Source: Bacteroidales bacterium
GTDB lineage: Bacteria; Bacteroidota; Bacteroidia; Bacteroidales; FEN-979
NCBI GenBank assembly: GCA_030681475.1
Contig: JAUXWT010000078.1
Coordinates: forward strand, 1-47,655
Length of the DNA stretch: 47,655 nt
Reading direction: 5' to 3'
The notes under the pieces are model-generated. The model had not been told where the DNA came from, did not search any database, and saw only the letters and a program-made list of their open reading frames with translations. Shown here piece by piece: positions 1-47,655 of the stretch. The position numbers were made by a program, and so were the translations under genes. The stretch's first letter is position 1. Each line of letters begins with the position of its first letter.

Positions 1-1
1 A

Positions 2-93
2 GGGGACGAGGGGACGGGGGGACGGGGGGACAGGGGGACGGGGGGACGGGGGGACAGGCGGACGGGTGGGCGGATGGGTGGACGGGCGTGTAA
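2..93. repeat. GGGGACGG octamer tandem array
   Basis: About eleven 8-bp units follow one another without spacing: GGGGACGA, GGGGACGG, GGGGACGG, GGGGACAG and so on, decaying to GCGGACGG and GTGGGCGG at the right end. The same word, or its complement CTGTCCCC, recurs at about 22987-23000, 39542-39583, 39941-39982 and 45515-45575. No gene is seen in it. Confidence 0.9.
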
Positions 94-121
94 AGTTATG
101 AAATGATAGGTTTACTCACCC

Positions 122-177
122 GTCACGTGTCATCCGTCACCTGTCACGTGTCACGCGTCACGTGTCACGCGTCACGT
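122..177. repeat. GTCACGN heptamer tandem array
   Basis: Eight consecutive 7-bp units: GTCACGT, GTCATCC, GTCACCT, GTCACGT, GTCACGC, GTCACGT, GTCACGC, GTCACGT. The array ends 5 nt from the stop codon of the minus-strand lipoprotein gene that follows. Together with the octamer array to its left it forms a composite that recurs in the same plus-strand order near 23000 and 39980. Confidence 0.92.
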
Positions 178-182
178 GTAAT

Positions 183-902
183 CTACTTTGCCTTATTCCC
201 GGGGTAAAAGAAATAATCAAGATCATACCCATTGAGGATCAATTCATCTCTGTTTTTTCGATAAAAATCCCGGATGGCTTCAACAGGAACCACTGCGTTC
301 AATCCATACTGGATATGGTCGCTTTTTCCAACGACGGCATCCCCCCGGTAGGCCATCCAATCCGGAGTTCGTTGCTGGTCCGTGGCTGGTTTAAGATACT
401 CTTCCCGGGTCGAATGCACAGTCTTCACCATCCCCAACAGTTCAAAATCCGGAATCCCGCTCCGTGTTGCAAGAATAATCCCTCCGCTGAATCCATGGTT
501 TAACAGCGCATCAATGGAAAAGTCGCCCATCGGCCGTTTTGGGGCAGGACTGGCAAGTCCCCTGGTCATTACCTGGTTGCCTAATGGAAAGCCAAATATG
601 TAAACAATACTTCCCCATCCAAGGTCACTTGCATAACCTGAATGATATTGGAGAGGTATTACAGTATCGGTGAGCATTTCGCACTTTTTTCCAAGGATGG
701 CGATATCGTTCGAAATATCAATAGCTGTTCCGGAAACAGTCTCGTTGGTTGAGATCACGCCCCAGGCTGCGTTTTTGGCAGGAAAATCGCTGGTGTACTT
801 GTCTTTAGCGGCGGTTCTGCTTTTTAAGGCGACTATCTTTTCTGCACACCCCCACAACAGGCAAAAGATGAAAATGGACAATATCGGCACGAACCTCTTC
901 AT
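183..902 (-). CDS. Lipoprotein with degenerate trypsin-like protease domain
   Basis: 239 residues. The N-terminus is a lipoprotein signal: MKR, a hydrophobic run, then lipobox LLWGC with Cys19, so the protein is probably anchored in a membrane after cleavage. The body resembles trypsin-like (S1/HtrA-type) domains. SNDIAIL matches the Asp-containing DIAVL strand, and GFSGG near residue 140 matches the GxSGG serine motif. The segment that should carry the catalytic histidine before the Asp strand is absent: VSGTAI runs directly into DISNDIAIL. The enzyme is therefore probably inactive, or has lost a block by deletion. It is a single gene with a tandem array just past its stop. The fold assignment is inference from short motifs. 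Confidence 0.6.
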   Translation of the reverse strand: MKRFVPILSIFIFCLLWGCAEKIVALKSRTAAKDKYTSDFPAKNAAWGVISTNETVSGTAIDISNDIAILGKKCEMLTDTVIPLQYHSGYASDLGWGSIVYIFGFPLGNQVMTRGLASPAPKRPMGDFSIDALLNHGFSGGIILATRSGIPDFELLGMVKTVHSTREEYLKPATDQQRTPDWMAYRGDAVVGKSDHIQYGLNAVVPVEAIRDFYRKNRDELILNGYDLDYFFYPGNKAK

Positions 903-929
903 GAAACGTTACTTTGCCGGGCAAACATT

Positions 930-1478
930 TCAGGCATATTTATTATATGAACATATTTCACCGGTCGTCTTTCTGATCTTGATCCTTACCTGTTCTTTGG
1001 CCGGATAACCCAAGGCAATAATCAACTCGACCCGTTTCTTTTTCGGAACCTCCAGTAACTGTTTCACCTTCTCCTCATCAAACCATCCCATGATGCAAGT
1101 ACCAAGTCCTTCTTCGGTTGCCTGTAAACAGAAATGTTCCACTGCTATGCCAACATCCATCAGGGTGTACGGTTTATCCTTCAGTACCGCGCCCAGCTTT
1201 GAAGTGAGGTTGGGGTCTTCGCGGACAACAGCCACCAGAATGGGTGCCTGCCTTGTAAAATGATTGAAACCCAGCAATTTCGATGTTGCTGCCTTAGCCA
1301 CTTTTTCTTTAAGGATGGGTTCATCAACGACAACCAGTTTCCATGGTTGAGAATTGCATGCAGAAGGGGCAAGCCTGACGGCTTCAATGCAGCGTTCCAG
1401 TTTCTCACGCGCTACCGGCCGGTCAGGATCATAGGCACGCACACTTTGCCGCTGTTGAATCAGATCAAGAAATTTCAT
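930..1478 (-). CDS. Nitroreductase family protein
   Basis: 182 residues from ATG at 1478. A longer frame opens at a TTG (1496), but that codon overlaps the promoter -7 element, so the ATG is preferred. The family uses FMN and NAD(P)H to reduce nitro or quinone groups in the cytoplasm. Family hallmarks: RQSVRAYDPDRPV near the N-terminus (FMN phosphate contact), APSACNSQPW around residue 40, and the C-terminal half GLGTCIMGWF...ALGYPA, which resembles the usual GxGxxxxG...GYP region. Length fits the small ~180-residue group. The physiological substrate cannot be told from sequence. Confidence 0.9.
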   Translation of the reverse strand: MKFLDLIQQRQSVRAYDPDRPVAREKLERCIEAVRLAPSACNSQPWKLVVVDEPILKEKVAKAATSKLLGFNHFTRQAPILVAVVREDPNLTSKLGAVLKDKPYTLMDVGIAVEHFCLQATEEGLGTCIMGWFDEEKVKQLLEVPKKKRVELIIALGYPAKEQVRIKIRKTTGEICSYNKYA

Positions 1479-1493
1479 ATATCGGTTTAATGG

Positions 1494-1525
1494 CAAAGGT
1501 AAACAGAAACCGTTGAAAATATCAA
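1494..1525 (-). promoter_or_regulatory. Bacteroidota-type promoter of the nitroreductase gene
   Basis: On the minus strand, TACCTTTG (1501-1494) matches the Bacteroidota -7 element TAnnTTTG. A TTTTTG whose TTG lies at 1525-1523 sits 21 nt upstream, close to the usual -33 spacing. The predicted transcript start is about 10 nt before the ATG at 1478, giving a very short leader. Confidence 0.5.
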
Positions 1526-1626
1526 AAAGCCGAAATTATCAACAACCTGAATTCATATCGTATTTTTTATTAATTTAGTTCAATAAAATTCAATCGTGAT
1601 TGTCGACAACAAAGTAATTGGTTACC

Positions 1627-1971
1627 ATGGAAATAACAGGAAGGATCATCAGATTATTGCCGCTGCAGTCGGGCGAAGGAAGGAACGGAACCTGGAAAAA
1701 ACAGGAATTTATCATTGAAACTGCTGCCCAGATCCCCCGGAAAATCTGTTTTTCACTCTGGGGTGATAAAATTGACCAGTTCAAACTTGCTGAAGGCGAA
1801 AATGCTGAAGTTTCTTTCGACCTCGAAAGCCGTGAATATAATAACCGCTGGTACACCGAAGCCAAAGCCTGGAAAATAGTTAAAAAAGATACCGGGCAGG
1901 CGATTCCCTCCGAACAGGAACCTCCCCCCGGGGATTTTGAAATGCCGTCGGGGGATGAGATGCCGTTTTAA
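1627..1971 (+). CDS. DUF3127 protein with SSB-like acidic tip
   Basis: 114 residues from ATG 1627; the frame also opens at TTG 1618. The sequence (MEITGRIIRLLPLQSG, then WKKQEFIIET, ISLWGDK-like and VSFDLESREY..RWYTEAKAWKI) matches the DUF3127 family of Bacteroidota, small proteins of predicted OB-fold. The C-terminus is a proline/acid-rich tail ending GDEMPF. This closely resembles the DDDIPF tip that bacterial single-stranded-DNA-binding proteins use to recruit partners. A role in nucleic-acid binding is inference. It is followed at 42 nt by a lysine-rich mini-protein on the same strand. Confidence 0.85.
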   Translation: MEITGRIIRLLPLQSGEGRNGTWKKQEFIIETAAQIPRKICFSLWGDKIDQFKLAEGENAEVSFDLESREYNNRWYTEAKAWKIVKKDTGQAIPSEQEPPPGDFEMPSGDEMPF

Positions 1972-2013
1972 CGGACGAAAAAAAAATGAATATTAACTTT
2001 AAACTATAAAGTC

Positions 2014-2115
2014 ATGTCAAAAGGACAAGATCAAAAAAAAGAGGCCAAGAAGGAACCAACAAAGTCCCTGAAGGAAAAAAGGTTGGAAAAAAAGGAGAAG
2101 AAGGCTAAGAAATAG
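2014..2115 (+). CDS. 33-residue lysine-rich mini-protein
   Basis: ATG 2014 to TAG 2113-2115. The product begins MSKGQDQKKEAKKEP and ends EKKEKKAKK; about 45% of residues are Lys. A poly-Lys/Glu/Ala mini-protein starting MxKGQDxKKExKKEP is, to my recollection, widespread in Bacteroidota as an unnamed hypothetical. That conserved opening and the position behind the DUF3127 gene argue that it is real. The last 11 bases overlap the 3' end of the opposing reductase gene. A nucleic-acid- or ribosome-associated role is possible from charge alone but unproven. Confidence 0.6.
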   Translation: MSKGQDQKKEAKKEPTKSLKEKRLEKKEKKAKK

Positions 2116-2758
2116 TCCTCTTCAGCAATTTGAATGCGTGCATCCATTCGTTGCTGCGAAATCCCGGGATGCACCATAAAATACACAGTGGTTCTATCGC
2201 CCTGGCTGCTTCAACTGCACCCATGTCTTCTGTTTCCCAGCCAAACTGGTCAAGGATTGCAGTTACCTCTTTTTTGGAATTAGCATCATTGCCGCAGATA
2301 AACATGGACGGTTTGATCCCGCCAAAATCGGGGTTGATCATAAGATGGTTTCCAACGCTGTTAAAGGCTTTTACAAAGGATGCTTCCGGGAATGCCGATT
2401 GTAACCGTTCCATCAGGGAATCATTCTGGCCAGTAAAATATTGAAGTACGCCATTGACCGGTGGAATATCCGCAATGGGATTGGTGGTATCGATTACTAT
2501 TTTTCCTTTAAGGTTCTTATCACCGGCTGATCTCAGGACTGTTTCCGAGGCAGTTCCTTTCGAGGCCAGCACAAGGATGTCACCAAATTCAGCGGCATCT
2601 CTGAAACTTCCGACACTCGCCGCATTCGCCTTTTGCCATTCAGCAAGTTTCTCCACGTTTCTGGTGCCAAGCATAACTTCATATCCATATTTCAGGAACC
2701 CGCTGCCCAGTACCTGGGCAACTACACCTGAACCTAAAATTCCAATTTTTATTTTCAT
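2105..2758 (-). CDS. NADPH-dependent F420 reductase-like oxidoreductase
   Basis: 217 residues, ATG 2758. The N-terminal Rossmann motif IGILGSGVVAQVLG is followed by the second-strand signature VMLGTRN, where the Arg usually marks NADP preference. Next come GDILVLASKG and VIDTTNPI, then FVKAFNSVGNHLM, as in the F420-dependent NADP oxidoreductase (NADP_oxidored/npdG-like) family. Many bacterial members have no F420 partner and their substrate is unknown. It converges with the mini-protein gene, overlapping it by 11 bp. The family call is firm; F420 use is not implied. Confidence 0.85.
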   Translation of the reverse strand: MKIKIGILGSGVVAQVLGSGFLKYGYEVMLGTRNVEKLAEWQKANAASVGSFRDAAEFGDILVLASKGTASETVLRSAGDKNLKGKIVIDTTNPIADIPPVNGVLQYFTGQNDSLMERLQSAFPEASFVKAFNSVGNHLMINPDFGGIKPSMFICGNDANSKKEVTAILDQFGWETEDMGAVEAARAIEPLCILWCIPGFRSNEWMHAFKLLKRTIS

Positions 2759-2849
2759 TGTTTCAGTTTTAAATTGTGATTGATTTAATTCCCAGTCGCC
2801 ATTTATTTATGCCTTTTTGCTGACAATTAAGGCAGATTCAATTTGGCAA

Positions 2850-3056
2850 CTATTTCTGACTATTGACACAATAAAAAATGACGCCTAAACAGTAAAGATA
2901 AACCATAATTACAATATAAGGTACACATATACTGAAATTATTTTGAAATTGATATGCCGACAGGACATTACGATTCATTTTGAAGATACGAGAATAAAAA
3001 AAGCCCCGGTTTTCCGTGGCCGAAACTGTTCGGACTTTTCAATTTCGCTACCTCAC
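2850..3056. repeat. Three-copy intergenic element, copy A
   Basis: This gap (2759-3146) has no gene. It holds the first of three diverged copies of one element; the others start near 4675 and 5766. Shared words in order are: CTATTT.TGACTAT, CAATAAAAAATGAC, AAGCAGTAAA (here AAACAGTAAA), TATTTTGAAA, TATGCCGACAG, CATTTTGAAGATA.GA, then a GC-rich patch next to an A run. On the minus strand each copy ends with TAnnTTTAC, similar to a -7 promoter box, 5' of a minus-strand gene. Near 3045 it also carries TTTCGCTACCTCAC, a word shared with the array at 22950. Confidence 0.75.
2996..3018 (-). terminator. Probable intrinsic terminator after the 3147-4628 gene
   Basis: Read on the minus strand: CGG, loop AAAA, CCG, then GGGC and a run of seven T. 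It lies about 130 nt past the stop of the T9SS gene and inside repeat copy A. The stem is short, so strength is uncertain. Confidence 0.4.
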
Positions 3057-3146
3057 AAGTGATGTAATCTTCACCGTTGAATGTATGAGTGAGCTTTGCA
3101 TTTGGGATTTGTTTTCGAAATAAATTTTCCCTGCAAACTCAATGTT

Positions 3147-4628
3147 TCAATCAATTAGAACCTTGATGCTTCCTGTCGCGTTACCTTGATCCTGCACAAT
3201 CCGAAGAAAGTATAGCCCAGCCACTAAGCCATTTCGTGTGATATGGAAATGATTTTCAGTTTGCTCTGACATGCTGACCCGCCGGCCGGTAATATCGTAC
3301 AGGGAGACCTTTAATATGCCTGGTGCCGGTAACCCGCTAACAATGACTTCCGCCTGCTGAATGAATGGGTTCGGAATGACCGAGATTGCCATTTGTATCA
3401 CCTCAGGTTTGCTTTGCAATCCTACCAAGGTTCCGCAATCCTGCGAATAGGGGATACCCCATTCCTCACCATTTTTTTTATAGTAAATGAGCTGGTTTTT
3501 CCAGTATAGGTAGTTCCCGGTTGTGGCAACATTCTTATAATAGTAGGTTCTTCCGAGCCCAACGGTGTAAGTGTTTTCGATGTAATAATAATTTCCGGTG
3601 GGGTAAATCTCACGCCAACACCCTTGTACGAATTCATAATCATCGGGCGAACAAGTTTTGGTAATCCTGCCGTTGATTCCCGCCATCGTTCGGGCATAAC
3701 GGTTTGCGAACCCTTGTAACCGAATAAATTCATCCGGCAACCTGATAAAACAATCCACAAGTTCCGGATCGTTAAAGTGAATGGTCTCTGAAATTGTATC
3801 CCAGAACCGGTAGAAAGTGGGCGGCCAGTTCAAAAGGGTTGTTATTCCGCAATATTCGGTCACATATTTTACAGAATCATTGCCAAAAAGTGTCTTTGAT
3901 AGGATAGTGCGTATCTCATTCGATTCAAAATGAGACCCGTTGTCATTGTAAATATCTTGATTATGAAATATATCTCCAGGCTCAAAGTCATAACAGGCAG
4001 CCACCCCGAAATCCTGGATCCCAATTTCGGGACTGGATTTTCCTGCGAGGTTCCAGGCGACGGTATCGTTTGGGAAAAGGTTGAAATCCACAGTGCGCAC
4101 AAAACCATAATGCTTGCTCAGGCACACGCATATGCCGTTGATGATGTGCGGGAAAACCGTACCATCCTGGTTTCGGGCAGTGAAGGTCATCTCCTTAACC
4201 ATATCTGTTACAGTTAAAAAGGTATCAAGCCGGATGTCGGTGACCTTTGCCTCGATGTATTTGTTGGAAGGAAGGGTGCAAACCGTCCAGGTTTCATTTA
4301 GCAGTGCCTGTGTCCTGAACCGGATTGAATCGGTGTTCATGTTAAGGAAAAGAAAAGTGCCGTCGGGTTTTTGGAGAATAACACGGCTAAGTACGGGCCC
4401 CTGGTTGGTGTCGGAACATTCGTTAGGAACGGGATTCCTGCGTATCGTCCTGAAACTGTAATAAATCGAGTCGGAACCAATGGTTTTTACAGAATCATAC
4501 CGATATCCTCTGAGGTTGAGTAATGAATCATTAAAAAATGTCAAGCCAACTGAGGATATGTTCCTAAAGTTCTGGGAATAAACTGTTTCTGCCAATAAAA
4601 TCATGAAGATCGTGATTAGTCGTTTCAT
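3147..4628 (-). CDS. T9SS-targeted secreted protein, function unknown
   Basis: 493 residues, ATG 4628. There is a signal peptide (MKRLITIFMILLAETVYSQ) and no recognised catalytic domain. The middle is rich in Tyr, Trp, Asp and Asn with two Cys-rich patches (CSDTN..., INGICVCLS and AACYDFEPGD). The last ~75 residues form a type A sorting domain: VIPNPF, then VSLYDITGRRV, then GLVAGLYFLRI and a basic end. This predicts export across the outer membrane by the type IX system and surface attachment or release. It stands alone between repeat copies A and B. Function is unknown. Confidence 0.85.
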   Translation of the reverse strand: MKRLITIFMILLAETVYSQNFRNISSVGLTFFNDSLLNLRGYRYDSVKTIGSDSIYYSFRTIRRNPVPNECSDTNQGPVLSRVILQKPDGTFLFLNMNTDSIRFRTQALLNETWTVCTLPSNKYIEAKVTDIRLDTFLTVTDMVKEMTFTARNQDGTVFPHIINGICVCLSKHYGFVRTVDFNLFPNDTVAWNLAGKSSPEIGIQDFGVAACYDFEPGDIFHNQDIYNDNGSHFESNEIRTILSKTLFGNDSVKYVTEYCGITTLLNWPPTFYRFWDTISETIHFNDPELVDCFIRLPDEFIRLQGFANRYARTMAGINGRITKTCSPDDYEFVQGCWREIYPTGNYYYIENTYTVGLGRTYYYKNVATTGNYLYWKNQLIYYKKNGEEWGIPYSQDCGTLVGLQSKPEVIQMAISVIPNPFIQQAEVIVSGLPAPGILKVSLYDITGRRVSMSEQTENHFHITRNGLVAGLYFLRIVQDQGNATGSIKVLID

Positions 4629-4674
4629 TAGAATTCGAATTACCGGTTTTTTACTAATAAATATGTTTGTGTGG

Positions 4675-4868
4675 GTTGATCCTAAGCAGTAAAGTTACGC
4701 CATAATTGAATTACCAGACCACCTGTTATGAAAATATTTTGAATTTTCTTATTCCGGTATGTTTAAGATCCATTTTGAAGATACGAAATAAATAAAACCG
4801 GTTTGCCGGGGACACAAATCATAAGTAATCTTCATCAGCTAAGGAGTAATAAGCATTATGGGCGACTA
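4675..4868. repeat. Three-copy intergenic element, copy B
   Basis: Second copy, directly 5' of the minus-strand T9SS gene. Words shared with copies A and C are CCTAAGCAGTAAAGTTAC, AAAATATTTTGAA and CCATTTTGAAGATACGA. With copy C it further shares a block (about 4811-4868 here, 5943-6013 there) containing ATCATAAG, TTCATC, AAGGA.TAATAAGCAT and GGGC. Read on the minus strand that block could encode NAYYSLADEDYL and stop; copy C gives DAYYSFTDEGFL and stop. Copies B and C may therefore include the 3' end of a duplicated gene. Confidence 0.7.
4786..4809 (-). terminator. Hairpin plus T-rich run, probable terminator
   Basis: Minus strand: CCGG, loop CAAA, CCGG, then TTTTATTTATTT. It lies within repeat copy B, downstream of the Fic remnant, and would end its transcript. 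Confidence 0.4.
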
Positions 4869-5000
4869 TGCGGATTGATATCGGGCAATATAAGAATTCA
4901 TCAACAACGCATTGCTGATAATACGTGCAGTTAGTTTATTGCCATCTGCAAAGGGCTGTGTGTATGATTTAACACCAACAAACCGGAACGGAGAAGGAAA
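4866..5000 (-). pseudogene. Fic-domain protein remnant
   Basis: A 44-codon open stretch without a start, ending at TAG 4866-4868, reads FPSPFRFVGVKS, then YTQPFADGNKLTARI, then ISNALLMNSYIARY. This matches the Fic core helix-loop-helix, canonical HPFx(D/E)GN(G/K)R followed by TARL.SN. The catalytic His is Gln and the Arg after GNK is Leu. The rest of a normal Fic protein (about 200-350 residues) is absent on both sides. Fic proteins transfer AMP or other phosphate groups to target proteins. The fragment is too short and altered to work. It is adjacent to repeat B and to an unexplained structured stretch on its other side. Confidence 0.6.
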
Positions 5001-5109
5001 AACCTGATCCGATCAGGCTTGAAACCCGATCAGGCCAGGTCATGGAGCCGTATGATCAGTGGTGTGGGAACTCTCCCCGTCTGGGATGCTGGCGGGGCAG
5101 TCTGCTCAA
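5001..5109. other. Structured GC-rich stretch, possible mobile-element end
   Basis: No gene seen. The plus strand holds CCTGATC/GATCAGG inverted words and a CTCCCCGTC...GGCGGGGCAG hairpin around 5072-5100, next to GGAGCCGTATGATC. GAGCCGTATG is reminiscent of the start of group II intron domain V, but the pairing partner CGGTTC is not present. I cannot make a firm call. It sits exactly where the Fic reading frame stops making sense, which would fit an insertion scar. Confidence 0.25.
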
Positions 5110-5727
5110 TTAGCGGGTGTATTTCTTCCTTTGATTTATATCAAATTGTAAAAACAATGATCGCGGCACAATCCTTCCTCTTTGAACAATTACATCCCAT
5201 TCAGGAATTAAATAGGCAATTCTAATTGCTTCTTTTATGAATGCATTATCCTTATTAAGTTGAAAGCCCGATTTCGAAATGCAATACGTAGTATTCCATA
5301 TGATACTATCAATTTCACCCTTTATATTTGGCTGAACTCCAATATTTACTTGAAAATGATCACTTTCCATATTAGGAAGGCCTTCCCAAGTAATTTGACT
5401 ATAAATAAATTCAAGGAAATTATTTGGGTTAGGATCTAATGAAAACTTTGATTCCTTGACTATATAATTGTGGTATAAAACAGTATCTATAAGGTGACCA
5501 TTTGTGAACTGAAGACCACATTCTTCTGTATTTAACTTTCTTGCTTCATTCTCAAATTCTTGTTGAATAATTCTCCTATAATTCTCCCAGTCAGGAATAG
5601 AATTAAGTGGGTTGGTAAAAAGCATCAGTGTATCCCTGCCCCAGATCAGAATATCAGAAAATTGACTTGTTGCAAAAGTTGTGAACGAAAATAGAAGTAA
5701 AACCGGTAGAATGATTATCGTTTTCAT
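5110..5727 (-). CDS. Secreted protein with TonB-C-like end
   Basis: 205 residues from ATG 5727. An ATG at 5745 would add six residues before the signal peptide, so the internal ATG is preferred. The signal peptide is MKTIIILPVLLLFSFTTFA. The last ~45 residues (IKEAIRIAYLIPEWDVIVQR, then RIVPRSLFLQFDI) follow the TonB C-terminal pattern: A.RV..MP.W.P....G..V...Y..PI.F. No transmembrane anchor or proline-rich linker is present, so it is unlikely to be a true energy transducer. Codon use is more AT-rich than in its neighbours. It lies between the structured stretch and repeat copy C. Function unknown. Confidence 0.6.
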   Translation of the reverse strand: MKTIIILPVLLLFSFTTFATSQFSDILIWGRDTLMLFTNPLNSIPDWENYRRIIQQEFENEARKLNTEECGLQFTNGHLIDTVLYHNYIVKESKFSLDPNPNNFLEFIYSQITWEGLPNMESDHFQVNIGVQPNIKGEIDSIIWNTTYCISKSGFQLNKDNAFIKEAIRIAYLIPEWDVIVQRGRIVPRSLFLQFDINQRKKYTR

Positions 5728-5765
5728 AAATATACCCGCTAACATTTCTCGCTAACCGCCTTATG

Positions 5766-6013
5766 GCGGCTATTTTTGACTATAGGCGCAATAAAAAATG
5801 ACACTTAAGCAGTAAATTTACATCATAAATTGCGATATCAGATACACTCATTGTGATATTATTTTGAAAATTCGTATGCCGACAGCTTTCTTTTATTCAT
5901 TTTGAAGATAGGAGAATAAAAAAAAACCGGTTCCTATGGGCCAAAAATTATAAGAACCCTTCATCTGTGAAGGAATAATAAGCATCACGGGCAATAATGA
6001 ATAGGTTAATGCG
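5766..6013. repeat. Three-copy intergenic element, copy C
   Basis: This gap (5746-6072) holds the third and longest copy. It opens CTATTTTTGACTATAGGCG against CTATTTCTGACTATTGACA in copy A, followed by CAATAAAAAATGAC in both. TATGCCGACAG and CATTTTGAAGATAGGAGA also match. Its right part matches copy B and could encode, on the minus strand, a tail ending ARDAYYSFTDEGFL. It is again immediately 5' of a minus-strand gene. Confidence 0.75.
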
Positions 6014-6072
6014 GTATATCCAGCCGCAGCGCTCTATCAGCTGGAAACCCTGTCGATGCTGGTTGTTTTGGG

Positions 6073-7254
6073 TTAAATAAATAAGTTGGCAACCGGTATT
6101 GTGAAGAATTCCTCTACCGGTATTCCTTCCCTGCCGACAAGCAGTATTTTTGTTGGATTGAAATGCCGGGAGAAAGCAGGAATGCCGGTTGATAATTTAT
6201 TCCGCCCACTTTTCACCTCTATCCCAATGGTTTTGTTTCCTTTCTGTAAAACAAAATCTATCTCGTGGTTCCCTTCTCTCCAATAGTAAATGTTAACCTG
6301 CCCGGTGATACATAGATTAAGCAGGTGAGCTCCGATAGCTGATTCGACCCATCGGCCATAAATCTCTGGTTGCCCGGTAATTTCCTTTCGTGGGTTTGGG
6401 CTCAGCGCCGACATCAAAGCCATATTGAATACCTGGAACTTAGGACTGGAAGCACGTTGACGGATCGTTGATGGTGAATATTTTTCCAATCCTTTGATCA
6501 TACCGGCGCCTTCAAGGAGCCTGAGATAATGTGCCAAAGTTGTTGTATTCCCGGCATCTTTCAATTGCCCAAGTATTTTATTATACGAAAGTATCTGTCC
6601 GGAAAATGAACAGGCCAGGTCGAATAGGTTGCGAAGCAGAACAGGTTTGTCAATTCTCACCATTAATAATATATCCCGCATCAGGGTGGTCTCAATCAGC
6701 GAGTAACGGATATAATCCTTCCAGCGGCTTTCGTCTGAAATCAGATCAGCGGGACCCGGATATCCCCCAAACCAGATAAAATCATTGGCTGTGAATCCAA
6801 AAGCATCATGCATCTCATTAAATGACCAGTGCGGAATATTGATCACTTCAAAACGTCCTGCCAGTGATTCACTCAGGCCTTTTTGCAGCATAAGTTGTGA
6901 TGAGCCAAGCAAAATTAGTTTGACCGGAAATTTATCAAAGCTGTCTTTATCCCATTGGATTTTCACCTGGTTGCTCCAGTCAGGAATTTTTTGAATTTCA
7001 TCGATCACAAGCAATGCTTCCGAAGATTCTGCTGAATGTGCCTTCAGTCGGATCGTCTCCCATTGCTGTTGCAACCAAAGTGGCTGTGTAGCTTCATCTG
7101 CTGATGCATAATGCCAGGGAAAGGAATATTTTTCTAAAAGCTGCCTCACAATTGTTGTTTTCCCAACTTGCCGTGGCCCCATCAGAACCTGGATGAACTT
7201 TCGTTCCAAGATCAATCTTTCCCTGATCTTCGAATATAATGGACGCTGAAACAT
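6073..7254 (-). CDS. AAA_14/DUF4143 ATPase
   Basis: 393 residues from ATG 7254 (a longer frame starts at 7287). The N-terminal AAA domain has Walker A GPRQVGKTT at residues 26-34 and Walker B LLVIDEIQKIPDWS near residue 85, followed by the GSS(Q) sensor (LILLGSSQLML). The C-terminal DUF4143 domain includes YYWREGNHEIDFV and IEVKSG, an E..D..EVK arrangement like that of PD-(D/E)xK nuclease-like folds. These ATPases are abundant and mobile in anaerobes; their role is unknown, with toxin or stress roles sometimes suggested. It stands alone, with copy C after its stop. Confidence 0.9.
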   Translation of the reverse strand: MFQRPLYSKIRERLILERKFIQVLMGPRQVGKTTIVRQLLEKYSFPWHYASADEATQPLWLQQQWETIRLKAHSAESSEALLVIDEIQKIPDWSNQVKIQWDKDSFDKFPVKLILLGSSQLMLQKGLSESLAGRFEVINIPHWSFNEMHDAFGFTANDFIWFGGYPGPADLISDESRWKDYIRYSLIETTLMRDILLMVRIDKPVLLRNLFDLACSFSGQILSYNKILGQLKDAGNTTTLAHYLRLLEGAGMIKGLEKYSPSTIRQRASSPKFQVFNMALMSALSPNPRKEITGQPEIYGRWVESAIGAHLLNLCITGQVNIYYWREGNHEIDFVLQKGNKTIGIEVKSGRNKLSTGIPAFSRHFNPTKILLVGREGIPVEEFFTIPVANLFI

Positions 7255-7339
7255 GATTGTTTTTTGCAAATATAAACAATTTCTCAACGTATTGAGATAA
7301 TTTACTCAACATAATGAGTAATTATTACAGCGAATAGGT

Positions 7340-7726
7340 TTAACTGTTTATGGTTGCGGTGTCAACAGCCTGGAAAAAATGGGTCAGTTTGCCGTCCTTT
7401 ACCGTCCATACATGCGTGGCATTGGCTTTAAACTGTTTACCGGTGGCTTTATTGGTTCCCTGATAGTAACCAACCATGACCACCTTATCCCCGGCACCGA
7501 ATATTTCGTTCGCCGCGATGTTGAAGCCGTCAAAATGTACGGGGAGGTTCATGAAAACATTTGTTACAACTGCTTCATGTCCTCTGAAAATACCATCGCC
7601 TGTGATAAATGGCATTCCTTTGCATTCGTGCCATTCAATCTGAGGGTCGAACAGCGCCAGAACGCCCGGGACATTGCCTGTTGAAAATTCGGAATACGCC
7701 TGCTTTACTATATCTACATTTGTCAT
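7340..7726 (-). CDS. SnoaL-like (NTF2-fold) protein
   Basis: 128 residues, ATG 7726. The pattern VKQAYSEFSTGNVPGVLALF, then IEWHECKGMPF, then GHEAVVTNVF, and the C-terminal THVWTVKDGKLTHFFQAVDT matches SnoaL-like / ketosteroid-isomerase-related proteins. These are small cone-shaped NTF2-fold domains with varied catalytic or binding roles. Length is normal. No conserved active-site set lets me name a substrate. Single gene. Confidence 0.85.
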   Translation of the reverse strand: MTNVDIVKQAYSEFSTGNVPGVLALFDPQIEWHECKGMPFITGDGIFRGHEAVVTNVFMNLPVHFDGFNIAANEIFGAGDKVVMVGYYQGTNKATGKQFKANATHVWTVKDGKLTHFFQAVDTATINS

Positions 7727-7778
7727 AATGTTGCGGTTAAAGTGTAAAAATTTTGAAAAATATATTATCCGGGTTTAT

Positions 7779-7907
7779 TCACTTCCAATTCAATTCGATT
7801 GAAAAATCGGGCTTCGCCAAAATCTTCACGTCAAACCATGACCCGGTGGGGAACTGCTTGGTTTAGATGCGGTTACGGTATGAAGCTTGTTTCAGAAATT
7901 CAGCCAT
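7779..7907 (-). pseudogene. Possible short gene remnant with in-frame stop
   Basis: The 310-bp gap 7727-8037 has no intact gene. From ATG 7907 the minus strand reads MAEFLKQASYRNRI, TAA, then in the same frame TKQFPTGSWFDVKI...SIELNWK and TGA at 7779. The second half looks protein-like, so this may be a decayed small gene. Support is weak because no family is recognised. Confidence 0.25.
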
Positions 7908-8037
7908 ATTGGTCGCAAAGATGTTTTCGAAACTTAGTATTTAATTTGGTAAAGATATACCTATTTATTGAAATAGTTAAATCCACATTGAAAATCTTGC
8001 AATTTGATTGATCAGTTAATGATTATCCATGATTTAT

Positions 8038-10807
8038 TCATTCTGCTTCGCCTGGCGCCGTTAACTCAACGGTAAAATTCCCTGCCGTGGGATTGGGGTA
8101 GATTTTGAAGAGTGTAGATACGGAACCGGCAGGATTCCTGAGTTTACCAATAACAGCCGGGGGCATTAAAATTGCAGGAGTTACGCAATAGGGACCTGCA
8201 GGTGCAACCATCCCCCATAAATAACCTCCCAAATGCACGGCAGTTCCGGGATAATACAAAATGTTATGCCCGGCAATCATCGTAACATTGCCTCCGTCAG
8301 GTACGATGAAGGAGTTTCCGTTTGCGGCGACAGAAATGGTTTGTGTAGCGTTATAACAGGCTGTTCCTGTGGTTGTTCCGGTTGCCTGTGTATTGGTTGG
8401 CGTTCCGATCACCACTGTGTAATCCTCAACCTCACCCATATACCCATCTGCTCCGCAGGGAGAGATCGCTCCTCCGTTATAGGTTGCCCTGATCCTCATG
8501 CGTGTAACTCCGGTCGTTGCATCGGCCGGAATGGTAATGGTTGCACCTGAAAGCTGCGACAACTGCGGCGGATGAGCCAGCAATAACTGTTCTCCCTGAT
8601 CGGTAAAAGAACCGTTGTTATTTAAATCGATCCACATGGCAATACCCATCGAAGGGGAGTTGGTATAACTCAGGTCAACAAAGATCGGATATGCCACATT
8701 CCGGTCAAGTTCGGTGAGAAACGCTGATGAAAAATCGGAATATCCCGAAGGTGGGAACCCGTTGGTGGTATTATCGATGTCTTTCAGTTTTACACGCGAA
8801 ATCCAGGCATAATCGTATGCATGAGAAGCCGAACAGTAGGAAGTCGTTGACGGTGCATATACTTTGATGTAATTTTCAACAGTTTTCGTATCTGTTATGG
8901 ATGGTGCCTTCCCTGTAACGGTCAGTGATACAGGATATTCACCGGCAGAATTATAGGTAACTGATGGATTTAACCCGGAAGAAACGGGTGGTGATCCGCC
9001 TGAAAATGACCACGTGTAACCTTTTATATATCCATGGGATAATGAGATAAAATTGACCGGATTTCCGGTGAGGGCGATTCTATGGTCAGCAGTAAAATCT
9101 GCCGCCGGATTCTCCGGAACAGCCGGATCACGCAACGAACCCAGGATGTGAAAATTGGCAGTTGGCACATTCCCCGGGTGGGTAATGTCGGTCACATATC
9201 CAACTATATAGTCAAAATTATTAATGTATGGATCATTATACAGTAGGGTCAGGAGGGTGTCCAGTGCAAGGTTTACACTGATTGCCACCTCAGTGTTGTT
9301 GGTTGCAGTTCCACTTCCGGTGATGGTACCTGAAATCCTGAATCTGGCAATTAATGAAGTGGCCTCACCGGTAACGGTTACATTTGTCATGGTGGTAATC
9401 GCGGTGAATTCGTCATGAATATCGTTCAACAAGGCGATGACCAGGTTTTGATCGTTTGTCCAGTTTGTGTTTATCTGCCACGCAGGAATAATATCATTAT
9501 AAACATCAGTCAAAAAGGATTGCCATTGTGCTTGTGCCGCCGGACTGTTCTTCAATACATTGACGACACTGTCAAATCCAACGATATTGTTGCTTCTTGT
9601 CAGGTCATTGAAAAGCTTGATTTTCCCGTAGTCGTTTTTATACCAGTTAAACCACACTAAATTTCCATAAGGATAATAGATCGAACCGGCCTGGCCATAG
9701 TAGGAGGTCAGCACATCCGACAATGAGGGCCAACCGGGGTAATCATATTTCATCCGGTTTACGGTTGATTGTTTGAGCTTTATTCCTTCATAATCGCTGG
9801 AGGCACACAGGAACTCCGCATGTCCTTCTTCATACCAGGTGAGTCTGTTATTCTCATAAAAAGGATTCACGCCCCAAAAACCGGGGATTAAAAATCTTCC
9901 CTGCAAATAGTGGTTAAATTCATGACGGAAAAGTTCTTCCAGGGATAAACTGTAGGTAGCCGGCCTGTCCCAGGTATAAAACTCAGCGCGCTGTTCCAGG
10001 TACATTCCCCCGTTATTGGTCGAAATGCCATAAAGGAAAGGGGCATAGTCATCATACGCCTCCTTTGATTCGAATACGATCGACGTCAACCTGGCGTTGG
10101 TATCCCCGGAACAGGCTGATCTGTCTGTGCCAGCCTGAATAATTGTGCCTGCGTTTGCCTTGTGGCATAATATAAATTATCGGCGACATCTCCGGGAAAT
10201 TTGGCTTGAAATACCAGGTTACTGTCATTATAATTGTACGTGTTCGGAAATAACATGTTTTTCACCTCCTGCCTTAACTCCTCTTCATCTTCACAAAGAT
10301 CGTATTCAAGACATTTCCCGGCATTGTTTATTGCAATGACGGCAGTTAACCAATTTTTGTGCAAACGGGGGAATAATCCGCAAACAGCGGCCAGATAAAG
10401 ACATACCTGGTCTTTAAACAGATCCTTTGTGGCCACCCTCGCCAGTTCCAGGATGGCGTTATCCTGGTAAAGATAATTGATATCGGCATTGTTCATGATC
10501 TCTGTGTCGGTTGCCACACTTCCCCATAACTGAATGAAAACAGTGTCATTGGCAACTGCGTTTAAATAGGCTATATCATTATTTACACATCGCCTTTGTG
10601 TGCTTGAGGTAAATAGTCAATATTCCGGTCAGGCGGGGTTTGATTGCGATGGTCCTTGTTAAAATCAATAGAGCGGACGAAAGGTAAATTTTCAATCTGT
10701 GTTTTGGTCTGAGGCTTTGTTGGCGGATGATATTGTGAGAAACCGTTATTTACCCCAAGGATAAATACGGCCAAAAGAGTAACAAGAGAAAAAGCAGCTT
10801 TTTTCAT
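8038..10807 (-). pseudogene. Broken M9 collagenase-like T9SS protease
   Basis: Three consecutive minus-strand frames form one gene. Frame 1 (10807-10583) gives a signal peptide (MKKAAFSLVTLLAVFILGV...FSQ). Frame 2 (about 10595-10086) starts with no proper ATG and contains the helical region before the protease. Frame 3 (about 10105-8038) has the zinc motif HEFNHYLQGR, the downstream WYEEGHAEF, and the LYGISTNNGGMY stretch typical of M9 collagenases. A PKD domain and a GEVED domain (YCSASHAYDY...GEVEDYTV) follow. The second shift sits at a CCCC run (10104-10107); one more base would restore frame. The sorting domain stops after IYPNPTAGNFTVELTAP, so about 50 residues are missing. Either decay or assembly error; the lost tail argues for decay. 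Confidence 0.75.
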
Positions 10808-10840
10808 ACCATGTGTTTAATAAAATGGATGTAACCGCGT

Positions 10841-11803
10841 TCAGATTGTCTGACGGGCAGACATATACTCCGCCATGATCTCGCGGACAATGTCACCGGC
10901 AGGTTTGATATTGCCGATCAATGCGGCAACCTGGCCGATCTCAAGTTCACCCTCATCGGTGTCGCCCTCGAACATGCCGAGTTTTGCACGGCCTTTGCCG
11001 AGCAGGCCCTTCAATTCCTCCGGGGAGGCTCCTTCATCTTCCAACTGCTGAACCTGCCGGAAAAAGGGATTTCTGAGCAGTCGCACCGGCATGACCTTTT
11101 TCAGCGCCAGCATGGTGCCGCCATCTCCGGCTTCCACTATTTTTTGCTTGAACCCGGGATGGGCTGATGATTCCACAGAGGCCACAAAGCGGCTGCCCAC
11201 CTGCACTCCGTCGGCGCCAAGGATCATGGCGGCGAGCATGCCGCGTCCGCTTGCGATGCCCCCGGCTGCAAGAAGCGGTAATTTAACCGCCTGCCTGATC
11301 AGCGGAATGAGTGTGAAGGTGGTTGTCTCCTCCTTCCCGTTATGGCCGCCGGCCTCAAATCCTTCTGCAACGATGGCATCCACGCCCGATTGCTCGCATT
11401 TCAGGGCTGACTTAACATTGGCAATCACGTGTACAACAGTAATTCCATGCTGTTTCAACACCGGGGTCCAGGTGGCCGGGTTTCCTGCAGAAGAAAATAC
11501 GATCTTTACTCCTTCGCGGATGATCACGTCGAATTGTTCATCAACACGGCTGTAGATCAGCGGCACATTTACGCCAAATGGTTTGTCCGTAGCTGCTTTG
11601 CATTTCCGGATGTGGATTTCAAGAACTTCTGGTGTCATCGACCCTGCGCCGATCAGCCCGAGTCCGCCGGCATTGCTTACCGCCGATGCAAGCCGCCACC
11701 CGCTGCACCAGATCATCCCGGCCTGAATAATGGGGAATTCAATGCTAAATAAAGATGTTGTCCGGTTATACAATAAATTACTGTTTTTTTTCTTTGCAAT
11801 CAT
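10841..11803 (-). CDS. Nitronate monooxygenase / FabK-like flavoprotein
   Basis: 320 residues, ATG 11803. A TIM-barrel FMN enzyme of the nitronate monooxygenase / 2-nitropropane dioxygenase family. Seen: FPIIQAGMIWCSG at the first strand, SNAGGLGLIG, the EGFEAGGHNG motif with the family histidine, LAAGGIASGRG, and DGVQVGSRFVAS for phosphate binding. FabK enoyl-ACP reductases share most of these motifs, so the activity could be either. It follows the thiolase gene on the same strand, separated by a hairpin repeat, and probably belongs to the acyl-CoA cluster. The lineage's true substrate is unknown. Confidence 0.88.
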   Translation of the reverse strand: MIAKKKNSNLLYNRTTSLFSIEFPIIQAGMIWCSGWRLASAVSNAGGLGLIGAGSMTPEVLEIHIRKCKAATDKPFGVNVPLIYSRVDEQFDVIIREGVKIVFSSAGNPATWTPVLKQHGITVVHVIANVKSALKCEQSGVDAIVAEGFEAGGHNGKEETTTFTLIPLIRQAVKLPLLAAGGIASGRGMLAAMILGADGVQVGSRFVASVESSAHPGFKQKIVEAGDGGTMLALKKVMPVRLLRNPFFRQVQQLEDEGASPEELKGLLGKGRAKLGMFEGDTDEGELEIGQVAALIGNIKPAGDIVREIMAEYMSARQTI

Positions 11804-11810
11804 CTGTCAC

Positions 11811-11934
11811 CACAATAGTCACAGTAGGACACATAGAAAGTCACAGTAGGTTCATTTTGAAGTGTCGAAAACACGATCAGGCTGACACCAATATCTAATG
11901 TGTTTATCTACTGTGACCTACTGTGCCTATTGTG
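11811..11934. repeat. Long imperfect inverted repeat (CACAGTAGG family), copy 1
   Basis: The left arm 11811-11837 (CACAATAGTCACAGTAGGA...) pairs with the right arm 11908-11934, whose complement reads CACAATAGGCACAGTAGGT..., around a ~70-nt middle. The word CACAGTAGG also repeats within the left half. A second copy lies at 21037-21134. Here it separates the thiolase stop from the nitronate monooxygenase start. Confidence 0.8.
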
Positions 11935-11962
11935 TTAAACAATGGTTAAATGTCCTGAAATG

Positions 11963-13198
11963 CTATGCTCCTTTTTTGTAAACGATCGATACCAGCGACT
12001 TATCATCCCCGCCCATGTTAACGGTCAGACCGAACGGGCGGTCGGCGGGGATTTCAACCTGTGCGTCGCCGGCTTTTCCGGTGAGTTGTTCTAGGATAGT
12101 CACGGCCTGGTGAACCCCGGTGCCGCCGGTGGGATGTCCCCAGCCGATCAGTCCGCCGGTAGTGTTAATCGGCACCCGTCCGTTCCGCGCGGTATTTCCT
12201 TCGAGGATGAAATCAGCGCCTTTGCCCTTTTCTGCAAAGCCGATAGCTTCCATGCACATCAGGCCGGCAATGGTAAAGCAGTCATGGATTTCGGCAGTAC
12301 CGATCTGGTCGCGTGTAATCCCCGCGGTGGCCAATGCTTTTTTAACCGCTTCTTTTGTCGTGGACAGTTCAGTGGGATCCACCGGAGGTTTGGTGATGTC
12401 CTCTTCGATTTGTCCCCAACCTTTTACTTCAACCGCTTCGCTGGCAGGGATGCCGCAGCGTTTCAATCCTTCCTCCGAAACGATTGCGATGGCAGAGGCG
12501 CCATCGGAAACTTTTGAACAATCAAACACATTCAGGTTATCAATAAATGCCTTGCCGTTTGGCTCCATCAGGCCAAGTTCTTCCAAATCCTCCACGGTAT
12601 TGTGATACTCCTGCGCTGTAGGGCAAAGCCGGGCATTTTCAATGGCATTACGGAACCAGCGGGCCAAAGCAAGGCGGGTCTTATCCCTGCCATATTTTTC
12701 AAAATAGGATCCTGCGCGGTCGCTGAATTGTCCCGGGAAAAAATAGGCATGGCCGGCTTTTCGGTTCTTGAACCAGCCGGCTCCGGCGAGATAGTCGGCG
12801 CAATAGATGGCCTTCACCGTGTTCTGAACCTCTACGCCAATTACCAGCACAACCTCAGCGGTTTCGGCGAGCACGCTTTTAATGCCGCTCATCAGCGCCA
12901 ATCCACCGGTGGCACAGGCCCCTTCAACACGGATTGCCGGTTTGTAGCGCAGCCCTTCATCCACATAGGGAAAAAATGCGGCAAGGTTTGCCTGGCGGTT
13001 GAACCGGGAGGCCATGAAATTACCGATCACGCATTCGTCGACGTTTTTTGCCCCGCCAATTTGTTTCAGGGTTCCCTGCCCGGCTTCCTTGATATAATCT
13101 TCCAATCCGGGACGCTCCTTTTTAGGGCTGAACTCTTTACGGCCGGTTCCCATGGAGAGGGTGTTGTATCCGGCGATCATATATACTTTTCTTCTCAT
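11963..13198 (-). CDS. Thiolase (SCP2-like acyl-CoA acetyltransferase)
   Basis: 411 residues, ATG 13198. Thiolases join or split acyl-CoA by one acetyl unit. The nucleophile motif is RVEGACATGG (Cys near 94). TAEIHDCFTIA and the GWGHPTGGTG histidine motif are present. The second-Cys block, usually CxGGG near the C-terminus, reads VNMGGDDKS, with no Cys. That is the SCP2/sterol-carrier-like thiolase pattern rather than the classical FadA/AtoB one. It is third in a four-gene minus-strand run with enoyl-CoA hydratase and 3-hydroxyacyl-CoA dehydrogenase upstream, fitting the last step of beta-oxidation or its reverse. Confidence 0.9.
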   Translation of the reverse strand: MRRKVYMIAGYNTLSMGTGRKEFSPKKERPGLEDYIKEAGQGTLKQIGGAKNVDECVIGNFMASRFNRQANLAAFFPYVDEGLRYKPAIRVEGACATGGLALMSGIKSVLAETAEVVLVIGVEVQNTVKAIYCADYLAGAGWFKNRKAGHAYFFPGQFSDRAGSYFEKYGRDKTRLALARWFRNAIENARLCPTAQEYHNTVEDLEELGLMEPNGKAFIDNLNVFDCSKVSDGASAIAIVSEEGLKRCGIPASEAVEVKGWGQIEEDITKPPVDPTELSTTKEAVKKALATAGITRDQIGTAEIHDCFTIAGLMCMEAIGFAEKGKGADFILEGNTARNGRVPINTTGGLIGWGHPTGGTGVHQAVTILEQLTGKAGDAQVEIPADRPFGLTVNMGGDDKSLVSIVYKKGA

Positions 13199-13243
13199 TT
13201 TTATTTCTTTTTACCCCTGTACCGGGGGATGATTAACTTTTTT

Positions 13244-13267
13244 TACCGCAGACGCAGAGACGCGAAG
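13244..13267. repeat. CAGACGCAGAGACGC short repeat
   Basis: The thiolase/dehydrogenase gap contains ACCGCAGACGCAGAGACGCG, a simple word array of the CGCAGAGACGCAGAG type that I recognise from intergenic regions of many uncultured bacteria. Nothing else is seen in this gap. Confidence 0.45.
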
Positions 13268-13290
13268 TAGCAACCACCTGCTGGCAAATC

Positions 13291-14625
13291 TTAATTTAAA
13301 TAACTGTTGATCGGGCCATATGCGTGGAAAAAGCCTGTGAGCAAAACCGTGTTCACATCGTTTTCGTTCATCGCGACCCCGGAGCTGATCAATTGTTTGC
13401 CGATGGCACACGATCGGGTTGCATATGCTTTTGAAAGTTCAGCGCCCAGGCCGGTAGCCGATTTCAACTGAATGAAGTAGCTCTGCAGGATTTCATCTTT
13501 GGATTTATTTCCAACGACTGATTTCCAGGCCGGTGGAACAGGCATCGTACCCAGTTTTTCATCCACCTTTGATTGAAATTCGCTCATGGCAACATAATCT
13601 TTTTTGCCGGGATCGTATATGGCGACGGGTCGTCCCTTCTCGTATTTCAGGATTCCATCTTTCTGCGATCCGTCTGAGTACTGGCCCCCTTTTACGCCAA
13701 GTGCAAGAAACTTGTCAAGCAATGGACTGTGAAGATCTTCATTTGGCAGGTAAGGATTCATGACCGACATGATGAAGCTGCACACATCTACCCCGACATA
13801 GTCGATGAGTTGAAAAATTCCCATAGGACGAACAAGGTAATCCTGGCTGATCTTATTGAGGGCATACACCGCTTCGGCGAATGAAAATTCTTTGCTGAGT
13901 TTATCCACTTCGGCAGTGGCATGCAGGATATCTCGCATGAAATGACCATTGCCGATAAATCCGGCCTTATCATGTGAAGGAACGACGACCTTCCGGAGAT
14001 TTTTCGCGTATTGCCGTGCAAAGGCATCCACCTCGGGTAGGGTATGTTCTGCCTTGATGATCTCAACCAGTTTCTGAACGGCTGGCGGATTGTAAAAATG
14101 GAATCCGACGATGCGGCCTTTGAGACCGGCGCCTTCGTCGAGTTTGGTGATCGGAATGGAGGAGGTGTTGGTAAAAAACCAGGGCTGATTGGGATTGTTG
14201 GCCGAGATTTTGGAAAAGATGTCGATTTTCATCTCCGGATCTTCCTTGATGGCTTCGAATATCATGGTGGAATTGTAAGTGGCCTCTAAACGCGTGGTGG
14301 TTCTGACGAGGCTGATCACATCGAAAATATATTGATCGATGATCTCGTCGTTGTCGATCAGATCGGCACGGTCGGCATATACTTTCCGCAGGCCAACCAC
14401 CTTTTTTTCGGCCAGTTTCAACACCTGGGCTTTGAGGTATTTCATAACTCCTGCCAGGGCTTCATCGGAAACATCAATGGCATTTAGCACAAAGGGTTTG
14501 CCTTTGTTTTCGGGTTTCATGCTGATGTCGGCCATCTCCACCGCGGTGAGCAGCAGGATACCGCTTCCCATTTTTCCGGCAGCCCCCAGCACAGACACAT
14601 GTTGTAATCGTTCTTCGTAGGACAT
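13291..14625 (-). CDS. 3-hydroxyacyl-CoA dehydrogenase
   Basis: 444 residues from ATG 14625; a 13-residue extension (14664) lies in the hairpin-containing gap and is rejected. It oxidises 3-hydroxyacyl-CoA to 3-ketoacyl-CoA with NAD. The NAD-binding start is HVSVLGAAGKMGSGI, and FTNTSSIPITKL followed by IVGFHFYNPPAVQKLVEII is the classical active-site region with the catalytic His. SHDKAGFIGNGHFMRDI replaces the usual KDTPGFIVNR. A C-terminal domain has RPMGIFQLIDYVGVDVC. At 444 residues it is much longer than Hbd-type enzymes (~285) and carries a second C-terminal helical unit. Second in the acyl-CoA run. Confidence 0.9.
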   Translation of the reverse strand: MSYEERLQHVSVLGAAGKMGSGILLLTAVEMADISMKPENKGKPFVLNAIDVSDEALAGVMKYLKAQVLKLAEKKVVGLRKVYADRADLIDNDEIIDQYIFDVISLVRTTTRLEATYNSTMIFEAIKEDPEMKIDIFSKISANNPNQPWFFTNTSSIPITKLDEGAGLKGRIVGFHFYNPPAVQKLVEIIKAEHTLPEVDAFARQYAKNLRKVVVPSHDKAGFIGNGHFMRDILHATAEVDKLSKEFSFAEAVYALNKISQDYLVRPMGIFQLIDYVGVDVCSFIMSVMNPYLPNEDLHSPLLDKFLALGVKGGQYSDGSQKDGILKYEKGRPVAIYDPGKKDYVAMSEFQSKVDEKLGTMPVPPAWKSVVGNKSKDEILQSYFIQLKSATGLGAELSKAYATRSCAIGKQLISSGVAMNENDVNTVLLTGFFHAYGPINSYLN

Positions 14626-14658
14626 AGTTTTTTTATTTTGGGTTAATAATGACCTTTC

Positions 14659-14692
14659 CCCCACCCCTTCGTGGGGAGGGGCAGGGGTGGGG
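14659..14692. repeat. CCCCACCCC hairpin between hydratase and dehydrogenase genes
   Basis: A perfect 9-bp inverted repeat, CCCCACCCC (14659-14667) and GGGGTGGGG (14684-14692), surrounds TTCGTGGGGAGGGGCA. It fills the gap between two operon genes, 3 nt past the hydratase stop. In RNA it could form a very stable stem or a G-quadruplex and could affect expression of the downstream genes. Confidence 0.7.
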
Positions 14693-14695
14693 TGT

Positions 14696-15469
14696 CTAAT
14701 TCCAGTTAGGTTTACGTTTTTCGAGGAATGCTTTCATTCCTTCTTTGGTTGCTTCGTTGTCGAATTGTTTTCCGAATTCGATGGCTTCCGTTTCGGATGC
14801 TTTTTGAAAATCCATGGAAATCCCTTCACGAATGAGCTTTTTCGAAACAGGAACGGCCTGGGAGCCATTGCCGGCAATTTTTGCAGCAAGTTTCATCACT
14901 TCTTCCATCAACGATTCCGGCTCCGTTACCTTTTGAACAAGTCCGATCCGCAAGGCATCCTCGGCCGAAATGGTATCGGCGGTCAGTATCATGTACAATG
15001 CATTGCCAAGACCGGTTATTCTGGATAAACGCTGTGTTGCTGCATACCCCGGGATCATGCCCAGGTTCATTTCAGGTTGTCCGAATTTCGCAAGTTTGCT
15101 GGCAATGCGGAAGTCGCAGGCCATGGCCAGTTCACAGCCACCCCCCAGCGCATATCCGTTAACGGCCGCGATGACAGGGATTTTAATTAGTTCCAGCCGG
15201 TCGAAAGTCCGTTGGCCAAAAGTTGAAAAGGCATAGCCCTCGTCGGAATTCATATGCACCATTTCGGCAATATCGGCGCCTGCCACAAATGCTTTTCCCT
15301 CGCCGGTAATCACCAGCGCCTTTACATCTTGACGAGGCTCAAGGTCATCGAGGAAATGGTTGAACTCTTTAAAAAAATCAGTATTCAGTGCATTCAGCGC
15401 GGCAGGCCGGCTAATCGTCACCACGGCAATGCGGTCAGCGATCTGGATTTTAAGGATTTGATAATTCAT
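14696..15469 (-). CDS. Enoyl-CoA hydratase (crotonase family)
   Basis: 257 residues, ATG 15469, normal family length. It hydrates 2-enoyl-CoA to 3-hydroxyacyl-CoA. The oxyanion-hole region is KAFVAGADIAEM, and both catalytic glutamates are present, in ALGGGCELAMACDFRIAS and FGQPEMNLGMIPG. The usual GGTQRL following is AATQRL here (YAATQRLSRI). It is first of the minus-strand run hydratase, dehydrogenase, thiolase, nitronate monooxygenase. The missing pieces for a complete pathway (acyl-CoA dehydrogenase, ligase) are not in the window. Confidence 0.93.
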   Translation of the reverse strand: MNYQILKIQIADRIAVVTISRPAALNALNTDFFKEFNHFLDDLEPRQDVKALVITGEGKAFVAGADIAEMVHMNSDEGYAFSTFGQRTFDRLELIKIPVIAAVNGYALGGGCELAMACDFRIASKLAKFGQPEMNLGMIPGYAATQRLSRITGLGNALYMILTADTISAEDALRIGLVQKVTEPESLMEEVMKLAAKIAGNGSQAVPVSKKLIREGISMDFQKASETEAIEFGKQFDNEATKEGMKAFLEKRKPNWN

Positions 15470-15569
15470 GGTAGTTTAATTTACAGTCAGTGGATTTCAG
15501 CGACCTAAATTAGGATTTTTTTTTGACACGTTTCACACGATTCTTAAAAAAAGCGAAAAAATCTGTGAT

Positions 15570-17951
15570 TTATTTCACAACGAAACGTGCGACCGTAACT
15601 CTTTTTTCCGATTGTAGTTTCATAAGGTATAAGCCTTTGGGATAATCACTTACGTCCATTTGCTGTGTCACTGTCTGCTTTCCATTTGGCTCAACCACCC
15701 CCGAATAAACCTGGCGACCATCCGATCCGGTAATGGTAAGCAAGGCTTCCTGTTGCAGCCCGTTCAACGTAATCAGAATCCGGTCATCGGCCGGATTTGG
15801 CTGAATGTTAATGGTCAGGCCAGGGCGGGTGTTTTCACCTATTCCGGTGCATGGATCAAGTGTGATATGCACCCAACTGGAGGCTTTGTTCAAACATGGG
15901 GCAAGCGGCCAAACGATGAGCTTAAGATCGGCGGCTCCTGAAATTTTATCCTGGATGCCCGGAATATAAGCGGTTGTCAGCGACAATGGATTAGTAAAGG
16001 TACCATCGCCTGTGCTTCCCCACAGGAACCTGAGATAATTGGTTGCCGTTGCGTTTATCGGAACCGGTGAAATAAACCAGCAAACGATCGTGTCATTTCC
16101 TGCAAAAGCGGTTGGTGGCTCAATAATGCGCATTTCGGTGGTATCATGTCTTGTTAGGGTCCCGTCGCTTGTAGCCGCAATGTATTTGGTTGTCTGTGCC
16201 GGGCTGACCTTTGGATTTTGCAGATTGGAAGTAAACCCCGGTGGGATGGAGGTCCAGGAGTAGGAGTAGTTCCCGCTTCCGCCGTAACCATAGGCGTTAA
16301 GCTGGGAGGAGTCGGAGGATGAACCGCAGATAATAGCGGGGGTGACTGAAGCGGCCGACGAAAAAACATTGGCATAGGTGTATGAGGCGATCCGGGTCTG
16401 CCAACTGCTTGAGGAGGTTGAATTATAATATTCTGTTGTAAACCAGAATGTAGTCGGAGCTGCCGGATCCACGCTGAGTGCGCTGTAGTCGCCCCAGCGG
16501 CTTCGGCCGCTCCAGTTACCGGTTTGTGAACCACCCCCGTGTTTAATGGTTCTTTCCATGATGGTCATCTGGTTAAGCGGATCGGTTTTCAATCTCCCGG
16601 TATACCGGATGCCCGGATACATGCTGGCGCTCGAAACCGAATAACCTATCGAAATGGTGCCTGCCGAATCCTGGGCGATGCTGCCCATCCATCGCGAATG
16701 GTTATCAGGGGCAAAGGTGGCCTGCTGGTAAATTGTCCAGGCTGCACCGGTATTCCTTAGTTCGTACCATCTGATACCGGCGATGCCCGATCCGGCGCTC
16801 ACCGAATGGTTCAGCACCATAGAAGAATAACCGTTGAATTTCCTGAACTGCAGCCGATACATCAGGCGGTCGCCGAGGGTTTCCAGTAGTTGTGGCGACC
16901 CTAATTGCGGGATTCCGCTACCCCATCCCAGGGTGCCGAATGGGTTGACATTCAGGTAGGTAAGGTTTCCAAAAGTTGAGCTGGCCGGTGTTTCCCAGTC
17001 CGAGTGAAATTCAAACATTCCCAAGCGTTGTGTTCCTCCGGTGCGTATATAGGTAAAATAGTTGGGTGTCCCCATTGCCGGAAAGGTTCCATCACAATCC
17101 GCTGGCAGCAGGGAGATAAATCCGTCGCTCCCTGGAGGTAAAGTGAATGAAATCCGCATGGCATCCGGATCCCCGGCAATCATCGCGCTACGATCGTAGG
17201 AATAGGCTCCGTTACCGACCCATCCAGCGCCGCCTGGGCCGAAGTTATTGGTCGACATGTAGTAACCGTCCGGCCAGACCCCGAACTTGGGGTAATCGGG
17301 CATGGAACTGAATTCATAGACCCACCTGTACCAGCTTCCGGTAGGATCGGGGGTTTGCGATACCGCGATCATCTGGAAAAATGGCGCCGTTGAGGAACCG
17401 CTCGGGAGTGAAAACTGGGAAAAAAGCCACCGGTTAGCCAGTTCATCAAACAGAACGATCGCATCCCCGTCGTTTGAATTATTTGGCATCCCGGACCAGA
17501 CAGTGCTGTTGCCGGCCGGGCCAAAAATTCTCCCCCCGCTTTTGTTGTAAATTGAATATGAGCAATTGATCACCTGGAAATAATGGTTGAATCCAACATC
17601 GCCATGGGTGTCGGGAGGGACATAGCCGCCGAGGTTACCCATCCCGTCGAAATTCTGAATGGTAGTGTCTGCAAGGAGGTTGCCAAAATAATCCTGCAGA
17701 CCGGGATCCTGATCAGGGTTTTGACCTGCCATTCCTGGTGAACCCGGATTCTGATCAACATAATTATTTACGACTCCGTCTTTCCAGCTTCCGTCGTGTT
17801 GCGCGATCGGCGGTACCAGCATATCCCTCAGGGGGGGCGAAATATCAAAGTAAACCGGACGGTTTATGGTGGGAATCAAACGGGTATCCTGCGCTGATGC
17901 TGGTTTCCACGTCAAAGATAATATGGCAAGAAGGTAAATCGTATATTTCAT
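15570..17951 (-). CDS. Large T9SS-targeted secreted protein
   Basis: 793 residues, ATG 17951, with signal peptide MKYTIYLLAILSLTWKPASAQ. Residues ~90-540 form a Trp/Tyr/Gly-rich region (DGMGNLGGYVPPDTHGDVG, NHYFQVINCSYSIYNK, ANRWLFSQFSLPSGSS, SRWGDYSALSVDP). This is typical of Bacteroidota secreted proteins of unknown, possibly beta-propeller-like, fold. An Ig/PKD-like portion follows (ICGSSSDSSQLNAYGYGG...). The last ~75 residues are a type A sorting domain (INIQPNPADDRI, ITGSDGRQVYSG, YPKGLYLMKL). Single gene, no enzymatic motif found. Confidence 0.87.
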   Translation of the reverse strand: MKYTIYLLAILSLTWKPASAQDTRLIPTINRPVYFDISPPLRDMLVPPIAQHDGSWKDGVVNNYVDQNPGSPGMAGQNPDQDPGLQDYFGNLLADTTIQNFDGMGNLGGYVPPDTHGDVGFNHYFQVINCSYSIYNKSGGRIFGPAGNSTVWSGMPNNSNDGDAIVLFDELANRWLFSQFSLPSGSSTAPFFQMIAVSQTPDPTGSWYRWVYEFSSMPDYPKFGVWPDGYYMSTNNFGPGGAGWVGNGAYSYDRSAMIAGDPDAMRISFTLPPGSDGFISLLPADCDGTFPAMGTPNYFTYIRTGGTQRLGMFEFHSDWETPASSTFGNLTYLNVNPFGTLGWGSGIPQLGSPQLLETLGDRLMYRLQFRKFNGYSSMVLNHSVSAGSGIAGIRWYELRNTGAAWTIYQQATFAPDNHSRWMGSIAQDSAGTISIGYSVSSASMYPGIRYTGRLKTDPLNQMTIMERTIKHGGGSQTGNWSGRSRWGDYSALSVDPAAPTTFWFTTEYYNSTSSSSWQTRIASYTYANVFSSAASVTPAIICGSSSDSSQLNAYGYGGSGNYSYSWTSIPPGFTSNLQNPKVSPAQTTKYIAATSDGTLTRHDTTEMRIIEPPTAFAGNDTIVCWFISPVPINATATNYLRFLWGSTGDGTFTNPLSLTTAYIPGIQDKISGAADLKLIVWPLAPCLNKASSWVHITLDPCTGIGENTRPGLTINIQPNPADDRILITLNGLQQEALLTITGSDGRQVYSGVVEPNGKQTVTQQMDVSDYPKGLYLMKLQSEKRVTVARFVVK

Positions 17952-18001
17952 GAATGGGAGGTTTAAACAACAAAAATAGCGTTATTTTGTGGAGGAACCG
18001 T

Positions 18002-18009
18002 TATCTTTG
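18002..18009 (+). promoter_or_regulatory. -7 element (TATCTTTG) for the aldo/keto reductase
   Basis: TATCTTTG matches TAnnTTTG, 49 nt before ATG 18059. No TTG at the expected -33 spacing is seen, so only the -7 half is supported. Confidence 0.35.
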
Positions 18010-18058
18010 AAAACAAATCATCATTTTTAGAATCTGAAATTATTACAAAATCCTGATT

Positions 18059-19033
18059 ATGGAAAGTCAGATACGTTTAAGAAACCTCGGTAAGTCGGAT
18101 GTTCAAATCACCCCGATCGGACTGGGGTGCTGGCAGTTCAGCAAGCGGAAAAACCTTGCAGGAAAATTCTGGCCATCATTGGAGGATGAGCTCATCCTGG
18201 AAATCGTGCGGATAAGTCTGGAAGGTGGGATCAACTGGTACGATACCGCCGAGGTTTATGGCCAGGGCGCTTCGGAAAAGGCGCTTGCAACATCGCTTGT
18301 TGCATTGGGGAAAAAGCCCGGAGATCAGGTAATCGCCACAAAGTGGTGGCCCATGTTCCGGACGGCATCCAGCATCACAGCAACCATTGACGAGCGGATT
18401 GAGGCGTTAAATCCCTACCCGATCGACCTGTACCAGGTTCATCAGCCCTGGGGATTCTCGTCCGAAGTCACGGAGATGGAAGCCATGGCTGCCCTGGTCA
18501 AGGCCAAGAAGATCCGTCTCGTCGGCGTAAGCAACTTTTCGGAAAAGAAAATGCGCAGCGCCTGGGAAACGCTTCAGAAAGAAGGGATCAACCTGGTTTC
18601 CAATCAGGTGCAATACAGTTTACTTAACAGGGCCATCGAGACCAACGGGATCATGGAAACAGCAAAGGAGCTGGGAATCACTATCATTGCCTACTCACCG
18701 CTGGCCCAGGGTTTGGTTACCGGAAAATTTCATGACAATCCCGATCTGCTGAAAAATATAGGTTACCGGAAATATACCTCCCAATTTAAACCGGAGGGGC
18801 TGGAGAAGAGCCGTCCGGTGGCGGAGCTGGTCAAAAAACTTGCAGTTAAATATAATGCAACACCTTCACAGGTTGCACTGAACTGGCTGATCCATTTTAG
18901 CGGGGAAACCGTTGTGGCCATTCCCGGCGCAACCAAAGCAACACATGCCGCAGAAAATCCCGGCGCCATGACCTTTATCCTTTCGCCGGAAGATATAAAT
19001 TTGCTGGATGAAGTGAGCCAAGGATTCAAATAA
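18059..19033 (+). CDS. Aldo/keto reductase
   Basis: 324 residues, ATG 18059. An NAD(P)H-dependent carbonyl reductase with a TIM-barrel fold. The catalytic tetrad is visible: Asp and Tyr in INWYDTAEVYG, Lys in VIATKWWP, His in LYQVHQPW. GVSNFS and the C-terminal AIPGATKATHAAEN (cofactor phosphate region) match the YghZ/Tas-type group. The substrate is unknown. The M1 aminopeptidase gene begins 11 nt downstream, so the two are likely co-transcribed. Confidence 0.93.
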   Translation: MESQIRLRNLGKSDVQITPIGLGCWQFSKRKNLAGKFWPSLEDELILEIVRISLEGGINWYDTAEVYGQGASEKALATSLVALGKKPGDQVIATKWWPMFRTASSITATIDERIEALNPYPIDLYQVHQPWGFSSEVTEMEAMAALVKAKKIRLVGVSNFSEKKMRSAWETLQKEGINLVSNQVQYSLLNRAIETNGIMETAKELGITIIAYSPLAQGLVTGKFHDNPDLLKNIGYRKYTSQFKPEGLEKSRPVAELVKKLAVKYNATPSQVALNWLIHFSGETVVAIPGATKATHAAENPGAMTFILSPEDINLLDEVSQGFK

Positions 19034-19044
19034 GGAGATGTACC

Positions 19045-20982
19045 ATGAAAAAAGTTATAATGTTAATGTTGGTTTGTATGCTTGTGCCCGTGTTTCTGTT
19101 GGGCCAGATTACATTCAATCCCGAAGATTTGACGGACATTGCTAAGGCAGAAAGGGATGCCCATTCAGGAAAACTTTTTACCGGGGCTAATGAAATCCCG
19201 GCAAACTACGATGTAAAATGGTACCGGTGCTGGTGGAACATCGATCCGGAAGTCAGGGAAATTTCGGGAAATGTTACGACCCTGTTTACCCCGACGGTGG
19301 CGGGCTTTGATTCGCTGGAGCTTGACCTGGCCGGCGAACTTACAGTTGATTCTGTAATATATCATGATCTTCCCGTCTCCTGGAATCATGCATCGGATCG
19401 TGTGACCATCCGTTTCCCATCTAACATTCCCCAAAATACTGCTGATTCTGTAACTGTTTATTACCACGGAATTCCACCGGATAATGGATTTGGTTCTTTT
19501 GTCCAGGATACACACAATGGAACTCCTGTGATATGGACACTTTCAGAGCCATACGGGTCAAAAGACTGGTGGCCATGTAAAAACGGGTTGACCGACAAGG
19601 CCGACTCGATCGATATTTTCATCAATACCCCTTCTGAATATAAGACAGCGAGTAATGGTCTTTTGTTATCGGCGACACCGGCAGGGGCAAATACCATATA
19701 CCATTGGAAACACCGCTACCCGATCGCCTCCTATCTCGTGTGCCTGGCGGTGACCAACTATGCCAGTTATACGCACCAGGTTCCTTTCGGCGGCGATACG
19801 CTCCAGGTGGTCAACTACGTTTATCCAGAAGATTCGGCGGCCGCCTTCAACCAAACAGCGGCCATTGTTCCGATGATCCAGTTGTTCAATACGCTGTTCG
19901 GTATATATCCCTTTCAAAATGAGAAGTATGGCCATGCCCAGTTTGGATGGGGCGGGGGTATGGAACATCAAACCATGACCTTTGTCGGCTCTTTTGGTTT
20001 TGAGCTGCTGGCCCATGAGCTGGCCCACATGTGGTTCGGCGACAAAATAACCTGCGGAAGCTGGGCCGACATCTGGTTAAATGAAGGGTTCGCCACCTAC
20101 CTCTCCGGACTATGTTATGAACACCTGCAGCCCATCTATTGGGAAAAGTTCAGGGAGGTGCGGATCAAAAGCATCATCTCCAAACCCGATGGTTCAGTGT
20201 ATTGTACCGATACGACGGACATTAATCGATTATTCAATAGCCGGCTTTCCTACGCGAAAGGGGGAATGATCCTTCATCAGTTGAGATGGATCATGGGTGA
20301 TCCTGCGTTTTTCGGCGCCATTAACAACTACCTCAATGATACCAGTTTATCCTATGGGTTTGCCCGGACTGAAAATTTAAAATCACATCTTGAAAGCGCT
20401 TACGGACATGATCTGACCTGGTATTTCGATGATTGGTTTACCGGTGAAGGATTTCCATCCTATTATATTGGCTGGACGCAAAAGGGCGATACGGTAGCAT
20501 TTACGGTAAATCAAACCCAGTCGCACCCCTCCGTTGCATTTTTCGAGATGACCATTCCGGTGCAGTTTAAAAATGCAAGCCGTGATACCCTGATCCGTTT
20601 TACAAACATTTTTTCCGGACAATCATTTAAAGTAATACTATCTTTTGGGGTGGATTCTGTCATCTTCGACCCTGATTATCAGCTTATTTCCGGCAACAAT
20701 ACCATTGGCGCTGTTGCAGAGAACACCCGGCAACGCGGCCTGCAGGTCTATCCCAACCCGGCGACCGACCAGGTGACTTTTCGTTTTGACAGAGTGCCGT
20801 TTATGGACTCCGGTAAAATAAGCATCCTCGATCATTCAGGCCGGTTGCGGGAGGAGCATCAAATTGCCAGGGGCGAATCCGAAATGACACTCAATACCCG
20901 CAATTATTCACCAGGGCTTTATTTCTATCGCCTTGCCCTGCAGAACTTCCAAACCAGCGGGAAATTTATCATCCTCAGGTAA
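19045..20982 (+). CDS. M1-family aminopeptidase, T9SS-targeted
   Basis: 645 residues, ATG 19045, preceded by AAGGAG eight bases upstream, an unusually good Shine-Dalgarno for this phylum. The signal peptide is MKKVIMLMLVCMLVPVFLLG. The M1 catalytic core has the substrate motif GGMEHQTM (GxMEN family) and the zinc site HELAHMWFG (about 324-332) with the downstream WLNEGFATY glutamate. The C-terminal ~80 residues are a T9SS sorting domain (LQVYPNPATDQVTF, ILDHSGRLREE, YSPGLYFYRL). It should trim N-terminal residues from peptides outside the cell or on its surface. The fourth, ERAP-like domain of larger M1 enzymes is absent. Confidence 0.93.
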   Translation: MKKVIMLMLVCMLVPVFLLGQITFNPEDLTDIAKAERDAHSGKLFTGANEIPANYDVKWYRCWWNIDPEVREISGNVTTLFTPTVAGFDSLELDLAGELTVDSVIYHDLPVSWNHASDRVTIRFPSNIPQNTADSVTVYYHGIPPDNGFGSFVQDTHNGTPVIWTLSEPYGSKDWWPCKNGLTDKADSIDIFINTPSEYKTASNGLLLSATPAGANTIYHWKHRYPIASYLVCLAVTNYASYTHQVPFGGDTLQVVNYVYPEDSAAAFNQTAAIVPMIQLFNTLFGIYPFQNEKYGHAQFGWGGGMEHQTMTFVGSFGFELLAHELAHMWFGDKITCGSWADIWLNEGFATYLSGLCYEHLQPIYWEKFREVRIKSIISKPDGSVYCTDTTDINRLFNSRLSYAKGGMILHQLRWIMGDPAFFGAINNYLNDTSLSYGFARTENLKSHLESAYGHDLTWYFDDWFTGEGFPSYYIGWTQKGDTVAFTVNQTQSHPSVAFFEMTIPVQFKNASRDTLIRFTNIFSGQSFKVILSFGVDSVIFDPDYQLISGNNTIGAVAENTRQRGLQVYPNPATDQVTFRFDRVPFMDSGKISILDHSGRLREEHQIARGESEMTLNTRNYSPGLYFYRLALQNFQTSGKFIILR

Positions 20983-21036
20983 ACCTGCCCGGAACCATCA
21001 GGATTATTAAGCCACAAGGTTCTTTTTGGTGTTTTT

Positions 21037-21134
21037 ACCACAGTAGGCACAATAGAAATTCACATTAGATATAAAAAAATCAGATGACCTGTCCTATTGT
21101 GTCTGCTATTGTTTCCTAATGTGCCTACTGTGGT
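21037..21134. repeat. Long inverted repeat (CACAGTAGG family), copy 2
   Basis: ACCACAGTAGGCACA (21037-21051) is the exact complement of TGTGCCTACTGTGGT (21120-21134); inner words (AATAG / CTATTGT, CACATTAG / CTAATGTG) also pair. It lies 54 nt after the M1 gene stop and could act as a 3' stabilising or terminating structure. It is related to the repeat at 11811-11934. Confidence 0.85.
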
Positions 21135-21169
21135 GAAATTAGATTAGGATTCTCTATTCCAAAATATTT

Positions 21170-21177
21170 TACCTTTA
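21170..21177 (+). promoter_or_regulatory. Possible -7 element for the permease gene
   Basis: TACCTTTA, one base from TAnnTTTG, lies 14 nt before the GTG start at 21192, implying a leader of only a few bases. Confidence 0.3.
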
Positions 21178-21191
21178 TCGAAAAAATCCAA

Positions 21192-22949
21192 GTGTCCAAT
21201 CCGCACCTGTTCCGTAAGAAGTCCATCAGCCATATTCTGAAGGATGCATACAGCCGGGAGGGTGATCATTCGGGACTAAGGAGAAGCCTGACTGTATTTG
21301 ACCTTACGGCACTTGGCATCGCGGCAGTGATCGGCGCCGGCATTTTCAGCACCATCGGAAATGCTGCGGCCAACGGCGGTCCGGCCGTTTCGCTGCTTTT
21401 CCTCTTCACCGCCATGGCCTGTGGTTTTTCAGCCTTGTGTTATGCTCAGTTTGCCTCGCTCATTCCGATCAGCGGAAGCGCATATACTTATGCTTATGCC
21501 AGTTTTGGAGAACTCATCGCCTGGATCATCGGCTGGGATCTGATCATGGAATATGCCATCGGAAATATTGCCGTGGCAATATCCTGGTCCGATTACTTTA
21601 CGGGGTTTCTGGGCGGAGTTGGTTTGCATGTCCCGGCATACCTGGGAATCGACTTTCTTTCGGCTGCCAGGGGTTATCACCAGGCAACGCTGGAAATAAT
21701 GCGTGGAGTGGCTGTTTCAGATTTGCCCGATTTACTCCGGGATGCTTACACGGCATGGCTATCGGCTCCTGTGATCGGCGGAATCCGTATCATAGCTGAT
21801 ATTCCCGCATTCTCTATTGTTGTCTTCATTTCCGTTCTTGTATTTGTTGGCATTTATGAAACCAAAGTTGCCAGCAATACCATGGTGCTGCTAAAAGTTG
21901 GTATACTCCTGATGATCATTGTTGTGGGATCGTTTTATGTAAATACAGACAATTGGGATCCCTTTGCACCCAACGGCGTTTCCGGAGTTTTGAAGGGCGT
22001 TTCCGCCGTTTTTTTTGCCTACATCGGGTTTGACGCCATCTCCACTACAGCCGAGGAGTGCCGCAATCCGCGCAGGGACCTGCCAAGGGCCATCATCCTT
22101 GCTTTGATTATCACGACCGTACTATATATTTTAATAAGCCTGGTGCTTACCGGAATGGTGCATTACACCGACCTCAGGGTGGGCGATCCGCTGGCTTTCG
22201 CTTTTCAAAAACTTCATCTCACAAAACTTTCCGGTGTGATCGCCATCAGCGCCGTGATCGCCATGGCCAGCGTGTTGCTGGTTTTCCAGGTGGGGCAGCC
22301 CCGCATCTGGATGAGCATGAGCCGGGACGGATTGCTTCCTCCATCATTCTCAAAAATTCATAAAAAATTCAAAACGCCGTGGTTTGCAACAATAATTGCC
22401 GGGATACTGGTTGCTGTGCCTTCTTTATTCCTGAACCTTACCGAAGTCACCGATCTGACAAGTATCGGAACACTGTTTGCTTTTATACTGGTTTCCGGTG
22501 GTGTCCTTGTGTTTCAGCAAGGGTGGAAAAAAAATGACATTCCTGACAAAGAGAAAGGATTCCAGATACCATACTTCAACAGCCGTTATTTTTTACCGGT
22601 AATCTGGATTGGGATATTTGCCATGTTATATTATTGGAACCGTCCGGAAATCGAAGATTATTTTCTGACCATTTTCTCGTCCATCAGCCTTCCGGATATG
22701 ATTGCCCGGATCCCATATTTGCTTCAACATGAATTTCCTATACTGATCTTTATTCTTACTTCAATCGTGATAACCTGGTATGGGATTCGCAATCAACTTT
22801 CGCTTATACCGGTGCTTGGTTTGCTGACAAACTTTTACCTGATGGCCCAGCTTGGAGTTACCAACTGGTTGCGATTTTTGCTGTGGCTGGCCATCGGACT
22901 TGTCATATATTTTAGTTATGGGAGGAGGCATAGTAAGCTTTTTAGGTAG
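21192..22949 (+). CDS. APC-superfamily amino-acid permease
   Basis: 585 residues, GTG start at 21192. An inner-membrane amino-acid transporter with about 12-13 hydrophobic segments. The consensus first helix reads LTALGIAAVIGAGIFSTIG after a basic N-terminus, and FFAYIGFDAISTTAEECRNP marks helix 6/loop, as in the cationic-amino-acid transporter (CAT/YfnA) group. There is an extra extramembrane loop (HQATLEIMRGVAVSDL...) between helices 4 and 5. The last codons (AGG TAG) form the first word of the octamer array that follows. Cargo specificity cannot be read from sequence. Confidence 0.93.
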   Translation: MSNPHLFRKKSISHILKDAYSREGDHSGLRRSLTVFDLTALGIAAVIGAGIFSTIGNAAANGGPAVSLLFLFTAMACGFSALCYAQFASLIPISGSAYTYAYASFGELIAWIIGWDLIMEYAIGNIAVAISWSDYFTGFLGGVGLHVPAYLGIDFLSAARGYHQATLEIMRGVAVSDLPDLLRDAYTAWLSAPVIGGIRIIADIPAFSIVVFISVLVFVGIYETKVASNTMVLLKVGILLMIIVVGSFYVNTDNWDPFAPNGVSGVLKGVSAVFFAYIGFDAISTTAEECRNPRRDLPRAIILALIITTVLYILISLVLTGMVHYTDLRVGDPLAFAFQKLHLTKLSGVIAISAVIAMASVLLVFQVGQPRIWMSMSRDGLLPPSFSKIHKKFKTPWFATIIAGILVAVPSLFLNLTEVTDLTSIGTLFAFILVSGGVLVFQQGWKKNDIPDKEKGFQIPYFNSRYFLPVIWIGIFAMLYYWNRPEIEDYFLTIFSSISLPDMIARIPYLLQHEFPILIFILTSIVITWYGIRNQLSLIPVLGLLTNFYLMAQLGVTNWLRFLLWLAIGLVIYFSYGRRHSKLFR

Positions 22950-23033
22950 CGAGGTAGTGAGGTAGTGAGGTAGCGAAAAAGTGAAAAAAGGGACAAGGGG
23001 GCGGATTTGACCCGTCACGTGTCACGCGTCACG
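22944..23033. repeat. Composite word array after the permease gene
   Basis: From the permease stop: AGGTAG, CGAGGTAG, TGAGGTAG, TGAGGTAG, CGAAAAAG, TGAAAAAAG. Then come GGGACAAGGGGGCGG (octamer-array word) and GTCACGT, GTCACGC, GTCACG (heptamer word) up to about 23033. The order of octamer then heptamer words is the same as at 2-177 and 39941-40013. Confidence 0.85.
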
Positions 23034-23059
23034 AATAATAAATTATAGAAAAAATTAAC

Positions 23060-23842
23060 ATGTCTTTAACTGAAATTATCGTTTTAATCGTCGCCGGAAT
23101 TTTTGTCGGATTTATCAATACCTTATCGGGCGGGGGATCGATCATAAGTCTTACCCTGCTGTTGATCCTTGGCTTGCCGGCCAACATTGCCAACGGCACC
23201 AACCGGATCAGTATCTTCTTTCAGACTTTCACATCGGTTGGCAGTTTCACCCGTCAAAAGATGTTTGACAACCTTCGGCCGGTCTGGCTTTCCGTGCCTG
23301 CCACCATTGGCGCTGTTCTAGGCGCTTATCTGGCTGGGGATGTTAACACACGGGTGATTGAAATCGCCATGGCGGCATCGATGGTAATCATGTTATTTTT
23401 TCTGTTCTATAAACCCGGCCAATGGATGAAAGAGAAGCCGGCCATGTTGTCGAAGCCTTTGAAATGGTGGCAGTATGTTATCTTCTTCATGGTGGGTTTT
23501 TATGGCGGTTTCATCCAGGTCGGCGTAGGTTATTTCCTGCTCATGGCGCTGGTGCTGGGTGTTGGGTACGACCTCGTAAAGGCCAATGCGGTAAAAAACC
23601 TCATTGTCTTTTTTTATGCTATCTTCGCCCTGCTCGTATTCATGATCGATGGCACGGTGGATTATATGTACGGACTCATCCTCTCGGGCGGGAGCATAAT
23701 AGGGGCGTTGATCGCATCCTATCTTGCGGTGAAAAAAGGGTCGGTATTTATTCGTGCGATCATTTTAATATCCGTAGCGCTGACAATTTTACAAATCACA
23801 GGAATTATTAATTTTACAGCCCTGTTAAAACAAATTTTATAA
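23060..23842 (+). CDS. TauE/SafE-family permease
   Basis: 260 residues, ATG 23060. An integral membrane protein with about eight hydrophobic segments. The duplicated TSUP motif is visible: GFINTLSGGGSIISLTLLL in the first half and GFYGGFIQVGVGYFLLMAL in the second. TauE/SafE proteins export or import sulfite, sulfoacetate or other organosulfur anions; which one applies here is unknown. The isoaspartyl peptidase gene starts 31 nt after its stop, so co-transcription is likely. Confidence 0.92.
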   Translation: MSLTEIIVLIVAGIFVGFINTLSGGGSIISLTLLLILGLPANIANGTNRISIFFQTFTSVGSFTRQKMFDNLRPVWLSVPATIGAVLGAYLAGDVNTRVIEIAMAASMVIMLFFLFYKPGQWMKEKPAMLSKPLKWWQYVIFFMVGFYGGFIQVGVGYFLLMALVLGVGYDLVKANAVKNLIVFFYAIFALLVFMIDGTVDYMYGLILSGGSIIGALIASYLAVKKGSVFIRAIILISVALTILQITGIINFTALLKQIL

Positions 23843-23872
23843 TTGATAAAACCATATCTTAAAACCGAACTC

Positions 23873-24961
23873 ATGAAAACCCTGCATGTATATCAAAACA
23901 CTTTATTCCGGAAATATGTATTCATCTCCGGTCTTATCATCGCCTGCATTCTGGCGGGAACATCACTTATGGCTCAGGAGAAAGAAATTCAGGATATCAG
24001 AGTGCAAACTATGGCTGTTCCCAATGATAATGCCGACGGGAGATGGGCAATTGCCATTCACGGTGGAGCAGGCGGCCCGGCCAGGGGAACCATGTCTGCC
24101 AACCAGGAAAAAGCTTACCTGGAAAAGCTGAATGAAGCATTGTCAATTGGAATGAAAGAGCTCGAAAGCGGAGGGAGCAGTATGGCTGCGGTGGAAGCCG
24201 TGGTGAAATTCATGGAAGATTGTCCGTTATTCAATGCCGGCATTGGCGCAGTCCTTAATGAGAACGGAAAGGCTGAACTTGATGCCGCGATCATGGATGG
24301 CCGTACCGGCAAGGCAGGGGCGGTTGCCGGAGTTATGACGATCAAAAATCCGATAGAGGCTGCCAGATTTGTTATGGATAAAACAAACCATGTGATGCTG
24401 GTTGGAAAAGGAGCTGAGAATTTTGCCAAGAGTATGGGGTTGAAAATAGTCGAACCATCCTATTTCATTACACAGGAGCGGTTGGATTCATGGAAAAAAT
24501 GGAAATCTAACCCTCCATCGGGGACAAAAGAGGAACAGGAAGCACAGGGAAAACATGGTACGGTCGGGGCAGTTGCCCTGGATGTGAAAGGCAACCTGGC
24601 TGCAGCAACCTCAACGGGAGGGATGACTGGGAAGATGGAAGGCCGTGTGGGCGATTCACCGATCATTGGCGCAGGAACCTATGCCAACAACAATACCTGT
24701 GCTGTTTCTGCAACAGGTCATGGTGAATACTTTATCAGGAATGTTGTGGCCTATGATCTCTCGGCGTTGTTGGAATACCGTCAGATGACACTCGAAGAGG
24801 CAGCAAAAACAACAATCATTGAGAAACTTGAAAAACTGGGCGCTACCGGAGGATTGATCGCTGTTGACCGGGAGGGCAACGTTGTCATGCCATTTAACAC
24901 GAATGCCATGTTCAGAGGGTTTGCCAAGTCAACCGGTGAACTGGAAGTAGCGGTTTACTAA
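23873..24961 (+). CDS. Isoaspartyl peptidase / plant-type L-asparaginase
   Basis: 362 residues from ATG 23873; an upstream TTG (23843) would place extra residues before the signal sequence. The signal peptide (KYVFISGLIIACILAGTSLMA) predicts a periplasmic or secreted enzyme. Ntn-hydrolase features: WAIAIHGGAGG near the start, FNAGIGAVLNENG, and the autocleavage site GKHGTVGAVA, where Thr becomes the nucleophile of the beta subunit. Then come AAATSTGGMTGKM.GRVGDSPI and GAGTYANN substrate motifs. It releases aspartate from isoaspartyl dipeptides or asparagine, matching the peptide-degrading theme. Confidence 0.93.
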   Translation: MKTLHVYQNTLFRKYVFISGLIIACILAGTSLMAQEKEIQDIRVQTMAVPNDNADGRWAIAIHGGAGGPARGTMSANQEKAYLEKLNEALSIGMKELESGGSSMAAVEAVVKFMEDCPLFNAGIGAVLNENGKAELDAAIMDGRTGKAGAVAGVMTIKNPIEAARFVMDKTNHVMLVGKGAENFAKSMGLKIVEPSYFITQERLDSWKKWKSNPPSGTKEEQEAQGKHGTVGAVALDVKGNLAAATSTGGMTGKMEGRVGDSPIIGAGTYANNNTCAVSATGHGEYFIRNVVAYDLSALLEYRQMTLEEAAKTTIIEKLEKLGATGGLIAVDREGNVVMPFNTNAMFRGFAKSTGELEVAVY

Positions 24962-24983
24962 ATCGGCCGGAACGGAAGATCAA

Positions 24984-25475
24984 TTATTGTTTTTCGTATT
25001 GCTGGATTTCATCGTGCACATATTCAAGCGCCAAACCGGCCTGCCTGAACATCTCTTCCGACTCTTTTCCGTCATGGTACTGCCTTTCGCAGACCACCCG
25101 CTCGATCCCGCAGTTGATGATCAGCATGGCACATGTACGGCAGGGCGTCATACGGCAGTATAAGGTGGCCTTGTCCAATGAAATACCGAGGCGGGCAGCC
25201 TGACAGATGGCATTCTGCTCGGCATGAACGGTACGCATGCAATGTTGGGTGATCCGTTCATCTTCATGCAGCACCTTTTTCATAAGATGTCCCACCTCGT
25301 CGCAATGCGGCAATCCGCGGGGCGAACCAACATATCCGGTGACAAGGATCTGCCTGTCGCGGGCGATCACACATCCGCTTCGCCCCCGGTCGCATGTCGC
25401 GCGCTCCGATACCGTGTGAGCGATTTGCATGAAGTAGGCATCCCACGAGGGGCGTATATTGGCTGATTGTTCCAT
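24984..25475 (-). CDS. dCMP deaminase family protein
   Basis: 163 residues from ATG 25475; a longer frame (25511) covers the likely promoter and is rejected. It converts dCMP to dUMP for thymidylate synthesis. The zinc site is VHAEQNAI (His, catalytic Glu) and TPCRTCAMLI (two Cys). Upstream are ATCDRGRSGCVI and TGYVGSPRGLPHC, typical of deoxycytidylate deaminase / ComEB. The gene converges with the asparaginase gene (22-bp gap). Confidence 0.93.
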   Translation of the reverse strand: MEQSANIRPSWDAYFMQIAHTVSERATCDRGRSGCVIARDRQILVTGYVGSPRGLPHCDEVGHLMKKVLHEDERITQHCMRTVHAEQNAICQAARLGISLDKATLYCRMTPCRTCAMLIINCGIERVVCERQYHDGKESEEMFRQAGLALEYVHDEIQQYEKQ

Positions 25476-25657
25476 AGGAATGTTAAATTGCCCCGTAAAG
25501 GTACAAATCATTTCATTCGATTATACTTTGCCGGATCGAGATGGCTCATATGCAGATAATCTGTACTTTTGCATCGAATTCATATACAAATGGTTTCTTC
25601 GTTATGTAATTTCTTAAATCCCACCTGAATTTTATTGATCCATAAAACATATATTCC

Positions 25658-28513
25658 ATGAAATCAAAATCCATCTTGTTGTCCGTTGTATTGATAATCA
25701 ACGTGTTGATTGCCGGCGCTGCCAATTTTCGCTTTCTTCCTCATACCATAACACAGCCCGATGGTGCAGTTATCAATTGTTTTGTCTCGGGGGATGAATA
25801 CTTCAACTGGTTACACGACCAGGAGGGTTACACCATTATTCAGGCGAACGACGGATTTTATTATTATGGAATAATCAGCGGAGATTCGGTGGCGCCAACA
25901 GGATGGCTGGCAGGAAAAACCAACCCGGAACAGGTTGGGTTAGCTAAATGGGCAAAAATTTCCCAGGCAAAATATGATCAGCGCAGGGCATTTTACACTG
26001 AAAATACCGACCATTCTGGCAAGGCCCCGCATACAGGGATTCTCAATAACCTGGTAGTATATATCCGTTTCAACGACGACACAGAGTTTACCACAACGCG
26101 TCAGGCGTATGACAATAAATTTAATACCCCCACCGGAAATTCTTTAAAATCCTACTATAACGAGGTATCCTATTCATCTCTTACGATAAGCAGTACACAT
26201 TATCCCGAATGTGTGATGACTACAAATTACTCTTACCAGGATTTCCATGACCGGAACTATTTTGAGCCGTACAATGCAACTTCGAACCCTGGTGGTTATA
26301 ATGGAGGTACCGAACGCACCGAAAGGGAACATACCTTATTGAAGGATGCAATTACCTGGATCAATGTCAATTCGCCGGTGCCGGCCGGATTAAATATAGA
26401 TGGCGATAATGATAACCGGGTTGATAATGTATGTTTTATTATCCGTGGAGGAAACGGGGCCTGGGCAGAGTTGTTGTGGGCACACCGGTGGTCGCTATTT
26501 TCCTATAATGTTTATGTAAACGGGAAACGGGTTTATGATTATACGTTTCAACCGGAAACCCAGGTTGACGTTAAAACCCTTTGCCACGAAATGTTCCATG
26601 CACTCGGCGCTCCTGATCTGTATCATTATACCGAAAACGGAATTGACCCTGTCGGCCCCTGGGATTTGATGGAAAGCGGGGGTGGCCATATGAGCGCCTA
26701 CATGAAATGGAAATACACGAATAATTCATGGATTGGTTCCATACCAACGATTACGGTATCAGGCACCTATACGCTGCAACCTTTATCATCGCCGGAGAAC
26801 AACTGCTATAAAATTGCCTCCCCAAACTCATCGGGTCAGTTTTTCGTCGTGGAATACCGGAAAAAGGAGGGGACCTTTGAAGGCACCATCCCGGGCTCGG
26901 GATTACTGGTTTACCGCATTGACCCATCATCTTCAGGAAATGCAAGCGGCCCTCCGGATGAAGTTTATGTTTACAGGCCGGGAGGAACAACCATTGTCAA
27001 CGGGACTACCAACAATGCATATTTTTCTGCCGGAGTCCACAGAACAAAAATTAATGATCAAACAAGTCCAAGCTCATTTCTTCAAAATGGATCACCGGGT
27101 GGATTGGACATTTCAAAAATTACGGAGGCGGATACCACGATTTCTTTCACTGTAAACGTGATCAATATCAACGATCCTGCTAAATTTTCTGCCATTTCAA
27201 CCAGCAATTCCATAATTATGCTGGAATGGCAAAAAAATCCAATGAACAGCAACGTTGTGATCGCATATGACACCATCGATCAGTTTGGTACGCCGCTTAA
27301 TGGTGTAACCTATACACCGGGTGGGGTTATTCCAGGAGGAGGCCATGTCATCTATACCGGCGCCGCTACAACATTTAACCATACCGGACTTTTACCAAAT
27401 ACACAATATTTCTACAAAGCCTGGTCGGTTTTATCCGGGAGTTCTTATTCTCCGGGGATGGTTCGCAGCGCAGTGACGTTATGCGGGAGTATCGCCACCC
27501 TTCCCTACACCGAAGGATTTGAAGGTAGTTCCGATCGTCCGTCATGTTGGTTTGAAGACAATACCGACCCGGCATGGAGTTTTATCGCAGGCAACGGACT
27601 TGGAGCTGTTTATGGTTATCCGGCCACGGCGCATACCGGCTTACGCAATGCCTGCCTGGTTGATGTCACCACCGCCTCTGATTATAATACCCTGATCACA
27701 CCGTTACTTGATTTGTCGGGATATAGTGATGTTCGATTGAAATTCTGGATGTTCATGCAAAAATGGGGATCAAGGCAGGATGAACTTATGGTTTATTACC
27801 GGACGAACCCGGGTCAGCCATGGGTGTTGCTGGAAAGTTACACCACCTCAATTTCCGCATGGACTGAACAGACGATCAATCTGCCGGCCGGTTCCGAAGA
27901 AATTCAGATCGGTTTTCGCGGCAACGCAAAATGGGCGCTTGGGGTCTGTATTGATGATATCGAAGTCACGGGAACCCCGTTGCCAACATTAAGTATTTCG
28001 CCGGCAAACCAGGACGTTCTCATGTCGCCCGGTTCAACCTCCTTTGTGGTTACCTGCCCCATAAGCTGGACCGCATCCAGCGACTCCCCTTCTTGGTGTA
28101 CCGTGACACCGTCAGGTACAGGTGATGGTCCCATAACGGCCAATTATACTGAGAATACCTCATACAGCAAAAGGATGGCAACCATCACAGTGACGACAGA
28201 TGGGATACCGTCCCAAACGGTAACCGTAACCCAGAACGCCTCCAACATTTCAGTTGGAGAACACTTCCTGGAAGGTATCCGCATCTATCCCAACCCGGCA
28301 AAGGGATTTTTCAGAATTGAAGATGAAGCGGGGAAAAACGATATCCGTGAAGTCATCATTGCTGATTATACAGGACGCGAAGTGATCTCCCGCAAAGTGC
28401 ATGGGGAAAAGGAATTTGATTTTGATCTTTCATCCCTGGCTCAGGGTACCTATACCATTAAACTTAGAGCCGGGCAGGGGATGGCGATCCGTAAACTCGT
28501 CATTATCAGGTAA
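25658..28513 (+). CDS. M6-like metalloprotease, T9SS-targeted
   Basis: 951 residues, ATG 25658, with a signal peptide. Domains in order: a propeptide-like N-terminus (FRFLPHTITQPDG, GYTIIQANDGFYYYG); an M6-type catalytic domain with zinc site CHEMFHALGAPDLYHY (about 308-323) and WDLMESGGGH; and a fibronectin-III-like region. A jelly-roll/MAM-like domain (TLPYTEGFEGSSDRP...WKFW-type strands) follows. Then a BACON domain (ISPANQDVLMSPGSTSFVVT, WCTVTPSGTG, TVTVTQNA), and a type A sorting domain (IRIYPNPAKGFFRI, YTGREVISRK, LAQGTYTIKL). A secreted endopeptidase. Its stop overlaps the convergent kinase gene by 8 bp. Confidence 0.93.
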   Translation: MKSKSILLSVVLIINVLIAGAANFRFLPHTITQPDGAVINCFVSGDEYFNWLHDQEGYTIIQANDGFYYYGIISGDSVAPTGWLAGKTNPEQVGLAKWAKISQAKYDQRRAFYTENTDHSGKAPHTGILNNLVVYIRFNDDTEFTTTRQAYDNKFNTPTGNSLKSYYNEVSYSSLTISSTHYPECVMTTNYSYQDFHDRNYFEPYNATSNPGGYNGGTERTEREHTLLKDAITWINVNSPVPAGLNIDGDNDNRVDNVCFIIRGGNGAWAELLWAHRWSLFSYNVYVNGKRVYDYTFQPETQVDVKTLCHEMFHALGAPDLYHYTENGIDPVGPWDLMESGGGHMSAYMKWKYTNNSWIGSIPTITVSGTYTLQPLSSPENNCYKIASPNSSGQFFVVEYRKKEGTFEGTIPGSGLLVYRIDPSSSGNASGPPDEVYVYRPGGTTIVNGTTNNAYFSAGVHRTKINDQTSPSSFLQNGSPGGLDISKITEADTTISFTVNVININDPAKFSAISTSNSIIMLEWQKNPMNSNVVIAYDTIDQFGTPLNGVTYTPGGVIPGGGHVIYTGAATTFNHTGLLPNTQYFYKAWSVLSGSSYSPGMVRSAVTLCGSIATLPYTEGFEGSSDRPSCWFEDNTDPAWSFIAGNGLGAVYGYPATAHTGLRNACLVDVTTASDYNTLITPLLDLSGYSDVRLKFWMFMQKWGSRQDELMVYYRTNPGQPWVLLESYTTSISAWTEQTINLPAGSEEIQIGFRGNAKWALGVCIDDIEVTGTPLPTLSISPANQDVLMSPGSTSFVVTCPISWTASSDSPSWCTVTPSGTGDGPITANYTENTSYSKRMATITVTTDGIPSQTVTVTQNASNISVGEHFLEGIRIYPNPAKGFFRIEDEAGKNDIREVIIADYTGREVISRKVHGEKEFDFDLSSLAQGTYTIKLRAGQGMAIRKLVIIR

Positions 28514-29060
28514 TTTTTGCCAATACAATCTCAACTTCACGAAACAGATCCTCCTTTGAACCATCGTTGTTAAAGACAAAATCGGCCTGGCTGATGCAAG
28601 CCTGCAGGTTTTGTTTATGAGGATCAGCGGCGCTCATTTCACGGGCTTCATTCTCAACAAAGGTTGTAAAGGATATCTTATCGGTCTCCGACGACCGTTG
28701 AACGATGCGTTCATACCGGAGTTTTGGGTTCGCATCCACGGCAAAAAGGAAAAAATTCCCTTTCTTACGCAATGAGTCTATCTCTCCGGGTGTGCGGATG
28801 CTTTCGATGATGCAGTTCCTGTCCGTCTGGGCAGCTTCGAAGTACAATTGGTCAGTTACATACGAGGAACCGTATTCCCCACGTAACTCGTTCGCAACAA
28901 GCACCATACTGTCGCGGTTCTCAGGTATCCCGCGCCGGTTGATCTCCTTCAGTAGAAAAGCCCGCACCGAATAGTGGTCAAAGCCCTTTTTCGCAACGAG
29001 ATACTCTACTACGGTGCCTTTTCCTGCACCAAGGGTTCCGGTGATACCGATGATCAACAT
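28506..29060 (-). CDS. P-loop nucleotide kinase-like protein
   Basis: 184 residues from ATG 29060. The P-loop GITGTLGAGKGTVVEYL is at the N-terminus, followed by ANELRGEYGSSYVTDQL, CIIESIRTPGEIDSLRK and YERIVQRSSETD. The layout resembles dephospho-CoA kinase / adenylate-kinase-like proteins (CoaE/DUF-type AAA_18). IESIRTPGE recalls an archaeal and eukaryotic group of dephospho-CoA-kinase-like proteins rather than canonical CoaE, so I do not assign a substrate. Tandem 14-mers lie directly before its start. Confidence 0.8.
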   Translation of the reverse strand: MLIIGITGTLGAGKGTVVEYLVAKKGFDHYSVRAFLLKEINRRGIPENRDSMVLVANELRGEYGSSYVTDQLYFEAAQTDRNCIIESIRTPGEIDSLRKKGNFFLFAVDANPKLRYERIVQRSSETDKISFTTFVENEAREMSAADPHKQNLQACISQADFVFNNDGSKEDLFREVEIVLAKIT

Positions 29061-29063
29061 AGT

Positions 29064-29091
29064 AAAATTCAAAAATCAAAATTCAAAAATC
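29064..29091. repeat. Duplicated 14-mer before the kinase start codon
   Basis: AAAATTCAAAAATC occurs twice head to tail (29064-29077, 29078-29091), 3 nt upstream of the minus-strand ATG at 29060. Confidence 0.9.
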
Positions 29092-29135
29092 AAAACCAGT
29101 GCGACTACACAATCTCCAAAAACTCCATACTTTTC

Positions 29136-29180
29136 TGCATTGCCTGCATTGCCTGCATTACCTGCATTGCCTCCATTGTT
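29136..29180. repeat. TGCATTGCC nonamer array
   Basis: Units TGCATTGCC, TGCATTGCC, TGCATTACC, TGCATTGCC and a decayed TCCATTGTT. The array ends 4 nt past the stop of the LOG gene (minus strand, stop at 29185). Confidence 0.9.
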
Positions 29181-29184
29181 TACA

Positions 29185-29778
29185 TTAAATTTCACCCACT
29201 TTGAGTCTTTCGATCCACTTCTCCGCAATGACCGGTTTGTATTGTTCCAGATCCCGGAGCAAATGAACGATGTTGACTCCGTCCAACAACAGTTCCCGGT
29301 GCTCAGGGCGAAGGAATTTTTCTTTCACCGCATGATCCAGCATCCGTAGCAATGGATCAAAAAAACTGTCAACATTCAGCAACCCGATCGGTTTCTTGAT
29401 AATACCAAGTTGGTTCCAGGTCAGTATCTCGAAAATCTCATCCAGCGTTCCATAAGCGCCGGGAAGGGCGATAAATGCATCGGAGAGGTCGGCCATCATA
29501 GCCTTTCGTTCCTGCATCCCTGCCACAATATGCATTTCGGTGAGACCGTCATGGGCCACTTCACGTTCAACAAGCGATTTCGGCATCACCCCAACCACCT
29601 TACCGCCACCGGCAAGCATTGTGTCGGCGAGTACCCGCATCAATCCAACATTGGCGCCTCCGTAAACAAGTGCGATATTTTTGGTAAGGAGATATTCAGC
29701 CAGCATAACAGCCTGGCTGGCATAAAGCGGTTGGCGTCCCATGCTTGAACCACAGAAAACGCAAAGGGTACTGATCAT
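29185..29778 (-). CDS. LOG-family (TIGR00730) Rossmann protein
   Basis: 197 residues, ATG 29778. The family includes cytokinin-activating phosphoribohydrolases (LOG) that cleave nucleoside 5'-monophosphates; bacterial substrates are often unknown. Seen: CVFCGSSMG, LVYGGANVGLM, GVMPKSLVERE, MQERKAMM and the PGGxGTxxE motif as PGAYGTLDEIFEIL. The second Gly of PGG is Ala here, an unusual change in the most conserved motif, so activity may be altered. It is upstream of the kinase gene on the same strand with repeat arrays between. Confidence 0.92.
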   Translation of the reverse strand: MISTLCVFCGSSMGRQPLYASQAVMLAEYLLTKNIALVYGGANVGLMRVLADTMLAGGGKVVGVMPKSLVEREVAHDGLTEMHIVAGMQERKAMMADLSDAFIALPGAYGTLDEIFEILTWNQLGIIKKPIGLLNVDSFFDPLLRMLDHAVKEKFLRPEHRELLLDGVNIVHLLRDLEQYKPVIAEKWIERLKVGEI

Positions 29779-29787
29779 TTATTTCTG

Positions 29788-29818
29788 TATTTTTGTTATT
29801 GATTGGGACTCAAAGGTA
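29788..29818. promoter_or_regulatory. Face-to-face promoters of LOG and AhpD-like genes
   Basis: CAAAGGTA (29811-29818) is TACCTTTG on the minus strand, 33 nt upstream of the LOG start. TATTTTTG (29788-29795) on the plus strand serves the AhpD-like gene. Both match TAnnTTTG; their predicted transcripts overlap across about 20-30 nt. Convincing -33 elements are not seen. Confidence 0.35.
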
Positions 29819-29862
29819 ATCAGAATCCATGGAGTGCCGGAACAAAAATAACAAATCTGCAA

Positions 29863-30462
29863 ATGAAAAGACCATTGGTGTTACCTGCATCTGAAAAGGA
29901 TGACGAAGCGTTGCAAAAGCTGATCGAATTTTACAATGAAACACTGGGGTTTTGTCCAAACAGTGTCAAAACAATGTACCACCGGCCGCAAATCGCATAC
30001 GCCTTTATAGAACTTAACAAGGCAGTGATGAAGAATGATGGTAATGTTTCAAGCGCTTTGAAAAGAATGGTCGGATATATAAGCAGCAATGCGGCGGGGT
30101 GCCGGTACTGCCAGGCGCATACGATCAGGGCAGCTGAAAGATATGGCGCTGAAAATGAAAAGCTTGAGAATATATGGGCATTTAAAACGCATCCGGCATT
30201 CTCAGAAGCGGAAAGGGCTGCCCTTGAATTTGCCCTGGTGAGCTCAACCATACCCAACGCGGTTGACGATGCCATATCGGATAAGCTGAGATTGTATTGG
30301 GATGATGGGGAAATTGTTGAAATCCTGGGTGTTGTAGCTCTTTTTGGCTTTCTGAACCGATGGAATGACGCTATGGGAACCGAAATGGAAAAAGGAGCAA
30401 TTGAGTCTGGTGAAAAACTTCTGAAAAAAAGGGGGTGGACTACCGGTAAGCACAAATATTAA
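29863..30462 (+). CDS. AhpD-like / carboxymuconolactone decarboxylase family protein
   Basis: 199 residues from ATG 29863; an earlier in-frame start at 29803 would overlap the promoter region. All-helical AhpD-like fold. The redox motif GCRYCQAHTIRAA (CxxC, then His) is around residue 90 and is preceded by the conserved Ala/Glu helix. The C-terminal half contains ILGVVALFGFLNRWND as in the peroxidase-related CMD proteins. AhpD-type members reduce peroxides or act as disulfide carriers; the partner is unknown. Confidence 0.88.
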   Translation: MKRPLVLPASEKDDEALQKLIEFYNETLGFCPNSVKTMYHRPQIAYAFIELNKAVMKNDGNVSSALKRMVGYISSNAAGCRYCQAHTIRAAERYGAENEKLENIWAFKTHPAFSEAERAALEFALVSSTIPNAVDDAISDKLRLYWDDGEIVEILGVVALFGFLNRWNDAMGTEMEKGAIESGEKLLKKRGWTTGKHKY

Positions 30463-30516
30463 GTTTGAATTCACGCAAAGTTATATTCAACCCGATCAAG
30501 TAAAAACCCCATTCAG

Positions 30517-31491
30517 ATGTTATACCCTTTAAAATTCAAACCTGTTTTCAAAGAAAAAATCTGGGGTGGCCAAAAGATACTGACCAGTCTGGGGCTTGAC
30601 TTTGCACCACTTCCCAACTGTGGCGAGGCCTGGGCGCTGTCGGGGGTGTCGGGATTCGAGACCATTGTAACCAATGGGTTTCTGGAAGGAAACGAACTCA
30701 ACGAGATCCTTGAAATATACATGGATGATTTGGTGGGGGAGAAGGTTTTTCAGCAACATCCGAAAGAATTTCCGATCCTGATCAAGTTCATTGATGCAAA
30801 CGATTACCTGTCAATTCAGGTACATCCTGACGATATGCTTGCAGCTCGCCGTGACATCGGAAGCGGGAAAAGCGAAATGTGGTATATCCTGGATGCAGAT
30901 CCGGGTGCGGAACTGATCACCGGTTTTAACCGGAAGATGAACGAGGCGACCTACCTGGAATTTCTGAACCAAAAGAGGTTGAAGGAGGCGCTCAATGTTG
31001 AAAAAGTAAAGAAGGGAGATGTGTTTTTTATTCCATCGGGCAGGGTACACGCACTCGGTCCCGGGATCCTGCTGGCCGAAATACAGCAAACCTCCGATAC
31101 CACATACCGCATTTATGACTGGGACCGCGTTGACAGCGAAGGAAAATCACGTGAATTGCATACCGACCTTGCCCTGGAAGCCATCGACTTCAGCCCGGTG
31201 GATACGTACCGGACGAATTACAAGAGTCTCCCAAACAAACCCACCACACTGGTCGAGTGTGTCTATTTTACAACAAACTTGCTGGAACCTGACCGGGAAA
31301 TAAGGAAAGATTACAGCGCCCTTGACTCTTTTGTGATCTATATCTGCGTTGAAGGCAAAGCCGAAATCAGGGCGGATGAAAACAGTCTCACCCTGACGCA
31401 AGGGGAGGTGATTCTTCTGCCGGCTATAATACCGGAGGTTATCATTCTGCCTGAACCCGACATTAAAATTTTGGAAATTTATATCCCGTAA
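30517..31491 (+). CDS. manA: Mannose-6-phosphate isomerase (type I)
   Basis: 324 residues, ATG 30517. It interconverts fructose-6-phosphate and mannose-6-phosphate. The cupin zinc ligands are visible: YLSIQVHPDD (Gln, His), GKSEMWYIL (Glu) and FIPSGRVHALG (His). Also PFKFKPVFKEKIWGG-type start (LKFKPVFKEKIWGGQ) and QQTSDTTYRIYDWDR. Length matches the short Bacillus/Bacteroidota ManA form. The TlpA-like gene begins 36 nt downstream. Confidence 0.95.
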   Translation: MLYPLKFKPVFKEKIWGGQKILTSLGLDFAPLPNCGEAWALSGVSGFETIVTNGFLEGNELNEILEIYMDDLVGEKVFQQHPKEFPILIKFIDANDYLSIQVHPDDMLAARRDIGSGKSEMWYILDADPGAELITGFNRKMNEATYLEFLNQKRLKEALNVEKVKKGDVFFIPSGRVHALGPGILLAEIQQTSDTTYRIYDWDRVDSEGKSRELHTDLALEAIDFSPVDTYRTNYKSLPNKPTTLVECVYFTTNLLEPDREIRKDYSALDSFVIYICVEGKAEIRADENSLTLTQGEVILLPAIIPEVIILPEPDIKILEIYIP

Positions 31492-31498
31492 TTTTTCT

Positions 31499-31506
31499 AT
31501 TTTTGT
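31499..31506 (+). promoter_or_regulatory. -7 element (TATTTTTG) for the TlpA-DUF6029-Omp28 run
   Basis: TATTTTTG lies 21 nt before ATG 31528, matching TAnnTTTG, so the three genes may have their own promoter despite the close manA gene. No -33 element at standard spacing is seen. Confidence 0.35.
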
Positions 31507-31527
31507 GAACAGAAAAACAGCATCATA

Positions 31528-32049
31528 ATGAAAATATTCCGCATTTTCTTACTCCTTGCCTTTATCTCCTCGTCCGCATTTGCCCAGGAGGGTGTATTCA
31601 AATACAAAAAACTCCCCTCTGTCAAGATGAAGACGGTTAGAGGCCTCCCTTTCACGTCCGATAACATTGCAAATAACGGAAAACCCATCATCATCAGTTT
31701 CTGGGCAACCTGGTGCAAGCCTTGTATCCGCGAATTGACCACCATCGCCGATGTTTACGATGAGTGGGTGGAAGAGACCGGCGTAAAATTATACGCCATC
31801 TCGGTAGATGATTCACGTTCGATGACCCTCGTGGCCCCCATGGTCAACGGAAAAGGCTGGGAATATGAGGTGTTGCTTGATCCCAACAGTGATTTTAAGC
31901 GGGCGATGAACGTTGGCCCGATCCCGCATACGTTTCTGCTTAACGGCGAAGGGCAGGTTGTCTTCCAGCATACCTCTTTTTCTGAAGGCGATGAACTGAA
32001 CCTGATCGAAATGGTTCGCAAGCTGAACCGGGGCGAAGCGTTAAAATAG
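31528..32049 (+). CDS. TlpA-like thioredoxin-fold protein
   Basis: 173 residues, ATG 31528, with signal peptide MKIFRIFLLLAFISSSAFAQ, so it acts in the periplasm. The redox centre SFWATWCKPCIREL (CxxC = CKPC) and the cis-proline segment GPIPHTFLLNG are intact, and a central insert (VAPMVNGKGWEYEVLLD) is as in TlpA/ResA proteins. It likely reduces or shuffles disulfides of exported proteins. It is first of a three-gene run with the DUF6029 outer-membrane protein (42-nt gap) and an Omp28-related lipoprotein (45-nt gap). Confidence 0.93.
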   Translation: MKIFRIFLLLAFISSSAFAQEGVFKYKKLPSVKMKTVRGLPFTSDNIANNGKPIIISFWATWCKPCIRELTTIADVYDEWVEETGVKLYAISVDDSRSMTLVAPMVNGKGWEYEVLLDPNSDFKRAMNVGPIPHTFLLNGEGQVVFQHTSFSEGDELNLIEMVRKLNRGEALK

Positions 32050-32091
32050 TAAGAAAGAATTGCGTTTTATCAACTTTATATATTATACACC

Positions 32092-33807
32092 TTGAACAGA
32101 CGAACGTGCTATTTTCTGGGGACAATAATTTTATTGTTCATGGTCCCAGCGGTTACCCGATCGCAGGATGTGTTGAAAGGTGGTGAAGTTCACGGCAGCC
32201 TACAGGCCGATGCCATCTATTACCTTACCGACCCTGAAACCGGGATCACCGACTCAACCCTTGCCGGAAAACTGATCCGGATGAATGCCTTCACAGAGGT
32301 CAATTACTCCCTGGGCAACTTCACCGCCGGAATGCGTTTCGAGGCCTATCTGCCGCCGCTCACCGGTTACGATGCGCAATACAACGGAGCAGGAGTGCCG
32401 TATTGGTATGTTGCATATAAAAATAATTATATCGATATCACTGCCGGTAATTTCTACGAGCAGTTTGGCTACGGAATGATTTTGCGAACTTACCAAGAGT
32501 GGACTTTGGGATTTGATAATTCCCTGCGTGGCCTGCGGATCAAGGTGATGCCTTCAAAAGGGATAACCCTCAAGGGCGTTTATGGCGTTCAGCGATATTA
32601 CTGGGAACCATATAAAGATTTCAACCGGGGAATAGTGAAAGGATTCGATGCAGATTTTTATCTGAATGACATTTTTAAAAACCTGGCCGAATCCAGAGTT
32701 AAACTGACCCTGGGAGGTGCATTCGTCAGCAATTACCAGCAGGGGACCACAAAAGACATACCTTCAGGGGGGAAGATCCTTGCACTGAAATTACCCGAGA
32801 ATATATCCAATTATGGTGGAAGATTCAATTTGAACATCGGTGGTTTCAACTGGTTTACCGAATATGCCCATAAAATAAACGACCCGAATGCACTGAATAA
32901 TTATGTGTATAAAGGCGGTGATGGATTATTCACCAATTTGTCATTTTCTAAACCCGGCCTGGGCATCTCCCTGATGTCGAAGTGGATCGATAACATGAGC
33001 TACAAGTCCGACCGGTCGGTCGTAAATAACATGGTCAGCATCAACTACCTGCCTGCCATTACCAAAGAACATGCCTATGCCCTGGCAAGCATGTACCCCT
33101 ATTCCACTCAGCCGGGTGGCGAAGTGGGGGTGTCGGGAACAGTTACCATGCATTTTCCGAAGAATTCCACCCTCGGAGGTAAAACAGGGATGTCGGTTGC
33201 CGGAAATTTTTCGCAGGTCAATGGTATAAAAAGGTCTCCGGTTAATGATACCACCTACGTCGGACAAACCGGAACACTTGGATATGCCTCAAATTTTTAT
33301 GGCGCCGGCGATATGGTTTTTTTCCAGGATGCCAATCTTGAAGTGACTAAAAAATTCGGAAAAAAATGGAAAGGAATCTTCACCTATCTTTATCAGACCT
33401 ATGATAAAGATGTTATTGAATCGCATGCTCCCGGCGATTTTGGAACGATCTATGCTCAAACAGGCATTGCCGACATTACCTGGAACATCACCAAAAAACA
33501 TGCGCTCCGGTGGGAAATTCAGGGTTTGTGGACCAAACAGGATAAAGGGAACTGGGTCGCCAGCCTACTTGAATTCAGCATCTCGCCATCATGGTTTATC
33601 TCCGTGATGGATCAATACAATTACGGGAACAGTGATGCTTCGCAGCGACTGAATTACTATACCCTGGGTGCTGGTTACACATACCATTCTACGCGGATAC
33701 TGTTCTCTTATGGCAGGCAACGTGAAGGGATCATTTGCGTGGGTGGTGTCTGCCGGTATGTCCCGGCTACAAATGGACTGACCTTGACTATTTCCAGCAG
33801 TTTCTGA
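32092..33807 (+). CDS. DUF6029-type outer-membrane beta-barrel protein
   Basis: 571 residues. The start is TTG 32092: the frame gives a good signal peptide only from there (MNRRTCYFLGTIILLFMVPAVTRSQ), and there is no upstream ATG. The mature part opens LKGGEVHGSLQADAIYYLTD, then FTAGMRFEAYLPPLTGYDAQ, AGNFYEQFGYGMILRTYQEW and LRGLRIKVMPSKGITLKGVYG. These match my recollection of DUF6029 proteins. Alternating aromatic strands run to the aromatic C-terminal end (LTLTISSSF), typical of an outer-membrane barrel. Function unknown; neighbours suggest a link with a periplasmic thiol pathway. Confidence 0.85.
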   Translation: MNRRTCYFLGTIILLFMVPAVTRSQDVLKGGEVHGSLQADAIYYLTDPETGITDSTLAGKLIRMNAFTEVNYSLGNFTAGMRFEAYLPPLTGYDAQYNGAGVPYWYVAYKNNYIDITAGNFYEQFGYGMILRTYQEWTLGFDNSLRGLRIKVMPSKGITLKGVYGVQRYYWEPYKDFNRGIVKGFDADFYLNDIFKNLAESRVKLTLGGAFVSNYQQGTTKDIPSGGKILALKLPENISNYGGRFNLNIGGFNWFTEYAHKINDPNALNNYVYKGGDGLFTNLSFSKPGLGISLMSKWIDNMSYKSDRSVVNNMVSINYLPAITKEHAYALASMYPYSTQPGGEVGVSGTVTMHFPKNSTLGGKTGMSVAGNFSQVNGIKRSPVNDTTYVGQTGTLGYASNFYGAGDMVFFQDANLEVTKKFGKKWKGIFTYLYQTYDKDVIESHAPGDFGTIYAQTGIADITWNITKKHALRWEIQGLWTKQDKGNWVASLLEFSISPSWFISVMDQYNYGNSDASQRLNYYTLGAGYTYHSTRILFSYGRQREGIICVGGVCRYVPATNGLTLTISSSF

Positions 33808-33852
33808 TACGCCTGCCGGAATGAGTGACAAACCGAATAATTTGAAACAATT

Positions 33853-34719
33853 ATGAAAATAATCTCCAGGATATCCTTCATCATGCTTGTTGGAACACTT
33901 TTGTTCCATTCCTGCACGAAGGTCAGTGAACCTTATTTTACAGTTAAATCAGTCATCGTTGATACGACCAAACGGTCGGTATTGCTGGAGGATTATACGG
34001 GTCATCTCTGTGTCAACTGCGCTCCTGCGGCAGCCGTTGCAAGTACAATCCAGGAGTTGAATCATGGGCTGGTTTACGTAATCTCTGTTCATGCAGGTTC
34101 GTTTGCCAGGCCAAATCCTACAAGTTATCCTCCATACCTGGCGGCTGATTACAGGTGTGAAACCGGCAATGACTGGTTTGGTTACGGCGCTTTCAATATC
34201 GATGCAAATCCTAAGGGAATGGTTAACAGGCGGCCATTTAAAGGGCAAATCTCATTTGGCGCTTCCGACTGGAACCAGGCCGTTCAAGCGGCGGTTGAAT
34301 TACCCAAGATAGCCATCATGACCGTGAACAACACCTTTAACAATGGGAACAAAATGTTAGACTCAAAAGTTGACATTAAATTCCTGACCGGTTACACAGG
34401 CAAGGTGAATCTGACGGTATGTATCCTTGAAGACAGTATATACGGCGGACAATTGAATATAATTCCCCCTGATTCCATTCCCATTATAAAGAACTTCAGG
34501 TTTATGCATGTGCTGAGGGGCTCGCTCAACGGGAGTTTTGGTGAAGAAATATCAGTCAATCCTTCCCCAGGCGACTTAATCACCAAATCTTATTCCTTTG
34601 ATTTTACTGCGAATTCCTGGAAACCGGAACATTGCAATGTGATCGCATTTATCTCAGATGCCGACACCAGGGAGGTGTTGCATGTGGCTAAATCACAAAA
34701 CATATCATTGAAAAAGTAA
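33853..34719 (+). CDS. Omp28-related outer-membrane lipoprotein
   Basis: 288 residues, ATG 33853. The lipoprotein signal has lipobox LLFHSC (Cys22). The diagnostic Omp28 motif VLLEDYTGHLCVNCAPAA contains a CxxC in a thioredoxin-like first helix. VYVISVHAGSFARP and FNIDANPKGMVNR follow, as in the Omp28 family (Porphyromonas Omp28/fimbrial-like). The CxxC and the adjacent TlpA gene suggest, by inference, a surface or periplasmic redox pair. The C-terminal half is beta-rich without known motif. Confidence 0.9.
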   Translation: MKIISRISFIMLVGTLLFHSCTKVSEPYFTVKSVIVDTTKRSVLLEDYTGHLCVNCAPAAAVASTIQELNHGLVYVISVHAGSFARPNPTSYPPYLAADYRCETGNDWFGYGAFNIDANPKGMVNRRPFKGQISFGASDWNQAVQAAVELPKIAIMTVNNTFNNGNKMLDSKVDIKFLTGYTGKVNLTVCILEDSIYGGQLNIIPPDSIPIIKNFRFMHVLRGSLNGSFGEEISVNPSPGDLITKSYSFDFTANSWKPEHCNVIAFISDADTREVLHVAKSQNISLKK

Positions 34720-34744
34720 CCCGCCGAAGCGACACGGTCACAAT

Positions 34745-37288
34745 TTACCTCCTGACGATAATTTTTCCGGTTGTCACCGACGCTTTGCCTGCAATTTTAA
34801 GAAAGTAGATCCCATCGGGCAGCGTTGTCAGTTTAATGGTTTTATTTAACTGTCCGGTAAGGGAGATGTTCTTTTCGGAGTAAACAGTGGCGCCGATCAT
34901 GTCAAAAACGGTAAGTTCCAAAAGATCGGCCTGCGGAGATTTTAAATTCAGGGTAAAATATCCATTCGATGGATTGGGAAGAACCAAACAGGAGACTTGT
35001 TCATTCCTCTCTTCTGCGCTTGTCGGAAAATCAACTACAATATACCCGACGCTTAAAACACTATCGGATGAAAAACCATCTCCCACGATTAACTTCACAT
35101 CATAGGTTCCAATGGTTTCGTACAAGATGACCGGATTTTTTTCAATCGAAACGTCCGGTGTTCCGCCTGGAAAATGCCATTGCCAGGTGGTTGTATTCCC
35201 CAGGGAGGTGTCGGCAAAGGCGACAGAATTACCCGGAACAACCCTCTCGGGAACTCCTGTAAAACCGGCCACCACCGGAGGCGGTATGGCATGAATTACA
35301 ATGTAAGCCTGATATGGGATCCGGTTGTAGGCTGTGACCACCAGATGAATTGTATCATCAGCCATGGTTAATGCCGGAAATGAAAGCATTACGGTATCGT
35401 TCACCACAAGGCCTGTGGCGAGAATGGTGTCGGCAAGGGTTGCAGTTACCCTGGCGCCGCTGACATTACAATAGACACCCAACAAAGTATCGCTGACGTA
35501 AAGCATGGTGTCGTATTGGGCGGTGATCGGCTGCGGCACGGCAGTTCTGAGCATGATGGTCGGGTCGCCGAAAATGGTCCAGGTGTCTGCCATATTGGCG
35601 CCGTCGGTGCCATACGAATCGATCATTTTCATACATCCGTTGATCGATACGCCGGCAAAGGTACGTTTTATGTTATTCGAATCAGATTCAATGAGGATGT
35701 TGGTCATTGCATCCTGCCCTTCCATCGGAGAGTTCCAGCTTTGGTTGATGGTTGAGCCCAGGAAGGCAATTGCCCCGGTGGGCTGGCCGCCTTGAGTTGC
35801 CCGCAGCCATGCTTCGGCGAAACATGTGATTGAAGTGAAGTTTCCGTTTACACAAGCCACCGACCAGATGAACGGAAGTTTTCCGGCGTTGGTCAACTGG
35901 TTGACATTGTTATTGCTGAATCCGGATGTCGACCATGCCGTATTGCTGCCATGCCCGGTATAAAGGATAAGGCTGGCCCCGTTGTTCACCTCTGTTGCGA
36001 CCATGGGGGGCGATGGGTTTCCGGGGGCATCATTGCCTCCCTGGGAACCATCAAAGAGTTCGGGATTCATGGTGTATGTATAGCCTTTCAGCTGGGTCTG
36101 TTGATTTCTTACATGCTGATAATCATATTCATTGTCATCGCCCGGACCCTGGTCTGACGCTATGCCGATCACGGTTGTAAACCAGTCATCGGTCAGAAAC
36201 TGAGGATTCATCTCATAATCCAGCGTTCGCTGTACCTGTGTCTGCACCTGGGCGATATTTTCGGCGGAGAACCTTCCGATGAAGGCATCGGCATAATGGT
36301 CGTTCCCGACAATATATCCATAGGCATTGTCGGAGGGGCCTCCCAAACCGCTGCCGGTATTGGTGGGGATCTGCGGTGCGTCACCAACCAGCAGGACATG
36401 GGTCAACCCTTTGGTATTGTAATAATTCGCAATAAATGACCTGATCTGGGCTGCTGTAGAACCAACAGAGTCCTTGTGAAGCATTTCAGTCTGATAACCT
36501 TCCGAGCGTTTCCAGTTCACATAAGGTTCCATGGCACTCATAAAGGGACCGTAACAGATCACCAGCAAATTCCCATACTCACTCAAAGGGATGTAGGCCA
36601 TGGCATCGAAATTTATGAACTGGCGCTGCAAAACCGGCAGAAAGTCCTGGGGCATTTTTTTAATGTTGAGAGGCGTTGGCAGTGGATTATTCCCGGCTTC
36701 ACTCGTTTTAAACAACTCAATTGTCATGTTGTAGTAAACACGAAGGATTTTTGAGACCGGATTGTACTGAAAGGGATAAGCAATAAGGGTTTGCCCGCGT
36801 ACATCCCGGATGATATAGGGTTCGCGTGTGTCAGAAAGCGATCCGGGATAAAAATTATCCACGGAATAGGGGGCTCCGAACGAGTAAGGCACGGTTGAGG
36901 GATCGATGTCGCGCATGATCACGCCCTTGGATGGGGCTATCATCATTCCCGGATAATCTTTATATTCCGAAGAAACTATCCGGACGCTCATGCCGGCCAG
37001 GTCAGGAATTACCAGTGATACCGTTAACTTGGGCAAATCAGGCGCTCCGGCTTCCAGGATGGGGGTTGATTTACCAACCTCAACAGAAAAAGCCGGGCCA
37101 TTTGGCGTTTGCACCTCTTGCAGGGTAAAACCATCCAGGTTGAAATGAAGGGTGGACCGGTCGATGGTTGAAGAGACCAGACTGATTTTTGCAGGTGCAG
37201 GTAACTGATTGCTGATGTTAACCCAGTTGCCGGTAAACCCGGTCACCGACAGGGAAAACATAATGAACAGTACATAGACTTTGCGCAT
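34745..37288 (-). CDS. Gingipain-like C25 cysteine protease, T9SS-targeted
   Basis: 847 residues from ATG 37288; the frame remains open to 37399 but the signal peptide MRKVYVLFIMFSLSVTGF fixes the start. A propeptide-like N-terminus (residues ~30-230) precedes the C25 catalytic domain: LLVICYGPFMSAMEPYVNWK, GLTHVLLVGDAPQIPT, catalytic His in LILYTGHGSNTAW and catalytic Cys in WSVACVNGNF. An Ig-like region, a PKD domain (WQWHFPGGTPDVSIEKNP) and a type A sorting domain (CLVLPNPSNGYFTL, TVFDMIGATVYSE, LPDGIYFLKI) follow. The gene follows the LolC/E-like gene at 103 nt. Confidence 0.95.
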   Translation of the reverse strand: MRKVYVLFIMFSLSVTGFTGNWVNISNQLPAPAKISLVSSTIDRSTLHFNLDGFTLQEVQTPNGPAFSVEVGKSTPILEAGAPDLPKLTVSLVIPDLAGMSVRIVSSEYKDYPGMMIAPSKGVIMRDIDPSTVPYSFGAPYSVDNFYPGSLSDTREPYIIRDVRGQTLIAYPFQYNPVSKILRVYYNMTIELFKTSEAGNNPLPTPLNIKKMPQDFLPVLQRQFINFDAMAYIPLSEYGNLLVICYGPFMSAMEPYVNWKRSEGYQTEMLHKDSVGSTAAQIRSFIANYYNTKGLTHVLLVGDAPQIPTNTGSGLGGPSDNAYGYIVGNDHYADAFIGRFSAENIAQVQTQVQRTLDYEMNPQFLTDDWFTTVIGIASDQGPGDDNEYDYQHVRNQQTQLKGYTYTMNPELFDGSQGGNDAPGNPSPPMVATEVNNGASLILYTGHGSNTAWSTSGFSNNNVNQLTNAGKLPFIWSVACVNGNFTSITCFAEAWLRATQGGQPTGAIAFLGSTINQSWNSPMEGQDAMTNILIESDSNNIKRTFAGVSINGCMKMIDSYGTDGANMADTWTIFGDPTIMLRTAVPQPITAQYDTMLYVSDTLLGVYCNVSGARVTATLADTILATGLVVNDTVMLSFPALTMADDTIHLVVTAYNRIPYQAYIVIHAIPPPVVAGFTGVPERVVPGNSVAFADTSLGNTTTWQWHFPGGTPDVSIEKNPVILYETIGTYDVKLIVGDGFSSDSVLSVGYIVVDFPTSAEERNEQVSCLVLPNPSNGYFTLNLKSPQADLLELTVFDMIGATVYSEKNISLTGQLNKTIKLTTLPDGIYFLKIAGKASVTTGKIIVRR

Positions 37289-37391
37289 AGGGTTCAAGAT
37301 TAAATCGATACATGTGTTAATTCCATAACAAAGGTAAATTTTTAATTCATTCCCGGATGTTTTTTTTATCCATTCAGTAAGTTTTTTCTGG

Positions 37392-38627
37392 TCAGTCAAG
37401 TTTTATTTCTCCCACATGCACCTTTTTGATGTTATATACCGGGTACCAGGCGGCCAGGAATCCGATGGACAAAACTGTGAAAAAAACAATTATGAAATCT
37501 TTTAGCTGCATGTACACCGGGTACGCGTTCACAACAAAACTGCTGTCGGCAGACCCCAACCGGATCAGGCCGAAACGGATCTGAAGCCAGCAAATAACTG
37601 CACCGAGGATCAGTCCCGTAATGGCTCCGATAAAGGAGATCAGCATACCTTCCAGGAGAAAAATGCGACGGATCAGATGCTGACTTGCACCCATACTCTG
37701 CATCACAGCAATATCCTTTTTCTTGTCGAGGATGAGCATGGAAAGGGTTCCGATCACGTTAAAACTGGCGATGACAAGGATCAGTGTCAGGATCAGGAAG
37801 ATATAATTCTTTTCAGAAACCATGATCTTATAGAGTATCTCTTGTTGCTGATATCGGTTTTTTACGGTAAACCCTTCGCCTGCCACCCGTTCAATCTGTT
37901 TTTGCACTGCAGTCAGATCAGTACTTTTTGCAACATCAAGCTCAAGGGCTGTTAGTTCATCACCATACTCAAGCAGACTTTTCACGAAACGCAATGGCAG
38001 GATCGCGTATTTAACATCGTACTCATACTGTACCTGAAAAAACCCGGAAGGAAATATGATCTCAGCATTAAAGGCGTTTTCAAACCCGCCCGAAAAGCTG
38101 GCGTCACGGCGGGGAACGTAAACGGAGATCGGGTGGACATAATCCAGCAGGTTGGCATTCAGGGAACCTGCTACCCCGTAGCCCAATATGGCATAATCAA
38201 TATCCCCATCCTGTAAAAGAAATTGTCCTTCTGCCATCATGGTATCCAGCCCGCTGATCTCATTGAATGATTCACCGACCCCTTTGATGGTTACAATGGC
38301 TTGATTGTCTTTGTATTTCATCAATGCATCCTCCTCAATGACCTGTGTGACATGCAACACACCGGGAATTTTTTGCAACCGGTCAAGAGGAAAAGAACTC
38401 AGGTTAAAGGTCTTGCCATGATTCGGCGTGATTTGAATGGTTGAGTTGAATGAACTGAACAGCGAAACCACCAGCCGGTCAAACCCGTTAAATACCGAAA
38501 GGACAATAATCAGCGCCATGGCTCCGATCGCCACACCAACAACCGATATCCCGGAAATAATGTTGATGATGTTATGCGATTTCTTTGAAACCAGGTACCG
38601 GCGGGCGATATAGAAAGGAAAGTTCAT
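37392..38627 (-). CDS. LolC/LolE-like ABC transporter permease
   Basis: 411 residues from ATG 38627; an upstream TTG (38645) would overlap the methyltransferase stop. The topology is one N-terminal helix (INIISGISVVGVAIGAMALIIVLSVFNGFD), a large periplasmic MacB-like domain, then three helices with the FtsX domain (IGTLSMLILDKKKDIAVMQSMGAS, LEGMLISFIGAITGLILGA). LolC/E permeases extract lipoproteins from the inner membrane. No LolD ATPase is in the window. It is third in the minus-strand run rbfA, methyltransferase, permease; the gap to the methyltransferase is 8 nt. Confidence 0.92.
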   Translation of the reverse strand: MNFPFYIARRYLVSKKSHNIINIISGISVVGVAIGAMALIIVLSVFNGFDRLVVSLFSSFNSTIQITPNHGKTFNLSSFPLDRLQKIPGVLHVTQVIEEDALMKYKDNQAIVTIKGVGESFNEISGLDTMMAEGQFLLQDGDIDYAILGYGVAGSLNANLLDYVHPISVYVPRRDASFSGGFENAFNAEIIFPSGFFQVQYEYDVKYAILPLRFVKSLLEYGDELTALELDVAKSTDLTAVQKQIERVAGEGFTVKNRYQQQEILYKIMVSEKNYIFLILTLILVIASFNVIGTLSMLILDKKKDIAVMQSMGASQHLIRRIFLLEGMLISFIGAITGLILGAVICWLQIRFGLIRLGSADSSFVVNAYPVYMQLKDFIIVFFTVLSIGFLAAWYPVYNIKKVHVGEIKLD

Positions 38628-38635
38628 TATTTTTT

Positions 38636-39460
38636 TTATTTCCAAGCCTTCACAATCAGTCCAGTCCCGGTTTTATGTTGGATCCTTGTATCCAGCCAAT
38701 TGCAGAAAAAAGCGACAGGATAGGTTATCAGGTAATATAATGGCAGCAGAATGAAAAAGAGTTTTGTAGTGTTGAGCATCAGGATCGGGTATTTCATCGA
38801 AAGTCTCCAGGCGATCTTCCCCGGTGTTCCATAGGTAAAACGGGCTTCAGTCTTGTTAAATCCGGCGCGTTTTAATTTATCCTGGATGTCCTGGATGTTA
38901 TATCCGTCGCGGACATGTTCGTCGATGAATGATTCTCCCTCGTCATGATCATGAACATCAGAGCCCCCCTGATCCGAAGGGGTGGAGATCAGCAACATCC
39001 CATCCTGTGTCAAAGAATCAAAAAAATTACGGAACACGGCTTCGTCATCGCTGATGTGCTCCATCACATCAACCGAAAGGATAAGGTTAAAATGGTTGGG
39101 ACTGGAAAATAGTGTAAGATCTGCTTTTTCGAAAAGCACGTTTTTTCTGCTGATTTTACTGAAAAAGGCATTGCAGTCTTCAATCTGTTCATCTTTCACA
39201 TCAACAGCATCAACAAACCATACAGGGGAAAGGCCGGAAAGAAAATAGGAGTATTGCCCGAATCCGGAGCCGGCATCCAGGATGATCCGCTTGGTTAAAC
39301 GATCGGCGGGTTTTATCTGGCCAGCCCATATCCTGATCTCTTTCCGCACATGCCATGCACGAAGCAGCAAAAGATCAAGGAGTTTGTAAAACAATATCCG
39401 GAGGAAGGGGGTCTTATTGAACACTTTTCCAAGTGTTCTTTTTATCGGATCATACTTCAT
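38636..39460 (-). CDS. Class I SAM-dependent methyltransferase
   Basis: 274 residues from ATG 39460. A longer frame runs through the upstream 14-mer repeat, giving the artefact HFSFCIFHFD, and is rejected. SAM motif I is IILDAGSGFGQYSYFLS; FNLILSVDVMEHISDDEAVF and GMLLISTPSDQGGSDVHD follow. A hydrophobic C-terminal segment (LFFILLPLYYLITYPVAFF) suggests membrane association. The substrate is unknown; the LolC/E-like neighbour hints at envelope, but that is inference. Confidence 0.9.
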   Translation of the reverse strand: MKYDPIKRTLGKVFNKTPFLRILFYKLLDLLLLRAWHVRKEIRIWAGQIKPADRLTKRIILDAGSGFGQYSYFLSGLSPVWFVDAVDVKDEQIEDCNAFFSKISRKNVLFEKADLTLFSSPNHFNLILSVDVMEHISDDEAVFRNFFDSLTQDGMLLISTPSDQGGSDVHDHDEGESFIDEHVRDGYNIQDIQDKLKRAGFNKTEARFTYGTPGKIAWRLSMKYPILMLNTTKLFFILLPLYYLITYPVAFFCNWLDTRIQHKTGTGLIVKAWK

Positions 39461-39469
39461 AAAAATATC

Positions 39470-39497
39470 AAAATGAAAAATGCAAAATGAAAAATGC
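39470..39497. repeat. Duplicated 14-mer before the methyltransferase start codon
   Basis: AAAATGAAAAATGC occurs twice head to tail, 9 nt upstream of the minus-strand ATG at 39460. The arrangement is the same as at 29064-29091 but with a different word. Confidence 0.9.
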
Positions 39498-39541
39498 AAA
39501 AATAGAGCAACTCATCAACCTGCGAAATACTTTAGCGCACA

Positions 39542-39583
39542 TGTCCGCCTGTCCACCTGTCCACCTGTCCCCCCGTCCCCTGT
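39542..39583. repeat. CTGTCCAC/CTGTCCCC octamer array after rbfA
   Basis: CTGTCCAC, CTGTCCAC, CTGTCCCC and CCGTCCCC fill the stretch that abuts the rbfA stop codon (minus strand, stop at 39584-39586). It is the complementary form of the octamer at 2-93. Confidence 0.85.
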
Positions 39584-39919
39584 TCACTTCAGCAAATTAT
39601 CAATATTCTCAATATAATCCAGTGAATCATCCAGGAAAAACTGAAGTTCAGGCATGACACGCAACTGATTGTGCACACGCAGCGCCAGATAATGACGTAC
39701 CTCCCTGCCGTGATGGCGGATTTTATCAAGCAAAACCTGCTTGTCAGTCGTAATAAACAAGCTCAGATGGACTTTCGCAATGGAAAGGTCTTTGCTAACT
39801 TGTACCTTGGTCACAGTGATCAAAGCGTTTTCGAACAGGTTTCTGCTCTCTTGCTGGAAGATGATTCCTAATTCCTTCTGGATCAGGCGCGAAATTTTTA
39901 GCTGACGGGTTGATTCCAT
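39584..39919 (-). CDS. rbfA: Ribosome-binding factor A
   Basis: 111 residues from ATG 39919; the frame extends to 40006 but the extra part is translated repeat array. RbfA binds the immature 30S subunit and helps 16S rRNA 5'-end maturation. Family hallmarks: TRQLKISRLIQKELG at the N-terminus, ITVTKVQVSKDLSIAKVHLS (KH-like strand with the conserved VxVSxDL), RHYLALRVHNQLRVMPEL and FFLDDSLDY.ENID. Complete and of normal length. First of the run with the methyltransferase and LolC/E-like genes. Confidence 0.96.
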   Translation of the reverse strand: MESTRQLKISRLIQKELGIIFQQESRNLFENALITVTKVQVSKDLSIAKVHLSLFITTDKQVLLDKIRHHGREVRHYLALRVHNQLRVMPELQFFLDDSLDYIENIDNLLK

Positions 39920-39940
39920 GGGGCAAAGGTAGTAAATATT

Positions 39941-40013
39941 TCTGTGGACGGGGGGACAAGGGGACGGGGGGACAAAGGGACGGTGACCACACTTGTCACT
40001 TGTCACGCGTCAC
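39941..40013. repeat. Composite octamer/heptamer array with an embedded stop codon
   Basis: GGGGACAA/GGGGACGG words (about 39949-39982) are followed by GTCACTT, GTCACGC, GTCACG heptamers (39995-40013). The stop of the outer-membrane protein gene (TGA, 39998-39996) and its last four codons (VTRDK) are inside the heptamer part. Confidence 0.85.
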
Positions 40014-40997
40014 GATTTCACCCCCGCGGTTACTTTTCCCAAGATCGAAGTCACGTGTAAGGCTTACTGCAACTGAGTACGCAGGAGTCATCTGCTTGCC
40101 TTTGTAAAACTTGTATAAAGGGAGATCATAGATCGCTGTGAGATTCCATTTTCCGGCAATGCTATAGCTCAATTGCGGGGAGACCGTGAAGAGGTAATAT
40201 CCGGAATTTATCACCCTGGAATCCCCTTTTTCATTCTTGTTTGCAAAATCCCGGTCATTGGTTTTCCACTCACTGCGGAATTGCAGGATGCCAAAGAAAT
40301 ATTTTACGATCTTCTTGGAAACGAAGATGGAATTGAGCAGAATGTTGCCGTACTTGTAGTTACTCTTGTCAGTAAAGTTATAATCATACCGGTTGATGGA
40401 GAACAATCGAAGAGTGATCGCCGGAAATCCTTTGTTGAAAAACAACATTTCGGATATTCCGAACGCATTGGTTGAGGGCTGAACATCCCGGTTCAATTGT
40501 ACGCCGTCAATAATCTGTGGGTTGGTTGAGAATGGAAACCTGAGACCAAACCCGGTGGTAAACTCAATTTGCCGGGCAGGTTTTACGATGGTTCCATATT
40601 TAACGGAAAATGTTGCGTTCGACAAACCATTTCCCTGGGTTTGATAATTGATATTCTTAAAATTCTGGGTTTTATCAAAGTAGTACCCGGCATCAATCTC
40701 AACGGTCAGCCGTTTTGTAATTCCGTATGCAAGGGCAAGTCCGGCAAAATTAAAACTGGAGTTAGAAAGCTGAACATTCTCTGTGGTCTTATGATCATTT
40801 TCGAAATAGGTATCGGAATAACTGTGCCTGAAATAGGTGATCGCACGAAGGTGATTTTTTTCAAGAACGCCAACATACACGGAGGCGCCTACCGGAGATC
40901 CTGTAGAGCAACACTGTGCCATTGATGAAAAGGATGAGGACAGGAAAACGGCGCCTGTAATGAGAACGAACGCTATCCTAATTATGCGACCTGACAA
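39996..40997 (-). CDS. Predicted outer-membrane beta-barrel protein
   Basis: About 333 residues if the TTG at 40997 is the start. The frame is open to an ATG at 41114, but that would overlap the lipoprotein gene and give an unlikely N-terminus. The segment IIRIAFVLITGAVFLSSSFSSMAQ is a clear signal peptide. The mature protein starts CCSTGSPVG and continues with alternating aromatic strands (HLRAITYFRHSYSDTYFEND, VEIDAGYYF, QIEFTTGFGLRFPF), typical of transporter-like barrels. The C-terminus runs into a repeat array. It overlaps the upstream lipoprotein gene by ~20 nt, suggesting coupled translation. Function unknown. Confidence 0.7.
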   Translation of the reverse strand: MSGRIIRIAFVLITGAVFLSSSFSSMAQCCSTGSPVGASVYVGVLEKNHLRAITYFRHSYSDTYFENDHKTTENVQLSNSSFNFAGLALAYGITKRLTVEIDAGYYFDKTQNFKNINYQTQGNGLSNATFSVKYGTIVKPARQIEFTTGFGLRFPFSTNPQIIDGVQLNRDVQPSTNAFGISEMLFFNKGFPAITLRLFSINRYDYNFTDKSNYKYGNILLNSIFVSKKIVKYFFGILQFRSEWKTNDRDFANKNEKGDSRVINSGYYLFTVSPQLSYSIAGKWNLTAIYDLPLYKFYKGKQMTPAYSVAVSLTRDFDLGKSNRGGEIVTRDK

Positions 40998-41325
40998 TGA
41001 TTGATTTTGTTTCCGAGTGGTTGTATTGATCAGATACCTGGCAGGTGATGGTGAATTTATCCTGGTGACAAACGGTCCATTGCACGCTGGCGCCACTTCC
41101 GATAAATGTGCCATACGATGCAGTCCATTTGTAGGTCAATCCATCACCGGTCGCACCGGCAGTAACGGTGGTGATGTCGTTTACCTTGATCACCGTATCA
41201 GCGGCAACCAGGCTGCTGAACCTGAAATTCTCACCAGGTCCGGGATCCGGAGTGGTTTTGCTTTTTGAGCAGGATGCCAGGATAACAACGGTAACCAGGC
41301 AAACAATTGTCAAGGCTTTTTTCAT
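40978..41325 (-). CDS. Small Ig/PKD-like lipoprotein
   Basis: 115 residues, ATG 41325. The lipoprotein signal is MKKALTIVCLVTVVILASCSK (lipobox ILASC). A proline/acid linker leads to one Ig- or PKD-like beta domain (ADTVIKVNDITTVTAGATG, LTYKWTASYGTFIGSG, KFTITCQVSDQYNHSETKSI). Such domains bind partners or sugars. The gene precedes the outer-membrane protein gene and overlaps it by about 20 nt, so the two are probably one unit. Partner function is inference. Confidence 0.85.
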   Translation of the reverse strand: MKKALTIVCLVTVVILASCSKSKTTPDPGPGENFRFSSLVAADTVIKVNDITTVTAGATGDGLTYKWTASYGTFIGSGASVQWTVCHQDKFTITCQVSDQYNHSETKSIIVRSHN

Positions 41326-41348
41326 GGTGTTCAGGATTTTTTAGCAGA

Positions 41349-41356
41349 CAAATATA
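41349..41356 (-). promoter_or_regulatory. -7 element (TATATTTG) for the lipoprotein gene
   Basis: CAAATATA on the plus strand is TATATTTG on the minus strand, 24 nt upstream of the ATG at 41325, matching TAnnTTTG. Confidence 0.4.
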
Positions 41357-41418
41357 CATATATAATTAACTGTGAACATCGTTTTTTTTTCGTAATTAAT
41401 TATTTAATGTTAAACCCC

Positions 41419-41426
41419 TATCTTTG
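41419..41426 (+). promoter_or_regulatory. -7 element (TATCTTTG) nearly abutting the exporter start
   Basis: TATCTTTG ends 5 nt before ATG 41432. With the usual 4-6 nt from this box to the transcript start, the mRNA would begin at or next to the A of the ATG, that is, leaderless or nearly so. A -33 TTG at normal spacing is not seen. Confidence 0.45.
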
Positions 41427-41431
41427 CTGCA

Positions 41432-43252
41432 ATGAAAAGTTTTTTTAAAATTCTTCGTTACGCAGGGCCTTACTGGGTTTATGCCATGCTTAACGTGGTG
41501 TTTAATATCCTTTCCGTAATCTTTTCATTGGTCTCGTTCGGATTGTTCATCCCTGTTTTACAGATGCTTTTCCACCAGATGACCATTCCGGCTTCGGCCC
41601 CTCCGATGCGGTTGGAGATTGATGCGCTCAGGGATAATTTTTATTACTACACCGGCCAAGTGATAGAGCGGTACGGCAATGAAAAAATGCTGGTTTATAT
41701 CGGGATTACGATCATCATTTTGTATTTCCTGAAAAACCTGTTCAGGTATCTGGCCATGTATTTTCTTGCAGTAGTTCGGAATGGCGTGGTAAAGGATCTT
41801 CGGAATGACCTCTACCTGAAAATTCTGATCCTGCCATTGTCATATTTTAACGAAAAGCGCAAGGGAGATATCATCGCCCGGATGACCACCGATGTGCAGG
41901 AGGTCGAATGGTCCATTATGAGTTCACTGGAGATGGCATTCCGCGATCCGATCACGATGATAACATACATCATCACCTTGTTTATTATCAGTCCGGCGCT
42001 TACTGTTTTTGTCCTGGTGCTCCTGCCAGTCAGTGGATTTATCATCGGCAGGATCGGAAAAAGCCTGAAACGGACATCAGACAAAGGCCAGTACAAGATG
42101 GGCGTACTTCTTTCGATGATCGAAGAGACGATCTCAGGGCTGCGCATCATCAAAGCATTCAACGCCATCAGTTTCGCCGACAAGCGGTTCCGTCATACGA
42201 ACCAGGAATACAACCGGCTGATGGTACGGCTTTACCGTAAACGTGACCTGGCCTCCCCCTTAAGCGAATTCCTGAGCGCCTGTGTGGTCACCATCGTGTT
42301 GTGGTATGGCGGAAAACTTGTCTTCACTCCCGGGAACTTTCTGGATGCGGCAGCTTTCCTCGTTTACCTGGGGATATTCTCCCAACTGATGCCTCCCGCC
42401 AAATCCATCACCCAGGCTTTTTACAACATTCAGAAGGGGGCTGCATCGGTGGACCGGATTGAACAAATATTGAAGGCGCCCGAAGTCATTGAGGAAAAGA
42501 CCGATGCGCTTACAAAAAAAGATTTCAACACCGGGATTGAATACCGGAATGTCAATTTTTCATATGCTGATGAACCGGTTCTGAAACAGATCGACCTGAC
42601 GATCCATAAAGGCAAAACCATCGCTGTGGTCGGACCTTCCGGAGGGGGAAAATCAACACTCGTTGATCTGCTGCCCCGTTTTTATGATTGCGCAGGTGGC
42701 GGCATTTTCATCGACGGGATTGATATCCGTGACCTCGTAATCCGCGATTTGCGCGGTTTGATGGGCATTGTATCCCAGGAAACCATTCTGTTTAACGACA
42801 CGGTATTCAACAACATCGCTTTTGGCATGGAAAACGTCAGTGAGGCCGATGTAATTGGTGCTGCCAAGGTTGCCAATGCCCATGAGTTTATTGAGAAAAT
42901 GCCGCAGGGATATGCGACCAACATCGGCGACCGTGGAACAAAACTTTCAGGCGGACAGCGTCAGCGGCTCAGCATTGCCCGTGCCGTACTGAGGAATCCG
43001 CCGATTCTCATTCTTGATGAAGCTACCTCTGCCCTGGATACAGAATCGGAACGGTTGGTACAACAAGCCCTCGAGAATCTCATGCGTCACCGTACCTCGA
43101 TCGTCATCGCCCACCGCCTCTCCACCATCCAGTTTGCCGATGAAATTATCGTGTTGCGGCATGGGAAACTGGTCGAACGCGGCACCCATAACGTCCTTCT
43201 GGAGAAGAACGGCGTTTACAGAAAGTTGTATGAATTGCAATCCTTCGTTTAA
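41432..43252 (+). CDS. ABC exporter, fused permease and ATPase (MsbA-like)
   Basis: 606 residues, ATG 41432. A half-transporter that would act as a dimer in the inner membrane. The N-terminal half has about six helices (GPYWVYAMLNVVFNILSVIF, MLVYIGITIIILYFL, TVFVLVLLPVSGFIIG). The nucleotide-binding domain has Walker A VGPSGGGKSTL, Q-loop SQETILFND, signature LSGGQRQRLSIARA, Walker B ILILDEATSALD and H-loop IAHRLSTI. Subfamily and length suggest an MsbA-type lipid or lipopolysaccharide flippase, but drug or peptide export is possible. Single gene; an ATTTCGCN array starts right after its stop. Confidence 0.95.
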   Translation: MKSFFKILRYAGPYWVYAMLNVVFNILSVIFSLVSFGLFIPVLQMLFHQMTIPASAPPMRLEIDALRDNFYYYTGQVIERYGNEKMLVYIGITIIILYFLKNLFRYLAMYFLAVVRNGVVKDLRNDLYLKILILPLSYFNEKRKGDIIARMTTDVQEVEWSIMSSLEMAFRDPITMITYIITLFIISPALTVFVLVLLPVSGFIIGRIGKSLKRTSDKGQYKMGVLLSMIEETISGLRIIKAFNAISFADKRFRHTNQEYNRLMVRLYRKRDLASPLSEFLSACVVTIVLWYGGKLVFTPGNFLDAAAFLVYLGIFSQLMPPAKSITQAFYNIQKGAASVDRIEQILKAPEVIEEKTDALTKKDFNTGIEYRNVNFSYADEPVLKQIDLTIHKGKTIAVVGPSGGGKSTLVDLLPRFYDCAGGGIFIDGIDIRDLVIRDLRGLMGIVSQETILFNDTVFNNIAFGMENVSEADVIGAAKVANAHEFIEKMPQGYATNIGDRGTKLSGGQRQRLSIARAVLRNPPILILDEATSALDTESERLVQQALENLMRHRTSIVIAHRLSTIQFADEIIVLRHGKLVERGTHNVLLEKNGVYRKLYELQSFV

Positions 43253-43276
43253 ATTTCGCTATTTCGCCATTTCGCT
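43253..43276. repeat. ATTTCGCN octamer array at the exporter stop codon
   Basis: ATTTCGCT, ATTTCGCC, ATTTCGCT follow the TAA (43250-43252) with no spacer. The convergent carboxypeptidase gene ends 6 nt later. Confidence 0.85.
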
Positions 43277-43281
43277 TCCGT

Positions 43282-44130
43282 TCAAATTTCCGCCATACTG
43301 ATCATCACATCTTCCATTTTCTTCTTCATCAATTTAACCCTGCAATCATAATCGTTGACGATCAGTGAAAAGATGAGTTGCCTTCCGGTTACGGTGACAA
43401 CATAACCGGCGAAACTTTTTACCTTGCCGATGGTTCCTGTTTTTGCATGCACGCGTCCTTCTGCCGCACTGCCCTTCATGGCCTTATGTAAGGTACCAGT
43501 AAGTCCGGCAAGAGGAAGCGATTCATAGAATACATCGAAATAGGGGGAGGTCCGCATTGCGTAAAGGGCGTCAACCAATTGCTTAGGGGAGATCGCGTTG
43601 TTACGCGACAGCCCATTGCCATCATAAAAGTTCATTCCCTCGGTATCCACGCCTTTGGTGGACCAGAAATCAAGTATGGCCTTGGCCCCGGCCGCAGTAG
43701 TATGGGTTTGGTAAACCTTCCCGCCGATCTTCCTGAGCAGTTTTGAAGAGCGCCAGTTGACACTCATCTGGTTGGTGACCGTGACCTCGGGAATGACCTG
43801 TTTTCCAAAATATTCCAGAGCGGCGCCTGTTACAAAGATTTTCAGCGTTGAGGCAGGGATCATGGGTTTTTTGGCATGGTAATCAGCCACGATAACAGGA
43901 TTCTTGTTTGTTACATCCACGACCAGATATCCAAGGGAGGCTTTTTGAAGCAATGGGTCATTCTGAAGTAACTGCAATGCCTGAAGCATGGTATCGTACC
44001 TTGGTTGAGGCTCCAGTTTCGCAAGTCCGGGTATCTCTTTCTGTGCATTTGATCTTGATTTGTTATTCTGGCAGGCAAACAATAATGGGAACAGGATCAG
44101 CAGCGAAATAAAGAAACTTCTTTTATGCAT
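43282..44130 (-). CDS. Compact D-alanyl-D-alanine carboxypeptidase (PBP4/S13-like)
   Basis: 282 residues, ATG 44130. Probable lipoprotein: MHKRSFFISLLILFPLLFAC, Cys20. Penicillin-binding catalytic motifs are in order: SxxK in MIPASTLKIFV (about 90), SxN in GNGLSRNNAIS (about 178), KTG in VHAKTGTIGKVKSFAGY (about 230). Order and context are those of PBP4/DacB (peptidase S13). However, the large insert domains between SxxK and SxN that bring the family to 450-500 residues are missing; only ~90 residues separate the motifs. It should trim or cut peptidoglycan stems in the periplasm. Converges with the exporter gene. Confidence 0.88.
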   Translation of the reverse strand: MHKRSFFISLLILFPLLFACQNNKSRSNAQKEIPGLAKLEPQPRYDTMLQALQLLQNDPLLQKASLGYLVVDVTNKNPVIVADYHAKKPMIPASTLKIFVTGAALEYFGKQVIPEVTVTNQMSVNWRSSKLLRKIGGKVYQTHTTAAGAKAILDFWSTKGVDTEGMNFYDGNGLSRNNAISPKQLVDALYAMRTSPYFDVFYESLPLAGLTGTLHKAMKGSAAEGRVHAKTGTIGKVKSFAGYVVTVTGRQLIFSLIVNDYDCRVKLMKKKMEDVMISMAEI

Positions 44131-44262
44131 GAACTGGATTTACAAATATTTGCCAAATATCGGAAAAAAAAATTGCAGGTGACAATAAATCTACCAATTC
44201 AATAAAAGTTGCTTCAACAGTTTATCCTGAGAAGATGCTTGTACCCCAATACCCCTTTACAA

Positions 44263-44550
44263 CTACGCGGGTTTCAGCGAATAATCTTTTTTCAGAAGCC
44301 CCTTCTCCATGCACTCCTGAATATCTGAGAGACGAAAGTACACCTTCCTTCCCAGTTTACTGTAAGGAAGGTCTCCTGAATTTCTTAAGTCGGTCAAAGT
44401 CCGCAAGGAAACGGAAAGTTTTTCGGAAGCTTCATGGGACTCGATCCAGTCAAATCCGCCTGCTGATGCCCGGAGCAGCTTAAATTCAATGCGAGTCAGA
44501 CTGTTGAAGATCTCTTCCATCATCTTTTCAGTTTGAAGTTGGGTTTTCAT
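44263..44550 (-). CDS. HTH_17 (excisionase-like) DNA-binding protein
   Basis: 95 residues from ATG 44550; the frame opens upstream at 44610 without a good start. After a helical N-terminus (TEKMMEEIFNSLTRIEFKLL), the MerR/excisionase-type winged helix reads WIESHEASEKLSVSLRTLTD, then LRNSGDLPYSKLGRKVYF and RLSDIQECMEKG. In Bacteroidota such proteins are usually encoded on conjugative transposons or phages near the integrase. Here no integrase or mobilisation gene is visible, so it may be an orphan of a lost element or a host regulator. Confidence 0.88.
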   Translation of the reverse strand: MKTQLQTEKMMEEIFNSLTRIEFKLLRASAGGFDWIESHEASEKLSVSLRTLTDLRNSGDLPYSKLGRKVYFRLSDIQECMEKGLLKKDYSLKPA

Positions 44551-44798
44551 AGCGTGAATATTAATTGGTTTATATTGCTTAATCGGACTTGGGTACAAAA
44601 GGTAATACATGAAAAGTGGTTTTTTTATTAACTTTTAACATTTTTTAACATTTCTTCATATTTGCTGTTAAATTTTTAATTGATTTAGCTCAATCATACC
44701 AGTGAAGTTAAAATATCCTTTGAATGCTTTTCGTGATAGGATTATCATGACTTTCGAGTATGTAGTGTTAATACGGGTGGCCAAGGTATTGCTCCACG

Positions 44799-44968
44799 CG
44801 CTCCGTAGGAGCGGAATTTCGGTAGTAGCATGATCACATTTGGGAACAATTCGCTCCGTAGGTGCGAAATTATTTTCCAGGAAATCAAAACAAAACAAAT
44901 TGCGCACCTACGGAGCGCTTGATCGGGGCGGGTGCATACGTCTACCAATATTTGGCTCCTACGGAGCC
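44799..44968. repeat. Palindromic GCTCC-GTA-GGAGC repeat cluster
   Basis: Four palindromes lie in 170 bp: CGCTCCGTAGGAGCG (44799-44813), CGCTCCGTAGGTGCG (44852-44866), GCGCACCTACGGAGCGC (44902-44918) and GGCTCCTACGGAGCC (44954-44968). The second and third are inverted copies with AATT flanks and could fold into one long hairpin. Flanking words GGTAGTAGC and TCTACCAATATTTGGC fit a dispersed Bacteroidota intergenic repeat of the form CTACC.ATATTT.GCTCCTACGGAGC that I recall. The surrounding gap 44551-45246 has no gene I can support; 45101-45128 also has AAGTCTGTTGC duplicated. Confidence 0.85.
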
Positions 44969-45246
44969 GGGAAGGTTTATTAATAAACAATATCTGCTAT
45001 ATAGGTGGGAACTTGCAAAATCCAATTCGCCTGGTACAATTGTGCTTCAATCAATAAGATTTTTACTTTCCTCCAGACACCTTTCCTGCGAGGCTCATTC
45101 AAGTCTGTTGCAAGTCTGTTGCAAGTGTCCTTCGTCCTTCTTTATCTCGGTTAAATGCAAACAATACAGGCAGTGTAATGACTTAATTTAGCTAAATATT
45201 GTATTTATAATGACAAAATTATTATACATGTAAAAATATTGTCAAT

Positions 45247-45426
45247 ATGAAAATTGCCAAACGTGAACTTCTCAATCTGATTGAAGAAAAAGGACAATAG
45301 TTATCAGCCTTTGAGATCAAAAGGGGCCCCCGTGCGGTGCGCATCCCTGTTGCCTTTCAGAAGGCCTATCCCGAAGCGACTTCCCAGACGATATCCAAGC
45401 AGAATTACCTCGAGTTTATCACATAG
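45247..45426 (+). pseudogene. Mini-gene interrupted by an in-frame TAG
   Basis: ATG 45247 begins MKIAKRELLNLIEEKGQ, then TAG (45298-45300). The same frame continues LSAFEIKRGPRAVRIPVAFQ...SKQNYLEFIT to TAG 45424-45426. Composition on both sides of the stop looks coding and the frame is maintained, so this reads as a 59-residue protein with a single nonsense change (CAG, AAG or TGG to TAG). Suppression or two separate peptides are alternatives. The family is not recognised. A CAGTCCC array begins 4 nt after the final stop. Confidence 0.45.
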
Positions 45427-45430
45427 ATGC

Positions 45431-45577
45431 TGTCCCCCAGTCCCCAGTCCCCAGTCCCCAGTCCTCAGTCCCCAGTCCTCAGTCCCCAGTCCTCAGTCCT
45501 CAGTCCCCAGTCCCCTCGTCCCCCTGTCCCCTGTCCGCCTGTCCGCTTGTCCCCCTGTCCCCCTGTCCCCCAGTCTC
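45431..45577. repeat. CAGTCCC heptamer and CTGTCCCC octamer array
   Basis: Heptamers CAGTCCC and CAGTCCT alternate for about eleven units (45438-45514). They are followed by CTGTCCCC, CTGTCCGC and CTTGTCCC-type octamers to 45577, the complement of the 2-93 array. Confidence 0.9.
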
Positions 45578-45610
45578 TTACGGCTTTCCGTAACCTGTAA
45601 CGTTTTTTTT
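45578..45610 (+). terminator. Possible terminator after the mini-gene
   Basis: TTACGG, loop CTTT, CCGTAA (45578-45593), and after ACCTGTAACG a run of nine T. The spacer between stem and T run is longer than ideal. Confidence 0.3.
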
Positions 45611-45968
45611 TCCTCCCCGTATAATATAGGTGCAAAAGAGCTTATCTTTAGCGGCAACAGTTTATTGATAATAAGTTAATGAGCTGATTATCAATATTTA
45701 ATATGGATAATGGTGCACGACAGCATGGATTATATGCATGGCGGAGGCATACCTCCCTTGTATTGCCGTGCATTTTGTTGCACGCCATTAAAGTTTTTAT
45801 CAACAGGGTTTTGCACATTTCCGGTTTTTCCGCTGACTTTTCTCAACACAGGCATAAACCTTCCACTCGTTCGTTCCTCCCGGCACTTCAGTCACATCGG
45901 CCAATCTTGTTGAGATGTCATTATTTATGCCGATAACAAATTTATCTGCAACAGGTTAACGATTTTAA
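45611..45968. other. Gene-free stretch
   Basis: No supported gene. It contains only low-quality short frames and AT-rich sequence before the secreted-protein start at 45969; no hairpin or promoter box that I would defend. Confidence 0.6.
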
Positions 45969-46907
45969 ATGAGTCAGAAAACACGCATATCAAACATCTT
46001 TAGCGCCGGGATGATGTTCCCGGTGGTGGGTGGTTTGATATGGAGGGTGTTTTTCCTTGCTGCAACCCTTAATTTGGTGTCGCTTACCGTTTATTCGCAG
46101 ACAGTTGTTTTACCGCGCGACGCAGTATCCAAACCCCGAACAGACGGAGTGACAAGTTTCTCTGATTTCACAGAAAATCCAGCAATTGCGGCTTCTGTTA
46201 CCCTGCTGCCTGACACAATCTGGGCATGCGTGGGAGACACGATACTAGTTCCAATTTATGTGACAGGGGATGATATTGGTGGGATGGAACTTTTTCTCGA
46301 TTTTAATCATAGTGTTCTGGGGTTTGTTAATCCAATGGGTTATGCGAATGCTTTTCCTCTTTTTTCTGATATAACCTATAATTATGATTATATACCAAAT
46401 ACTACTGCAATTATTTCAATCTATGATACATTGTGGTATCTGGGTCATAGCCATAATTTTACTGGTGAAAAGATTGTTGATCTTTTGTTTATTTACAATG
46501 GTGGCACTACTGTTATTCATTTAAGGAGATCACCTGATCCTGATCCTTTGAATTATTGTGCATTACATGATGCTTTAGGACTTGATATTTTGCCTGTTAC
46601 GTATACTGATAACCAGGTAACAGGGTCCACCCTAATACCTGCTATCAACGGTGATGCAACAGCCTGTGCCGGTGAAACCAAAACCTATTCGACAAATCCT
46701 GGCAATGCGAATTATATCTGGACGGTTTCAGCCGGAGGTACCATCACAGCCGGTGCAGGAACTAACGAGATCAATGTTACCTGGAATACAGCAGGAGCAC
46801 AAAGCGTCAGTGTAAACTATATGGTTGGTACAGAGACCTCATGCACGACAGTTTTGAATGTAACGGTAAACTCCAAACCGACAACAAGCTCTATTTATCA
46901 CAATTAA
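45969..46907 (+). CDS. Secreted cohesin/PKD-like protein without sorting domain
   Basis: 312 residues, ATG 45969. There is an N-terminal hydrophobic signal (GGLIWRVFFLAATLNLVSLTVYSQ) after a 30-residue basic extension. Residues ~75-215 resemble a cohesin-like beta domain (DTIWACVGDTILVPIYVTG, GGMELFLDFNHSVLGF). Residues ~225-305 are a PKD-like/Ig unit (GDATACAGETKTYSTNPGNA, YIWTVSAGG, VTWNTAGAQSVSV, ending LNVTVNSKPTT). The protein then stops at YHN with no T9SS tail, so it may be truncated. Codon use in 46250-46620 is clearly more AT-rich than elsewhere in the window, suggesting transfer. Confidence 0.75.
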   Translation: MSQKTRISNIFSAGMMFPVVGGLIWRVFFLAATLNLVSLTVYSQTVVLPRDAVSKPRTDGVTSFSDFTENPAIAASVTLLPDTIWACVGDTILVPIYVTGDDIGGMELFLDFNHSVLGFVNPMGYANAFPLFSDITYNYDYIPNTTAIISIYDTLWYLGHSHNFTGEKIVDLLFIYNGGTTVIHLRRSPDPDPLNYCALHDALGLDILPVTYTDNQVTGSTLIPAINGDATACAGETKTYSTNPGNANYIWTVSAGGTITAGAGTNEINVTWNTAGAQSVSVNYMVGTETSCTTVLNVTVNSKPTTSSIYHN

Positions 46908-47145
46908 CCGGAAATAAAAGATAAAAACGAATAAACGAGAAAAAACAACATAAAAACAACGAACCATGAAAACACAAACGATTACACAGCGAAGGATCCA
47001 GATGCCGGAAACAGGGTTAAATCCCAACCACCGAACGCACGACCTTTCCCGCTTTGCATGGTTCCGACGACCCCGGAATAAAATATTAATCAACGATATA
47101 CCTCAAGATATTCAAATAAAAAACAAACAATCAAATAATCAGGTC

Positions 47146-47655
47146 ATGAAAACAAAATTAAGCCTATTGCAATGGATGTTGGTTCTGCTGTTCGCTGCAG
47201 GTTCGATGGGGGTGATGGGGCAAAACCCTGGAGGATTACCGGACAGTACGAACACTCAAAGTGTATGTCAATGGTCAATTGAACCATATGCTGTTAGTGG
47301 GCACATAGGCTCTACTTATACTTGGTCCATTGTACCTAACCCGGATGGAGGAGGGTCTATAGCAAATGTTGCTGATAGTATAATCAATGTTACCTGGACG
47401 ACTGTTGGAACATGTATTTTACGTGTTGTTGAAATGAATGTCGCTGGTTGCTCTGATACAAGTGATTTAGCAGTAACTGTTGAACCAAAACCCATCGCTA
47501 CGGCCAGCAACAATGGTCCGTTGTGTGAAGGAGAAACTTTGCAGTTAACGGGAGGACCGGGAGGTCTCGCTACTTACGCTTGGACAGGACCTAATGGTTT
47601 TGTGTCCGCGTTGCAAAGTCCGACTATCTCCATGGTGACGATAGCAAATGCGGGG
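47146..47655 (+). CDS. Secreted Ig-repeat adhesin-like protein (partial)
   Basis: Runs off the window end: 170 codons from ATG 47146. The signal peptide is LLQWMLVLLFAAGSMGVMGQ. The same frame is open back to an ATG at 46966, but that would add 60 basic residues before the signal. A PKD-like unit (TYTWSIVPNPDGGGSIANV, NVTWTTVGTCILRVVE) ends in VTVEPKPIATAS. A second, Ig-like unit follows (NNGPLCEGETLQLTGGPGGL, YAWTGPNGFVSALQSPTISM), the repeat type found in very long Bacteroidota adhesins. No enzymatic domain is visible in the part present. Confidence 0.85.
   Translation, partial: MKTKLSLLQWMLVLLFAAGSMGVMGQNPGGLPDSTNTQSVCQWSIEPYAVSGHIGSTYTWSIVPNPDGGGSIANVADSIINVTWTTVGTCILRVVEMNVAGCSDTSDLAVTVEPKPIATASNNGPLCEGETLQLTGGPGGLATYAWTGPNGFVSALQSPTISMVTIANAG

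Follow-up and report, generated by a model that had tools for sequence, protein, structure and literature searches.

The STRR repeats of filamentous cyanobacteria are repeated words scattered between genes, with words and hosts that differ from those described here, and REP/RAYT elements combine a palindrome of 20–40 bp with a REP-associated transposase. According to Rehm et al. (2015; PMC4692102), the GGGAATC and GGGGA(C/T)T heptamers of Xanthomonas and Nostoc, a single G-rich type, show the same strand polarity as the arrays reported below. TAACTGA direct repeats are described from Beggiatoaceae, Cyanobacteria and some Bacteroidetes in the account of MacGregor (2015; PMC4679880), in which the forward repeats give stop codons in all three frames and other heptamer repeats are noted in gaps of some Bacteroidetes. 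Here, we describe arrays of head-to-tail words between the genes of an uncultured Bacteroidales bacterium; the window is the whole stretch of 47 655 nucleotides that was analysed.

Sequence sets

Genes were called with our own hexamer caller, for which stops are exact once the frame is right and starts are approximate. The larger counts come from five congeneric genomes and from two further sets of loci. The near named set (L042–L057) comprises 16 of the 17 loci with an exporter identity of at least 84% over the whole exporter, L041 being left out; L064, with a partial exporter match (89%), was placed in the other set. L052 of the near named set and contig C48 of genome G013 are both 61 794 long and are thus probably one contig, so that the sets are not wholly independent.

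Arrays in the window

TRF rows with a period of 5–15 and a score of at least 33 that fall outside called genes gave 15 gap arrays in the window, and nine further such rows lie inside called genes. The arrays are short (∼20–150 bp by TRF) and are given without strand. A sequence-only reading of this DNA had listed seven genes as ending at or in an array, and six of these sites hold. A GTCACGN array (122–179; TRF and raw sequence) lies 4 bp from the stop at 183 of an unassigned minus-strand ORF, previously read as a lipoprotein; the GGGGACGG array at 2–88 (TRF) has its nearest stop 95 bp off. The TAG stop of the permease (22947–22949) is inside a AGGTAGCG array (22944–22976; TRF and raw sequence), and this gap has a GTCACGN array (23013–23033) near its other end, 27 bp short of the start at 23060. 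At the stop (29185) of the LOG-family gene is an array of CTGCATTGC (sense AATGCAGGC; 29135–29187), the main TRF row of which (29135–29178) is 7 bp off the stop, while a row of 27 bp period extends to 29187. The rbfA stop (39584) is covered by a CACCTGTC array (39538–39587; TRF and raw sequence). The stop of the outer-membrane protein (OMP) at 39996 lies inside a GTCACTT/GTCACGC array (39990–40014), the TRF row of which (39990–40006) scores only 34, and a GGGGACAA/GGACGGGGGGACAAAG array (39946–39983; gap row 39952–39981) is found between this stop and the rbfA start. Finally, three copies of ATTTCGCN (43253–43276) stand directly 3' of the exporter stop (43252) in a convergent gap.

The seventh site, a 'mini-gene' thought to end at 45426, fails: there is an in-frame TAG at 45298–45300, and the piece after it has no convincing relative among the fetched loci (best E 0.58). 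The CCCCAGT array here (45435–45536), followed by CTGTCCNC words to 45577, lies in a long divergent gap with no supported gene end. Nor do the arrays all touch 3' gene ends, as had been proposed; of the 15, six have a called stop no more than 10 bp away, two have a start at such a distance and seven are near neither. The earlier list had left out gap arrays with no stop at their edge, two of them close to starts: a AAAATTCAAAAATC array (29064–29095) in the gap of the LOG stop, 4 bp from the start at 29060, and a CAAAATGAAAAATG array (39469–39503) in the gap of the rbfA-stop array, 9 bp from the start at 39460. Further gap arrays away from stops are at 11908–11934, 44633–44653 and 45100–45126 (TRF). 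No Rfam or tRNA match was obtained anywhere in the window.

Abundance and orthologous gaps

In 847 410 bp of the genome there are 141 mainly intergenic arrays scoring at least 40, compared with a mean of 4.8 in five gap-wise dinucleotide shuffles. Although the sequence between called genes amounts to 73 241 of the 847 410 bp, 139 of 198 arrays overlap such a gap. The period is 7–9 in 90 of the 141 intergenic arrays and is not a multiple of 3 in 122. The three-copy GTCACGN and ATTTCGCN words have 40 and 79 matches in the genome, respectively, with none for the reversed controls; for CTGTCCNC this control is invalid, as the reversed pattern matched as often (23 versus 21). GTCACGN is also present in viral contigs (24 stretches).

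The rbfA gap is 6–7 bp long in seven of 25 co-linear orthologs (L065, L066, L068–L070, L073 and L074, all more distant) and 77–229 bp long in the 11 orthologs with arrays, where the words mostly differ. Arrays occupy the permease gap in nine of 13 orthologs, again mostly with different words, and the gap measures 6, 14 and 28 bp in three array-free orthologs. At the LOG stop, arrays of the AATGCAG type occur in five of 16 orthologs in addition to the window; this recurrence across congeners could reflect a local constraint rather than drift.

Position relative to stops and starts

Among the 248 gap arrays of the five congeneric genomes (1.65 Mb), 93 have a stop and 48 a start within 10 bp (17 have both). 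Of the 169 arrays in co-directional gaps, 70 overlap the stop or come within 10 bp of it, whereas placement within the gaps predicts 46.7 ± 4.8; 40 are start-adjacent (expected 47.3 ± 5.0). Measuring array-to-stop distances, as the sequence-only reading had suggested, thus bears out a bias, but 124 of the 248 arrays are near neither edge. For single arrays that lie entirely within their gap the stop-adjacent number is 21 of 62 (expected 17.5 ± 2.5), with 5 versus 2.3 and 7 versus 3.6 in the two other sets; the sum is 33 versus 23.4 for three sets of which two share locus L052. The bias is weak at TRF scores of at least 60 (24 of 59 versus 21.1 ± 2.9). Co-directional gaps of at least 60 bp (n = 120) leave a median of 13.5 bp free of arrays next to the stop and 33.5 bp next to the start. 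A pure start-side buffer fails as the cause of the excess while multi-array gaps are kept, as the excess stays with a buffer of 30 bp (20 versus 10.0 ± 2.7) or 60 bp (15 versus 8.0 ± 2.1); with one wholly inside array per gap and a 30 bp buffer it is gone (7 versus 6.6 ± 2.2). A small, mild residual preference for stops remains.

The clearest stop-specific signal among array positions is the crossing of the stop itself. An array crosses the stop in 44 of 249 array–stop pairs and the start in 13 of 247 array–start pairs (p = 1.6 × 10⁻⁵); the corresponding values in the two further sets are 14/87 versus 2/79 and 15/84 versus 2/82. Thirty arrays extend into a gene by 4 bp or more (those without G–C skew being dropped); their unit has a sense-strand stop codon in 25 cases and an antisense one in four, which indicates that the array itself became the stop of the gene. 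The window OMP is a direct example of an invading array recruited as a stop, the repeat having rewritten the C-terminus of the protein: its last residues, VTRDK, are coded by the array (a GTGAC word), whereas among nine OMP relatives six share the tail LGxK-P...P..I(K/N/R), three stop earlier and none ends in VTRDK. A congeneric permease (L129) likewise ends in VTRDA, coded by a GTGAC word. Stop recruitment would account for the striking pattern of repeats that begin at stop codons.

Proposed explanation

We consider it probable (roughly 0.65) that the arrays are dispersed short tandem repeats that arise or expand in short gaps lineage by lineage, with edges that come to lie at stops by three routes. 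Coding sequence would be the first thing that an array cannot overwrite, some ancestral gaps being only a few base pairs long. Where an array does cut into a gene end, it would survive mostly when a stop codon is present on its sense strand; because the period is seldom a multiple of 3, a single such codon comes round in every frame and the array becomes the stop. Arrays that cross a start would be removed by selection, and on this side a leader or promoter often separates the array from the gene. The expansion was presumably slippage-like, with selection as the probable sorting force. Taken together, the gap comparisons, the crossing asymmetry and the array-supplied stops point to insertions or expansions that are specific to lineages and delimited by the flanking genes, and a process aimed at stops is unneeded. 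The earlier suggestion of a process that seeds or tolerates repeats at stops therefore survives in its second half, tolerance up to the stop, and exact seeding can be dispensed with.

Strand polarity

Slippage-like expansion with selection, although the best explanation, leaves the strand polarity of the arrays unaccounted for. In gaps of <400 bp the G-rich strand runs 5' to 3' away from the nearer gene in 136 of 192 arrays, and in 55 of 67 and 50 of 66 in the further sets; arrays that have no G–C skew or lie equally far from the two edges are excluded from these counts, as are, where stated, gaps of at least 400 bp. If each word is counted a single time per genome, the result is 85 versus 39, with seven ties. 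In co-directional gaps the G-rich strand is the sense strand in 48 of 63 arrays within 15 bp after a stop and the antisense strand in 22 of 32 within 15 bp before a start. The polarity is imperfect, at about 70–80%. It is high in convergent gaps (26/33, 14/15 and 5/6 in the three sets) and weakest in divergent gaps (16/26); it does not reach significance when only the 41 most distant loci are counted (17/25, p = 0.11) and is only 42/68 for lone non-crossing arrays of the five-genome pool (p = 0.068). The binomial p-values assume independent arrays, and recurring words and multi-array gaps violate this assumption. Gaps with several arrays have the order G-rich then C-rich far more often than the reverse (30 versus 4, 13 versus 0 and 7 versus 1), with two of a kind in 18, 5 and 5. 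The ten words found on both sides of gaps give 20 G-rich and eight C-rich arrays on the left and one G-rich and 25 C-rich on the right; AAATGGTG and ACAGGCGG are the two that do not flip. The words at the two ends of a gap usually differ (24 of 27).

A polarity known for the G-rich heptamers of Xanthomonas and Nostoc thus extends to many unrelated words, and quadruplex-based accounts are insufficient here. The unit lacks GGG/CCC in 156 of the 192 polar arrays and polarity is kept in 109 of these, which rejects quadruplex selection as its cause. A hairpin or snap-back origin can likewise be set aside as the general case, left and right words being complementary in three of 27 gaps (1.4 expected).

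Selection acting at both edges of a gap is a possible cause, if a doubtful one, of both the polarity and the contact with stops: sense stop codons (T plus two purines) would favour words with a purine- or G-rich sense strand at gene ends, and leaders poor in G would favour C-rich sense words ahead of starts. The 25 of 30 crossing arrays with sense stops fit this, as do array-free gaps, which show a slight tendency in this direction at starts (719 versus 602) and, when convergent, one in purine skew (174 versus 128). However, the G–C skew of array-free DNA after stops points in the other direction (443 versus 579), and polarity is kept in 33 of 45 start-edge units without ATG/GTG and in 24 of 32 stop-edge arrays with no stop codon on either strand of the unit, so that stop supply is not the whole story. 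Avoidance of Rho sites is rejected as a cause, as it should not act in convergent gaps, where polarity is high.

Alternatively, a strand-directed, telomere-like process might add words to DNA 3' ends that face the gap, such as those left by breaks or nicks; joining of two healed ends would give the G-rich-then-C-rich order with different words on each side. The polarity in all three sets, its persistence in units without GGG/CCC, the order within gaps, the flipping of most both-side words and the difference between end words all agree with such a process, but we think it unlikely overall. The imperfect polarity, notably in divergent gaps, at distant loci and for lone arrays, counts against it, and one candidate enzyme, a reverse transcriptase, is rejected as the array maker because RVT_1 matches do not track array abundance: 16 of 19 genomes of the genus match, but G013 (the densest sample) and G011, both of which have arrays, do not. 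Its specific form, in which a 3' end is extended from each flanking gene with G-rich words, healed and joined, so that orientation would record the direction of growth whatever the word, is in our estimate quite improbable. The origin of the arrays does become testable, as close strain pairs can show whether growth has a direction.

We regard it as very unlikely that the arrays function as RNA elements at 3' ends (terminators, stabilizers or binding sites), a function that the sequence-only reading had also raised. Their position just after stops would suit such a role and one of seven array RNAs folds well compared with shuffles (z = −3.01), but the other six show no such advantage (z = −1.13 to 1.56), the words at the two ends of a gap are seldom complementary (the three of 27 given above), no terminator-like site (a G+C-rich stem and T run) falls on an array in a scan of 28000–47655, many orthologous gaps have no array and half of the gap arrays are near no gene edge. 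Assembly artefacts are scarcely credible: short-read assemblers can misassemble repeats and the named relatives are MAGs, but separate assemblies from different sampling sites (judged from their titles) have the same kind of array at the same sites, and the window arrays are short.

Comparison with known repeat systems

The arrays are dispersed intergenic short tandem repeats with imperfect copies, of the same general kind as STRR and heptamer repeats. They share with the repeats of Rehm et al. (PMC4692102) the class polarity, G-rich sense after stops and antisense before starts (48/63 and 22/32 here). As characterized in that paper, those repeats are one G-rich, quadruplex-forming word type with a four-unit preference; here there are many words, 156 of 192 units lack GGG/CCC, and the words differ between related species at one site. 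The TAACTGA repeats (PMC4679880), like the present arrays, are intergenic heptamers, some of which lie over the stop of the upstream gene; unlike them, they are described as one word that is found mainly just upstream of starts in the index genome. The LTRR repeats of filamentous cyanobacteria (PMC2408588), as reported, are also words scattered between genes, although the words and hosts differ. The tandem repeats of Borgs are set apart, in the description given (PMC9879509), by perfect units of 18–21 nt, by their location on archaeal extrachromosomal elements and by often lying in frame inside ORFs; like the arrays here, they are fast-evolving and independently arising, and some start inside the end of an ORF.

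Array abundance and word distribution

The window corresponds to contig C25 in a genome of 4.24 Mb and 111 contigs, and the sample taken from this genome covers 847,410 bp (799,755 bp elsewhere in the genome plus the window). TRF recovered short-period arrays at the sites that the sequence-only reading had picked out, and over the whole sample it found 141 mainly intergenic arrays (score at least 40, period 5–15), compared with a mean of 4.8 in five gap-wise dinucleotide shuffles. Co-directional gaps hold 2.32 arrays per kilobase of gap, convergent gaps 1.86 and divergent gaps 1.14. The window genes flanked by arrays include an amino acid permease (PF13520/PF13906), a LOG-type protein (PF03641), RbfA (PF02033) and an ABC exporter (PF00664/PF00005); the Pfam search gave no match for the first ORF or for the outer-membrane protein (OMP).

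Three-copy GTCACGN occurs 40 times and ATTTCGCN 79 times in the genome, with zero occurrences of either reversed control. Across 31 genomes (this one, 18 of the genus and 12 from other families of the order), GTCACGN is present in ten (counts range from 0 to 266) and ATTTCGCN in 13, every one inside the genus. CTGTCCNC was found in this genome only among 296 drawn across the phylum, a draw without other congeners and with an uninformative reversed control. GTCACGN arrays also occur in viral-class contigs (24 stretches, L205–L228); viral contig IMGVR_UViG_3300044712_001751 is represented by three such stretches and by four listed matches. A different dispersed element occupies window positions 44690–44980 (ATACCAGTGAAGTTAA, then palindromic CTCCGTAGGAG words), and ATACCAGTGAAGTTAACATAT and GCGCTCC lie downstream of the permease stop in the fetched locus L128.

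Contact with stop codons

Among window gap arrays scoring at least 33, 6/15 have a called stop no more than 10 bp away and 2/15 a start. In the pooled set (five genomes, 1.65 Mb, 248 gap arrays), 76 arrays have a stop but no start within 10 bp, 31 a start but no stop, and 17 have both. In co-directional gaps, 70 of 169 arrays are at stops, against 46.7 ± 4.8 under random same-gap placement, and 40 are at starts, against 47.3 ± 5.0. The stop count is 45/103 at a TRF score of at least 50 (32.6 ± 3.8 expected), 24/59 at a score of at least 60 (21.1 ± 2.9) and 21/62 for arrays that are alone in and wholly within their gap (17.5 ± 2.5). The claim that all arrays touch 3′ gene ends does not hold: stops show an excess over random placement, but 124 of the 248 pooled arrays have neither a stop nor a start within 10 bp. 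The longest array, of CCCCAGT words, has no supported adjoining stop, because the small frame directly before it (45247–45426), previously read as a mini-gene, is interrupted by an in-frame TAG (45298–45300) and its later piece has no convincing match among the fetched loci. This piece has a weak likeness (12 residues, 75%, E 0.58) to the viral-collection contig L224.

The clearest stop-specific signal is crossing: arrays overlap the stop in 44/249 array–stop pairs and the start in 13/247 array–start pairs. This was replicated around relatives of the exporter (14/87 stops versus 2/79 starts; 15/84 versus 2/82), for which 80 loci were kept, labelled mostly as Bacteroidales or Bacteroidetes MAGs with some others. 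Where arrays extend at least 4 bp into the gene, a stop codon is present in sense in 25/30 and antisense in 4/30; for arrays 6–15 bp past the stop, the unit has one in 6/18 and 4/18, respectively. The window OMP stop lies inside an array of GTGAC words that also encodes the terminal VTRDK; of the nine relatives shown, six share a tail of the LGKKQP...P..IK type and the other three have earlier stops, and the VTRDK ending is absent from all nine. The permease of the congener L129 ends in VTRDA, likewise encoded by a GTGAC word. The stop codon therefore comes from the array itself, and this is the pattern that the sequence-only reading had noted at 22947 (permease) and 39996 (OMP).

Turnover at orthologous sites

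The permease 3′ gap carries arrays in nine of 13 co-linear orthologs, six starting within 10 nt of the stop, with words of GCGGACAG, AAACGGTA, GGGTGAAC, CGTAAAT, ATGTGATG, GTTCAAG and GTCACG types; three orthologs without arrays have gaps of 6, 14 and 28 bp. The LOG 3′ gap carries them in 10/16 orthologs, eight within 10 nt of the stop and five (L142, L144, L152, L156 and L157) with AATGCAG-type words as in the window; other sites switch words freely. Arrays occupy the rbfA 3′ gap in 11/25 orthologs (gaps of 77–229 bp), only four starting within 10 nt of the stop, and this gap is 6–7 bp in seven distant orthologs. Both co-linear orthologs found for the OMP lack arrays in the 3′ gap. Comparison of these loci indicates that the arrays are additions that make gaps longer; given an ancestral gap of 6 bp, an array can only sit beside the stop. 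One record, L057 (SACF01000010.1), is titled Alphaproteobacteria, yet encodes Bacteroidales orthologs and has an rbfA gap near-identical to that of L055; it is probably a mislabelled MAG.

Strand polarity

In gaps below 400 bp, 136/192 arrays have a G-rich strand that points, read 5′ to 3′, away from whichever gene is nearer (71/106, 13/16, 6/10, 41/52 and 5/8 by genome). Within 15 bp of an edge the figures are 48/63 at co-directional stops, 22/32 at co-directional starts, 20/25 in convergent gaps and 6/10 at divergent starts. Random segments of array-free gaps do not follow this rule in G–C skew (1162 versus 1181); their purine skew leans slightly the same way (1280 versus 1200), more strongly in convergent gaps (174 versus 128). 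The polarity is kept in units without GGG/CCC (109/156), at stop edges in units without stop codons on either strand (24/32) and at start edges in units without ATG/GTG (33/45), although units with ATG/GTG give 20/34. Ten words found on both sides sum to 20 G-rich and eight C-rich on the left and one and 25 on the right, two not flipping; the first and last arrays of multi-array gaps are G-then-C in 30, the reverse in four, GG in six and CC in 12. The polarity recurs in 16 near loci (55/67) and 63 other Bacteroidota loci (50/66), the 41 most distant of which alone give 17/25 (p 0.11); within the pool, arrays that are single and do not cross a gene edge give just 42/68. Some period-10 words in long gaps break the rule (CTGTGAACC/CACAGAGAAC, CTTCGTGTAA). 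The 10-bp words TCTGTGAACC/CACAGAGAAC and CTTCGTGTAA/CACGAAGCTC lack G-then-C order in the long gaps C65:13979–14445, C65:61310–61820 and C94:32804–33508 of the genome's own contigs, and are perhaps a second kind of array.

Interpretation and precedents

We favour, with a probability of roughly 0.65, a reading in which arrays would expand lineage by lineage in unconstrained gaps, coding sequence would bound the expansion and some arrays would be recruited as gene stops. The polarity requires more than expansion and stop recruitment. Two kinds of selection, one for each gap edge, are a tentative source of it; array growth directed out of each edge is an improbable one, and slightly more doubtful still in its stricter statement. 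The 3′-end RNA function proposed earlier is unlikely, as the folding of seven array RNAs (six no better than shuffles) and a terminator scan of positions 28000–47655 speak against it.

Among the matches listed from the open-licence literature, there was no word-independent polarity, stop-supply test or per-site word turnover in one genus. Contact with stops and polarity are already precedented: Rehm et al. (2015; PMC4692102) place G-rich heptamers of two Xanthomonas and one Nostoc on the coding strand near or over stops and, in mirror position, upstream of starts, and MacGregor (2015; PMC4679880) describes TAACTGA arrays, some covering stops.
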